The position numbers and the translations under genes are program-made. DNA of 64,000 bases from Loxodes magnus. Its lineage: Eukaryota > Ciliophora > Karyorelictea > Loxodida > Loxodidae. Below the pieces are notes generated by a model. The model was given only the letters and a program-made list of their open reading frames with translations. It was not told the origin of the DNA and did no database searches. The stretch is taken from the NCBI GenBank assembly GCA_946699065.1, contig CAMPDV010000207.1, positions 372,001 to 436,000 on the forward strand, written 5' to 3'. Shown here in pieces: positions 1 to 64,000 of this stretch; within the stretch, counting starts at the first letter, position 1; each line of letters opens with the position of its first letter.

Positions 1-175
1 TGAATTCATTTCTATAATAGAAATAAGTGAGAAGCTTCTAAATCTTTAAGATTAGAACAGAGTTCTTATTTAGTCACTCCTATTCCAAATTTTCCAAACA
101 TTTAGTTCCATGTGCCTTTCTTAAAAGTCTTCTTAGGAATAAAATCTTAATAAGGTAGTTTTCTTACTAAGACAT
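1..175 (-). pseudogene. Kelch-like family F1, 5' part of a copy cut by the window edge
   Basis: Read on the minus strand with TAA/TAG as Gln, this starts at the ATG of 173-175 and gives MSQQEN followed by the family block IKILFLRRLLRK. Around codon 26 the frame is lost: the expected GIGVTKYELCSN block is still recognisable near 60-110, but in another phase. This copy is therefore frameshifted. It is the N-terminal end of a gene whose body lies outside the window. The flank (about 200-235) carries a degenerate form of the F1 upstream element. Confidence 0.75.
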
Positions 176-372
176 TTATTTTATAATGCTACTTAAAATA
201 TTAAGTATTTAAATAAAATACACGTATCTACACTTAGATTCAATTATCAATTTAGTTTAAAATGAATACTATAAATTTTTAGTGATTAAAAGAAATGCGT
301 ATAATTATTAAAATCATGGTTCCACTCATTTGAGAGATAGAAGATTAAAATTAAAAATATTATATATAAAAA

Positions 373-1190
373 ATGGCTTCTAAGAAATAATCGAATCAAA
401 ACTAACAGGACATCGACTAGTAAAACTCTCTAATCGAAACATACTCCTTAGGAGCTGAAAATAAAAAATTTAAAAAATCTCTTCTAGAATTTTTTTAACG
501 ATTAGACTCTCTAATTTTATTGTGCAACAGCTATAAAATGAAAATCAATTACTAAAAATGGAAATCAGCAATAAAACATCCATTTCTTAAGTTATCTAAT
601 AACTGGAAAAAATGGAGTTAAAACTTAAAGATACTAACAAGCAAAATAATTATAAATAACTTATTTCTCCTCATAATGATCCTATGGTAGTGGATTAGCG
701 TTATTCCAAAACAATTCTAATCGGAAAAAAATTAAAAATGGAAAAAATGTTGAAAATGTCAAAATTTAGGACGTATCTTCAAAAAAAGTACATCAAAATG
801 CTTCTTTTGTTAAAGAAATGGACATATGTTTAAAAACTACTGGCACTTTAGAGAAAACAGAAATAAGAAAGTAAAAAGTTATGAAATGACATGTCTAAGT
901 TATACTGTTCCCCAGAAGGAATACTTTATAAGAAAAGGCATACGGTGGAGGTTAATTACTGTTTGATATAGTAAACGCTCAAAAAAGAAGAATGAGGCAA
1001 ATGTATGGACCTAGTTGAGACTGAAACAAAATCCTACTGTCAAAAAGGGATAAATTAGCATGATTCGATACGTAATAGAAGAATACGAGTCTAGTAATTC
1101 GAGAGAAGAATGGAGTGGCCCCATTTATATTTGAGAAAACTTATAAACTGATTCCGTGACTAACCTAGCAAAGGAAAAAGTTACGTAAAT
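373..1190 (+). pseudogene. Gag-like coiled-coil ORF, frameshifted
   Basis: The start reads MASKKQ, the same first six codons as the gag-like ORF at 36194. A charged coiled coil follows in a shifted frame (about 500-700, with FIVQQLQNENQLLKMEIS). A later frame (about 740-1190) contains KKVHQNASFVKEMDICLKTT and LEKTEIRKQK and uses TGA at probable Trp positions. At least two frameshifts separate these blocks. I see no clear zinc knuckle. I assign it to the degraded gag-like family from its N-terminus and layout; the C-terminal part is unidentified and runs into the kinase relic at 1.2 kb. Confidence 0.4.
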
Positions 1191-1199
1191 AGATTATTA

Positions 1200-1860
1200 T
1201 TATCTAAATTTAACAGCATTTATTATATATTACAAAGTAACTATCTTGGTAATTATATTTCTAAATAAGTTTGTATGTAGCGTTAGGTTTAGATTGTATA
1301 CATGAGAAAAATATATCCATAGAGATTTGAAGAATAACAATATTTTATTAGAATCCAATTCGAGAACTAAGATTACTGATTTTGAGTTATCGATAATAAG
1401 AACTTTAATCCAAAACCATAGAATCAAAGAGATAATTTTTAATATCCTTTGAATGGCTCTTGAATAATAAGCTAAAAATCAAAATAATGCAAATAATCAT
1501 ACTTATTTTCATTAAGTTTTTATTTTTGGAGATAGAAACTTGATTAGTGTCATTTCAAGAAGTAGAGAAGTAGTTCAAAAAAGACGATGTATTAAGAATA
1601 TAGAGAGGAAATCCTTGAGGATTGTGGCTTATCCTCAAAACTATAAATAAATAATATATAATTATGTTTATAAATTCCAGTTAACAAATAATCTGTAAAC
1701 TATATAAAGATTTTATAAAGCAGCCTATAGAAATAGTAAATTTAATAAAAGAAGGTTGCACCAACTATTGAAAGTACCAATCCCTAAATGGATAACTTAA
1801 ATCTCAAAAAGAAGAAAAGAAACAGCAATTTAAGTTTAAACCAAGCAACAAATATAATAC
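1200..1860 (+). pseudogene. Protein kinase C-lobe relic
   Basis: After YVALGLDCIHEKN a one-base shift leads into IHRDLKNNNILLE and KITDFELS. These are the HRD catalytic loop (HRDLKxxN) and the DFG motif, here changed to DFE. Downstream, WMALE corresponds to the activation-segment WMAPE (its W is TGA), and a C-lobe-like stretch ends near KVPIPKWIT. The N-lobe (glycine loop, VAIK lysine) is not recognisable upstream. With the altered DFG, the frameshift and no N-lobe, I call it a dead kinase gene, probably tyrosine-kinase-like from the WMAPE form. A second copy lies at 54490-55130. Confidence 0.7.
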
Positions 1861-2250
1861 AAAATATAATAATAAAAAAATTTAAAAAAATGAAGGAATG
1901 AATTAATTAATTTACGTGATTTCACCTTTATTTGGTTAATCAAAAATAGAAAGTTTAATGTTAAATAAAAGAGACTTCATATTGGTTTGGATCTTGTTTA
2001 TCATACGTCCTAAGAATTTTTAACTCTTTTTTCTGAGAGTTTCTGATAGATCGATTCCTAGTTTTTAAATATTTAACCTTCTTAATTTTTAAAAAGTTTA
2101 AATTAAATATAAACTTCATAGAAATGGAATATATACTTTATTTTAATACAAAATAGACAATTTATTAATTAAATATATTTTATTAATCTAATTTTTCATT
2201 TATTTAATAAAAAATATCAAAAAGAGAAAAATAAGTTAAAAAATAAAAGG

Positions 2251-3021
2251 AATACGAAAAGTATTTCTTGCTCCCAAAAAGTAGGAGTAAGTGGTATCTG
2301 GAATATCTAAGACTTGAAAAAAACAGACAAGAAGGTTGTTCATACAATTGAAACTCCTACTTTTGAAGAAAAACCTAGAAAATAGGCAAATTATATTAAA
2401 GCAAGAATTATCGGAATTCACCACGATAGTGCAGATAAGCTGAGAATAGCTAGACAAAATGATGCGTAACCTCCAGAAGGAAATTAAAAGGCTGAAATAG
2501 AATTAAAAAACGCTAATGGAAAACCTAAGCATCTAAAAAAACATATAATCAAGAATCGTGTTTCAGAAGAGAATTAAACGCCTTTAAAAGAATATCCAAA
2601 GATTAAAGTAGTTAAACTTAAATCTAATAAAAGAAAGTATCAGGAACTAGACTGGAATAAAGAATAGTGGAAAATAATAAAGATTTTAGCATAATTGAAC
2701 AAATAGATTAAAGAAGTAATTCAATATTAGTAGAAAACAAGATGAAATTAGAGAATATTCAAGATTCTTTAGTATCTGAAAAAAATTCGCAAGGCAACAA
2801 AGATGAAATGCTACTTCTGTATAAGTGAAAAGCATTTCTATCAAAAATGTTAGTTATTTATAAAAAATAAAGGGTTTACTGAGAAGAAAGAAATTGATTA
2901 GAAAAGAAGCAATTACATTAATATAGAAAGATGCTTTGCGCCAAATAGGGAATTATCTAAAAAAAGAACAAATAATCCAGAAATAAATTGTAAAAAAAGA
3001 AAGTTTTATATGGACAGTTGA
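2251..3021 (+). CDS. Gag-like protein with CCHC zinc knuckle
   Basis: A single frame of about 256 codons stays open to the TGA at 3019-3021. The protein is Lys/Gln/Glu-rich, with a helical stretch LAQLNKQIKEVIQYQQK before the knuckle CYFCISEKHFYQKC (CX2CX4HX4C, about 2812-2853). This is the nucleic-acid-binding knuckle of retrotransposon Gag proteins. One internal TGA falls at a plausible Trp (KTRWNQR). No in-frame ATG is visible at the expected start, so the 5' limit is arbitrary and may follow a frameshift. It is the best-preserved knuckle in the window. A decayed copy lies at 56370-57135. A stray host gene is possible, but the recurrence of the fold around the window favours a mobile-element origin. 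Confidence 0.6.
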
Positions 3022-4516
3022 GTAATCCTGATTATATTTATTATATAACTAAAATAAATGCAAAATAAGCTTATTCATTTTCTGGGATTTTCAACCCAAT
3101 CAGAGCAGCCGATTTTCAGTGAGAAGATAAAATAATAAGTTACCCATAAAGACAATTAAAAAAATTTAAAATTATTGACATTTTATTAATATACTAATTG
3201 CAAATAATTATAAATTAAAAATGTTTAAAAATTTTAATTTAGTAAGAACTATTTTTATTTATCTAACAAATCTTTCAATAAAAATTAATTTATAAAGTTT
3301 TATTTAACTTTAAATATAAAACTTGTTGAAAAAATGTTTACCTTAATTAATACTAAATTATAAATATTTTTAATCATTAATCTATATATTATAAAAAGCG
3401 AAAAAGCTTATTTCTATTATTATATGAATGAACAGAAGTAAATTGTTTACTGTAAGAAAATAGTTGCATTAAGATATATTATCATTTTTACATATTTATA
3501 CAAAATTTTTATTTGTTTGATCTATTACAATAACACAAAAAAGAGGGATGAAAATTAGTATAAGTTTAGCAATAAAAATAACTTAAGGGTTATAACACGT
3601 AATTGATTAAATAAAGATAATTTAATTTTAGTTTAATGGGGTAAATTCCTTGTTTGGTGCATTTAAAAATATATTCAATATAGATAATTGATTCTTATAG
3701 AGAAAATAGACAAAAATTTAACAAATTTGATTAATAAATTTAATAATTTATACATTTAAAATTTAAATAAAGATATAATTAATTTATATAAGATAATAAA
3801 TATTTCATCAAACAGAATTAGAGTAATAAGGCAAGCTCGAAAAAATAAACTATGCATCTAAATTCTTTTAATAGAATAATATGCTAACATAATATAAAAA
3901 ACTATTAATATAAAAATTGTGATTATAATCAATAATTTAAAATTTTTATTTAATTTAAAAGTTAATTTAGTTACAAAATAAAATATATAGAAAATAGATT
4001 TTATTAAAAAGCAATATTAATTCTAAATTACGTAAAAGATTATTAAATAAATATGATAAAATACTTCCCTTCAAATTTTCAATTATTATTTTTCTTTTAT
4101 TTTAAAAAATAAGAAAATTAATTAAAAGAATCATTTAATTCACTTTTTTCTACTGAAAATTATATAAAATATATTATTTAAATTTTTAATGGTGAAATTA
4201 ACAAATCAATCTATATTAAAAAAAAAAAAAAATTGCAAAGAAAAGAAAGTGTTAAATTAAAAAAAATTATATTATTTGTTATCTTTAAATTCATTTAAGG
4301 CTAGGATAAATACTTTTATTTTTAATTTCAATTTATTTTTAATTTTTTTATCATATTTCCTTTAATTTAAAATTTATAGACCTTAAGAGTGTTTTTTTAA
4401 TTAAATGCAATTCTAATAAAAGAAATTAATACTTAACTAGAGATCAAATTTAAGCTGAAATAAATATTTAATAGTAAGAATTTTAAATTAGTTTTAAATT
4501 AAATTAAATTTTTCAA
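3022..4516. other. AT-rich spacer within block A; no gene seen
   Basis: No conserved frame, motif or RNA-like structure could be supported. The sequence is shared with about 57.2-58.5 kb only as part of the duplicated block. Confidence 0.6.
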
Positions 4517-5467
4517 TCAAGTTTCTTTTGAAGTAAATGCTATGGACCACACTCCTTTTTTTATTTCGTAAATAAAAAGATTACAAGTATGATTAAACTG
4601 GTATACGAAACTTTATTATTAATAAGGATTTGCTACTAAGCAACTATCATTCCCTTCAAAAATTTTTCCATGTTAATAGCATTTTTCTTTTACTATATCA
4701 AAAATTTAAGTTTCCAAAAATTGATTCCAGTTATTATAAACTAAAATAGATTATTTACTCGGTAATTCAGAAGACATAGTAGTAACCTTTGCTGGCAAAC
4801 ATTCACTCACCTCTTCTCATTGATTGTTTTTTACTTGTAATCTTCTTATTTTATTTTGATATTCTTACTAAGAATTAACTCCTCCAAAAGCATAGACATA
4901 TGGCAGTTTTATATTGGCTCCAAATCCTCATAAATAATTACCGCACTAGAACATATCTTGAATTTAAGTTGTACTTTATCGTTATTTAAGATTAAGCATT
5001 TCACAAGAATTCGTCCTTCACCCACTAAGAAAAAACATTAAATTTTGGTTAAAAGCAATTCCATGTAATCCCCTTTAATATTTCATTTAACTTTCTTCAC
5101 ATTTATTTAAGTTGTAAAAACTTAATCTGCTTAATGAACATCCACCTGAAATTATCAAATTATTTTCATTTAATTGTGATACTCGAGTATAATTTGAACT
5201 AAGAGATTATATTTCTTTTGAGGATTTATCTATTACTTTTTGCTTTATATCATACTCATATAAGATACAGGAATTATAAAGGAAAGTTTTATAAACTTTG
5301 ATATAATCATAGGCAAAGTTTGGACAGATTTCGTACTTTATGTTTCCTAATCCTATTTTTTAGAAACTATAATTTTCATTTTTTTAGTTTTATCTAAGAA
5401 CTTTTCTAAGAAAAACGATCTTAACTATATTTAGTTGTTTACTGGATTTGAAAACCTCTTGATTCAT
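4517..5467 (-). CDS. Kelch-like protein, subfamily F2, intact (316 aa)
   Basis: The ATG at 5465-5467 and the TGA at 4517-4519 are in phase: 951 bp, 316 residues. The protein starts MNQEVFKSSKQLN and has the family block IVFLRKVLRQNQKN, then KIGLGNIKYEICPN. Kelch-type features follow: SGG near residue 130, FGG near 215 and downstream tryptophans (NNQWEEV) at blade spacing, expected to form a beta-propeller used in protein binding. TGA encodes Trp at LSGW, NYLWGFG and NNQWEE; TGG encodes Trp at YNNW and KKGVW. The end KET-stop is shared with 60689-60691. No signal peptide or membrane segment is seen. Function beyond a kelch-like scaffold is unknown. Confidence 0.85.
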
Positions 5468-7880
5468 TTTTATTAATAAAAATTAAGTTTACACAAAACA
5501 TCAAAAAAGCATTGTAATTTTTAATTATATTATTTTATATTTTATTACTTAAAGAAATTAAATACTTTATTAGCTTTTAATTTAAAGAGTATTGTTTCAT
5601 TATTTGTTAATATTATATTTTTTAATCACTTTTATATATTATTAATATCATAAATTTATTAATAAAAATAATCATTTTATCCTTGGTTTAAATTTATTTT
5701 ATTTTTTAACAAATAAATGAAAGAATTTTTAATACCATTAAATGATCTAATAAACAAGAATTATTTAATTTGTAAAACGTCTTTTAAAATAAAAATATGT
5801 ATCATATGATTTGTTTATTTTTATAACTGCTCTTATTTAATAATTGATTTAATCAATATAAATCTATTTTTTAATTTTAATTTTAGTAAGTAATTTTTTA
5901 CCCGAATTTCTGAATATGATAAATTAAATTTATAATTTAGTTTTTTTCTGTAAAAAGACATTTATTTAAAAGGATTTAAATTTAAATTATATAATCGTAG
6001 AAATAAATTAAGCTATAAAATTCAAAAGATAATTACTAAATTTTTGGTTAAATATTAAAAAAGAAATTATTTTTTAAATTAAAATCTTGTTACTTTTTAT
6101 AAGCAAAACTAATAAATTTTCAACTTGAAAATGTATTATATTTTAATAATTATTTGAGTAATTTTAGTATTGATTAAGATAAGAAAAATGGTAATTTTAT
6201 TTATAATAAATTAAATTAAATTTAGTGTAAAGTATTAAATTATTAATTATTATTTAAATTTTAAAACTTCTATATTATCAACTTAATAAATTAATTTATA
6301 TCACTTTTTAATTAAGTTCTAATATAATTAAATAGCATTTTATATATTCTATTTTATATAAAAATAATTAATATATTCTTTTTATAGAGATATAAATATA
6401 TTGTTTTTAAGTATAATAAGATTAAAATATACAATTAAAGTAAACAAAAAATTGCGATTTTAATTATTTTTACTTTTAAATATTCTTAGATTAAAGTAAA
6501 ATAATTAAATTTACAGCTTATAAAAGCTAGGTTTAGGAAATATACGAATGAAATTTATCCAAATATAGCTTAAAATAATATAAATATTGATGTTGTTCAT
6601 ATTAAATCATCTATATCAATTTAAATAATTTTTTCTTTTAATTTTAATAAAAAGAAATTTTAATAATTGTAATTTTTTTATTTTTAAATAAGATGTTATT
6701 TTGTCAGATATTTTAACTTTTAAATTTACTATTTAAAATAAATTATATAATAAATTTTATTTTTACTATTAAAATTACAAGAAAATAAAATTTTAAGATT
6801 TAGTTCCTTTAACTAAAAATCAAAAAATAAAGTATAAGATATATTGATATATACTAAAAATAACTCATTTAATAAAACATTTTATTTGAAACAGAATATT
6901 AACCAAAAATCTTTCGATTTAAAAATTGATATTGCTTGATAAATTTAGAATAAAAATATTTTGCATATATTTTATCTTAAATTATATAAAAATTCATAAA
7001 ATTTCGTTTTGTATTCCTTTTAAGGTTTTTAATTTGAAATTGTTTTTTGCATAGAGAATAAAATATGATATAAATTTACATTCAAGTTATTTATACACAA
7101 TATGCATTTTAACTAGAATTTAAATAATCAATAGTTTAAAATTGTTAAAAAGTAAAGTAGAAAAATTTAAAGGTTGATATATTTGATTAAATCAAATTTA
7201 AATCTATTTAAAAAATAGTTAATATAGCTCTATCTAAATTTTATTTCAACTTATATGAAAATGCAAATATATATTTTATAAAAATTTAATTTCTATTTCA
7301 TTAATTAATTTTATTTTCTTTTAAAATATTACTTTAAATACAAATTTTTATAAAAATCCAATTAATTTTTATCTTTTTAACATCTTAATACATACAATCT
7401 ATCTATATACGAAGAAAAAAAGGAATGCAGTATAAAGCATTTTCTTCATAAATAGCTTGACTCAAGTACTTTAATAGAATTAAAAATAAATTTTTTATAT
7501 TTAATCTTTATTTATATTTAAAATTAACTTATAAATATATAATTATTTTAATTTTTTACTTTTTTTTATTTAAAATTTTCGTAATTAAAAATATTTAAGT
7601 GTTACCTTTTAATTTCAGCTTTAAAATTTTAAGGAATTTCTAAAGTCTTTTTAATTATGAAACAAATGAAAAATTTTGGTAAATTAGAATAAAGAATTAG
7701 TTTTATAAACGAAATATTGTTAATTAAATAATTTTATCATATAATATATTAATACCTTTACAATTGAATCAAATGTTTTAAATTTATAAACATAAGATAA
7801 AAAGAGATTATTTATTTATATTAAAATTAGGTTTAAAATAAATTTTATAATGTCATAATAAAGCATTAAATTAATATCTG
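5468..7880. other. Very AT-rich region without a recognisable gene
   Basis: The first 550 bp belong to duplicated block A. The rest is almost entirely A and T, with no protein-like frame in either strand and no repeat I could tie to the other families. Confidence 0.6.
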
Positions 7881-7882
7881 AG

Positions 7883-7905
7883 GTTCTGAATCTGAATCTG
7901 AATCT
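7883..7905 (+). repeat. Short tandem hexamer, CTGAAT-type, about 3-4 units
   Basis: Consecutive CTGAAT units lie 20-40 bp before the ATG of the gag-like ORF at 7922. This is a simple repeat with no further evidence of function. Confidence 0.6.
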
Positions 7906-7921
7906 TCTATGTAAAAGCAAA

Positions 7922-8686
7922 ATGAATAAAGAAAAATTTAATTAAAATCATGATAATTATAACTCAATAATATAAAAAAGAGAGCAACTTGATAAAATGA
8001 ATGCTATCAAAAGAGGAGTAGAAAACCTGAAAGGATAATAACAATCCACTTCTAACATCCACTCCTCCAAGATAGGCAGGTGAGCACTAATATCTATCAA
8101 CGATGCATTAGAAGATATCTCAAAAAACAAAATAACTGAGGAAGAATTCAGCATACGAAAATTTACGACAGATAACGATTGAGCGACCTAGAATAAAAAA
8201 AATAATTTTAATGGTTTCAAGACAGATTTAAAAAATGATCTTTGGATTAACCAGAACTTTAATGAAATATAAAATTAGCTAGAATAACTTCAACTTGAAA
8301 TCGACATTCACATATGATATTTAGATTCACATACACCCTGTAATAACTCAAAGGAACAATATGAGACGAAAGTACAAGAATTGGACCTTTGCTACATCAA
8401 GAGTAAAAGACCTATTGAAACAAGATAAAATTAATTATGATCAAGAAAAAGACTCAAAAAATAGAAATATTTTTAAATCGAAAGGAATAATAAAAAAACA
8501 GATAAATTAAGCAATTTCAATGGAAATTAGGAAGTAAAAAAAAAGAAAAACCTTTAGTAAGAAATACTACATCTGTAACAGTACATGACATCTTTGGAAG
8601 AATTGCTGCTAAAATTAGAAGATCCACAAGAAAATATGAAAAAAAATAACTAATTTTTATCCAACATAACAAATTAAAAGAATTGA
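7922..8686 (+). CDS. Gag-like protein, knuckle frameshifted (254 aa frame)
   Basis: One frame runs from ATG 7922 to TGA 8684-8686 (255 codons). It begins MNKEKFNQNHDNYNS and continues as a hydrophilic helical protein, with DLWINQNFNEIQNQLEQ about half-way. In-frame TGA falls at plausible Trp sites (GRW, DNDW, IHIW, QLW). Near 8560-8610 another frame gives YYICNSTWHLWKNC, clearly the zinc knuckle of the gag-like copy at 62808-63365 (CYYCKSKWHLWKNC) with the first Cys changed to Tyr. A late frameshift has therefore separated the knuckle from the body. I regard it as a decaying retroelement gag; the long open frame may be residual. Confidence 0.5.
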
Positions 8687-9600
8687 AAATGAATAAAATT
8701 TTGATTTAATATGTTCCAAAAAATTTGGCTAAATGCAATTTTTAAATGTAATTATTATCATATTAAAAATAATAATTTTTATTTTAAATATAATTAAATA
8801 AAATAAACTATTAAGTAAATCTTATAAATGTTGCAATTATAAAAAATTTTATTTTAATTAATATAAATAAATCATTTAATTCATATTATAAGCTTAAATA
8901 GTTAAATCTAATTGTATTATTACCTTTACTTATTTAATTTAGATTTAGAAATAAGCTTTTTGCTTTAAAAATTTTACTTTTATTATAAAAATTTTTTAAA
9001 TGTAATATTTTTTAATAAATATAACTATAATTAAAATTTATAAGTATAAGTAAGAATATTTAATTTTAAGTAAGCATCTTATAATTTTAAATATACTATA
9101 TCGTAATTTCTAAGAAATGTTTTAAATTATTTTCTTATAGTTTTAACTTTAATTTAATTCTAATTTTTATTTTATTTTAATACTATTCTTTCTTTTTAAT
9201 TTAATTTTTTTGCTTAAATATTAAAATTAATTATAATTTATTTTAAAGGATACATAACTAATTAGTTGATATAAAATTATTAAACTATATTATGCTTTGC
9301 AAATATTTGCATGCATTCTAAAGGATTAAATTCTAAATATAATTTGGATTGAAATATTCAGCTTAATCAGATTTATAATGTTTTAAGTAGCTAAAAAATA
9401 TGTTAGTGCTAAATATTTAGATTATAATTATAATAAGTGATAAAAATACACCTTTAAAAATTCTTTAACGTTTAGTCTTTATAAAAATAAGAATTCTATA
9501 TAATGATTATCCTTTTATTCTTTTATAAACTTACATTTCTGTTTATTATAACTTTTTCGTATTAGCAAAAATTGAGTTATTTTCAAATTAAGAGATATTA
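8687..9600. other. AT-rich intergenic stretch; nothing recognised
   Basis: No conserved frame or repeat relation to the other families was found on either strand. Confidence 0.6.
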
Positions 9601-9612
9601 AAAAATGAAAAA

Positions 9613-10250
9613 ATGATTTACAAGCAGATAATATAAACTGTAATAAGCTTGTTTAAAGAGATTAGGCATTTAAAGAAAGATAATAGATAATTTTGGAATA
9701 TTTTAACAAACATAAAGAAACTGACTAAAGACTTGTATCTCAAGTAAAGATATAAATGTTTTTTAATGCAATAAATTAGAATAACCTATCTAACATCTAG
9801 TTTCAGAAATAGCTAATATAAAAGTAAAATGTAAAAATAAAATATATAGTTAAATAGTAAAAAGAACTGAGAGACAAAATTAAAATCTGATCTAATGCAA
9901 GTAGAAGATGTTAGGTGCAAAATAAGAAAAGGGAAGAAACAATACTACTATCGCAGATAGACGAAGTATCTATAAAAAACATGTTAAAAGTTTTTATTAT
10001 TCAAAAATTAGTACCGAAAAAACGACAAAAATCATTAAAAAAATTAAAAAGAAATATGGAAGAAGTAATAGAAGAAAATAAGAAAATAAGAAAAGTTACA
10101 CTTTAATGATCTTTTTAAAATCTATTTAAAAAGAAAAAAATATTGTCAAAGGGAAGCTAATCATATATAGAACTGGATAATTATTGAAAATAATTCTTGA
10201 AGACTTTTTTACCTTAAAATAATGAAATTTAATGGAAACTAAACTGAAAA
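9613..10250 (+). pseudogene. Gag-like ORF with eroded zinc knuckle
   Basis: The frame from ATG 9613 is Lys-rich and helical (FKEIRHLKKDNRQFWN). It reaches MQVEDV, matching the MEIE linker of related copies, then YYYRRQTKYLQKTC near 9957-9998. Aligned with CX2CX4HX4C, this is the knuckle with Cys1 to Tyr, Cys2 to Arg and His to Tyr; only the last Cys remains. Metal binding is therefore lost. The frame stays open far beyond the knuckle, as expected by chance in this DNA, so the 3' limit is arbitrary. Confidence 0.45.
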
Positions 10251-10259
10251 TCTCTAAAA

Positions 10260-11284
10260 AACTCCATTCGTTATTTTATTTATATTATATTGCTTTCAAT
10301 TATTGATTTCCTTTAAATAATAAAATGTTTGCTTTTTATATTACAAACATAAATTCTTTAATAAATAACTTTATAGATTGCTTTATTTACAATTTATAAC
10401 TAAGATTAAAATACAAAGGAAAGAATCATGAAGTAAAGATATAAACTTTAATACTTAATTAAACTAAAATTATATAAATTTAAATTTAAGACATCTAAGT
10501 TCTTACTTTTTACAACTTTAATTTTACTCTTTGTCTTATTCTACAAATTTTAAAAAGAAAATAATGGATAAGATATTTTATTATCATGACTTTAAAATTA
10601 TAATTAATTTTTACTTAATAAAACGAATTAAAATAATAAACCTTAGAAATTATTTTTAAAATTTAAGATATTTTTCCGAATTTATATGATATTTAATACT
10701 TTTTCTCAATTAAAGAATCAATTTAAATATAGATATACCAGATAAAATAATCATATGGTTTTAATTTAAATATTAATAATTATTATTTTCTATAATATCA
10801 ATATTTACATTTTTAGATACTATACTTAATTTAAATCGAAAGATTAGTTGAAATTAAGTTTTAAACTTAAAATTATAATTTCAATAATTAAACAAAATGA
10901 TAAATATAAATTATATCTTTTCAAACTAATTTAGATTTTTAATCTCTGAAAATATAAAATATTTGAATTTATTTTTATTTTATAATTAAATTATGTGAAA
11001 ATATCCTTGTAATGAAAGTAGAAGCTTTTATTATTTAACAATTCATAAAAAGATATTTTTTATTCTTTTATCATTAGATTTATTGATGATTTATCAAGCA
11101 ATTATAATTTATATAAATTGCTCATTTTATAATATATTAAGCTTGATTATTTAAATAAATAAAATAATGATTTAAAGCATGAAAAATTAAATAATTTATG
11201 AATAACTAATTTTATAAGACTTTTTATTAGTATAATTATATATAAATTCAAATTAATTATTTAGCAAGTTAATGCTTTGCTTTA
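10260..11284. other. AT-rich intergenic stretch; nothing recognised
   Basis: No motif, no homologous frame and no structured RNA could be seen. Confidence 0.6.
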
Positions 11285-12312
11285 TCATATATTTTTAAAT
11301 TTTAGTTTAGAAAAATTTTATTTTAAGTATATTAATTTTAAGTTTTATAATCCTTTGGTAAAGTTTTCGCTCTTGCTTCTATATTTTATCCATTTTTTGC
11401 TACATATATCATAGTTAAATAAAATGCTATTCTAGTCGAAGTGAAACACGGTATTTCCACATAAAGTTGGTTGTGTAAAACTAATATTTTAAAATGAAAT
11501 TTATTCAGAAATTGTATTTAATTTTTTAGATCAAATATCAATGTATCAAGACTATAATATCCGTTATTATAAATAAGAAATGAATTCATTTTAGGTATGT
11601 AAACAGCTGAAGTTGTGGCTTCTTTGTTCAATTAAATTTTACTTTCTTCTAAGGTATTTTAAGTTTTATCGTATATCTAAATTTTATTAAGTGCTGTAAA
11701 CTTTTGAAACTAAAATCCTCCAAATATATAAAGCCTAGAAGTGGTTTAATCACATCCAAAATAACTAATAGGGATATTTATCTACTTTATTTGTTTAAAA
11801 TTATGGGTTTTCATACTAAAAATTTCGCATTCAAAAATGTCTGTTGATTAATCATTTTTCCAAATTTATCCTGAAATTATAAAAGTAAAATTATGATTAT
11901 CAGAATTAGTTCTATGACATTATCTTTCTTATTACATGCTAAATAATAAAGTTTCTCTATTTTATTAATTAATTTCAAATCTTATTTTTTCTTATTCAGA
12001 AATCCCTGAAATTATTAAAGTACTATTATTAATTTGTTCAACAAAAGAAGATGCTTAAATATTTTAAGTTCTTATCACTTCATTTTGCTAAGTATTTTTA
12101 TAAACATGATAAGTAATTTTAATATCTGTCTTCAATTGTATAGTAGAAATAAGTGAGAAGTTTCTGGAATCTTTTAAATTAGAGCAGAGTTCATATTTGG
12201 TTATTCCTATTCCGAATTTACAAAATTATTAGTGTCCATTAAATTTTTGAGCTTTTCTTAAAAGTTATCTTAGGAATAAAATCTTAATAAATTATTTTTC
12301 TTACTAAGACAT
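11285..12312 (-). pseudogene. Kelch-like family F1, near-complete copy with one late frameshift
   Basis: The ATG at 12310-12312 opens a continuous family frame for about 280 codons: MSQQEN start, FGIGITKYELCSN, SG and FGG kelch positions, SAVYIPKMNSFLIYNNGYY. The phase then changes near 11465, after which the C-terminal block resumes (GNTVFHFDQNS, SKKWIKY) and ends at TGA 11285-11287. It is one of the more divergent F1 copies: the conserved NIW position is Leu, and the upstream CGTGT element is not recognisable. A single indel may be a true mutation or a sequencing error, so activity cannot be excluded. Confidence 0.75.
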
Positions 12313-12999
12313 TTATTTTTTTAAAGTTATGAAAAATTACCAGTATATAATAAATGCATACGTAGATCCACGTCATTAAAGTGTTTTTAATTAATTGTCA
12401 TTTTATTTATAAATAAATACTATAAACCAATTATGATTAAAAGAAACCAAATTGATTGATAAAATGATTATTTACTCTTTTTATTCGCAATCTTGTAAAT
12501 GCTTATGCATCCTATAAAATTTATAAATTTAACTAAAGGGTTGGTTTAATTATTCCTTAATTTAATATTTCAATTTATTAGACTACAAACTATATACTTA
12601 AGAAAGTAATTTATAACTTTAAATATAAGTTTATTTAGTTGTAATAATGACTTTAATTTATATTTATCATTACTATTTTTTACTAATTTTAAGATTTAAA
12701 TATTTAGATATTTCTGACTTGAATGAATCCAAATAATATAAATTATTTTATTTACTGTATTTAAATTTACTTTAATAATATGATATGCTTGCTTAAGAGC
12801 TTTGAAAAGCTTATTTATAATTATTTAACTTTTTATTTTAGATTTTTTGTGTAGACTTTAATCTATTCTTGTATTTAAGCTGCTTAAAGATTTTTCATGC
12901 TTCTTTTTCTTCTTAAAATTTTCTTATTATATTATTAAAAAAAATAATCTTTAGCAAGTCTTTATTTTTTTATCTAATTAATCCTTATTTTATCTAATT

Positions 13000-13930
13000 T
13001 TTTTATATTTATAATAAAGATCTAATTATATTATAGTAATTTTAAAATGTTTTATTAATTTGAACTAAGAGAATAAGATTAATCTTTTTGATATTTTAAG
13101 GAAATATTTTTTATAAATTTTACTTAAAAATTTAAAGGTTAATTTAATAGTAGAAGCGAGCATATATCTGCTTGAAAGTTTCTTCACGTTTACAAATACA
13201 CAATTTTTCCTTTTATATTATATGTTTTTCGTTTAAATCACTTCTAAAATAAAATAATTAAGTTCTAAGTTTAAAAATTATTTAAAATTATTTTATGTTT
13301 ATTTCTAAGTATATATGTCATTTTGGAATTTTATTGGCAATATTGCTTAAAACTATTTTGCAGATTTAAATCATTTTAAATATTTCTAATTGTCGCACCC
13401 TATCCTTTAAAAATTTTCTTTTAGCTTTATCATAAATGAATTAAGAATACTGTGATTTGTTTTAATTTCTATTTTCATCAGTTTAGTTTATTTATATTTA
13501 ATAATATTTTAAAATTTTCATTAAAAATTTCCTAAATTGACAGTTTTTCTTTTTACTAAGTTCATATAGTTTCTTAAAATATATATCTTATTTTTAATTT
13601 TCAAGGTTGCTTTAAATCTTGTATTGCTTCTATTTTTTATAGTAGAAGTTGAAATATTTGAGGGCTATCATCTATCCAAATTATGATCAGTTCAAATCTA
13701 TCTGTAATAGTTCGTTACATTAACATTAAGCTATTTTTATAAATTTCCTTAGCATTTATCTCTACATTACATGAATATTAATAAGTGTTTGACATACACC
13801 TTATAATACACTATAAAACATTACTTCTAAACAATATTCCAATTTTGGCATACAAAAGAATCTATATAGATTTCTGAAATTTATCAATTAAGTCTTTGAA
13901 AACTTCTTATAATATTTTTAGATTATTATT
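13000..13930 (-). pseudogene. LINE ORF2 C-terminal fragment
   Basis: Minus-strand reading gives FCMPKLEYCLEVMFYSVL and LQIDLNWSQFGQMIALKYF. These match the segments FTLPKAEYGGDLVPWSIL and YIDLNWLPFKHIMAIKFF of the full LINE at 29.3-32.8 kb. Further on it reads LCICKREETFKQI, the C-terminal zinc-binding motif, which is FCMCGEYETFEHI in the full element (the CxC is kept, the later His and Cys are lost). The Trp in DLNW is TGA. Endonuclease and RT core are missing, typical of 5'-truncated reverse transcription. Frames are largely open but key residues have decayed. Confidence 0.7.
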
Positions 13931-14639
13931 TAAGAGAACCTTTAAAATAAATTTAGAAAAAGAATGATTTAAGTTATAAAATAACTTTTAAAATAAAAAT
14001 ATAAATTTCATTATTTTACTTAATCTTAATTTCTATTCTACATTTAGTAATATAGTTTAATATGTACAAATTTATGCCTTTACCATAAGATTTATATTAA
14101 ATATGTAAACTTATCTCTGTAGTTATGAATATAAGAAAATTAAGTTATAATTTAAATAAACTCTCTTAAGAAATATTCATTTAAGAAGATTAAAATAATA
14201 ATAATTTAGAGTATAGTATCGTATAACTAGCAACGTTTTAACAATAAAATATTATTACTATTATTATTTAATTCTTTAATTTAGTACAAATTTTATTCAA
14301 ATACTTAATTTCATTTTATGGGTTTATTTATAATATTTTAGATAGAAAAAGGTAAGAAGCTTTAATAGTATTTGTATAAGATTTATTTTTATTAAGATAA
14401 TACAAATTATTAATTCTTTTATAATAAATTTTAGTATAGCTAAAGTAATTTTTATTGCTTATGTTCATCATTATTTAATCTTAATAAAATTATATATTTA
14501 TTTTAAAAATAATATCTTTATAAGTTTTATTATAGTTTTGTATTAAATTTATTGATTCATAATAAGACACCTGCTAAAAATGTTTTAGTATAAATCTTCA
14601 ACTTTAATTAAAATATTTCATTTTATTTAAGTTTAAAAA

Positions 14640-14742
14640 TTTAATATTTCCAGTTTTTATAGTTTTCTCTAAGAATTTTCCTAAGAAAAATGATCTTAAA
14701 AATATTTAGCTATTTGCTGGATTTGAAAACCTCTTGATCCAT
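14640..14742 (-). pseudogene. Kelch-like family F2, N-terminal fragment
   Basis: Starting at ATG 14740-14742 the translation MDQEVFKSSKQLN, IIFLRKILRENYKNW matches the F2 start, then similarity stops. Here the Trp codon of KNW is TGG, whereas the copies at 59646 and 63514 have TGA: direct evidence that TGA is read as Trp. Together with its 5' flank (to about 14900) it is an inverted partial match of 63355-63640. Confidence 0.8.
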
Positions 14743-14759
14743 TTTTATAAATAATTATA

Positions 14760-16365
14760 AATATTAAACAAACTAATAAAATATATTATTTTAATACTTA
14801 ATTTATTAATTAAATAGCTTCTAATTTAAATACTAAGTTTATAATATATTAATAATTTAATTGCTTTATCTTTATCAATCATCTTTTTAATGGTAATATT
14901 TATAACCCTTAAGTTTTTATCTATTATATAGAAAAAATTAAAAACTTTCTTAATTTTTGCAATAAATTAGCATTATTTCTAGTAATTAAATTTTATATTG
15001 GATAGTAATTTTAATTATCTTAGAGTTCTATTACATTTTAACTACTTGTTCATATGATTAATTTTGAAAGATTTATACTGCAATCCCTTAAATTTTTAAT
15101 AAAAAGTAACTAAGTAAAATTAGATATTACTTAAATACAATTTAATTTAGCATTTCTTCTTTAAACTTGAAGATTAAATTCCAATTTAGCAATCTAAAGA
15201 ATATTTCTTATTGAGTATTAAGGATAATTTATTTTAGTTATAGATTAAATAAAAGCTAATAAAGTAAGAGCATTTTAATAATATATTAGTTTTCTATATA
15301 TTTAAGCAAAAATAACACTAAGTTATAGATTATCATTAACCAATTACATATACCTTTATTTTTTAGTCTATAAAACAGTCCAATAAAATGAACTTTTCTC
15401 CAATTTAATTTACTAAATTAAGTTGAAGATGTTGATTAGCATACTTTAAATTCAAGCATTATTAAAAAAATTAAATTGATTAAGAATCAAAATTATAAAA
15501 AGCAAGTATGAAAATTAAGGTTAAAGTCAGAAATGTTTATATAATTTTCAATATAAGTTCATTAATATAATTCAACAAATAGAAATATGAATTAAAATAT
15601 CATTAAATGATTGTAAGATAATGGCAATACTTAATATTTTATTGAAAGGAAAAGAAGAATAAATATATGAAATATTGAAAATATGTTTAAAATTTAGTTT
15701 GTTATCCAAAATTAAGAAAAAAAAGTAAAATTAAAACATAAAAGAAAGAATCCATTATAATGATGATATATTACAACATAAATTGTAATAGTTAACCAAC
15801 CATAATATATAAATAAATTTAAAATAATAAGATAATATAATATTTAGAATTAAAAAATACTTAAATAGAAAATTAATTATTATATATTAAGTATTTACTC
15901 ATAAATGCTTTATTTTTTACATTTTAAGAGCAATTTATCATAAATTAAAGAATTTTATATAAAATAATCAAAAGGACTTATATGTAATATACATACTGTT
16001 TAAAATTATAGATTTAGATACATAAATAAATTTATCATTTTTAGATTATAATATCTGAAATAAAGACTTTGAAACTTAATTATTGAAGTATTTTAAGGAA
16101 AAAATATAAAATGGAGATATTTTGAAAGAATTAATTGGAATATTAAAGTGAAACTTTAGAGTTAGGAAATGTTGATTGTCATTTCAATCATAAATTAAAT
16201 TGGTTTGATTATGCATTATAATGTTTATCTTAATTATATTTTATAAAATAAGATAAATAGAAAAATTAAATATATGCCATAAAATTTAAAGCTATAATTT
16301 GTAATTAATTTTAAATACTTTGATTAACAATCTAAAGCCAAACTATTCATAGAAAAATAAAGAAA
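14760..16365. other. Spacer; the last ~480 bp resemble F1 upstream flanks
   Basis: No gene was recognised. From about 15880 the sequence resembles the flanks upstream of the F1 genes at 25.2 and 46.3 kb (shared stretches around 15930-16200 and 45520-45790). The LINE fragment at 16370 was apparently inserted into this flank. Confidence 0.5.
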
Positions 16366-16369
16366 TTAA

Positions 16370-17010
16370 ACATAATAATAAAGATATTTATGATTTCAAA
16401 GAGTTTATTAAGCATCTTATTATTTATGTCTATAATTTTTTTTCTAAGAATGTTTTAAAAGAGAACCGTCATTTTAACAGCAAAAAGATTTATTGACTAA
16501 ATAGAAAGTAATTAAAAAAATTTTCTTTTAATAATATACACTAAATACAATAGACAACTAATTCAGGAAGCTATTTCAATCTATAAACTATGGACTTATA
16601 ATTATAATTTTTAATAAAAACTGAATTAGCGATATATCAAAACTTAATTAAACAAGCTTTGTTTATGTAGATAGGAATTTGATACATTTGAGCACATTTT
16701 CCAGATTAATCTTTATATTGATGTTTTTAAGAATTTTAATAAACACAAAATAAATGTTGGAAAAGATTGTAGAATACTAGTTTTATATGACTAAAACTAT
16801 ATTAATCAATAATTAAACAAATAAGATGATTAAAGTAGAAAAGTGCATAAAATATTTTATTAATAATTATTTGAAAAAAGATTAAAGATTCTTAAAGACT
16901 AGAAAGAAACAAATTGATTCTTTAAAAAGAAACCCATAAATAGATTTAATGAGCTAAGCGTGTCCTTATCAAGATGAGGGTGAAAAAGAACCATAGTTGA
17001 AAATGTAGAT
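16370..17010 (+). pseudogene. LINE ORF2 C-terminal fragment, inserted upstream of a kelch gene
   Basis: IYDFKEFIKHLIIYVYNFF and, after a frameshift, FIDQIESNQKNF, IYTKYNRQLIQEAISIYKLW and LVLYDQNYIN match the C-terminal region of the full LINE (ITYTKLNKQYRREIISIYKL, LILYDQEY). Only the part downstream of the RT is present. It lies between the conserved distal flank and the proximal promoter of the intact F1 gene at 17462. The kelch gene thus kept its proximal element but had its distal upstream region displaced. Confidence 0.7.
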
Positions 17011-17400
17011 TCTTATAATTTAAAACAATTTGCATGATTATTTATCAATAATTATGGAATTATGTTTCAATATTTCAAATATTGAGGCTCTTATTATATA
17101 GTATTAGTATTATTATAAATAATTTTATTTATAAAAAGGAAAATTATATGAATATCTCTTTCTTGTCTAATTAAAAAATTAATGTAAATGATTATAGAGA
17201 TTGAATCATCATTTAGATTAATTATTCAGTAACTCTTATTACCTATTAAAAAAAATGTATAATAAGCTTTTTTAATATAATCTTCTATCACTTAAATGAG
17301 AAATGATATGATTTATCAATTAATACATTTCTATTAATTATTAATAATTTATATTATTTATTTATAAATAAAATTATAATTAGATTTAAACGTATTAAAT

Positions 17401-17416
17401 ACGTGTAAATGTGTGC
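17401..17416 (+). promoter_or_regulatory. F1 upstream element, 46 nt before the ATG
   Basis: This is a degenerate form of the recurring pair CGTGT-N5-CGTGT (starts 10 bp apart): CGTGT at 17402-17406 and TGTGC at 17412-17416. The same element precedes five other F1 copies at 45-46 nt from the ATG, inside a context of AAATAC and GTATTT-like half palindromes. Confidence 0.55.
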
Positions 17417-17461
17417 ATTTTACTTAAATACTTAACGACTTAAATAATTTTATAAAAATAA

Positions 17462-18403
17462 ATGTCTTAGTAAGATAACTAAATTATTAAGATTTTATTC
17501 CTAAGAAAACTTTTAAGAAAGTCTCATAAATATAATGGAAACTAAATATTTGGAAAGTTTGGAATAGGAGTGACTAAATATGAACTCTGTTCTAATCTTA
17601 AAGATTCTAGAAACTTCTAATTTATTTCAACTATAAAATAGAATCTAAACACTAAATTTACTTACTAAACTCGTTATAAGAAATTCTAAAATGAAACTAT
17701 AAATGTTTTTACTGATGGCCTGACATAGTATATTGAACAAATTTATAATAATACTATACTAATTTCAGGTGGATTTCAAGAAGAAGAAAGGAGATTTATA
17801 ATTAATAACTTAAATAATAAAAATTTAGAATTTTAAATGTAAGTAGGAAGAAGATTTCATAGAACTAATTTTGATAAATCAGGTTTAATTTTTCTAATAT
17901 CAGGATAGTAATTTAAAAGCAATCAGTAAATAAATTTGTCTGAATGTGAAGTTTTTAATTTGAGAACTAAGAACTTCAATTAAATTAATTCTATAGAAAT
18001 TCCCGTTTGCTATTTTGGATGCGATTAAACTGCTTCTTAGCTTTGTGTGTTTGGAGGGTTTTAATTTAATCCTTCTTAAGCATTTAATTACATTTAGATA
18101 TATAACAAAAATTAAGATATATGATAAAAAAGTTAAATTTAATTAGATAAAATTGCTACTACTTCAGCTATTTATATTCCTAAAACGAATTAATTTCTTA
18201 TCTATAATAATGGATATTACAATCTTGATACCTAATTATTTGATTTTAAAAAGGTTGTTAAATAAAATGAAAAATTTGAAGTGGATAACATTAATTCTAA
18301 TCAACCAGTTTCAAGTAGAAATATTGTGTTTCAATTTGATAGAAATAGTGATTTATTTAGTTATGATCTGAACAGCAAAGGATGGAGACAAGTTAAAGTT
18401 TGA
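17462..18403 (+). CDS. Kelch-like protein, subfamily F1, intact (313 aa)
   Basis: ATG 17462 to TGA 18401-18403 is in phase (942 bp). N-terminal block MSQQDNQIIKILFLRKLLRK, then FGIGVTKYELCSN. Kelch hallmarks are ISGG near residue 105, FGG near 197, and Trp residues after them: NQDIW (encoded by TGA) and SKGW (TGG). The protein ends KGWRQVKV. The pattern fits a beta-propeller of a few divergent kelch blades, a probable protein-interaction scaffold. It is hydrophilic, with no signal peptide or membrane helix. The next F1 copy (18656-19968) faces it tail to tail 250 bp away. A second TGA follows the stop directly. Confidence 0.87.
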
Positions 18404-18655
18404 TGAAAACAAATGAATATAAATATTTAAATTAAATCAAATAAAAAAATATGTAAATAATGATAATTTAATTAATTAAATAAAATAATAATTTTATATT
18501 TATTTTAAGATCTTAATTTAAGTTATAATCTATTAGGAAAAAGTTAAATCCATAGCTAGTTTTGATTAAATTTTATTTTTACTAAAGGATTTAAATTTTA
18601 ATCTATATTTAAAGGTCTAAATGAGAATTAAAATATTAATATAAGTTTTACTTCA

Positions 18656-19968
18656 TCAAGCTTCAACTTGTCTCCATCCTTTGCTGTTTAAATCATAACT
18701 AAATAAATCACTATTTCTATCAAATTGAAAGACAATATATAAGCTTAAAACTGGTTAAGTGTAATTTATATTTTCTACTTTAAATTTTTCAATTAAATTT
18801 ACAATTTTCTTAAAATCAAACATTAAAGTGCCAAGTGTGTAGTAACCATTATTATATATAAAAAATTATCTTTTATCAGATATATAAATAGCTGAAGCAG
18901 TAACTTTTTATCTAATTAATTTCACTTTTTTATCCTAAATTTTTAGTTTTATCCTATATCTAAATTTTATTCAAGACTTAAGAGGGTGAAAATTAAAATC
19001 CTCCAAAGACATAAAGTTTAGAAGCTGTTTAATCACATCCAAAATAGATAAAAGGTTATTTTATAGAATTTATATACTTGAAATTATTATTTTTCAAATT
19101 AAAAACTTTACATCCAGTAAAATTTACTCATTAATCGTTTTTAAATTGCAATCCTCAAATGATAAAAATGAAGCTTGATTTATCAAATCTTATTCTATGA
19201 AATTATCTTCCTTCTTGTATTTAAAATTCCAAAGTTTTATTATTTAAATTATGAATAACAAATCTTCTTTCATCTTCATTATTACTACCTGAAATTAGCA
19301 GAGTTTCATTATAAATTGTTCTATGTGTGAAGGTAGACCATGAGTAGAAACATTTTTAGTTTCATTTTAGACTTTATTATTATATAATATATTTTAAATA
19401 GGGTGGAAAGCCCTTTCCTTCGGATGTTGCTTGGAGGACCAGCAAGGCAACTAAAAAATGAGCGTGGACGGAGAATAAATCGGAGGAAGAGAAACCAATG
19501 ACAAGAGAAAGACGATGTGACAAGCTGAAGAACTCTGAATACCAGGAGGAAATCTTCTTCATCATATGTCGGGGAATTGTACCCGTAATCGCAAATTGCA
19601 TCCTATGCTTTGGAAGGAAAAATTACAGGGAAGTACTGCAAGAAGAGAAAACAAGGACAGAGACATAAATTTTTTTTCGACATCAAATAAAATTAATTTA
19701 AAGAGCTGCACATCAACGAGAATGCTACGTGCTCTATAATCCAATTTATTTATTTATGAACTTAGTAAGTTAATTTGTTGCTTGAATTCTTTTTTATTGT
19801 AGAAATTAGAGAGAAGTTTCTAGAATCTTTAAAATTAGAACAGAGCTCATATTTAGTAACTCCTATTCCAAACTTACCAAATGTTTAATTTCCATTATAT
19901 TTTTAAGCTTTTCTTAGTAATTATCTTAGGAATAAAATCTTAATAAGTTAGTTATCTTACCAATACAT
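18656..19968 (-). pseudogene. Kelch-like family F1 copy interrupted by a SINE-like insertion
   Basis: The start (ATG 19966-19968, MYWQDNQLIK) and the first ~65 codons run to about 19757. The gene resumes at about 19383 with the kelch body and ends GWRQVEA-TGA at 18656-18658. The roughly 370 bp between are a GC-richer SINE-like element absent from every other F1 copy. Without the insertion the halves align end to end with their paralogs. The upstream CGTGT-like element is still present at 20013-20029, 45 nt before the ATG. Confidence 0.82.
19384..19757 (-). mobile_element. SINE-like element inserted in a kelch gene
   Basis: This is about 370 bp of distinctly higher GC than its surroundings. 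On the minus strand it begins with the head hairpin AGAG...CTCT (19702-19735), shared with elements at 43066 and 62631. It contains GGGTACAATTCCCC (19571-19584), a B-box/T-arm-like motif also found twice in the 43-kb element. It ends in an AT-rich tail. The 5' half resembles a tRNA D-arm region. tRNA-derived SINE is my preferred reading; a non-autonomous DNA element remains possible. A clear target-site duplication is not visible because the flanks are low complexity. Confidence 0.6.
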
Positions 19969-20012
19969 GTATTTTAATAAAATTATGAAAATAATAAGCA
20001 TTTAAGTAAATT

Positions 20013-20029
20013 ACACTCAATTACACATA
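20013..20029 (-). promoter_or_regulatory. F1 upstream element, 45 nt before the ATG at 19968
   Basis: Degenerate copy of the CGTGT pair at the same distance from the start codon as in the intact F1 genes, preserved although the gene behind it is interrupted. Confidence 0.5.
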
Positions 20030-20137
20030 TATAGATATTAAAATTTAATAATAATTAAATTTATAAATAAATGGTATAGTTATTAGTAAGCAAAAGAAAT
20101 ATACTAATTTAAAAATTCATATTATTAAAAAAAGACT

Positions 20138-20401
20138 AAGAAATGAAGGTTGCAATATTTCTAATTGACTAAATATACCTTTAAGTTTGAAGATATTTCT
20201 AGCTGAAGTAAATATTTTGAAGATAACGCATTTGATGATTATCAGAATTAAGTAGATGAAGTTTATGATAATGGAATATGCTATCATTACACATAATGAT
20301 CTCTTTTTGCTTAAACTAATAAGCAAAATTGATTATTATATTTATAATATTCCATTCAGAGTAAGAAGTATGGCAAAAACTAAGTTTTTCTTAAAGACTG
20401 A
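20138..20401 (+). CDS. Conserved small ORF of unknown function
   Basis: The frame reads LQYFQLTKYTFKFEDISSW, then FEDNAFDDYQNQVDEVYDNG and SLFAQTNKQNWLLYLQYSI, to VFLKDW or stop at 20399-20401 (TGA ambiguous). The copy at about 61980-62270 keeps the same frame over most of its length. Several differences there are synonymous or conservative (TCT/TCC Ser; ACA/TCA Thr/Ser), suggesting past selection on the protein. No family is recognised and no in-frame ATG is apparent, so the start is unresolved. It lies divergently upstream of the F1 copy at 19968 in both blocks. Confidence 0.45.
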
Positions 20402-20624
20402 AAATTAATAATTATCATTTAAGCATATATTAAACTAAATAAGATAATCAAAGTAAAAAAGTTTATATAATAACTTCATAATCAATCTTTGTAAATGATT
20501 AAATGCATGCTTCATTTATACTTTTTATAAAAATAGATAATATTTCTTATAAAGGAAAAATAAAGATTCTTAAATATTAACTATTAAAAGAAATATATTA
20601 TTATTATTAAAATAGTTAAGTTTG

Positions 20625-20756
20625 GCAATTTTCGAGGATTTTCACCTCTTCATGTCGGTGAAATTAAAAAAAGGTTTATAAGTCTCTACTCCTCTCCCAC
20701 CCACCTGTTCTTGTTGTCTCTAACTATGTCTTCCGTTCAGCAAAGGTTTCTTGCTA
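20625..20756 (+). other. GC-richer insertion-like patch
   Basis: About 130 bp of mixed composition (including CTCCTCTCCCACCCACC) interrupts the otherwise colinear block B and is absent at the matching place near 61.75 kb. Probably a small mobile fragment; no hairpin or box motif was recognised. Confidence 0.4.
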
Positions 20757-21286
20757 TAAATAAATTAATCAAATCATTTAAAATAAAATAGCAAATTCTA
20801 ATTATAAGAATAGACTATTTCAAATGTATAAATGAGGCTAAGGCACTCTATAATTTTTTTAGTCAAATTATTTTATAACAGTGTTTTGGGTAAAATATCT
20901 AAAATATAATAAATATTTCAATTTAATATTTAAAAATATGCTAAAAATTAATATGCTTCCCAAAGGTAAAATTTCTTTTAATTAGAATAGCATTTAATAT
21001 AAAAATTAGAGAATTATATAAATTTTAGGATTATTATCTTAGTAAACAATAAACTATAATAGCTTAAAATTTAAATAATTTAGCTTTCATTTTTTTAATA
21101 ATTTTAGGAAAGTGCTATTAAAATTATCTCTTTTTGCTTATTCACAAACTTTAAAATATACTCTCTTAATTTAAAACAAAAATGGATATTTTTTTAAGTA
21201 TAAAAATTATATTTTCAAGCAAGATTCTCTTAAAGAAATCTCTTCTTTTGCTTATGTCGATCAACTCAGTTAGATAAATTAAAAAA

Positions 21287-21553
21287 ATGAAGAAATGGTT
21301 AGGAGAAGTCAATTTTAAACTTTTATGTTGTAAATTCAGTTAAAATCTATTTTTCGAGTATTTGGATACCTATTTGGCAAAAGATATCCAAGTAATGCAA
21401 GAGCGAAACTTTGGAAATGCTTTATAGGCCAACCTGAAAGGAAGTGTGGCAATATTAAAAAAATGTAATTAAATCGCGATTAAAAGATTTCTTTAACTGA
21501 AAATGATGTCAAGATGAAGTAAATTTAGTTAAAGACAGAAGAAAATAAATTGA
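21287..21553 (+). CDS. Small ORF MKKWLGEV..., partly conserved in block B copy
   Basis: From ATG 21287 the translation is MKKWLGEVNFKLLCCKFSQN, then YLAKDIQVMQERNFGNALQ and NLKGSVAIL; the TGA at 21551-21553 may be Trp or stop. The block B partner at about 61150-61345 keeps YLAKDIQVMQE and QANLKGSV but diverges at the ends. It is Lys-rich with no recognised domain. Retention in both copies is the only evidence for a gene. Confidence 0.35.
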
Positions 21554-21932
21554 GATTAAAAGAAAGATGGTTTGAGTATTGTACTAAGTAAAAAAAATAA
21601 AAAACAAAGAATAAGATAAATAAATATATATTTGAGAATTAATATTTATTAAATCTTATAAAAGAAGAAATAAAAAATTATATGAACTCTGTCTTAAAGC
21701 TTTAAACTTGAATCATATCCAATTTTTTATTACATTTTTTAATAATGATAAAATCGTGTTGATGCTTTATAAATAAGGATAGCGTTATTTTATTATTATA
21801 AAGAGTTAAAAAGATTTTTATTTTAGTAAAATAATAAAACTGAAATTATTATAATGATCATAGTTATTTTAACTTAAAATAGGATTTAAAATAATATTTA
21901 AGGTTAATTTTAAATTTAATGTCAATTTTCAA

Positions 21933-22875
21933 TCAAGTTTCTTTTGAAGTAAATGCTATGGATCATATTCCTTTTCTATTTCGTAAATAAAAAGATTACA
22001 AGAGTTATTAAACTGATAGACATAACTTTATTATTTATGAGAATTTGCTATTAAACAATTTCCATTTCCTTGAAAACCATTTCCATACAAATAACATTTT
22101 TCCTTTACTATATCAAAAATTTAAGTTTCTAAATTACTATTCCAGTTGTTATAAACTAAAAGAGATTGCTTACTTGGCATATCAGAAGACATTGTAGTAT
22201 TCTTAACAGGTAAAATTTCGCTTATTTCTTCTCATTAGTTGTTTTTTATTTGAAACCTTCTTATTTTATTCAGAAATAATTAAGAGCTAAGTCCTCCAAA
22301 AACTCAGACATAAGGTAATTTTATTTCTGCTCCAAATCCTCATAATTTTTTGCCATCCTATAATATATCTTGAATTTAGATTAAATTTCATCTTTAGTTT
22401 AGATTTACCAGTTCACAAGATCTTGATCTCCATCCACTAAGAAAAAAAATTTAATCTTTATTAAAGGCGACTCCATGCATTTCTCTTTAAAATTTCATTT
22501 AATTCTTTTCATATTTCTTGAGATTGTAAAAGGCTAATCTATTCGATTTTCTTTCTCCAGAAATTATTAAATCATTTTCATTTATCTTTGATACTCGCGT
22601 ATAAATTGATCTAATAGTTTTCACTTCTTTGAGGATTTGTCTACTCGTTATTATTTAATGTCATACTCATATAGAACACAAGAGTTTTTAATAAAAATTC
22701 TATAAGTTTTGATTTAATTATAAGCAAAATTTGGACAGATTTCGTACTTAACATTTCCTAATCCTATTTTTTAAAAACTATAATTTAAATTTTTTTAGTT
22801 TTCTCTAAGCTTTTTTCTTAGAAAAATGATCTTAATTATACTGAGTTATTTAATGGATTTGAAAATATCTTCCAT
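21933..22875 (-). pseudogene. Kelch-like family F2, frameshifted copy
   Basis: Begins MEDIFKSIKQLS (ATG 22873-22875) and follows the family through KIGLGNVKYEICPN. It loses frame near codon 115 and again near the C-terminus. The terminal block is recognisable as GIWSIAFTSKET with TGA 21933-21935. In GIW the Trp is TGA, where 4517 and 60205 copies have TGG. Overall length (943 bp) is not a multiple of three. Confidence 0.8.
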
Positions 22876-22879
22876 TTTT

Positions 22880-23480
22880 ATAAATAAAAACTATTTTTTT
22901 TAATTAACAAAATAAAGTTTATTATTTAATATTTGATTGTTTCATCTTATTTTAATAATTGGTTATTTATTATACATAAATTTAAGGAAAATAATAGAAT
23001 AATTATAATATTTTTAATCAATATTTTTAATAGGAACTTTCATAAATCTTAAATTTTCATCAATCTCATATTAAATTTTTTTAATCTATATAAAGTCAAA
23101 GTAAGTTAGCATGCTTCAAGAGATTAAATTTATCTTGTATAAATATTTTTCAGTTCTTAGAAGCCTATAAAATTTTTAACTCTTACTATGATTCAAAGAA
23201 TTTATGCTTTTTTTACTTGGATTTTTAAATAAGAAAGTAAATAAATTAAAAATTTTTATTGCTTAAACAATTTAATTTTAATTGCATAATACTTTCTAAG
23301 ATTTAATCCCTTTTGTTTCTATAAATTTAATAATTATTTTTAAAACATTAGAATTATGTTTTATATTTTTCCTTTAGCATATTTTTTTGAGCTTAAATTT
23401 AGCATATTATGTAATTAAATTATAACTAAATATCTAATAAAAGTAATTGCAAATTATGTTTTAATTAAATCTAAATATAT
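22880..23480. other. AT-rich intergenic stretch; nothing recognised
   Basis: No conserved frame or repeat relation was found. Confidence 0.55.
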
Positions 23481-23481
23481 T

Positions 23482-24080
23482 ATGAATTAAAGGGAGAAAA
23501 AGTGACAGAAGGTCTCAAGAAGAGTTTTTTCGTACTCCATAGATAAAGGAGAGAAAACCACAGATTTTTAATTCTTATTATATCGCTTCATCTTCAAAAG
23601 CATAATGATTTTATTAGTCTCTATATCTCCCAAATTAAAAAAACTAAAGATAATATTAGATTGAATAAGAAATTATATCAACAGAAACTGGTTTAAACAA
23701 AAAATACTTTTTACCTACTAAACCATGAGCAATCAACTATATGAAAAGTGAAAATTAAAAAATGATGTTAAAATAGAAAGATGATGAATAACTAGCAATA
23801 GAAAAACATAAGAAATCTATACTTAAACTATAAGAAAAAATTAAAATACTAAAATTAGAAAAACAATAATTGCTAGAAAAAAATTAAAACATTGAAGAAA
23901 GATTAATCAAGCAAGAAATTGAAGTTGAACAACTTGAAGAAAAACGTAAATAGAGTAATTTTATAAGGCAATAAAATAGCTAGTATAAAAAGCTCTAGTA
24001 AAGATAATTTTTTAAAGTATATAAACTGAAAATAATTGAAAAATTTTATAAATAAAATAAATTAATAAATTAATAAAATT
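23482..24080 (+). CDS. Coiled-coil protein, probable gag-like relative
   Basis: One frame stays readable from about 23482 with TGA as Trp: SDRRSQEEFFRTPQIKERKP, then GLNKKYFLPTKPWAINYMK. A strong coiled coil follows from about 23760 (KKSILKLQEKIKILKLEKQQ, EERLIKQEIEVEQLEEKRK). Heptad-like Leu/Ile spacing is clear. It runs into the left arm of the 1.19-kb inverted repeat at about 24003, which probably truncates it. No zinc knuckle is seen. The likely start is uncertain (ATG at 23762 is the first in a good context). Assignment to the gag-like family rests on composition only. Confidence 0.4.
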
Positions 24081-24086
24081 ATCGTG

Positions 24087-24453
24087 GTACCACCTTTATT
24101 TGGATCACCACGGAAGTTAAAGAAACCAAATTTATATGTTAATAATAGTCTAAAAATAATTCTAGCTTCATCTGGTCTCTTTGAATTTCTTGTGCTTCAT
24201 CAAGTTCCTCTTCTAGCATATCTAATACCTATTAATTTGAGAGTTCAGGATCAATTTCTTCTAAAAGATCTCTTTAGAGTAATTGAGCATCAATTATTAT
24301 TTATTAAATTTTTATCTTTTTCGCTTGTTTATTTAATTACATTTCATCTGTATGTCTCTTTTTTGTATTTTTTAAGTTTTATTCTATCTATTTGTCAAAT
24401 AAATTTCATTTTCTTTTTTCTACTTATAAAAATTTTATAAAATTAGCATAAAA
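24087..24453 (-). CDS. Acidic helical ORF inside the inverted-repeat arm (copy 1)
   Basis: Minus-strand frame with RKWNLFDKQIEQNLKNTKKR, then DLLEEIDPELSNQQVLDML and EEELDEAQEIQRDQMKLE. An acidic, helix-prone composition unlike random AT-rich DNA suggests a real or former coding sequence. No ATG or family is recognised, and the 5' part may begin upstream. The same protein is encoded in the opposite arm (28804-29170). Confidence 0.4.
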
Positions 24454-25152
24454 AATACTGAAAAAATAAAATATATAGAATAAAAACATTAATATGTATA
24501 AAATAAGGATTATACAATTCATTATCTTTAGTCAACGTTTATGCTTTTATTCAAAAATAAATCTCTAAATTTAAAAGAAATTGCCAATATAATCTAAAAA
24601 TATATATTCGGGTATTTAAATATAGTAATCCTTTAAGTTTTAATATCTAGAATAAAAAATTAGAAATTTTATCGCTTGAAATATATTAAGAAAAAAATTA
24701 TAATCATAGAGATATTTTAGAAGAATAATTTAAACTAAAAAAATATTTTTAAATATAGGAAATGTCGTTTATCATTTCATTCATGCATAAATTTGTAAAT
24801 ATATAAGCTAAAACTCGAAGTAACTATAATTTTTAAAATAAGCGAAACAATAAAAATTAATTAAATGCTAAAAGTTAAACTTTGAATAAATCTTTCTTAT
24901 CTAAATTAAAAAATAAAATATAAATTGTTACAGACTTTGTATAATCATTTATAATAATGATTTAGTTATTCTTATTACTCATCATATTAAATATTTTATT
25001 ACTTGTCTTATAATATATTTAGAGAAATTATCTTCTATATCTTGAAAAGAGCAGAGATATAACTCTTGTAAACTAATTTATTTCTTTAATAACAAATAAT
25101 TTATAGTATTTTATTTAAAATAAAATGGTATCTGAGATTAGACGATTTAAAT

Positions 25153-25168
25153 ACGTGTAATTGTGTGT
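25153..25168 (+). promoter_or_regulatory. F1 upstream element, 46 nt before the ATG
   Basis: ACGTGT and TGTGT with starts 10 bp apart, set within AAATAC...GTATTT. It lies inside the inverted-repeat arm, so a mirror copy exists at 28092-28108. Confidence 0.6.
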
Positions 25169-25213
25169 ATTTTATTTAAATACTTAAAATTTTTAATTAC
25201 TTTATAAAAATAA

Positions 25214-26149
25214 ATGTATTAGTAAGAAGACTAACTCATTAAGATTTTATTCCTAAGAAAACTTTTAAGAAAAGCTCAAAAATATAATGGAATCTTTATA
25301 TTCAGCAAATTCGGAATAGGAGTTACTAAATATGAACTCTGTTCTAATCTTAAAGAATCTAGAAACTTCTAATTTATTTCTACCATAAAAATGAATTCAA
25401 ACAATAAATTTACTTACTAAATTCGTAATAATAAAGTCTAAAATGAAACTATAAATGCTTTTACTGATGGGTTGACTTAGTGTGTAGAGCAAATTTATAA
25501 TGATACTCTGCTAGTTTCAGGTGGCTTAAAAGAAGAAGAAAGAAGATTTATAATTAATAATTTAAATAATAAAAATTTAGAATTTTAAATGTAAGTAGGA
25601 AGAAGAACTCATAGAACTAATTTTGACAAATCTTGCTTTGCTTTTATTATTTCAGGACAAAATTTTTAAAACAACTAGTGAATATATTTGCTAGAATGTG
25701 AAGTTTTTAATTTGAAAAATAATAATTTCAAGAAAATTAATTCCATAGAAATACCTATATGTTACTTTGGATGTGATTAAACTGCTTGTTATCTTTGCAC
25801 GTTTGGTGGTTTTTCAAACTATTAAGCATTTAATACAATTTAGATATATGACAAAGCTTAAAATATATGAGAAAAAAGTGAAGTTTAATTAGATAAGGTT
25901 GCCACTGCTTCAGCTATTTATATACCTTATAAAAGAGCATTTTTTATATTTAGTAATGGATACTACAATCTTGACTCTTTATTTTTTGATTAAAAAAAAA
26001 TCGTGCATTTAAATGAATAATTTCCAGTATAAAATCTTAATTCCTATAAGCCAGTTTTAAGTAGAAGCACTGCGTTTCAATTCGATACAAATAGTAATTT
26101 ATTCAGCTACGATTTAAATAGCAAAGGGTGGAGAAAAATTGGATCTTGA
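25214..26149 (+). CDS. Kelch-like protein, subfamily F1, intact (311 aa)
   Basis: ATG 25214 to TGA 26147-26149, 936 bp in phase. Start MYQQEDQLIKILFLRKLLRK, then FSKFGIGVTKYELCSN. Kelch features are VSGG near 107, TFGGF near 198, NIWEKSEV near 222 and SKGWRKI at the end. Internal TGA is Trp at NNQW and NIW; TGG is used at KGW. It sits in the loop between the two inverted-repeat arms, its promoter element being part of the left arm. No membrane segment; presumed intracellular beta-propeller scaffold. It is closest to the copy at 17462. Confidence 0.87.
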
Positions 26150-26635
26150 TAAAGTTGAACTTATATTATTTAAATTATAATTAAAAAAAATATCAATAAG
26201 AGTATTTTATAATGATAATTCAATAAATAAAGTAAAATAATAATTTTATTTATTTTAAAATTTTAATTTGATTTAGAAAAACTAAGAGAGTAGTAATATC
26301 TATGCTTAAATTATATTTATATAATTTTAGTGATACTATAATTTTAATTTTTGTTCTTTTTTTAAATGAGTAAATTTGAAAATAAATAATCTTAAAATTA
26401 TATAAAAAAGATTAAAAATTCCAAAGAAATAAGCAGAAAGATACAACATCCTTAAAATATATGAAATTAAAACAATAGACAGATAACACACTAAATTTTA
26501 AGTAATATCTTGTAAGAAAATAAATTAAATCATTATTAACAAAAGTGTCCATGAATTTAAAGTAAAAAAATTTAAGTCACTAATTAAACTGTTATTGGAT
26601 TCGCAATAAGAATGAAATAAAAATATTTGGCGTTT
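26150..26635. other. AT-rich 3' flank of the kelch gene; nothing recognised
   Basis: No motif or conserved frame was seen; the first 120 bp resemble other F1 3' flanks. Confidence 0.5.
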
Positions 26636-26639
26636 TTGG

Positions 26640-27300
26640 AGGTATTTCAAATCCTTTCCCATCAGTATTTAGATTATTCTAGAGGCTTAATATAATTGTT
26701 TCAAAATCTTTAAAACTCTTCTCCTTGCTATAAATATGATCCTTGAGGTATTTTTTTGCCTAAAAAGTGCTTGCTTGCTTTCTCGTTATTTTTCCAAATT
26801 TGCTGAAATAAAATATTTTCTTTCTTTTTTGGTCTTTATATTGTTGCTTCTTTTTTTTATTCCCCAACTTCTTCTAGTAGTTTCAGTACTCTTATTAGAA
26901 TTTTTGATATTTCTAGCATCTTTTTCCATGGAATTGCTAGAAAGTTGCAATAATAATTTTTTTCTTTTTTAAATCTGAATTTTTGTTTTTATTCTTCTTT
27001 GATTATCATTGGACCATTCGCTTATTCTCTTAGTTCCATTTAACGATACAATTTTTGTTAATTTTCTTCTATTTTTTCTATCTTGCTGCTCAGTTCTTTC
27101 TGCTTCTATTCCGAGATCTAAGATTAACTGTTATAGTTTTGAAATATTTCAGAAGGCTTTAAAGTCACTTTCTTAGATCATAAGTCTCAATTCTACTTCC
27201 TCTGCAATTTTAAACTTTTTCATTAATTTCTTATTTTCTTTCTTAGTTTTTTGTCTCTTCTTGGAGGTTCATCATAATTTTAATTAGCTAATAATAACAT
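26640..27300 (-). pseudogene. Gag-like basic coiled-coil ORF
   Basis: Minus-strand frame KENKKLMKKFKIAEEVELRL, QQLILDLGIEAERTEQQDRK and QLSSNSMEKDARNIKNSN: a basic helical protein resembling the coiled-coil part of the gag-like family. The segment KYFISANLEKQRES sits where the knuckle would be but lacks Cys and His. No good start; the upstream end is in a different frame from the nearest ATG. Likely a decayed member. Confidence 0.35.
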
Positions 27301-27752
27301 TCTTTACTTTGTACCTAAGTCATAATAAAAGCTTTATTATTTCTAATTTAAGATCTTTTTAAGCAAGAATTTAAATTTTTTTAAGTATTATGATTAAATG
27401 AATATTTAAATTTAAAAAGTATCTGATTTTAGAAAATAAAAATAAATTTGTATTTTAAGATAAATAACTTGTTTATAATACTGCAAATATAAGCAAAATT
27501 TTGCATTCATTAAAAAAACGAATTTTATAAAATGTTTCTTAAAAAATAATTGCTACTATTTATTTTTTATATCCTAAATATAAAAAATCTTCGAAATCTA
27601 TTAGCAAAATTAAATGGAGCATTCAAATAGAATGCAAAAAGATCAAATTTTGAAGAATTGAAATTACAAGAAATTGAAATTATTGATTGTTTAGAAGATA
27701 AAAATAAGATTAAATATATTATAAGATAATAATTTTAATTTTTTATTTTAAA

Positions 27753-28062
27753 TCAAATTTCTCTCGAAAGAAAAGTTTTGAACCACTCTCCTTTTTTTAT
27801 TTCGTAAATAAAAAGATCACAAATTTCATTAAATTGATATACAAAATTTTATTACTATAAAGGATTTGCTGTTAAACAAAAATTATTTCCTTCGAAAATG
27901 TTTTCATGCTAATAACGTTTTTCTTTTACTATATCAAATATTTAAGTTTACAAATCTCGATTTAAATTATTATAAATTAGAATAGATTATTTACTTGGTA
28001 AATCAGATAAATAGTAGAATCTTCAATAAGTAAAGATTCGTTTAATTCTTCTCATCGAATTA
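27753..28062 (-). pseudogene. Kelch-like family F2, C-terminal fragment cut by the inverted repeat
   Basis: Contains the C-terminal third of F2, ending GEWFKTFLSREI-TGA at 27753-27755. Similarity to full copies stops at about 28062, exactly where the right arm begins. The arm therefore replaced or displaced the N-terminal part. Confidence 0.8.
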
Positions 28063-28065
28063 AAA

Positions 28066-29256
28066 ATTTTAAGTATTTAAATAAAATACACACAATTACA
28101 CGTATTTAAATCGTCTAATCTCAGATACCATTTTATTTTAAATAAAATACTATAAATTATTTGTTATTAAAGAAATAAATTAGTTTACAAGAGTTATATC
28201 TCTGCTCTTTTCAAGATATAGAAGATAATTTCTCTAAATATATTATAAGACAAGTAATAAAATATTTAATATGATGAGTAATAAGAATAACTAAATCATT
28301 ATTATAAATGATTATACAAAGTCTGTAACAATTTATATTTTATTTTTTAATCTAGATAAGAAAGATTTATTCAAAATTTATCTTTTAGCATTTAATTAAT
28401 TTTTATTGTTTTTTTTATTTTAAAAATTATAGTTACTTCGACGTTTTAGCTCATATATTTACAAATTTATGCATGAATGAAATGATAAACGACATTTCCT
28501 ATATTTAAAAATATTTTTTTAGTTTAAATTATTCTTCTAAAATATCTCTATGATTATAATTTTTTTCTTAATATATTTCAAGCGATAAAATTTCTAATTT
28601 TTTATTCTAGATATTAAAACTTAAAGGATTACTATATTTAAATACCCGAATATATATTTTTAGATTATATTGGCAATTTCTTTTAAATTTAGAGATTTAT
28701 TTTTGAATAAAAGCATAAACGTTGACTAAAGATAATGAATTGTATAATCCTTATTTTATACATATTAATGTTTTTATTCTATATATTTTATTTTTTCAGT
28801 ATTTTTTATGCTAATTTTATAAAATTTTTATAAGTAGAAAAAAGAAAATGAAATTTATTTGACAAATAGATAGAATAAAACTTAAAAAATACAAAAAAGA
28901 GACATACAGATGAAATGTAATTAAATAAACAAGCGAAAAAGATAAAAATTTAATAAATAATAATTGATGCTCAATTACTCTAAAGAGATCTTTTAGAAGA
29001 AATTGATCCTGAACTCTCAAATTAATAGGTATTAGATATGCTAGAAGAGGAACTTGATGAAGCACAAGAAATTCAAAGAGACCAGATGAAGCTAGAATTA
29101 TTTTTAGACTATTATTAACATATAAATTTGGTTTCTTTAACTTCCGTGGTGATCCAAATAAAAGTGGTACCACGATAATTTAATTAATTAATTTATTTAT
29201 TTTATTTATAAAATTTTTCAATTATTTTCAGTTTATATACTTTAAAAAATTATCTT
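28066..29256 (-). repeat. Right arm of the 1.19-kb inverted repeat
   Basis: Mirror copy of 24003-25187. Its inner end carries an F1 CGTGT element (28092-28108) pointing toward 28066, but no F1 gene follows: the promoter is orphaned against an F2 fragment. Its outer end abuts the 3' tail of the LINE. Confidence 0.93.
28804..29170 (+). CDS. Acidic helical ORF inside the inverted-repeat arm (copy 2)
   Basis: Same protein as 24087-24453 on the other arm (EEIDPELSNQQVLDMLEEE and neighbours). The frame stays open past the arm end to TGA at 29287-29289, so the true 3' limit is unclear. Function unknown. Confidence 0.4.
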
Positions 29257-29296
29257 TAAATTTAAATTTAAACTAAAAGAGTTTTTTGATGTCTTT

Positions 29297-29322
29297 AATT
29301 GCAAGAATTGCTTCTTTCAATT
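29297..29322 (-). terminator. LINE 3' hairpin overlapping the ORF2 stop
   Basis: AATTGAAAGAAGCAATTCTT followed by its complement. In the copy at 50467-50495 the stem is a perfect 11-bp inverted repeat; here it has one mismatch. The TGA stop of ORF2 lies within the left stem. In other LINEs such 3' structures are recognised by the reverse transcriptase; here that role is inferred. Confidence 0.55.
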
Positions 29323-32300
29323 ATAGACGTTAGTAAATGTTTTTAAATTGTTTGTTAATCTTGTTTACATCTCATCATTTTTCTTTAATTAGTTCTTCTT
29401 TCTATTCATCTTTACCTTCTTCCTTTTTTGCTCTCTCCATTTCTAGATTCTCAAGTATCCTTGTCATTAGCTTCTTATGAAATATTTCGATCTATAAGTC
29501 TAAATACTCCAATTTAGACCTTGAAAATGAGTTTAGTATTCTTGATCGTATAGTATAAGGCGACTTAAGTCATAATTTCCGATCTTTTCCGATAATCAAT
29601 TCATTATATTAGAATAGTACACACATTTAAAGATATGCTCGAAAGTTTCATACTCTCCACACATACAAAAGGGATTATCAATGGGGTAATGACGATCTTA
29701 AAGATACTTACGGAAATTATAAGTTTAGGTTCTAAGTTTATATATACTGATAATTTCTCGTCTGTACTATTTGTTTAATTTCGTATAAGTAATTTGTGGA
29801 AATTGTTAAAGATTACCAAATTATTCAGTATATACTTTAGCTGTTTTCATCCTCATAAATTTTTTAGTAGCTACTTTGTAGAAATATTGTTGTATTTTTT
29901 CTCTTACATGTTTAGTAAAAGTTTTAAGATTGGTATTATTCTATTAATTCTGCAGATCGATATTATAAAGGTCTGATAATTGCTACACTTAATCGTAGTA
30001 TTGAAATCCTTTTTTCCTTATATTAATGAAAAGAGAGCCTATTGTTGGTCTTGGAAAATCAGTACTTTCTTATTTAATTTTATGGTAGAATCTGAAGAAT
30101 TTTATAGCCATAATGTGCTTAAAGGGTAATCAATTCAGGTCTATATAACATGATTCATTAAATGTTGAAATTGCTATTTAAAAAGCTTTTCTTGAAATTA
30201 ATCTCATGCTTGATTCTATTCTGTTCAGAACTCCAGTTACTCCTTTTAGAATACTTCATGGTACTAAGTCTCCTCCATATTCTGCTTTAGGTAATGTAAA
30301 AAGTCTACATAAAGCTTTAAAATGTCAAGGAGTTACATTCATATATCTCATCAGTTAAAAAACAGCTTTCTTCATTGCAGCTATATATTTAAATTCAACT
30401 TCTTTGCAATGGGGATTTAAGTTCTTCTTCTAATGTAGAATAACTCCTAAATATGTTACTTGTTCTTTTTAAGTAATTGGTTAATTTCCTAATTATAAAT
30501 TTAAAATTTATTATTTCTGATTCTTCTTTAGAAATTAGATGCATTCGGATTTGGTAACATTAATCTTTAAATGTGTTCATGCAAAAACTTTATTTGATTC
30601 ATTTATTAAATTCTACATCTACTTTGCAGATTTGGAAAGAAGAATAAGATCATCTGCCCATCCTCTACAAGCGAAGCTAATACTTGAATCCTGGCATTTA
30701 AATCCCAATTAGTTACTTTTACTTTCCAGATATCTAATTACTATGTCATAATACAATAATGCTAAAACTGGTCCATGAGAACTTCCTTACATAACTCCAT
30801 TGTTGAATTATAAAGTTCTGGTGCTCTTTCCATCTATGATAAATGAAGAATTTAGGTTTTTATAAAACGATTCTAATGCTATTATTATTCCAAGTGGTAG
30901 TTTAACTCTCTTAAGTTAATCAAACAAGAGTCTTCTTTCTATTGAGTCAAACATTTTTTCAACGTCTATCAGTGTTGCTATCAATTTAGTCTTACCTTTA
31001 GCACATTTCCGATAGTTATCAATTATTTGTTATATTATTCAAATTTATTAAGTTGTTTATCTGTTTTTCATAAATCCCATTTATGAAGGGTGAATCAAAT
31101 TTCTCTAATAAATTAGATTGTATATTCTTTTTGTTAAAGCTTTATCATATAGTTTTAGAATAGTATTAATAAGAGAAATAGGTAGTCAGTTTTTCCAATC
31201 ATCTTTATTTCCTTTTTTAAATATTGGAATTATCACCGATATATTTAATTCCTAAGGGATTCTTCCAAGTCTTAGCATATTATTCAGAAAAGAATGAAGA
31301 ATTATTAATAAATATTATCCACCATATTTCAGAAGTTCGCCTTTTATTCCATCTGGACCAGCTGCTTTTCCATTCGGAATTTCTTTTATAATTTCTTATA
31401 TTTCTTTTATGGTAAAAATATCAAATCCTTACAAATACGAGAGTGGATAATCTTTAATTTCTTAAATATTATCGTATATTTTATCTATTTTTTAATTACT
31501 AAGATTTATCTATTCTTGAGTTAGATTAGAATGCTTGCTAAAAACACAATTTTCCCATGATTCAATGAATTTATTTTTGATTTCTTAATTAAAGTTCATA
31601 GTATTTCTCTTCAAAGGATTTAAAATTTTCTTAGCTTGTGAAAAAATTTCCTTAGAATCTCCATTAAGAAGTAGAAATTTCTTTTTTGCTTTGTTTTTTT
31701 TTAATTTTCATAGATTATACTTGAAGTCTTTCCAAAGTCGTTTTGCTTCCTCATGAAGATTAGTTACTTACTAGTTTATTCTTCCAAATTTTACGTGAGC
31801 TTCCTTATATTCTGAGTTAGCTCTTTTTGCCTCTATATATTTCTTTGTGAGAGCTCGAGGAAGTTTGTTATAATTTGAGTCTGGAATAAACGAACCTAAT
31901 GTTTGATCAGCATTGTCTTAAATATTACTTTTGATACATTCATATTAATCTTCAAGATTATCTTAATCTATTTAAAAGAATTCTAGATAAGTTTGTAGGA
32001 AAGATTCTTAATATTTTTGCCTATCTATTGCATCTTATAATCTATTTATTTTATATTTTCTCTGAGTTATCTTTTCACAATATACTATAGAATTATTGAT
32101 AAAGTCGACAGTGATTGGAATATGATCAGAAAATAAACTATTATTATGAGCAGTGAAATTTGCAAACTAATTAACGTTCAAATGGTTGTTTATAATGATA
32201 TAATCATTACAATACGTTTTTCCTGTTCCTTTGTGAATACATGTATTAATGTTGCTATCATTCACTATCTCAAGATCGTTTTATAGTAAGAATTCTTATA

Positions 32301-32763
32301 GTCTAATGTTATTATCATAAGCATTTTCAGGATTATCACCGAAATCTTATAAAAGAGCATTGAAATCTCCCATTAGTATATGTGGATTATCATTATATAA
32401 ATTCAGCAATGTATTTAGTTGTTCATAAGCTAAATCTTTAAAATCTTAACTTTTTCCATTATCAGGCATGTAACAGGACATGATTAAAATATTATCCAGT
32501 TTAATTTTTATGAATCTATTTATTTCTTTTTCAACTTATATATGTATTTCTGTGCTATTAAATTCTTCTCCTACAATTAAGCATACACCTCCTCCTTTTC
32601 CTGAGTTCTTAAAATATGTTTTAAATCCATTTATCAATATTGGAGGAAAGTCATCTTTTTATCAGGTTTCGTTTATTGATAAAATATCTATACTGTTATC
32701 TCTGATAAATTCTTCAATATTCAAGCACTTGCTCGCTATTCCATTAATATTTATATGTCCCAT
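29317..32763 (-). CDS. LINE ORF2: APE endonuclease + reverse transcriptase, 1148 aa
   Basis: ATG 32761-32763 to TGA 29317-29319, exactly 1149 codons without a frameshift. Residues 1-230 are an apurinic-endonuclease-like domain: NING, the catalytic-Glu motif NETW, GGGVCL, YMPDNG, GDFNA, and SDHIPI at the end. The RT follows from about residue 450: NGKAAGPDGIKGELLKYGG, the region PISLINTILKLYDKAL, SSHGPVLALLYYDIV and the catalytic WADDLILL. The C-terminus has DLNWLPFKH and the zinc-like FCMCGEYETFEHIFKC. Around ten internal TGA codons fall at Trp positions, including DLNW and FAWTHLKIN. It nicks DNA and copies its own RNA at the target. Upstream in-frame residues INLKIK suggest initiation could lie slightly earlier. 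Confidence 0.92.
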
Positions 32764-34940
32764 CTTTATTTTTAAATTTATTAGTCCTTTCTAATTTTTT
32801 CCGAACCTGCAGGTAGACCACTTTCGTAAATGCAAATGCTTTTCTATCCTTATTGGTTAATCTAAATATGTACTAATCTTTTTCCATACTCAGGATGTAA
32901 ATGAAAATATTGTATCAAAATATATATTACTTACGTCGTATATTTTTTAAGTAGCTTTCTATCTATGTCAATTTTACTTTTCACACTATCACATGTACCT
33001 TATTCTAAATCTTAAGTAACTGTGACATATCTACCTTATATATTTTACATTTCGTACTATGGACGTCTTCAAGTTTCGGATTTAATAAACTTTTAAAGTT
33101 ATAGACTAGTCAGATTGAAATAACATATTATTTAATCGCACTCTTTTTTATTATTATGTTTACTCATACGTTTTGCTGGCTGAATTGTTTTATCTTCTTC
33201 TTCATGTTTCCTTTTAAGAATATTAAGATTAATATTGGAAGATAAGGTTTAATTCTGATAAATAGCATCGATCGAATCTGTTTAGTTTTATTAATCTTTT
33301 TTTCATCTTTTAGTAGAATAATTAAATATATCTGTTTTCAAATTTTAATTAAGTTTTTAAAACTCTTCTATTTTTATCTCAAGTGTCTACATATTTTGGG
33401 TACTTTAAATGAATTTTAAGTTGAGTTAGTGATATTAATGCTATAGTAAAACAAAATCTTCATCTGGCAATTTTATTTGACAGATTAGTTATTATGTTAT
33501 TTATAATAGTATTAGTTTATGCTTCCTATTAATTATTTTAAGTTTACATTAACTTGTCTTGCTTGATTATATTTGTTTGAGTAAATTTTTGACACAAAAA
33601 AGCTGTTTATTATTTATTTATATTATCTGTTTAGATAATACTATCCTTTGTTTAAATATTTCCATATAATGTCTAAGTTTATGCATCTACAAATTACTTC
33701 TTCTAAAATAATTCTTTATACATTTGAATTTCCTTATTTTTTAATAGAATTTAATTTTGAAAAGCTATATTTATTTCATAGTTTTATTATCTTTACTTAT
33801 CTAATTCGATTTTAAAGTTAAAATTTCCATTTAAGCTTTCTATTCTTAATCTATAAATTACTTATTTTAGTTTTATAATTTTACATATTAAGAATATAAC
33901 TCTTGGAGTTAAATTTCGGTTATTATTTTTTATTAGGTAATTTGTTGAAGTAAATATTAGTTCTATTCTAATATAGTCTATTGATATCCTAGCTAAATTT
34001 TATTTAGAAAGTTATCTATTTCAATCTAAGTAAAATTTCTAATTTTATTAAAGTTTTGGCATAGTGAATTATTTGCTCCTATCATTTAAGCTTAAGTAAA
34101 GCTTTAATTAGCATTGGTTTCAATTTGAATCTCTTAATTAGATTATATTTCATCTTTTTAATTGACTTAATTCTCATAGTTTTTCTATTATATCTAAATT
34201 TCTTGAACTATATTAATTATTTCATCTGTTTAAACTATTTAGTTACTGTAACAAGTGGAGAAGTTTGTTTAAGTAATTTTATGAACTAGTTATTTTGATA
34301 GCATTTTTTTGTGATATTGCTATATATCAGATTTGATTGACTAAAAATTGCTCTATAGTTGTTTATATTTCTAATAAATTTTATTTATATAAGTTTTATA
34401 ATATATTTTGGATATTTCTTAGTTACTTATCAATGTTTCAATATCTCGATCATATTTTGCTTTTATATTAATTAGCATTTCATTTAATTATTGGTTCTTA
34501 TCTATAAATCTTTATATATTATGTTTAAGTTCTTTTATTTCTAAGGTAAATAAGTTCTCATTAGACTAATTAATTATTTGATTTTATATTACATTTCTTA
34601 AATCACCAGTTTAATTTTAAGGTTGTTTACTCTGAAGATTAGGTAAATAATGATTATTTGAATTATCAGGATTAGTAATATTATTTTATTTCTGACTAAT
34701 TTAGTTATTTGAAATTTAATAGAATTGTTAATTAATATTATTCAAAAATGAATCTTAAGTTTATGTTATTTTTGACTACCATAAAAGGGTATTTTTATTT
34801 GAATTTTAATTAGGATTTGAAGGTATATCTTTTGAATTCTAACTATCTAAGATAATATAGTATAAGTTATTATTTAGATAATTTAAAGATGTATATAAGG
34901 ATTTAGTTTTTTATTTAAATTTAATATAAAATTTTATCAT
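32721..34940 (-). CDS. LINE ORF1: Gln/Asn-rich coiled-coil protein, 739 aa
   Basis: ATG 34938-34940 to TGA 32721-32723, 740 codons in one phase. The N-terminal third is Asn/Gln-rich; the middle has long helical segments (LFTLEIKELKHNIQRFID, LEQNQYLLQQITQQKIITE). The C-terminal part reads ICYFNLTSLQLQKFIK, SETWRRPQYEMQN, GRYVTVTQDLEQG and HPEYGKRLVHIQINQQG. TGA is Trp at KRW and SETW. Between about 33480 and 33760 a second frame reads in the same Gln/Thr-rich style as the rest, so two compensating indels are possible there. ORF1 proteins bind element RNA; no RNA-binding fold is identified here. It ends 43 nt inside ORF2. Confidence 0.75.
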
Positions 34941-35869
34941 TTTTCTAATGAAATAAATTCTTTCGACTACATTTCTTTTATAACTTCGTAAATAAAAAGA
35001 TCACAAGTATGATTAAACTGATATACAACATTTTATTAAAGAGGATTTGCTACTAAACATAAATCATTTCCTATAAAAGCATTACCATGCTAATAACATT
35101 TTTCTTTATATAAATCAAATATTTAAGTTTTCAAAATTTTATTACAGTTGTTATAAACTAATATAAATTGTCTACTAGGTAAATCAGAAGATATAGTAGT
35201 ATTTTTAACAGGTAAATAATCGTTTATTTCTTTTCATTGGTTACTTTTTATTTGAAATCTTCTTATTTTATTAAGGTAATTTTACTAAGAGTGATCACCT
35301 CCAAAAATATAAATATAAGGTAATTTTATATTTACTCCAAATCCTCATAATCTTTCATTATTTTAGGCCATATCTTAAATTTAGATTATATTTTATCCTT
35401 ATTTTAGATTAAGCAATTTACATGAATTAGAATAGAATCCACTAAGAAAAAACATTTATTCTTTGTTAAAAGCAACTCCATGCATTCCCCTTTAAAATTT
35501 AATTTCATTTTATCACATTTATCTAATTTGTAAAAGGTTAGTCTTTTTAAGAAATCTCCACCAGAAAGAATCAAATTGTTTTCATTTAATTGTAAAGCTC
35601 GTTTCTAATTTGAACTAAAAGATTCTATTTCCTTTTAGGATTTATCTACTCTTTATTATTTTATGTTATACTCAAATAGGATACAAGAATTATAAGAAAA
35701 GTCTTATAAACTTTATCGTTATCATAAACATAGTTAGGGCATATTTCGTATTTTACATTTCCTAAGCCTATTTTTTAGAAGATATAATTTCAATTTTTAT
35801 AATTTTCCTAAGAAAAATGATTTTTACTATATTATGCTATTTACTGGATTTTTAAATTTCTTGATCCAT
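34937..35869 (-). pseudogene. Kelch-like family F2, degraded copy abutting the LINE
   Basis: Start MDQEI (ATG 35867-35869) is followed by IIFLRKI, then a deletion of about a dozen bases shifts the frame. The kelch body remains recognisable (FGG region near 35300, SGG near 35575). The C-terminus has a changed Trp codon and ends at TGA 34937-34939, which overlaps the ATG of LINE ORF1 (ATGA). Same strand as the LINE. Confidence 0.75.
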
Positions 35870-36193
35870 TTTTATAATAAAATTAAGCTGAAATTTTCAG
35901 TTAAAATGTTGATTTATTGTTTTTATTTTTATTACTTTCTAGTTATAATGCATAATTTATAATAAGCTTAACTATTATTTTTATTTATATTCTTTTTTTA
36001 ATGGTAAATTTTATAATTCTTAAATTTTTAATCAATTGTTGTTAATAACTTTTGTTCTTTTTATATCTTGAAACAAATTAGCAATAATTCATGTATTTAC
36101 ATTTTTTAATTTTAACATTTTTAGTATTTTAAAATAAATTAGAATATTTAATCATTTAAAGATTAAATATAATTTAATATTCTTAGATATAAA

Positions 36194-37060
36194 ATGGCTT
36201 CTAAGAAATAACAGAACTTTGAACAAAACATTTAAACAGGAAAATTCTCTAAAAAATAAAAAAGTGAAATAATTACAATGAGTGAAAGTGAGAAATATGA
36301 TTGATATGACGAACATTAACCACTTGGAAATCCAGAATTAAAAAAACTTCCGACACAAACTCAAATAGAAATATTATCTAAGTCATTAAAAGAGTTTATG
36401 TTTAAAAATAGATACCTCACTGATAAAGTAGAAAAATTAGAAAAACTAATAACTTCTTTACTTGAGAAACAATATTAATAATCATAAGAAATAGAAAACA
36501 AACTGGAACAAAGAATTCTTTAAATTTAATAATAAATTCAGGTAACGCCATTTTCGTTTTAACAGAATTAATCAGATCCTATGGAAATAGAAAATGAAGC
36601 CTCAAATTAAAATAAACAGTAAACGTTTATTTAAAATAAGTAGTAAATTTAAATTAAATAAGTATTACATGAATAATAGTCTAAAAGAAGAATAAAATGC
36701 TACGTGTGCAATAAATAACACCAATGAAAATACTGCTACTAACTAAGCGAAATTTAAAGAAAGAATAAATAAGATATTTTTAGAAAACTATTTAGGATAT
36801 ATCCAACATAAAGCGGAAAAATTTATGGAAAAAAATTCTTTAATTCAAATCTTAATACTTGGAGAAATAATTAGGAACGCTACATGCAAGATGAAAACTA
36901 TTCAGAATATTAAAGGATGGTGCGCTAATGAAGTGCTACACCGCCTAACTAAGCACTAGTAGAAATTCAAGACAAACTAATGGAGACAAGCTGATAGAAT
37001 AGGTCAGATGGCTGACTACTAAGGCTTTAACAAAGTTTTTTAACTTTAACTTTAACTTTA
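36194..37060 (+). CDS. Gag-like protein with MEIE linker and zinc knuckle
   Basis: ATG 36194, MASKKQQNFEQN. Coiled coil around codons 65-115 (TDKVEKLEKLITSLLEKQYQ, SQEIENKLEQRI), then the linker DPMEIENEAS shared with the copies at 53.5 and 63 kb. The knuckle-like CYVCNKQHQWKYC follows (C-X2-C-X3-H-X4-C, one residue short of canonical; W is TGA). Continues LSEIQRKNKQDIFRKL and on to about 37000. In-frame TGA at several plausible Trp sites; the 3' limit is set where a GC-richer island begins. N-terminus identical to the frameshifted copy at 373. Presumed Gag of a retroelement. Confidence 0.6.
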
Positions 37061-37065
37061 ATTTA
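37030..37065 (+). repeat. Short tandem TTTAAC repeat
   Basis: About four units of a 6-bp motif (TTTAAC/TTTAAT) between the gag-like ORF and the GC-richer island. Confidence 0.7.
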
Positions 37066-37074
37066 AATTAAAAA

Positions 37075-37330
37075 ATGGAGGCCAGCTGGAAATTGACTGT
37101 CGACACTGGTAGTTCTCATTTGAGCAAGTAAAGGTGCCCAGTTAATACTGAACGCCAATACTGTTTAGAAGCTTTCCGCTTTGAGAGTTAAATCATTCCA
37201 TTTTAGTCTCGCCCTTTCAAGCCTTACCTGAGGAAAATCAAATATTTATAAGTGGTATTATAGAGAAAAACAGAAATTTGAACCTTTATGTTAATTCGAT
37301 AAAGCCAAAAGGCGAACCTATTTAAATTTA
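37075..37330 (+). pseudogene. GC-richer island with possible retropepsin relic
   Basis: In one frame MEASWKLTVDTGSSHLSK carries DTGSS, the active-site signature of aspartic proteases, in the form seen in retroelement proteases. The neighbouring frame reads GGQLEID just before it and SPFQALPEENQIFISGII after it, suggesting one ORF broken by indels. Position directly 3' of a gag-like ORF fits a gag-protease order. No RT follows; AT-rich sequence resumes at 37330. Base composition is distinctly richer in G+C than its surroundings. Evidence is a single motif in degraded sequence. Confidence 0.35.
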
Positions 37331-37334
37331 ATTA

Positions 37335-38145
37335 AATCCAATTTAAAATATTATTTTTCAATATTGATATATATTTCTCCTATCCATTGAAACAAAATTT
37401 GACATTAAACAAAAAATATAAAATAATTGAATGTATAAGATAATAATAAATATTAAAATATATTAATTTTTATAAAAGTAATATTGTTTAAAGTATCCTT
37501 AAATATTGTTAAATTGTAATATATCATTTTTGCTAAAATTATTTTATTTTAAATTCTAACTTTTTTAAATAATATTCTTTAATAATTAATATAAGTCAGA
37601 AGTACCAAAAATAATAAAAATAAGTAAATTAAAAAGTTAGTGATTAAGAATTAAATTTGAATATTTAATGAAAGCAAAAATTTTACCTTAATACTTTTTC
37701 TAAGTAAAATTTAGAATATAACGGAGATATTCTGCTGATAGGTTTCTGCAAGCAAAGCTCTTATGAGAAAAAAGCGTAAAATCCTAATAGATTTCAAGTT
37801 CTTTCAAGTCAGGATAATTTTTAAGACTCATTATCTTCAAGATCTTAGATCGAAATTTTCCATGCAATTGTATAGTAGCTTATATATTCTATTTAAAATA
37901 AAAAACTAATAAAAAATTCACTTTTTAAAGAAACATAAATAATTATTATTTTATTATTAAAAGTTTTAAAAAATAAACAAATAAAGTAAATAAAAATAAA
38001 AATTTAAATTCTAAGAAAAAGTGAAATAATTTTATGAGCAACCTGATAAAATAATATTAAAAATATAAAATATAAATCTTATCCAATTTTCGAAAAATAA
38101 AAATATTATAATACTTCTACTGTATTATTTATATGAATTTAAATA
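37335..38145. other. AT-rich intergenic stretch; nothing recognised
   Basis: No conserved frame, repeat or structured element was identified. Confidence 0.5.
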
Positions 38146-38149
38146 ATTT

Positions 38150-39300
38150 ATATTTGAACAGCAGTAGCTACCAAATACAGAGTAGCTATTTAAAAAGCTA
38201 CTGCAATACTTTCTAAATATGGATTAGTATCCCCTCTCAGCTTCAAAACTCTTTGTAGAACTTTTATTTTGCCTAAAGTTGAATATGGAAGTGATATTAA
38301 TTCCGTGAGTTACTATTTCTGGAATTAAAGGAATAAAAAACAAGATAACAAAATCGTAAAGACTTATCTCAATATAGGTTTTAGATCTTAAGAATTCACA
38401 TTCAATGAGTCATGCTTTATTGACCTAAACTGGCTTCCTTTTATACATATAGCAACTAAAAATTTAATGTACTTTTATTAAAAATTAATGTAATATAGCA
38501 TAGAAAATTCTAACTCAGATACTGCTTTTTTATTAAAAAAATGCACTAAATTTAATTTACCATACTAGAAACATATAAAGAAATGTATCGATTTGTATAA
38601 TTTTGACATGTCACATGTTTAGAGTAAGATGGATTTTTATAAACTCACAGAATAAAAAATAAAGCATAAATTGTTAATGGAATTCTCTCTAGGAATACAC
38701 TTATGCCAACAGCGAAAAGAATTATAGACTAAATAGAAAATAATTAAAGTGTATTTCCTGAAATTACTTATACTAAATATAATAAACACTATATTAGAGA
38801 GACTATTTCTATCTATAAACTGAGGACTTTTTCTTATAATTCTCAATAAGAACTTAGTAATCACCACATTAACGTTAGATATAGCGTTATTTGCTTATGA
38901 GGCTAAGACTTTGATGAAACTTATCATATTTTTGATTGCTAATACTATGCAGACATTATTGAGAAGCTTGAAAGTCATAAAGCTTCTAAAGAAAAAGACA
39001 AGAAGAAATTAATTCTTTATGACTAAAACTATATAAACAACATTTTTCAAAAAACCAAATTCCTAGAATAGACAAATTAATCAAAAATTATCATTCTAAA
39101 TTACTAAAAAAGCGTATTGAAATGTTTAAAATACAAGATGAGCTTTTAGAAGAGTTTCCAGAAGAAAAAAAGACAAATTTCATCAATACAATACAATAAA
39201 TAAAAATATATGATAGAGAAAGAACAACAAGAAACTTGATTGACATTTACAAATTTTTATCTTTCAACATATTTGTAATATTTATAGTCTAAGCTATATT
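38150..39300 (+). pseudogene. LINE ORF2 C-terminal fragment
   Basis: LSFKTLCRTFILPKVEYGSD and NESCFIDLNWLPFIHIATKN align with the full LINE (LPKAEYGGD, ESCYIDLNWLPFKHI). After a frameshift near 38690: FPEITYTKYNKHYIRETISI, then the zinc-like ICLWGQDFDETYHIFDC (second Cys replaced by Trp) and LILYDQNYIN. DLNW here uses TGG, while the full element uses TGA. Endonuclease and RT core are absent. The element belongs to the same family but is clearly diverged from 29.3-32.8 kb. Confidence 0.78.
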
Positions 39301-39329
39301 TATTGCAACTATGTATCAATATTCTTAAA

Positions 39330-41310
39330 TATTGAAACTATTATATTTTTATTTTTAAATAAAGAAAAATATATTAATTTTAAAATATTAATTTTTTAAT
39401 TTGATTTATTTTATTTTCTCTTATCTTTTAAGTTTTTAGATTACTGTTTAAAATAAAATAATATTTTATTTTTTAATAAAAGAAATTTTAAAAAATAAAA
39501 CATAAAAGCTGAACCAAAAAAAATTTTTTATGAAAATTACAAAAAATAAATTTAAATTATTTTTTTTATTTAAATTAAAAAAATTAAAGAGAAATTTAAT
39601 AATTAGATATTCTAGAGTTCATTAAAAAAAAAATTTAATATTAGGGTAAATAATTATAAAATAATTTTGTATGTAAAGACTAAAAAATAATATAAATTTA
39701 CATTTGAATTTTATAATTAATCAATGTCTTTTAATTAAAATTTAAATAACTTTATAGTTTGCAATCGCTAAATTATAATTAATTTGAAAAGTTTTAAAGT
39801 TAATATATTCGGTTAAAATTAAATTAAAACATATTGAAAAATAAAAAAAAAAACCTAAAAATATATTTTTTAAACATAATTGAAAAGTTAAATTATATTT
39901 TTACAATTGAATTTTTTCTTATAAAATATTAGTTAAATTAAAAATTTTTGTATATTAATTTTTACTTTTTAAAATTTTTCTGCTATAATTTTAGATTTTA
40001 ATTAGAGATAATATATCATTTATGCTTGAGAATCTTAATGTAAATTTTATAATTTATAATTTTAATTTTTTAATTTAGCATTACTTAAGTCTAATAAACC
40101 AGATAAAGAATCAACATAAAATAATATTTAAGCATCTTATAATATATTTGTATTCTTAAAAATGATTAAATATTTATTTTATTTTCTAATCTTTCAAAAA
40201 GTTATAAAATTATAATATTTAAAAAAATGAACAAAATATATTTTAAATTAAAAAAAATTTATCTTAAGGTTTTAAATTTTAATTTACATAACACTCTTTT
40301 TCAGTTTCAATAAACATGATTTTATAAAATAATAAATGAAGTAAAATAAATTCTAAAATTTATCTTAGATAAGATATTTATTATTTATTTTATTCTTTTT
40401 ATATTATTTCTATTCTCATAATTTTTATTTTTTATTCAATAAATTATCTAATAAATGACAAATTTATCTCTTTATTATTTTAAATATATTTAATTTTCAT
40501 TTAGTTTAAAAATTAAAAAAAAAAAATTATTTATTTTTAAAGATTTAAGTTTTTTTATATTTCTATTTTTTAATTAATCTCTCAAATACAATTTTTTTTG
40601 ATTTAAATCTTTTTAAATTTAAATATAAATTTAAATAATTTAAAAAGGAATAATAAAATTATTTTAAAATTAATCAAAAGGGGGAAATAAATAGACTTAT
40701 TACTTATTTTCCTGTCTTTATTATCTTAAATAATAGCTTTATTGTAAAAGCATTTAATTTCTAATAATAGTATACATTTATTCTAATTAAAATATTATTT
40801 TTTATTTATTAAATAATATTTACTTTAATATTATATTTTAATTATTTAGCTTAAAATATTTAAATAGAAAATATATTAAATAAAGTTTATAATTGTATTT
40901 TCTCTTATCTAAATATTTTCTTTTAATATTTTAATTAAAATTAATTGTTATTGGCAATAATTCCATTTATCGAAATTAAAATATTTAAAATTAAATTAAT
41001 TTAATTATAATTTTTTATAAATTTGCTTATAACTTTCATGATTTAAGTTTTACATAGCTTAAAAATATATTAACTAAATTTTATATACTTAATCATGTTA
41101 GTCAGTAAATATGATAATTTATTTTTGATAATTAAATATTTTGATATTATCTTATAATTTAAATAAAATAAGTTTAGATTTCTTTAACCTAAATATATAT
41201 ATTTTATTATGTTTTAAATATTTATTTTTATTATTAATTTAAGCTTATTACTATTTACAAATATTCTTTTATAATTATCATTATTTTTAAGTTTAAATAT
41301 TAATATAAGT
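39330..41310. other. Extremely AT-rich region without a recognisable gene
   Basis: Long A/T runs and no conserved frame on either strand; no relation to the repeat families seen. Confidence 0.6.
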
Positions 41311-41320
41311 TTTTACTTCA

Positions 41321-42259
41321 TCAAGCTTCAACTTTTCTCCATCCTTTTTTGTTCAAATCATAACTAAATAAATCACTATTCCTATCAAATTGAAAGACAA
41401 TATTTCTACTTAAAACTGGTTGATTAGAATTAATGTTGTCCACTTCAAATTTTTCATTTTATTTAACGATCTTTTTAAAATCAAATAATTGGGTATCAAG
41501 ATTGTAATATCCATTATTATAGATAAGAAATGATTTCATTTTAGATATATATATAGCTGAAGTAGTGGCTATCTTATCTAATTAAACTTCGCTTTTTTAT
41601 CATATATTCAAAGTTTCATCATATATCTAAATTGTATTAAATGCTTAAGAGGGATCAAGTTAAAAACCTCCAAACACATGAAGCTAAGAAGCAGTTTAAT
41701 CACATCCAAATCAGAAAACAGGTATTTCTATAGAATTTATTTACTTAAAGTTATTAGTTCTCAAATCGAAAATTTCACATCCAGAAAAATTTATTTACCG
41801 ATCGTTTTTATCTTTTTATCCTGAAATTATAAAAATTAAGCTTTTTTTATCAAAATTCGTTCTATGATATCTCCTGCCTTCGTGCATTTTAAATTTAAGA
41901 GTTTTATTATTTAAATTATGAATCATAAATTTTCTTTCATCTTTTTTATTACCACCTGAAATAAGCAGAGTTTCATTGTAAATTTATTCGACACATGAGT
42001 TCAGATTATCAATAATAATATTTGTATATTCACTTATAAATTTATTTTTATGAACTTAATAAGTAAATTTTCTTGGGGCTTAATTTAAAGTAGAGATAAG
42101 TGAGAAACTTCTAGAATTTTTAAGATTAGAACAGAGTTCATACTTAGTCACTCCTATTCCAAATTTGCTGAATATATGGATTCCATCTTATTTTTGAGAT
42201 TTTCTTAAAAGTTTTCTTAGGAATAAAATCTTAATAAGTTAGTTTTCTTACTGAGACAT
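41321..42259 (-). CDS. Kelch-like protein, subfamily F1, intact (312 aa)
   Basis: ATG 42257-42259 to TGA 41321-41323, 939 bp in phase. Start MSQQENQLIKILFLRKL, then FSKFGIGVTKYELCSN. Kelch hallmarks are ISGG near 105, FGG near 198, LNIW near 222 (TGA) and KGWRKVEA at the end (TGG). The blocks between (YFGCDQTAS class, SAIYISKMKSFLIYNNGYY) are highly conserved with 17462. A further TGA follows the stop immediately. Upstream lies the best-preserved CGTGT pair (42304-42319). No sign of decay; probably active. Confidence 0.88.
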
Positions 42260-42303
42260 TTATTTTTATTAAATATGAAAAATATTTGGCATTTAAGTAA
42301 AAT

Positions 42304-42319
42304 ACACGCAATTACACGT
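42304..42319 (-). promoter_or_regulatory. F1 upstream element, 45 nt before the ATG (both CGTGT perfect)
   Basis: Minus strand ACGTGTAATTGCGTGT: two perfect CGTGT boxes starting 10 bp apart, flanked by AAAT and ATTT. One helical turn between boxes would place two bound proteins on the same DNA face. This is the clearest of the six F1 instances. Confidence 0.65.
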
Positions 42320-42339
42320 ATTTAAATAATTTACTATTT

Positions 42340-43040
42340 AATAACAACATATGAAATAAACATAATTAAATTGTTTAGAATTAATTATCATTTTTCTAAT
42401 AAATAATTAAATTATTAGTTATTAAAATATATTTATTTAGATATTAAAATTATTATTTCACTCCTTTTATTTAAAAACTAGCACATGCTTAAATATTATT
42501 TATAAGTGGATTTACTTTTAATTATTTAAAATTTATTTATTTATTGACTAGAATTACTTTAGCATTTCATTATTAATATATAATAATATTTTAATCTCAT
42601 ACTCTTGTTTTTTATTACATATTAGAACAAAAATAATTAATTTTTTGATGTTATAACTTAATTTTCTTACTTGCTTTATTGAATCTGATTCTTATTTGAT
42701 TTCAATCTAAAAATTTTATCCTTTACAGAAATTTCCAGCTGTCAAATATATAAAGACTTAAAGGAAAGTAAAATTTAATTATTTTTTCTTTTTATATTTC
42801 TATTAGTTTCAGCTAAATATAATATATACTACAATTTGATTATATTTTTAAAGTTTTAATTTGTTTATTTACATTAATCACTTTTATTTATATTAATATA
42901 TTTATTTCTAAGCATCTTTCAAGATTTGAAAAATTAGATATTTCTATTTAAAATTAAATAATAAAAATTTAGCTATTCTTCCATTTATAATTAAAGCATA
43001 GTTTTACATTTTGTTTAACTTTATTAGAGAAATTTTTAGA
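42340..43040. other. AT-rich upstream flank; no gene seen
   Basis: No conserved frame recognised; shares general character with other F1 upstream flanks. Confidence 0.5.
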
Positions 43041-43044
43041 TAGA

Positions 43045-43570
43045 TAAATAAATAAATTTTATTATAGAGCGCATAGCACTCTCGTTGGTGCGCAGCTCTT
43101 TAAAAAAAAATGTTTCATACTGACAAGAATGTTTATTACTGATAAAATTATCAGATACTGATAAACCTTGTTCAATACTGGTATAATTATTCAGTACTGA
43201 TAAAAATGTTCAATACTGATATAATTTTAGAATACTCGTTATCTTTTCTACTTGTTGGAGGTCCAAGAACATGGTAGGATTGTGTTCATTGCATCACCAA
43301 AGCAGAGGACGACATGTGTCAATTATGGGTACTTAAATTCCCCACCTCTGATGAAGCTCGCAATATTATTTCTTTTTCGTTCCAGAATTAAAAACAAATT
43401 AAGACAAGCCAAGCCAGAGTCGAAGGTCTAAAAATCTTATTTCTCGAGGCTAAACCAAAGCAGAGGAAGACATAAAGTCGATTATGGGTACTTAACTTCC
43501 CCAACCTCTGATTAAGATGACCTTGTTGTTCACCTTCGAACAACTATGGCGGTTTTAAAAAATATAGATA
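43045..43570 (+). mobile_element. SINE-like composite element
   Basis: GC-richer segment starting with the head hairpin (43066-43099). A minisatellite comes next (43111-43240), then two copies about 156 bp apart of a unit with CAGAGG, GGGTAC...TTCCCC and CCTCTG (43298-43360; 43454-43515). CAGAGG and CCTCTG can pair around the T-arm-like GGG...CCC, giving a tRNA-half-like fold. The shared motif links it to 19384-19757. Similar A/T-rich words (TAGATAA...) occur at both ends and may be target duplications, but the flanks are too simple to be sure. Confidence 0.6.
43111..43240 (+). repeat. Minisatellite, ~19-20 bp unit, about 6 copies
   Basis: Core unit TTCAATACTGATAAAATT with variants (ATACTGACAAG, ATACTGGTATA, and so on) repeated head to tail after the head hairpin. 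Confidence 0.85.
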
Positions 43571-43574
43571 ATAA

Positions 43575-44700
43575 AATTACTTTTGCTTTACGCTTTTAAT
43601 TATAGTTGCAAATATTAACTTACTAAATTATTTCTATGATAATCTATAAATGACTTTTATCTTTAAATTATAAAGAAAACATATCTAAAAAATAAATAGT
43701 GCTTTAATAATTGATTATAATAGAAAATTCAGTAGTAAGATATATATTATTATAATTATATTAAGTAATCATTTAGTATAATCAAAGGATGTGAAATGAG
43801 AAATTATTAGAATATTAAATTTGCTCATAAATCTTTATTTTTAAGTTATATGTTTCAATAAAATTTTTGATATATATTAAATTTGTTCATAATCATTTTT
43901 AATATTTTCAACTCTAACAGGCTTAATATAGGAAAAAATTTTGTTATTGCAAATTTATAAATTTTAAGAAAAGCATTTAGAAGTAGCAAGTTTTGCAAAG
44001 TGCAAAATATAAAAAAGAATGGGATTAATGAAGTCTTTATCCGATCTTTAGTTCAAGAGGAGACATTCTCAAGATTATATTTGTAAAGACCAACTTTTGA
44101 AGCTATAAATTTCTTTTAAGTTTTAAATATATTTTACCTTTTAATTAACAACTTTATATTTCAAGATTTTTACTATTATTTATATTATAAAAAAGTAAAA
44201 GTATTATTCTTAATCTTTATATTTAAATAAATTAAATCTTTAAATTAAATTTATTTTGAAGAATGTTTAAGTCTAAATTTAAGAGCATGATAGAATTATT
44301 AATTGTATAATTTAAAAGTTAAACAAAACTTCTTAATTATAATTTTTTTTTATAAGTTCTAGTCTCTTACTAAAAAACTTCCATTATTATAAATTTTTTA
44401 TTAACATTTTTGGAAATAATTAGAATATTAAAATTTAATTTTTTTTAATTTTTAAATTAAAAAGATTTCTCATTTTTAAAGTTGAAGAATCAAAGTTAGA
44501 TTAGCTCGAAGAAATATTAGTAGTATATTTAGAATTAACTCTATCAAAAAAGCAATAAACATTAAATAAGGCAAACTTTAAATTATTACTGATTTAAAAA
44601 TAAAATAATATATAAAAGTCAAGGTATATTTGAAGATACTTTAATTTCATTTATTAATTTAAATTTAATTTATAAATACTTTTATCTTTATTTTACAATG
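43575..44700. other. AT-rich stretch; only a weak possible ORF
   Basis: A plus-strand frame from about 43960 is readable (GLMKSLSDLQFKRRHSQDYI near 44010; SKLDQLEEILVVYLELTLSK near 44490). It has low-complexity stretches between, and no paralog or motif was found, so I do not call a gene. Confidence 0.3.
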
Positions 44701-44704
44701 TGTA

Positions 44705-45235
44705 TCACAGTTCAAACATCTTCAATGCAAAATACATTTTGATATGAAATCTTGTGAAAATTGTTCTAAATTCTTAGGATTTTATCTCTTTCAATTCTAA
44801 AATTCTTTACAATTTTAACTAATTGTTAGATAAAAAACAACAATAATTTTCTCTCCTAGATTTTAATAATCTTAAGGAATTCTAATATTGATACCTTAAT
44901 TTTGGCAGCTTTATGCACTTATTATTATTATAATGATATTTCTTTTTAATCTATTTTAAATAAATTTTATATACTATTTTTATATTGTATATATCTTTTT
45001 GGGAAATATTCTACAAGTTTAAACTACATAGATACATATATTTTTTCATTCTAGCAATTAAATACTCGATTATATTTGAAGATCTTTTTCCCTTTTCAAA
45101 TTTCTTCTTTTCAAATATATTATCAAAATTTTTTTCTATTCGTTTTATAGCTTAATCAGAAAGCTCTAGATATTAAAGCAGAGGCGTGTAAGAATTAGTT
45201 TCAAGATTTTAAATAACTAACTTCAATCAAATCAT
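44705..45235 (-). CDS. Hypothetical protein, 176 aa, single copy in the window
   Basis: ATG 45233-45235 to TGA 44705-44707, in phase. Translation MIWLKLVIQNLETNSYTPLL, then LELSDQAIKRIEKNFDNIFE, KKKFEKGKRSSNIIEYLIAR and a more AT-driven C-terminal half. The first ~75 residues have normal protein-like composition with amphipathic helices. One internal TGA is read as Trp. No family recognised, no repeat relation to other features; the C-terminal half may be out of frame or non-coding. Confidence 0.4.
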
Positions 45236-46263
45236 TTATTTAAATGATTTTTCAATAAATAAAAAATAATTTGCAAAATATATTAAAGTAATATAAGAAT
45301 GTGATATTTAAAATATTTGTTATATATCTCTCTCAACCTTCTTCAGAAAGAGAGAAAGCATTTTATTGCTAATATTTAAAATGATTATTCTTGCTTATAA
45401 TTAATTTAATAATTTAACATAAATAATAAAATAAGAGTTTAAGTTAGAGAAAATTATATAAACTATCTTATGATATACTAGCTGTTTCATATCAATTTTT
45501 GAGTTTTTTCATTTAAAGAGAAATTTATCATAAATTAAAAGAATTTTAATATAAACATTATAGAGAGAATTTATATGATTTATACATTCTAGTCTAAAAT
45601 TATACATTTAGATATATAAATAAAGCAATACTGTTAATTTAAAATATCTGGAATAAATAATTTGAATCTTAAATTCTCAAAATATTTTAGGAAGAACATA
45701 TAAAAGTGAAGATATTTTAGAAATAATTAGTTGGATATTAAAAGGTAATCTTTAGAGTTAGAAAATGTTTATATTATTTCATTCTTACATTCAAATTATT
45801 TTTTAAGCTCTTAAATTTAATCTTAATTATATATTTTAAAATAAGATAACTAAAGTATTAAAATTAATTTCTGTCATAATATTAAAAGATTTAATTTTAC
45901 ATTTAATTTAAATAAAATTTATTGTGAATGTAAAAATAAAGTAAATCCTAGAAGAATAAAGTAAATAAACTATCATAATAAAGATAATGTTATTTTAAAA
46001 GGTAGACTATATAAATAATTCTTTCTTGTCTAAATTAATAAAATATACTAATTACTGAGATATATTATAACTTAGATTAGTTATTAAGTACTTCTTATTA
46101 TTTAATTTTTCAATATATTAATATATTTTCTAATCTTATTTATTAATTAAATCTTTTAGCTTTTAAAATAAGAAAGATATAATATGATAAAATACTTTTT
46201 TTAATAACCAATAATTTATAATATTTATTTATAAATTAAATTATAAATCTAAACTATTTAAAT

Positions 46264-46279
46264 ACGTGTAAATGCTTGT
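46264..46279 (+). promoter_or_regulatory. F1 upstream element, 45 nt before the ATG
   Basis: ACGTGT followed at 10-bp spacing by CTTGT, within the AAATAC...GTATTT context seen upstream of the other F1 copies. Confidence 0.55.
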
Positions 46280-46323
46280 ATTTTATTTAAATACTTGATA
46301 TTTTTCATATTTAATAAAAATAA

Positions 46324-47258
46324 ATGTCTCAGTAAGAAAACTAACTTATTAAGATTTTATTCCTAAGAAAACTATTAAGAAAACCTCAAAAATTAGATGG
46401 AATCTATATTTTCAGCAAATTTGGAATAGGAGTGACTAAATATGAACTCTGTTCTAATTTTAAAGACTCCAGAAATTTCTTAATTATTTCCACCATTTAA
46501 AAGAATTCTTAAATAATAACTTTTAATTAGGAATAATGAATTCAAAAATGAAATTATAAATGTTTCTACTGATAGTCTGTCTTCATATGTTGAACAAATT
46601 TATAATGAAACTCTACTAATTTCAGGCGGTAATAAAGAAGATTAAAAAAGATTTGTGATTCATAATCTAAATAAAAAAACCTTAGAACTTTAAATGCAAG
46701 AATAAAGAAAGCTTCATAGAACAAATTTTGATAGATATGACCTTATTTTTATAATTTCAGGATAATAAATTAAAAACAGTAAGTGTAAAAATTTGTAGGA
46801 ATGTGAAGTTTTTAATTTGAGAAATAATGATTTCAAGTATATAAATTCTATAGAAGAACCTCCTTAATGATTTAGATGTGACTAAATTGCTTCTAATCTT
46901 TGTGCCTTTGGAGGATTTTAATCTTTACTCTCTTAAGCATTTAATATAATTTAAATATATGACAAAACTTAAAATACTTGAGGAAAAAGCGAGTTTAATT
47001 AGATAGAAAGCTACAACTTCAGCTGTTTATATATCAAAAATAAGAACATTTCTAATCTATAATAATGGATACTACAGTCTTGATACGTAATTGTTTGATT
47101 TTAAAGAGATCGTTAAATTAAATTAATAATTTCCAGTAAAAAATCTTAATTTTACTAAACCAATTTTAAGTAGAAATACTGTATTTCAATTTGATATTAA
47201 AAGTAATTTGTTTAGCTACAATCTGAACAGTAAAGGATGAAGACAAGTTGAAGCTTGA
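46324..47258 (+). pseudogene. Kelch-like family F1, frameshifted copy
   Basis: ATG 46324, MSQQENQLIKILFLRK; family blocks through ISGG and FGG. The segment near 46985-47010 has lost bases relative to 25214 and 51922 copies, so the frame breaks. The end is recognisable as KGWRQVEA-TGA (47256-47258), length 935 bp. In the terminal KGW the Trp is TGA; all other terminal KGW blocks use TGG. A retained promoter element suggests recent loss. Confidence 0.8.
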
Positions 47259-47579
47259 CGAAGAAAAATTTATTAAGCACTTAAGCTATAATTTATTATA
47301 GTAAAAAAAGTAAAAATAATAATTTAATTAAATAAATAAAATAATAGTTTTGTATTTATTTGAATATTTTAATTTAATTAAGATAACTGAGGGAAAAGTA
47401 ATATTCATAGCCATTTTTAAATAGTTTTAGTATTTCTTAAATATTTAAATTTTATTAAATACTTAAAAAGCTTAAATTTGAAAATAATAAGAAATTTTAT
47501 ATTTATGTTAGAAAGTAAAGAAAATAATTTGAAAATTTCATTAAAGAAAAAGGAACGAGTGACATTCTTAAATTTTATG

Positions 47580-48960
47580 AAATTTAGAATAAAAAGTAGG
47601 AAAGTAACTCCCTAATTTGTTCTTCAACCTAAAAAGAAAAATATATTGAAATAGCAAGAGTTAAGCAATTGAGTTAAAAAGGAAATCGAATAATTAATGA
47701 AAAACCTCAACAAAAAAGAATTATTTACTCAAGAATTATATTTGTAAGAGTATATTTAAAGGATTTTTGAACTGTTTAATCAAAAAAATTATAAAATCTA
47801 TCAATTATACTCAGAAACATAAATAATAAGTAAAAAATAGAAATTAATAAAAATAAAAAGAACTGCAAAACTAAATAAATTGCTAATTTAAAGAAAAATT
47901 GAACAAAAGCAAGGTAAATATTGATTGAAAATATAAAAAAGAGAGAAAATATTATATTTTTGCAATTTACAGAAGATTTTATATATTTAAAAATGGAAAA
48001 TATCTTCAATGAAAGTTCTTTAATCACCTCCTTTATAGGGGAGAAAGATAGAAGCGTCAATGCTCTTGCATAAGTCTTATTTAATAACATTATTTCATTT
48101 TGAAGCACACAGAATTAAACATTAAATACTCCTCCAAAACATCTATGAAACATTAATATGCAACAACCTCGGCTGAGGAATTACCAAAGAAGCAAAAAAT
48201 AAGTGAATCCAAGACCTAAATCAATACATTTAGTCTTATATGGATCTTGGAGGCCTAAACAAGATGCGAATACTTGAAATTATTTAAGAAGAAATGGCTA
48301 ATGTGATATTAACCCTTATCAACAAGATTTAAGATCTGGAAAAATAAATTGATTATCTTGATTAAGATCATGAGTAAATAACTAAATAAAACAAAATCTA
48401 TACAGAGCGATGATGACAACAAAATCCACATGATGGATAGATAAGTAAAAGTAGGAATACTACTATAACTAGATTGATTTTTGCTGATTTAATGATACTC
48501 GAAGCCCAATTAGAGAAGAATTTTGTTAAAAATGAAAATTAAATGATTAATTTAAAAAATTAGAGGAAAAATCTAAGGAGCCGAATAGAAATGCATAATA
48601 AATAAGATATCTCTAAGCAGAGCTATAGCAAAGGAAAATGAAAGTCAATAATCAATACTTAAACAAATAAAAAATCAAAAAAAATTACGAAATGTAAAAT
48701 TCGCAAAAAGATTGGACACTATTGGGGATAATGATGGAAAAGAGAAAGATTAAAGAAGAAATTAAAAGATAAAATCTGAAGGGAGATTACCTTCATTTAT
48801 CAAGCATCGAACGGCAATATCTATAAAAAGAAGTTAAAAATTTATGAAATGTTCGAGAAACCTTTGAAAAACGAAGCCTGAAGAAGTTAGAGATGCGTCC
48901 AAACAAATAGGAAGCTAAAGCCGAAAGACAAACGATTATTTTGATTGATATCTATATCAA
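47580..48960 (+). pseudogene. Gag-like ORF with frameshift and eroded zinc knuckle
   Basis: One frame leads to IIFLQFTEDFIYLKMENIFN and EKDRSVNALAQVLFNNIISF. After a one-base shift near 48100 the next reads ICNNLGWGITKEAKNKWIQD, DLGGLNKMRILEIIQEEM and a coiled coil NKIQDLEKQIDYLDQDHEQ. At about 48690-48735, CKIRKKIGHYWGQW aligns with CX2CX4HX4C, with Cys2 to Arg and the last Cys to Trp. It is the longest gag-like copy, extending well upstream of the coiled coil. Clearly non-functional as a zinc binder. Confidence 0.5.
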
Positions 48961-48969
48961 TCAAAAAGT

Positions 48970-50195
48970 ATTTAAATAAAAGATGCAACATTTTTATATA
49001 AAAATTAAAATTAAAAAAGGATAGAAGATAAAATTAAAATTAAGAATAAATATTGAAAATATTAAATAATTAATCTTGAGAAATTTTAATGCAATTACTT
49101 AGGATTCTATTGCAAAAGGATGAGAAATAATGATAAAAAAGATTTATAAATTAGAAAAATAAAAGGTAATTGAAATGAATTAAAGAAACTTAAAATTTTA
49201 AATAAAATTGGAGATCATTTAGAAAGGAATTTAAATACTTCCAAGCACACCCAAAAGCCTTATATATATTATTCCTATATAAAGGAAAATATTAAAATAA
49301 AAAATAAGAATAAGATAGAAATGAAAAATATTAAAAGCTTAAAAATTATAAATAAAATTTAAAATAAGTTAAATTAATTTTTTGATTAATAAAAATTAAT
49401 GATATAACTAGAGAAGGTTTACTTAGTATTAGAGTTAATTTAATTATAATTTTAAAGTTAATTAAATAATAAAATAAAATACTACTAAAAAAGTATTAAA
49501 TATTAATATATATAAGTTACATTTCATAAAATATATTAAAACTAAGCTTTATATAATTAAAATAATTTACAAATATATTTTATATTTTGTTGGTAGAATC
49601 ATTGATATCTAAAATTTAAATGAAATAAATCGTTAATTGCTTTTATTTTAATTTATTATTCTTTTTTTTAATTATATTATAAAATCAAAGAAATGAAAAT
49701 ACTATAAATTCATATATAAGAAAGTATAATTGCCTTAAAGATCAAATTTTATAACATTTTTTCTTATTATTATTTAAAAAACTTAGATTTGCTTATAAAT
49801 TTCTTTGAAAAGGAAAATAAAAAGTATTTTTTAGTATAGTGACATCTAATTAATTAAAATGTTTATAAAATCTAATTTATCATAGCTTTAGTAAAAAATA
49901 AATGAAGAAAATTATTTTAAATATAAAATTATAAAATTTAAAAATCCATTAAGTAATTAATTAATCTATATTTTAATAAAACAATAGAAAAAGTACCTAT
50001 TAAAAGCAAAGTTCTAACTTAGAATATTTTTGCTTACGTATAAGCAAGAAATAATTAGTATATATAAACTTAAAATTCAATCCAATATTCTTCTGAAGGA
50101 TCTTTAAGAAAGTCATGATCCTATTGATAATTCCTATTTTATATATAGAAAATATAAGATATTTTAGTAAATTTTTAAATGTATATACTAATCAA
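48970..50195. other. AT-rich stretch; nothing recognised
   Basis: A/T-dominated sequence with chance-open frames but no motif, paralog or structure that could be supported. Confidence 0.5.
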
Positions 50196-50199
50196 GTAT

Positions 50200-50545
50200 A
50201 AGGAATTGACTATTTTTAAAAAACGTGAATTATAACTTTTAACACTTTATACTATATGATCAAGGTTATATAAACACATTTCAAGGTCTTAATTGGAGTA
50301 TTTATATTATAAATAAAAATATTTCACAAAAAGCTAGTATCAAGAAGACTTGAGTTATTAGAAATGGAGATTAGAAAAAAGGATGAATAAAAGATAAGAA
50401 GAAATCAATCGATGAAGAGATCAAAAAAATATATACAAAAAATTTAAAAAGCATTTACTATCGTCAATAATTGAAAGAAGCAATTCTTTCAATTAAAGAC
50501 GTCTAAAAACTTTTTAGTTAAAAATTAATTAATTAATATTATTTT
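50200..50545 (+). pseudogene. LINE 3'-end fragment
   Basis: A translation near 50253-50310 gives LYDQGYINTFQGLNWSI, matching LILYDQEYQTHFQGLNWSI of the full LINE. The last codons, the perfect 11-bp 3' hairpin (50467-50495) and the tail AAAAACTTTTTAGTT plus TTAA units follow. Severely 5' truncated. Confidence 0.75.
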
Positions 50546-51012
50546 AGCAATCTTCAAAATTATTTAATGAAAAGAAATTTTAGTTTAATTTTTAGTTAAA
50601 GATTAAGTAATATATTATAAATCTGAGTACTTTATATCTTAAATATATTTCAAAATTATTTCAATTTAATAAAGTTAAATTTAAGTCTTAACTTTACCTA
50701 TATATAGAAATAAACCTTTTTAGTACATTTTCAATCAGTAATTAAGATACAAGTGCTTTAAAATTTTTCTTACTAAGAATAAGAAGTGGTGTTATAGTAA
50801 ATCAAATAATGATAGAACTTTTAATCAAAAAATAAAGCATAAGTTCTTTTTTAATTTACTTAATTACTGAAAATAAATATTATAACCAAATTTATAATCT
50901 AACTTATTTTTTTCAATATGAAAATTAAAAAAAACTAAATTTACATTTATTTTAAATAAATCTGACTAACAAAATAAAAATAACATTATTCATAGTAGAA
51001 AGAAAATCCTTA

Positions 51013-51251
51013 TAATTGAAAAGATGGCGAGAGCTGAGAATGACCTTCGTGACAACACTTTCTGGTTTTATGGCTAGGAACAAGTTCCTTTCCTGTCGCT
51101 GAGAAAGTCCCTGGTCAGAGTCATTTTCTGAAGGGAATGCTGTCTTTGAGATTATCCGCTCATGATAGGGGCTTGAAGCCTGGCTGTTCATAGCGATGGA
51201 GCTCCCTAGCAGCTGTGCCTGGAGCACAACAGGATATCCCCGTTATTCCAT
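51013..51251 (-). CDS. Possible protein fragment within the GC-rich island
   Basis: From ATG 51249-51251 the minus strand reads MEQRGYPVVLQAQLLGSSIA, then PYHERIISKTAFPSENDSDQ, GLSQRQERNLFLAIKPESVV and TKVILSSRHL without a TGA. It uses a wide range of codons and protein-like composition, unlike its neighbours. The frame extends upstream of this ATG as well. The strand is opposite to the LINE tail, which argues against a simple retrocopied mRNA. Either a real foreign coding fragment or a fortuitous frame in a structured RNA element; no family recognised. Confidence 0.3.
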
Positions 51252-51335
51252 AAAAAGAGAGCGTCGGATCGTGCAATCAGAAAGGAGTTTCCGGTCCAAA
51301 AACTTTTTAGTTGAAATTAATTAATTAAAGAAATA
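51013..51335 (+). mobile_element. GC-rich island ending in the LINE 3' tail (SINE-like or chimeric retrocopy)
   Basis: About 280 bp of roughly balanced base composition in DNA that is otherwise overwhelmingly A+T. Its 3' border is AAAAACTTTTTAGTTGAAAT plus TTAA units, the same tail as the LINE fragment 750 bp upstream. Sharing a LINE tail is typical of SINEs mobilised by that LINE. It contains GGCTTGAAGCC (8 of 11 positions like a pol III B box, about 51168) but no convincing A box at the usual distance. Origin of the body is unknown. Confidence 0.5.
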
Positions 51336-51921
51336 TCATTATTATTATTTTTATCATTTATTACTAAGAGAATTCACAATCATAGTAAATTATATTTTGT
51401 GACTTATGTGCACATTTTTTTGTAAATGTTCCCTAAGAGGAGATTTTACTCTGTTTAAATTAAATTTACTCACTAATAACCTGTTATTCGCGACTACCTT
51501 TGTGATTGAATCAACAAATTATTAGTCTTTGATTATTGTCATATTTATTTTCACTAAATTTCATATCTCTTTTTCATGGTATTTTATTTTTTAATAATAA
51601 AATTAACTATGAATTAAAAGGTAAAATATATACACAGTTATAGCTTGTTATCTTAAAAATTATAGTTAAAATGAATACTGAGATTGTATTATCGCTTAAA
51701 TTATCTTTTAAGTGTTTTATATTACTCGTTTTTAAATATAATCTTCCATCTCTTAAATAAGAAGAAATATAATATAACAGTTAAAAACATTTATTTTGAT
51801 TACATTAATCTATAATTCTTATTTGCAAATTATATTATAATTAAATCTAAACTATTTAAATACATGCAAATTATTTTAATTTATTTAAATACCAATCATT
51901 TTCCTTTAATTATAAAAATAA

Positions 51922-52856
51922 ATGTCTTAGTAAGAAAAATAACTTATTAAGATTTTATTTCTAAGATAACTTTTAAAGAAAGCTCAAAAATTTAATGGAA
52001 ACTATTAATTTGATAAATTCGGAATAGGAATAACCAAATATGAACTCTGCTCTAATTTTAAAGATTCCAGAAGCTTCACACTTATTTCTACTATACAATA
52101 GAATTCAAACAATAAAATTACTTACTAAACTAGGTATAATAATTTCTAAAATGAAACTATAAGTGTTTCTACTGATAACTTATCTTCATACATAGAATAA
52201 ATTTATAATAATACTCTACTAATTTCAGGTGGTAATAAAGAAGATGAAAGAAGATTTATTATTCATAATTTAAATAATAAAACTTTAGAATTTTAAATGC
52301 AAGAAGGAAGATAATTTCATAGAACTAATTTTGATAAATAGAATTTCATTTTATAATTTCAGGATAACAATTTAAAAACAATCAGCGAATAAATTTGTAG
52401 GAATGTGAAATTTTTAATTTGAGAAATAATAATTTTAAGTAAATAAATTATATAGAAATATCTGTTTGCTTATTTGGATGTGATTAAACTACTTCTTAAA
52501 TTTATGTATTTGGTGGATTTTAGCTCTCTTAAGCGTTTAATACAATTTAGATATATGACAAAAATAAAAATACTTTAGAAAAAAGTTTAGTATAATTAGA
52601 TAAGAAAGCCACTGCTTCAGCTATTTATATACCTAAAATGATGTAATTTCTAATCTATAATAATGGATGCTACAGACTTGATACATAATTATTTGATTTT
52701 AAAAAGATCGTTAATTTTAACGAATAATTTCCAGTATAAAGCATTAATTCTTGTCGACCAGTTTTAAGTAGAAATACTGTCTTTCAATTTGATAGAAAAG
52801 GTGACTTATTTAGCTATGATTTGAACAAAAAAGGACGGAGAAAAGTTGAAGTTTGA
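51922..52856 (+). pseudogene. Kelch-like family F1, frameshifted copy
   Basis: ATG 51922, MSQQEKQLIKILFLR; ISGG and FGG blocks are present, and it ends KGRRKVEV-TGA (52854-52856). The terminal Trp is Arg (CGG from TGG). Length 935 bp is not a multiple of three; frame breaks occur near 52505-52600. Its upstream CGTGT pair is no longer recognisable (CATGC...), consistent with decay of both promoter and gene. Confidence 0.8.
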
Positions 52857-52859
52857 TAA

Positions 52860-53480
52860 AGTAAAATTTATATAAATATTTAAGTTAAATAAATGTATAT
52901 TAAAAAATATGTAAATAATGATAATTTCATTAATTAAATAACATAATATCTTTATGTCTATTTTAATATTTTAACTTTATACTTAATAAATTATAAAAAG
53001 GTAAAATTCTTTGCTATTTTTAATAAAATTTTAGTTTTACTAAAGGATTTAAATTTGAATCTATATTTAAAGGAATAAATTTAAAATAAATAAATTTTTA
53101 TTTTAAATAAGTAGAGAATATATGAAAAGGACTTTAAAAGCTCCAAGAAAGAAATAAGAACGTTAATAGCAATTTTTTTTTAATTTTTTTGTAATTTTTT
53201 TAAAAATATTTAGAAAGAAACTTATTTTTTACTTTTTTTAATATTTTTCATTATAAATTTAAAAAGTTACATTTATTATTAAAAGTTAATAAATTGAAGT
53301 ATTTAGAAAAATTAAATGTAGATGTATTTTTTTTATATAAAAGAGTAATAATAATCATTAATCATTAAGATATCTTTTCACTCTTCAACTTTAAATATAC
53401 GAAATCTTCGTTCCTATATGTTCTTTCTTTACTTTCATTTTTTCCTTTACTTATCTCCTTTTTATATTAAAAGTTAAGAA
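52860..53480. other. AT-rich 3' flank; nothing recognised
   Basis: Resembles other F1 3' flanks at its start, then low-complexity A/T sequence. Confidence 0.5.
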
Positions 53481-53492
53481 TTTTTTTTTTCT

Positions 53493-54395
53493 TCAAATTA
53501 TCCTATTTTCCGATGAAAAGAGTTCCGTCGCCTTTTCTTTCAATTCCTAGAAGTTAATGTTTTGCCAGATGTTACTTCTTATTCTTTTTTATCTTGGACA
53601 TTTCCGTAACAAATGTTAAGTGCTCTTGTAAATATGCCATATTTTTCTCACTTTAGGAAATGTATTTTCTTTTTTCTCTATTTCCATTGGAGTTCCTTAT
53701 AAAGGCTTCTGGATATTTTCTTCTATTAATTTTAGTTTTGAATTTCATTATACTCAATTTTTATCGTCTTACATTCTCAATATTAAATTATCATTATCTA
53801 ATTCTGTCATTCGATCATAGACTCCGGCTTTAGCTCTTAGGTCTACCATATGTACTTCATCATCTGAGTGCTCATTGAAGTTCTGATTTATTTCAAATAT
53901 ATCTTCCTTCTATGAGTTTAAATCCTCAAAGAATTTTTTTTATTATTTTTATAAGTTGATATATTAACTATATAATCTATTAAAAACTAGTTTGTTCTAT
54001 TTTAATATTATCTAAATCAAAAATATCAGGATCTATATTTAATTATCGTACTTTGTCTTCTTTATTTATTTTTTATTTATTAATTTCAGAGATTAATTTG
54101 AGTGATCTCTTTTTTCATTTTTTAGTAGAGGCATTGAGAACTATGTAACTTCTCTGTTCGGAATTTTTATTCAGCTCCTATCTGTTCGTTGAAAAAAGAA
54201 AATTAACTTTACATGTTTTTATTGAGGATGATTTTTCTTGGTTTTATAAGTTTTCTTCCTACTGGCTATTTGTTGCTATTAAAAAGACTGGGTTAGTTGA
54301 AGCTGAGACATGGAGGAGAAAGACGTTTCTGATCTTCTCTCCTGCTTTGAAGAAGTGGCAAAAAGACCTTCCTGAAATAAGCAGCCATTTGATAT
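53493..54395 (-). pseudogene. Gag-like ORF with both knuckle Cys of the first pair lost
   Basis: Minus-strand frames: an N-terminal part with CKVNFLFSTNRQELNKNSEQ and KKWKKRSLKLISEINKQKI, coiled coil near 53.95 kb. After a shift it reads EDIFEINQNFNEHSDDEVHM, then linker GTPMEIEKKEN and WHIYKSTQHLLRKC. The last aligns residue for residue with CYYCKSKWHLWKNC at 63 kb, with Cys1 to Trp and Cys2 to Tyr. INQNFNE recurs in the 7922 copy. It is GC-richer at its 5' end (54.2-54.4 kb). Confidence 0.5.
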
Positions 54396-54489
54396 AATAA
54401 AAGAGTAGCATAATTTAAATTTTTGAATATAATTATATTTTATTAATTTTTAACATTTATTTATAGTTATTTTGCTAAAATCCACTAAA

Positions 54490-55130
54490 GTTTGTAATTA
54501 ACTTATTATCTTAAATTTTACAGCATTTATTACATATTACAAAATAAATATCTTGGGAATTTTCTTTTTAAATAAATTTGTAAATAGTATTAGGTTTATA
54601 TTATATACATGAGAAAAATTCATCCATAGAGATTTGAAGAGTAGCTATATTTTATTAATATTTAGATTGTGATCTAAGATTACTGATTTTGTTATCGAGA
54701 ATAAGAACTGAATTCAAGAATATAGAATCAAAGAAATAATTTTAAATATCATTTGAATGGCTCCTGAATATAGAGTTAAAGACCAAAATAATGCAAATAA
54801 TCTGACATATTTGCTTTAAGTGTTTTATTTTGGGAGTGGCAGCTTGATAAGTGTCATTCCAAGAAGTAGAGGATTAGTTCACAAAAGACGGTGAGCTAAG
54901 AATAGACAAAGAAAATTCTAGAGGATTGTGGATTATCCTCAAAACTATAAGTAAATAATATAGGAATTCTGGCTATAAATTCCAGTTGAAAGGATAAATC
55001 TGTTAGCTATATAAAGATTTTATAAAGCAGCTTATAGAAATAATAAATTAAATAAAAAAAGGTTGCACCAACTATTGAAAACACCAATTCCTAAATGGAT
55101 AACTTAAATTTTCAAAAAGAAGAAAATAAA
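54490..55130 (+). pseudogene. Protein kinase C-lobe relic, second copy
   Basis: IHRDLKSSYILL with KITDFVI (DFG degenerate) and WMAPEYRVKDQNNANN (WMAPE complete, W encoded TGA), ending TPIPKWIT. It shares the block A context with 1200-1860 and has different lesions, so the two copies decayed separately after duplication. Confidence 0.7.
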
Positions 55131-55276
55131 TCAGCAACTTAAGTTTTAATCAAGCAACTAATACAATCCATAATATGAGAGAAAAAAAATCTACAATATA
55201 AAATCCTCAATAATATAGTTGATAAACAATCTTTTGGTGATCTAAATCATTTATATTTTTAAATTAGTTTGCTATT

Positions 55277-56060
55277 ATGAAGAATGAAATAAACTAATTT
55301 AAGATAGAGAAAACTAGAAATTGTTTTGCTATAAATACATGAATTAATTAAGAACCTTTGCTTGCTTTCTTGTAAGTTATTGAAATGATCAAAAGAAAAT
55401 ATAAATATCTTCCAAATTTACTGTAGGAGTTAAAGGAAATGGATTTGCTTAAGCAAAAGAAAGTGAATATAGTAATGGAAGATATGCAGGAGCTATGAGA
55501 AAGATATTCATGAAAATTTATACAAAAAAGAAGAATTATTAGAAAATATTCTTTAACCTTAGTCTCAAATGATTCAAAATTTACGCGTATAAAAGTTAGA
55601 TTAAATTTGTATTTTTAATAAATGGCAGTATTTTAAGAGAATGCTTTTTATGATTTCGAATAACTAATAAATTATGAAACAAATTGTCTTCACTAAATTG
55701 GCAAATATCCTAATTTCTAACTTATTTTAAGTAAAGAAATGATATAAGCAAATCAATAGGATAATATAATATAATATAATTTATTTGATTACGAAATAGG
55801 GATAAAAATATGTAAAAGCTTCGAATAATTAATAAATTTTAAATTTAATAATAAATTATTACAAAAATAACATAACAGACGTTCGATAGGGCTTCTTTAC
55901 CACCTCTTCCTAAGACAAAAGAAGAGAGGAAGCAAGAAACCACTTCTTTAATACTCACTTCTTAACTTAAATCAGTCCAACCTTCTAACTAGCAAAAACT
56001 TAACCCTAATCTTAGACTTAAACAACTCTCATACGGACATAGGCAGAAATAAAGCTTAAA
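55277..56060 (+). CDS. Hypothetical protein in the extra segment of block A
   Basis: One frame from ATG 55277 passes 55622 in the same phase: MKNEINQFKIEKTRNCFAIN, LQELKEMDLLKQKKVNIVM, LWERYSWKFIQKRRI, then MAVFQENAFYDFEQLINYE, GKYPNFQLILSKEMIQANQ and SIGLLYHLFLRQKKRGSKK. TGA is Trp in INTW, ELW and RYSW. The 3' part (55870-56050) is GC-richer. No stop is met before 56.4 kb, so the end is arbitrary. No family or paralog recognised. The segment is absent from block A copy 1, so it was inserted here or deleted there. Confidence 0.4.
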
Positions 56061-56369
56061 TTAATATAAATATTAGTTATATTAATTTTTAATTTATGAT
56101 TTCCTTTTTTATATAGAATTATTAATACTCAATGAAGATATATTAGATATTTTTATTTTTAAGAAAGCCTGATCACATATAAATATAGTGTTTAAATATT
56201 TTCATTTTTAATATTTAAAAAGTTTAGAATTAAGTATAAATACTTAAAAATGGAATATGTACTTTATTTTAATAAAAAATAGATAAGTTATTAATTAAAT
56301 ATTTTTAATTAATCTAATTTTTCTTAATTTAATAAAAAATATTGAAAAGAGGAAAAATTACTTTAAAAT

Positions 56370-57135
56370 TGAAAGGATTTCTTGCTCACAAAAAGTAGGA
56401 GTAAGCAATGTTCTAGAATGTCTAAGACTTGATAAAAAACAGACAAGATGGTTGCTCATACAATTGAATCTCCTGTTTCTGAAGAAAAACTAGAAATAGG
56501 CAAAAATATATTACTACAAGAATTATCGGAATTCCTTACCATAGAGCAGATAAACTAAGATTAGCTAGTCAAAGTGGTGCTGAATCTCCAGGAAGATATT
56601 ATAAACCTGAAAAAGATTAAAAAACACTAATGGAAACCTAAACATCTAAGAAAAAATATAATCAAGAATCGTGTCTCAAAAGAGAATTAAACACCTTTTG
56701 ATGCATATTTAAAGATTAGAGTAGTTAAACTTTGATCTATTAAAAAAAGCATCAAGAACTAGATAAATAAAAGAATTCGTGAAAAAATAATATAGATTTT
56801 AACATAAAATCGAACAAATAGATTAAAGAAATAACTCATTATTAGTAGAAAAAAAGATTAAATTAGAGAATATTATTGCCCCTTAATAACGGAAAAAAAT
56901 TAGTAAGGCAACAAAGATGAAGTGCTACTTCTGTAGAAGTGAAAAATATTTCTATCCAAAATGTTAGCTATTTATAAAAGAATAAGGGCTGACTGAGAAG
57001 AAAGAAACTAATTAGAAAGAGGCAATTACAATAATATATAAAGATATTTTGTACATAAGAGGAAATTATATAAAAAATGATTATATAATCCAGAAATAAA
57101 ATTGTTAAGAAGATCGATGTTGTAATTGATTGATC
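56370..57135 (+). pseudogene. Gag-like knuckle ORF, decayed copy of 2251-3021
   Basis: Matches the first-copy ORF along its length, with multiple indels. The knuckle is still readable as CYFCRSEKYFYPKC (His to Tyr). Frame is broken at several points. Confidence 0.65.
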
Positions 57136-57139
57136 CTGA

Positions 57140-58510
57140 TCACGCAGAAGAATCGGCTTCTCTGGTTGGCTTGAAAATCCCAGAAAATGAATAAGCTTAT
57201 TTTTATTTAGTTTAGTTATAAATAAATGTAAGAAGATAAAATAATAAAGTTACATGTAAATATAATTAATAAATATTTAAATTAAATTAAAATTTAAAAT
57301 TATTGATATTTTATTAATTGGTTAATTACAACTAATTTAAAATTAAAATAATTTAAAATTTTTAATTTAGTCAGAACTATTTTTAATTATTTGAATAAAC
57401 CTTTCAATAAAAATTAATTTATAAATTTTTATTTAACATTAAATGTAAAAATTTTCGATAAACATTTTTTACCTTAATTAATACTAAATTATAAATAGTT
57501 TTAATCATGAAATTATATATATGAAAAGTTCTAAATGATTACTTATATTATTTTTGAATGAACAGAAGCAATTTTTTTAGTTGTGAGAAATAGTTAAGAG
57601 ATAGTAACATTAAGATATATTATCATTTTTACATATTTATACATATTTATACAAAGATCGAATTTGTTTTATCTATTATAATAACTCAAAAAAGAGGGAT
57701 TAAAATTAGTTTAAATTAAGTAATTAAAAAAATTCGTTAAGGGTTCTAACATGTAAGTTGTTGAATAATAGGTTAATTTTTAATTTTAGTTTAGTGATAT
57801 CAATTCTTCGCTAGGTATATTTAAAAAATAATCAATATACATAATTGATTCTCATAAAGAAAATGGACTAGATAAATAAAAAATTTGATTAATAAATTAA
57901 AAAATTTCTATATTTTAAAATTTAAATAAAGGTATAATTAATTAATATAAGGTGAATAAATACTCCATAAAACAGAAGTAGAATAATAAAGCAAGCTTGA
58001 AAAAATAAAATATTTATTTTAAATCTTTAAAAAATAATATGTTAACATAATCAATAATAAAAAACTATTAATATAAAAATCGTGATTATAATCAATACTT
58101 TTAAAATTTTATTTAATTTAAGGAATAATTTAGTTAAAAGATAAAATTTATAGAAAATATATTTTTTACAAAGCAATATTAATATTAAATTACATAAAAA
58201 AACTATTTTAAAAAATCTGACGCAATAATAAATTAAAAATAGAAATGATAAAATACCTTTCTTAAAATTTTCAATTATTAACTTACTTTTTTATTAAAAA
58301 TTTGAAACTTAATTAAATGAATCATTTAATTAACTTCTACCTACTAAAAAGTATATAAAGCATATTCTTTAAATTTTAATTAGTGAAATTAACAAATCAA
58401 TCTATATTTTTTAATTGAAAAATTGCAAAGTAAAGAAAGTGTAAAATATTAAAATTATTAAATTATTCGTTATCTTTGAATTCATTAAAGGCTGAAATAA
58501 TTATTATTTT
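57140..58510. other. AT-rich spacer of block A; no gene seen
   Basis: Counterpart of 3022-4516; nothing else recognised. Confidence 0.55.
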
Positions 58511-58515
58511 TAATT

Positions 58516-59646
58516 TCAATTTATTATAAATTTTTTAATCAAATTTCTTCTGACGTAAAAATTTTGAATCTAAAGAGTGTTTAAATTTAGTTCAATTATA
58601 ATAAGAAAAATTAATTCTTAATTAAAGGTAAAATTTAAGCTGAAATAAATATTTAATAGTAATAATTTTAAATTCAATTTAAATTCAATTAATTTTTTAT
58701 TCCCCATTTAAGGTGAATGTTTGAACCACACTCCTTTTTTTATTTCGTAAATAAAAAGATTACAAATATGATTAAACTGATATACGAAACTTTATTACTA
58801 ATAAGGATTTGCTACTAAGCAATAATCATTTCCTTCAAAAATTTTTCCATGCTTATAACATTTTTCTTTTACTATATCAAAAATTTAAGTTTCTAAAAAT
58901 TTATTCCAGTTATTATAAACTAAAATAGATTGCTTGTTTGGTAAATCAGAAGTCATAGTAGTAGCATTTGCAGGCAAAAATTCACTCACCTTTTCTCATC
59001 TATTGTTTTTTACTTGTAATTTTCTTATTTTATTTTGATATTTTTCTTAAGAATTAACTCCTCCAAAAACATAGACATAAGGCGGTTTTATATTAGCTCC
59101 AAATCCTCATAAATAATTATCACACTGGAACATATCTTGAATTTAAGTTACACTTTATCGTTATTTAAGATTAAGAACTTCACAAGAATTTGTCCTTAAG
59201 CCACTAAGGAAAAACATTTAATTTTAGTCAAAAGCAACTCCATGTAGTCCCCTTTCAAATTTCATTTAACTTTCTTCACAATTCTATAAGTTATAAAAGG
59301 TCAGCCTTTATGATTACTCTCCACCAGAAATTATCAAGTTATTTTCATTTAATTGTGATACTCGTGTAAAATTATAACTAAGAGATTATATTTCTTTTGA
59401 GGATTTATCTATTAATTTTTGCTTTATATCATACTCATATAAGATACAGGAATTATAAAGGAAAGTTTTATAAACCTTGATATGATCGTAGGCAAAGTTT
59501 GGACAGATTTCGTATTTTATGTTTCCTAATCCTATTTTTTAGAAACTATAATTTCAATTTTTTTAGTTTTATCTAAGAATTTTTCTAAGAAAAACGATCC
59601 TAACTACATTTAGTTATTTACTGGATTTGAAAACCTCTTGATCCAT
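58516..59646 (-). CDS. Kelch-like protein, subfamily F2, with extended C-terminus (376 aa)
   Basis: ATG 59644-59646 (MDQEVFKSSKQLN) to TGA 58516-58518, 1131 bp in phase. The kelch body follows 4517-5467 closely: KIGLGNIKYEICPN, SGG, FGG, NNRWEKV. Trp is TGA at QKNW, YLWGFG and NNRW, and TGG at YNNW and GVW. After GVWFKHSP the usual ending is changed and the shared stop is out of phase. Translation would run about 60 residues into low-complexity sequence. Either a lengthened protein or an early pseudogene. Confidence 0.75.
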
Positions 59647-60204
59647 TTTTATTAATAAAAATTATTTTTAATCAAAATATCAAAAAAGCATTATAATTTT
59701 TTAATTATATTATTGTATAATTTATCATATAAATAAATTAAATACTTTATTAACTTTTAATTTAAATAGTATTGTTTCATTTTTTATTTAATATTATGTT
59801 TTTTAATCATTTTCCTATATTATATTTCAGATAAAGTTATTAATATAATAATTTTTATAATTAGCATCAAATTAATTATTCTCTTTAATAAATAAAATAA
59901 ATTTTTTAATACCATTAAATAAATAAATAATAATGATTTAATTTGTAAAACATCTTTAAAAAATAAAAATATGTATTATATAATTTTTAATTTTATAACT
60001 GCTCTTATTTAATAATAAATTTAATCAATATTAATCTATATTTACATTTTAAAATCTAAATTTAAATAAATTATGCTTTTTTCTAAATTTCTGTAAATAA
60101 TAAATTAAATTTGTAATTTTTTTTCTTTAGAAGAAATTCATATAAAATGATTGAAAAATATAAATTTAAATTTTATCATCGTATAAATAAATTAAACTAT
60201 AAAA

Positions 60205-60691
60205 TTCTTGTGAACTGATAAATCTAAAATAAAGATAAAATTTAATCTAAATTCAAGATATATTATAGGATGGCAAAAAATTATGAGGATTTGGACCAGA
60301 AATAAAATTACCTTATGTCTGAGTTTTTGGAGGACTTAGCTCTTAATTATTTCTGAATAAAATAAGAAGATTTAAAATAAAAAACAACTAATGAGAAGAA
60401 ATAAGCGAAATTTTACCTGCTAAGAATACTACAATGTCTTCTGATATGTCAAGTAAGCAATCTCTTTTAGTTTATAACAACTGGAATAGTAATTTAGAAA
60501 CTTAAATTTTTGATATAGTAAAAGAAAAATGTTATTTGCATGGAAATGGTTTTCAAGGAAATGGAAATTGTCTAATAGCAAATTCTCATAAATAATAAAG
60601 TTATGTCTATCAGTTTAATAACTCTTGTAATCTTTTTATATACGAAAAAAAAGGAATATGGTCCTTAGCATTTACTTCAAAAGAAACTTGA
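60205..60691 (+). pseudogene. Kelch-like family F2, 3' half at a rearrangement junction
   Basis: Open in phase from about 60205 to TGA 60689-60691: LWGFGPEIKLPYVWVFGG, NNQWEEISE, YNNW, KGIWSLAFTSKET. Trp is TGA at LWGFG, YVW and NNQW. The first half of the gene is missing because block A joins inverted block B here. The coding part itself is undamaged, so truncation by the rearrangement appears relatively recent. Confidence 0.82.
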
Positions 60692-61149
60692 TTGAAAAAT
60701 TGACATTAAATTTAAAATTAACCTTAAATATTATTTTAAATCTTATTTTAAGTTAAATCAAATATAATCAATATAATAATTTCAGTTTTAATGTTTTATT
60801 TAAAAAAAATACTCTTTAACACTTTTATAATAATAATAAAATAACGCTATCCTTATTTATAAAGGATCAACATGACTTTATCATACTTAAAAAATGTCAA
60901 TAAAAACCTGGATACTATTCAAGTTTAAAGTTTTAAGTAAAAGTTCTTGTAAATTTTTATTTTTTCTTTAATAAGATTTAATAAATATTAATTTTTCAAA
61001 TATATATTTATTTATCTTAGATTTTTTTTTAAAAAAATTCTTTATTTAGTACAATACTCAAGTCATCTTTCTTTTAATCTCAATTTATTTTCTTCTGTCT
61101 TTAACTAAATATACGTCATCTTGAAATTATTTTTCAGTTAAATAAATCT

Positions 61150-61345
61150 TCTAATCGCAATTTGGATTGACATTTTACTATTACCACACTTCCTTTCAGG
61201 TTAGCCTATAAAATATTTCCAAAGCTTTCCTCTTGCATTACTTGGATATCTTTTGCCAAATAGGTGAACAAATAATCGAACAGTAGATCTCAGCTGAATT
61301 TACAGCATAAAAAACTTAAAAATTTACTTCTCCTAACCACTTTTT
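61150..61345 (-). pseudogene. Relic of the small ORF at 21287
   Basis: YLAKDIQVMQEESFGN and QANLKGSVVIVK are preserved; the start and end have diverged and the frame is interrupted. Confidence 0.4.
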
Positions 61346-61979
61346 CATTGTTTTAATTTATCTAACTGAGTATTTAAATAAGAATAAGAAAAAAGATATT
61401 AATTTAATAAAATATTAATTTTAGATTGTGATAATTTATTCTTTAATAAAATATTAATCCTAAAATTTATCTAATTCTCTAATTTTTATATTAAATGCTA
61501 TTCTAACTAATAGATTTTAACTTTTAAAAATATATTAATTTAAATTATTAATTTTCAGCATATTTTTAAATATCAAATTGAAATATTTATTATAATTTAG
61601 ATATCTTACTCAAATATAAAATAATTTGATTAGAAAAAATTATAGAGCACCTTAGTCTCATTTATGTATTTGAAATAGTCTATTCTTATAATAAGGATTT
61701 ATTATTTTATTTTAAATGATTTGATTAATTTATTTTAAAGTATAGCTTAGTCCTAAAAAGATTATATAAATATCTTAAACTTTATTTATTTTTTATCTTT
61801 TTAATTTTTATATTTCTTTTAATAGTTAATATTTAAGAATCTTTATCTTTTCCTTTATAAGAAATATTATCATTTTTATATAACAAGTAAAATGAAGCAT
61901 GCATTTAATAGCTTGCAAAGATTTATTATGAAGTGATTATATAAACTTTTTTACTTTGATTATCTTATTTAGTTTGATA

Positions 61980-62270
61980 TTTGCTTAAATTATAATTATT
62001 CATTTTCAGTCTTTAAGAACAACTTAGTTTTTGCCATACTTCTTACTATGAATGGAATATTATAAATATAATAATCAATTTTGCTTATTAGTTTAAGCAA
62101 AAAGGGATCATTATGAGTAATGACAGCATATTCCATTATCATAAACTTCGCCTATTTATTCCTGATAATCATCAAATGCGTTACCTTCAAAAATGTTTAC
62201 TTAAGCTAGAAACATTTTTAGATTTTCAGATATATTTAGTAAATTCAAAATATTGCAACCGTCATTCCTT
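61980..62270 (-). pseudogene. Copy of the conserved small ORF at 20138
   Basis: Reads LQYFEFTKYIWKSKNVSS, then after a one-base shift NAFDDYQEQ, EVYDNGICCHYSQWSLFAQT, NKQNWLLYLQYSI and KNQVVLKDW. Protein similarity to 20138-20401 is high, including synonymous changes. Confidence 0.5.
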
Positions 62271-62382
62271 TGTCTATTTTTAATAATATTAATTTTTAAG
62301 AATTAAGTATATTTCTTTTAATTACTAATAATTAAAGCATTTATTTATAAATTTAATTATTATTAAATTTAACTATCTATAT

Positions 62383-62398
62383 ATGTGTAATTGCGTGT
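62383..62398 (+). promoter_or_regulatory. F1 upstream element, 46 nt before the ATG
   Basis: ATGTGTAATTGCGTGT: the second CGTGT is perfect, the first is TGTGT; same spacing as elsewhere. Confidence 0.5.
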
Positions 62399-62443
62399 AA
62401 TTTACTTAAATGTTTATTATTTTCCATAATTTTATAAAAATAA

Positions 62444-62625
62444 ATGTCTTGGTAAGATAACTAACTTATTAAGATTTTATTCCTAAGATAACTATTAAGA
62501 AACGCTCAAAAATATAATGGGAACTAAATATTGTAAATTTGGAATAGGAGTTACTAAATACGAACTCTGTTCTAATCTTAAAGATTCTAGAAATGTCTCA
62601 TTTATTTCTACTATTATTATTAATA
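62444..62625 (+). pseudogene. Kelch-like family F1, 5' fragment
   Basis: ATG 62444, MSWQDNQLIKILFLRQLLR, then a deletion shifts the frame before GIGVTKYELCSN. Similarity ends at about 62625 where a SINE-like head begins. In the partner at 19968 an element of the same SINE-like family interrupts the gene slightly further downstream. Confidence 0.8.
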
Positions 62626-62627
62626 TT

Positions 62628-62690
62628 AAAAGAGCTGCGCGCTATCACAGTGCTACGCACTCTATAATCTTAGTTTCTTTTTAAGTGTCT
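62628..62690 (-). mobile_element. SINE-like head fragment
   Basis: Minus strand GATTATAGAGTGCGTAGCAC and the closing arm GCGCGCAGCTCT: head hairpin at 62631-62663, as in the 19.7 and 43-kb elements. Only the 5' end is present. The adjoining 62690-62780 holds tRNA-like words (GTGTCTAACCGATAACC, GAGTTTAAATC) whose status is uncertain. Confidence 0.5.
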
Positions 62691-62807
62691 GTGGTGTCTA
62701 ACCGATAACCACTTAATTAAAGTTTTGGAGTTTAAATCTAGTTTTTTACGAGCCCTAGCACTCGTGAGTCTTGTATTCCTAATTCTCTTTCTCCTTCCGT
62801 TATTAAT

Positions 62808-63365
62808 TCAAATTAATTCTTCTGGTCTTTTTTGTTCAAAGATCTTCTTAAATCTGTAAAATGAACCTTTTTCGTTGCACCAAATCTAATTTTTCTTTTT
62901 CCTTATTTATTATTATAATTATTTCTTAGATTTCTCCCTGACTTTTCTAAATTCGTTACAATTCTTCCAAAGGTGTCATTTACTTTTACAGTAGTAGCAT
63001 AATTTCTAAATCTTGAGTTTTGGTTCAATTATTTTTTCTTGTTGAGGATTCTTCTCAATCTCCATCTTATCAGAATTTATCTATTCTAATGGGATCTGCT
63101 AGCTTCTCTGACTTTACAAGATGCTTTCTATCTGCTGACTCTAATCTTGTATCCTTTCCACTTAAGAGTTAGTCTGGTTAAACTGCTCCTGCTGATACTT
63201 CAATAGGGAATCAATCTCCCTTTCCTTGTTAGCCATTCTGAGGTCTAAAGTATCTTGCAATCCATGCTGGAACTGCTGTGATAGCTTCTCGTTCTCCTTC
63301 CTGAGCTTCCTGACCACTTCCTAGAGGTTTAGGATTACTTTGAGTCATAAAAGTTACCATTAAAA
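62808..63365 (-). CDS. Gag-like protein fragment with canonical zinc knuckle
   Basis: Minus-strand frame open from about 63365 to TGA 62808-62810. Coiled coil VVRKLRKENEKLSQQFQHGL, then QQEQFNQTNSQVERIQDQS, linker DKMEIEKNPQQ, then CYYCKSKWHLWKNC (CX2CX4HX4C, complete; the W before His is TGA), then a Lys/Arg-rich tail. Codon use is more GC-rich than its neighbours. The 5' end is cut at about 63365, where a spacer of the F2 copy at 63514 begins. It serves as the reference for the eroded knuckles at 8.6, 10.0 and 53.6 kb. Confidence 0.6.
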
Positions 63366-63640
63366 AGAGATTGATAAAGATAAAGTAATTAAACTATTAA
63401 TATATTATAAACTAAGTATTTAAATTAGAAGCTAGTAAAAAATAAAATAAATAGTGAAGTATTAAAATAATATATTTCATTAGTTTGCTTAATATTTATA
63501 ATTATTTATAAAAATGGATCAAGAGCTTTTCAAATCCAGTAAATAGTTAAATGTAGTTAAAATCATTTTTCTTAGGAAAACTCTTAGATAAAACTATAAA
63601 AACTGAAATTATAGTTTCTAAAAGATAGGATTAGGAAATG
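63355..63640 (+). repeat. Inverted match of 14640-14900
   Basis: The F2 5' flank and first codons match the minus strand of 14640-14900 with scattered differences. The matching segment begins at about 63355, where the truncated gag-like copy ends. Confidence 0.7.
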
Positions 63641-64000
63641 TTAAATATGAAATCTGTCCAAATTTAACTTATGATTATATCAAAGTTTATAAGACTTTTC
63701 TCTGATCATCCAGTTGCTTATATGAGTATGATATAAAGTAATAAAGAGTAAAACAATCCCCAAAGCAAATAGAGGCTCTTAGTTCAAATTATACACGAGT
63801 ATTACAGGTAAATGAAAACAATTTGATAATTTCTGGTGGAGATTAATCGAAGAGGCTGACCTTTTATAATTTAGAGAAATGTGAAGAAAGTTAAATGTAA
63901 TTTGAAAGGGGATAACATGGAGTTGCTTTTAACTAAGAATAAATATTTTTTCTTAGTGGATTATTTTCAAATTCATGTGAAATGCTTAATTTTAATCAAA
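63514..64000 (+). CDS. Kelch-like protein, subfamily F2, 5' part running off the window
   Basis: ATG 63514, MDQELFKSSKQLNVVKIIFL, then KIGLGNVKYEICPN, ISGGDQSKRLTFYNL and FFLSGLFSNSCEML, open to the last base. Trp is TGA in YKNW and TFLW. No frameshift within 162 codons, so probably an intact gene of about 316 residues. The rest lies beyond the window. Confidence 0.83.

What the first reader, a model, noticed from the sequence alone, without database searches (positions are those of the whole stretch)
4517..60691. TGA read as tryptophan: paralogs exchange TGA and TGG at the same residue
Seen: LINE motif DLNW uses TGA at about 30.17 kb and 13.7 kb but TGG at 38.43 kb. F2 KNW uses TGG at 14.69 kb but TGA at 59.57 and 63.58 kb. 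F2 GVW/GIW uses TGG at 4517 and 60205 copies but TGA at 21933. F1 KGW uses TGG in four copies and TGA at 47238. TAA and TAG fill Gln positions throughout. This excludes the Tetrahymena/Paramecium code (TGA stop only).
Basis: partly seen in the sequence, partly recalled or inferred. Interest (0 to 1): 0.8.

Follow-up and report, generated by a model that had tools for sequence, protein, structure and literature searches.

The report
UGA means tryptophan or stop

Summary
The TGA/TGG exchanges are real, and the reading (TGA = Trp, TAA/TAG = Gln) is right, but it is already known. The window lies in a 705.73-Mb assembly, matching the published 706-Mbp macronuclear assembly of the karyorelict ciliate Loxodes magnus, which uses NCBI table 27 (PMC11441545). 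The best proof is outside the window: in one full-length beta-tubulin gene of this genome, 4 of 4 internal TGA stand at Trp of solved beta-tubulin, 16 of 16 TAA/TAG at Gln, and 400 of 422 other residues are identical. Two of the four cited exchanges (KGW, GVW/GIW) lie 6-10 codons before the stop and show TGA only in frame-broken copies, so they look like decay. The exchange count does not beat an off-frame control (p = 0.27); avoidance of TGA/TAA exchange does (p = 0.009). Two tandem arrays of tRNA-Trp(CCA) have, in the four copies read, a 4-bp anticodon stem, the published UGA-reading form; a single fifth gene has 5 bp.

The parts
41318..42259 (-). F1 kelch gene, intact; sense TGA at 41713 and 41602, TGG at 41341, terminal TGATGA at 41323-41318
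   Evidence: (Kelch_6 E 4.2e-07 with TGA=W)
17462..18403 (+). F1 kelch gene, intact; one sense TGA, TGG 6 codons before terminal TGA 18401-18403
   Evidence: dN/dS 0.44 against the 42259 copy
25214..26149 (+). F1 kelch gene, intact; two sense TGA, TGG near the end, terminal TGA 26147-26149
46324..47258 (+). F1 copy with broken frame; holds the KGW TGA at 47238
   Evidence: (pieces in different frames)
51922..52856 (+). F1 copy in two frames; CGG at the KGW column; terminal TGA
18653..19968 (-). F1 copy in three pieces; TGG at KGW; terminal TGATGA
11378..12312 (-). F1 copy in two frames; TGG at KGW; its end was not found by the tail scan
62444..62615 (+). F1 5' fragment
42..175 (-). F1 5' fragment
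4517..5467 (-). F2 kelch gene, intact; sense TGA at 5020, 4930 and 4819, TGG at 4729 and 4549, terminal TGA 4519-4517
   Evidence: Kelch_1 23.8 bits with TGA=W against 13.1-20.6 for nine other readings
34937..35869 (-). F2 distant copy (44% identity), frame open to a TGATAA end; five sense TGA
58723..59646 (-). F2 copy, frame lost near the end
21933..22872 (-). F2 copy in three pieces of different frame; holds the GIW TGA at 21965 and a terminal TGA at 21935-21933
60203..60691 (+). F2 copy lacking its 5' part; TGG at GIW, terminal TGA
63514..63999 (+). F2 copy cut by the window end; TGA at the KNW column
27753..28007 (-). F2 3' fragment; TGG near the terminal TGA
14629..14742 (-). F2 5' fragment with TGG at the KNW column
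29463..32877 (-). LINE-type retrotransposon reading frame (endonuclease + reverse transcriptase) with in-frame TAA, TAG and TGA; DLNW TGA at 30132; the ends given are those of my alignment row
   Evidence: (RVT_1, Exo_endo_phos_2)
38164..38969 (+). LINE fragments, one with TGG at the DLNW column
13147..13881 (-). LINE fragment with TGA at the DLNW column
1201..1830 (+). protein-kinase-like fragment; TGA at 1450, just before the residues MALE
54511..55125 (+). kinase-like paralog; TGA at 54754, just before MAPE, where B-Raf has Trp and the best two PDB hits Tyr

Best explanation
The window is nuclear DNA of the karyorelict ciliate Loxodes magnus (macronuclear assembly) or something nearly identical, which uses NCBI genetic code 27: TAA and TAG are glutamine, TGA is tryptophan inside a gene and the only stop at its end. 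SHOWN HERE: the Trp and Gln meanings (tubulin), TGA at the ends of the genes read, and tRNA-Trp(CCA) genes with a 4-bp anticodon stem. INFERRED FROM THE LITERATURE: the 4-bp-stem tRNA-Trp(CCA) reads UGA, and release factor wins at a UGA close to the poly(A) tail, so the same codon has two meanings by position. TGA/TGG swaps among paralogs are then silent changes wherever the codon is far from the gene end; near the end a TGA would risk stopping translation early, which would explain why intact copies have TGG there.
For: Beta-tubulin L025: 4/4 internal TGA at Trp21, 101, 344, 397 and 16/16 TAA/TAG at Gln of PDB 6u0h_B, 400 of 422 other residues identical. 32 tubulin genes (20 picked for holding TGA): Trp21 column 16 TGA + 16 TGG and nothing else; Trp101 column 11 TGA, 1 TGG, 20 Tyr/Phe; Gln11 column 27 TAA/TAG + 5 CAA. 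Kelch scan of F2: Trp best among 10 readings (9 residues and X) for Kelch_1, Kelch_3, Kelch_4 and Kelch_6. Terminal TGA: 6/6 F1 and 5/6 F2 tails found, 5 alpha- and 3 beta-tubulin ends; none ended in TAA/TAG. Nearest sense TGA 92-100 codons from the row end in intact kelch copies, 47-49 codons before the stop in two beta-tubulins. dN/dS 0.34-0.44 among the three intact F1 copies, 0.33 for F2 4517 against 58723. tRNA-Trp(CCA): the 27-43 pair is A-C in two C67 copies and U-C in two C148 copies, U-A in the C110 gene. Assembly size 705,730,643 against 706 Mbp published; [quoted passage not shown]
Against: The RT profile does not call TGA as Trp: 0.7 bits at 7 sites in the window LINE, and over 15 columns of eight other LINE copies Ile 4.5, Met 3.5 and Phe 3.2 come first; TGG also comes out first as Phe (3 sites) or Tyr (5 columns, Trp 0.1 bits behind), and TAG as His there. 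In the kinase pair Pkinase prefers Tyr (25.2; Trp 22.0), PK_Tyr_Ser-Thr prefers Trp (26.2; Tyr 24.8). In the F2 scan one weak non-kelch model, WD40_CDC20-Fz, scores best with Gly. The TGA/TGG exchange is not above the off-frame rate. Several TGA columns in F1/F2 and in divergent tubulins face Ser, Glu, Cys, Gly, Lys or others, as decay or divergence would give, but I did not explain them one by one. Other copy pairs have dN/dS up to 1.21. TAA occurs 18-23 codons before the beta-tubulin stops. No transcript or protein was available, and the assembly carries no name here.
Confidence: 0.96

Rival explanations
1. Ordinary ciliate code (TAA/TAG = Gln, TGA = stop only): the TGA copies are dead paralogs and TGA marks decay.
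For: Many copies in the window are frame-broken, and the TGA at KGW (47238) and GIW (21965) occur only in such copies. The exchange rate alone fits drift.
Against: The intact F1 copies and F2 4517 carry 1-3 internal TGA each in frames under purifying selection. A full-length beta-tubulin has all four Trp as TGA. TGA avoids TAA in frame.
Confidence: 0.02
2. Condylostoma-type code (table 28): all three codons can be sense or stop.
For: The same sense meanings; in two F1 tails and one F2 tail a TAA follows the terminal TGA directly.
Against: All 19 gene ends with a readable terminal codon (6 F1, 5 F2, 8 tubulin) have TGA, none TAA or TAG; the matching published genome uses table 27.
Confidence: 0.03
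3. Another lineage with the same sense code (Amoebophrya ex Karlodinium veneficum).
For: UAA/UAG = Gln, UGA = Trp and a 4-bp-stem tRNA-Trp are reported there too (PMC12005148 passages).
Confidence: 0.01

Closest known systems
Karyorelict nuclear code, NCBI table 27 (Parduczia sp., Loxodes magnus; PMC4967479, PMC11441545)
   Same: TAA/TAG = Gln, TGA = Trp inside genes and the only stop seen at gene ends; sense TGA away from the stop; [quoted passage not shown] same assembly size.
   Different: No difference found. The kelch families used here are not mentioned in the main text of PMC11441545 ('kelch' 0 occurrences).
Condylostoma magnum code, NCBI table 28 (PMC4967479)
   Same: Same three sense meanings.
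   Different: There UAA and UAG also terminate (sections read); not seen here.
4-bp anticodon-stem tRNA-Trp(CCA) of Blastocrithidia, Condylostoma, Blepharisma, Loxodes and Amoebophrya (PMC13092985 and PMC12005148, passages)
   Same: The 27-43 pair is lost (U-C or A-C) in the four tRNA-Trp copies read from two arrays.
   Different: Here these genes sit in two long tandem arrays, beside one 5-bp gene. One search found no paper holding 'tRNA', 'tandem array' and 'Loxodes'; the paper on Loxodes tRNAs (Swart et al., eLife RP93502) is not held, so arrays may be described there.

Membership tests
Karyorelict nuclear code (table 27) | TAA and TAG encode Gln | tested here: met
   16/16 in beta-tubulin; TAA = Gln by RT profile
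Karyorelict nuclear code (table 27) | internal TGA encodes Trp | tested here: met
   4/4 in beta-tubulin; Trp21 column only TGA or TGG in 32 genes, 20 of them picked for TGA; not shown by the LINE RT
Karyorelict nuclear code (table 27) | TGA is the only stop | tested here: met
   19 of 20 ends read have TGA, none TAA/TAG, 1 lost its frame; a small sample of three gene families
Karyorelict nuclear code (table 27) | sense UGA and UAA depleted in about 20 codons before the stop | tested here: met
   nearest sense TGA 92-100 codons (kelch) and 47-49 codons (beta-tubulin); nearest TAA 31-47 in kelch, 18-20 in beta-tubulin, the latter at the edge
Karyorelict nuclear code (table 27) | short 3' UTR, termination near poly(A) | not testable with these tools
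   no transcripts
Condylostoma code (table 28) | TAA and TAG also terminate | tested here: not met
   0 of 19 readable ends
Ciliate code (table 6) | TGA is only a stop | tested here: not met
Blastocrithidia code (table 31) | TAA/TAG encode Glu | tested here: not met
   Gln in 16/16; RT profile Gln 13.5, Glu -0.5 bits for TAA
UGA-reading tRNA-Trp(CCA) | 4-bp anticodon stem (27-43 unpaired) | tested here: met
   4 of the 5 ARAGORN-called tRNA-Trp read; the fifth has 5 bp
UGA-reading tRNA-Trp(CCA) | no nuclear tRNA-Trp(UCA) to do the job instead | not tested
   the pattern search did not complete
[quoted passage not shown]
   705,730,643 bases; 3403 RVT_1 first-look candidates, 150 scored and matched; LINE with both domains
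Loxodes magnus macronuclear assembly | 18S rRNA of Loxodes | not tested
   no rRNA in the window; not looked for in the assembly

The most novel reading that the evidence does not exclude
Loxodes may set its UGA-to-Trp reading strength by gene dosage: 94 of the 100 listed tRNA-Trp(CCA) pattern matches (of 134) share one sequence and stand on two contigs in tandem arrays (short-stem in the four read), against one normal 5-bp gene seen. The decaying kelch arrays would then be a natural experiment: sense TGA is tolerated far from the gene end, and at the two near-stop Trp sites TGA appears only in copies whose frame is already broken.
Probability: 0.3. Interest if true: 0.5.

Novelty: already known. 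Interest (0 to 1): 0.22.

Why it matters
A code in which one codon means both tryptophan and stop breaks the idea of fixed codon meaning and forces gene finders to use position. It is published for karyorelicts. What this window adds is a set of paralogs in which far-from-stop and near-stop TGA can be compared, and a reminder that counting TGA/TGG swaps among paralogs is weak evidence without an off-frame control.

Tried and rejected
Tried without use: a self-trained codon-model gene finder collapsed to two segments; a smoothed version (which failed only at its last line) listed plausible segments, but the Pfam scan of ten of them gave one more kelch copy and a weak DUF4286 hit below its cut-off; scans of the first 10 kb in three frames found nothing, and nine further frames found only the kinase. 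ARAGORN and Rfam on the window: no tRNA, no RNA family at gathering score. Outside homologs of F1 and F2: none at E <= 1 among 539 and 444 candidates. Related loci by F1 in viral contigs and by the LINE in genome and viral contigs: pattern matches only, none confirmed. A first alignment script timed out. One Pfam call used wrong frames for two of its three proteins and was repeated. The first tubulin table had 7 of 12 alpha-tubulin loci in the wrong orientation; it is replaced. My note says 7/7 F1 tails; one search shows 6 and I use 6/6 (the seventh copy with a 3' part, 11378-12312, was not found by the tail scan). In one search I dropped six chance matches of the short F2 tail motif (7399, 19746, 25914, 26451, 30033, 18891). 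The RT-profile test of TGA did not support Trp and is reported as a result against. The 20 tubulin copies were picked from the 150 rows because TGA is listed in them.

Considered and rejected: dead paralogs under the ordinary ciliate code, Condylostoma code, Amoebophrya (see rivals). A tRNA-Trp(UCA) could not be tested.
Full report
OBSERVATION. The four cited columns were found by codon alignment and by reading gene tails. The two kelch-like families (F1, F2), the LINE and a kinase pair were located with tblastn from queries with X at every TAA, TAG and TGA. With TGA read as Trp, F1 and F2 match Kelch models (Kelch_6 E 4.2e-07 and 3.2e-07 for two F1 copies, Kelch_1 3.1e-05 for F2). Among ten readings of TGA in F2 (W, Y, F, L, C, R, X, Q, G, S; the other residues were not tried), Trp scores best for Kelch_1 (23.8, next 20.6 for Cys), Kelch_6, Kelch_3 and Kelch_4; a weak non-kelch model (WD40_CDC20-Fz) scores best with Gly.

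IS THE EXCHANGE MORE THAN CHANCE? Not by itself. In the correct frame 4 of 28 TGA-bearing columns also hold TGG; in the two wrong frames of the same alignments it is 10 of 131 (p = 0.27). TGA shares a column with TAA in 2 of 28 in frame and 42 of 131 off frame (p = 0.009), so in frame TGA is kept apart from the Gln codon TAA. Two F2 columns are TGA in all 5 copies that cover them. Pairwise dN/dS is 0.44, 0.42 and 0.34 among the three intact F1 copies and 0.33 between F2 4517 and 58723; over all the pairs listed it runs from 0.20 to 1.21.

HOUSEKEEPING TEST. The genome search answered that the window is G000:C207:372001-436000 in a genome of 705,730,643 bases. A tubulin search scored 150 of 258 candidates; to the 12 loci it returned I added 20 copies picked because TGA is listed inside them. 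Beta-tubulin L025 (270-1607) has 4 internal TGA, 12 TAA, 4 TAG and no TGG. With X at all of them, phmmer aligns it to PDB 6u0h_B over 442 residues: TGA faces Trp 4 of 4, TAA/TAG face Gln 16 of 16, and 400 of 422 other residues are identical. A similar beta-tubulin, L021, has TGG where L025 has TGA at Trp21. Over the 32 distinct tubulin genes the Trp21 column is 16 TGA and 16 TGG (all 12 alpha-tubulin loci have TGG); the Trp101 column is 11 TGA, 1 TGG and 20 Tyr or Phe; the Gln11 column is 27 TAA/TAG and 5 CAA. Other TGA in that alignment are scattered, at columns where most genes have other residues.

STOP. TGA also ends genes. All 6 F1 tails found and 5 of 6 F2 tails end in TGA (the sixth, 58758, has lost the frame). 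The five alpha-tubulins printed (of 12; the other seven lie in the other orientation and were not printed) end in TGA right after ...EEGYGEE(G/A)V, and the three beta-tubulins printed also end in TGA. None ends in TAA or TAG. Sense TGA stays far away: the nearest is 92-100 codons from the row end in intact kelch copies and 47-49 before the stop in L025 and L021. The Trp lying 6 codons (F1) or 10 codons (F2) before the stop is TGG in the four intact copies that have it; TGA is seen there only in copies 46324-47258 and 21933-22872, whose frames are broken, while four other damaged or partial copies keep TGG without the frame being whole (11378, 18653, 58723, 27753) and 60203 keeps it too.

tRNA. 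A tRNA-Trp(CCA) half pattern had 134 matches (60 forward, 74 reverse; 23 for the reversed control pattern). Of the 100 listed, 48 lie in one array on C67 and 46 on C148 (my count of its rows); 34 were not listed. Six stretches were read. ARAGORN calls tRNA-Trp(cca) in five. In the two C67 copies 27-43 is A-C and in the two C148 copies U-C, leaving a 4-bp anticodon stem; the C110 gene has U-A and 5 bp (three of the five checked by script). The sixth stretch (C12) is not called as a tRNA. Short-stem tRNA-Trp(CCA) reading UGA is published for Blastocrithidia and Condylostoma, and its presence is reported for Loxodes (passages of PMC13092985, and PMC12005148). A tRNA-Trp(UCA) could not be looked for: the request did not complete.

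IDENTITY AND LITERATURE. [quoted passage not shown] the window LINE has both domains. That paper states that karyorelicts use table 27, with UGA as Trp or stop. The same sense meanings were reported for Parduczia sp. and Condylostoma magnum (PMC4967479 passages and sections 9 and 10). The identity rests on size and content, not on rRNA.

AGAINST. The RT profile does not call TGA as Trp, nor does it call TGG as Trp first. One kinase model prefers Tyr. Beta-tubulins carry TAA 18-23 codons before the stop. There is no transcript or peptide evidence.

Noticed in passing
G000:C67:482323-491201 and C148:157295-167931: Long tandem arrays of tRNA-Trp(CCA): 48 matches mostly 182-195 bp apart on C67 and 45 on one strand about 241 bp apart on C148.
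   Followed up: partly
G000:C103:669738-672972, C158:171420-182004, C78:681122-688206: High-scoring tRNA matches in regular tandem arrays (527, 1752 and 1753 bp apart). The array copies themselves were not typed; the 25 fetched loci given to ARAGORN all hold tRNA-Lys(ttt), some beside tRNA-Ala(tgc).
   Followed up: no
G000:C5131:12904-26349 and C20:2028-7877: LINE reverse-transcriptase matches repeated at exactly 2532 bp, as if a piece of a LINE had been amplified head to tail.
   Followed up: no
window 23999-24814 and 28443-29258: 816-nt inverted repeat, 99% complementary, continued at 96% by 24810-25214/28042-28446, between the LINE 3' side and an F1 gene.
   Followed up: no
window 42-63999: Two scattered kelch-like families in both orientations, more than half of the copies frame-broken or partial; neither has a match in the 5.8-billion-protein set at E <= 1.
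   Followed up: partly
window 1201-1830 and 54511-55125: Kinase-like pair with DFE and DFV where kinases usually have DFG (recalled; DFG also in the aligned PDB chains), so perhaps pseudokinases or decaying genes.
   Followed up: no
L021 and L025: Two similar beta-tubulins of one genome use TGG and TGA at the same Trp21, while all 12 alpha-tubulin loci fetched from C64 and C237 use TGG there.
   Followed up: partly
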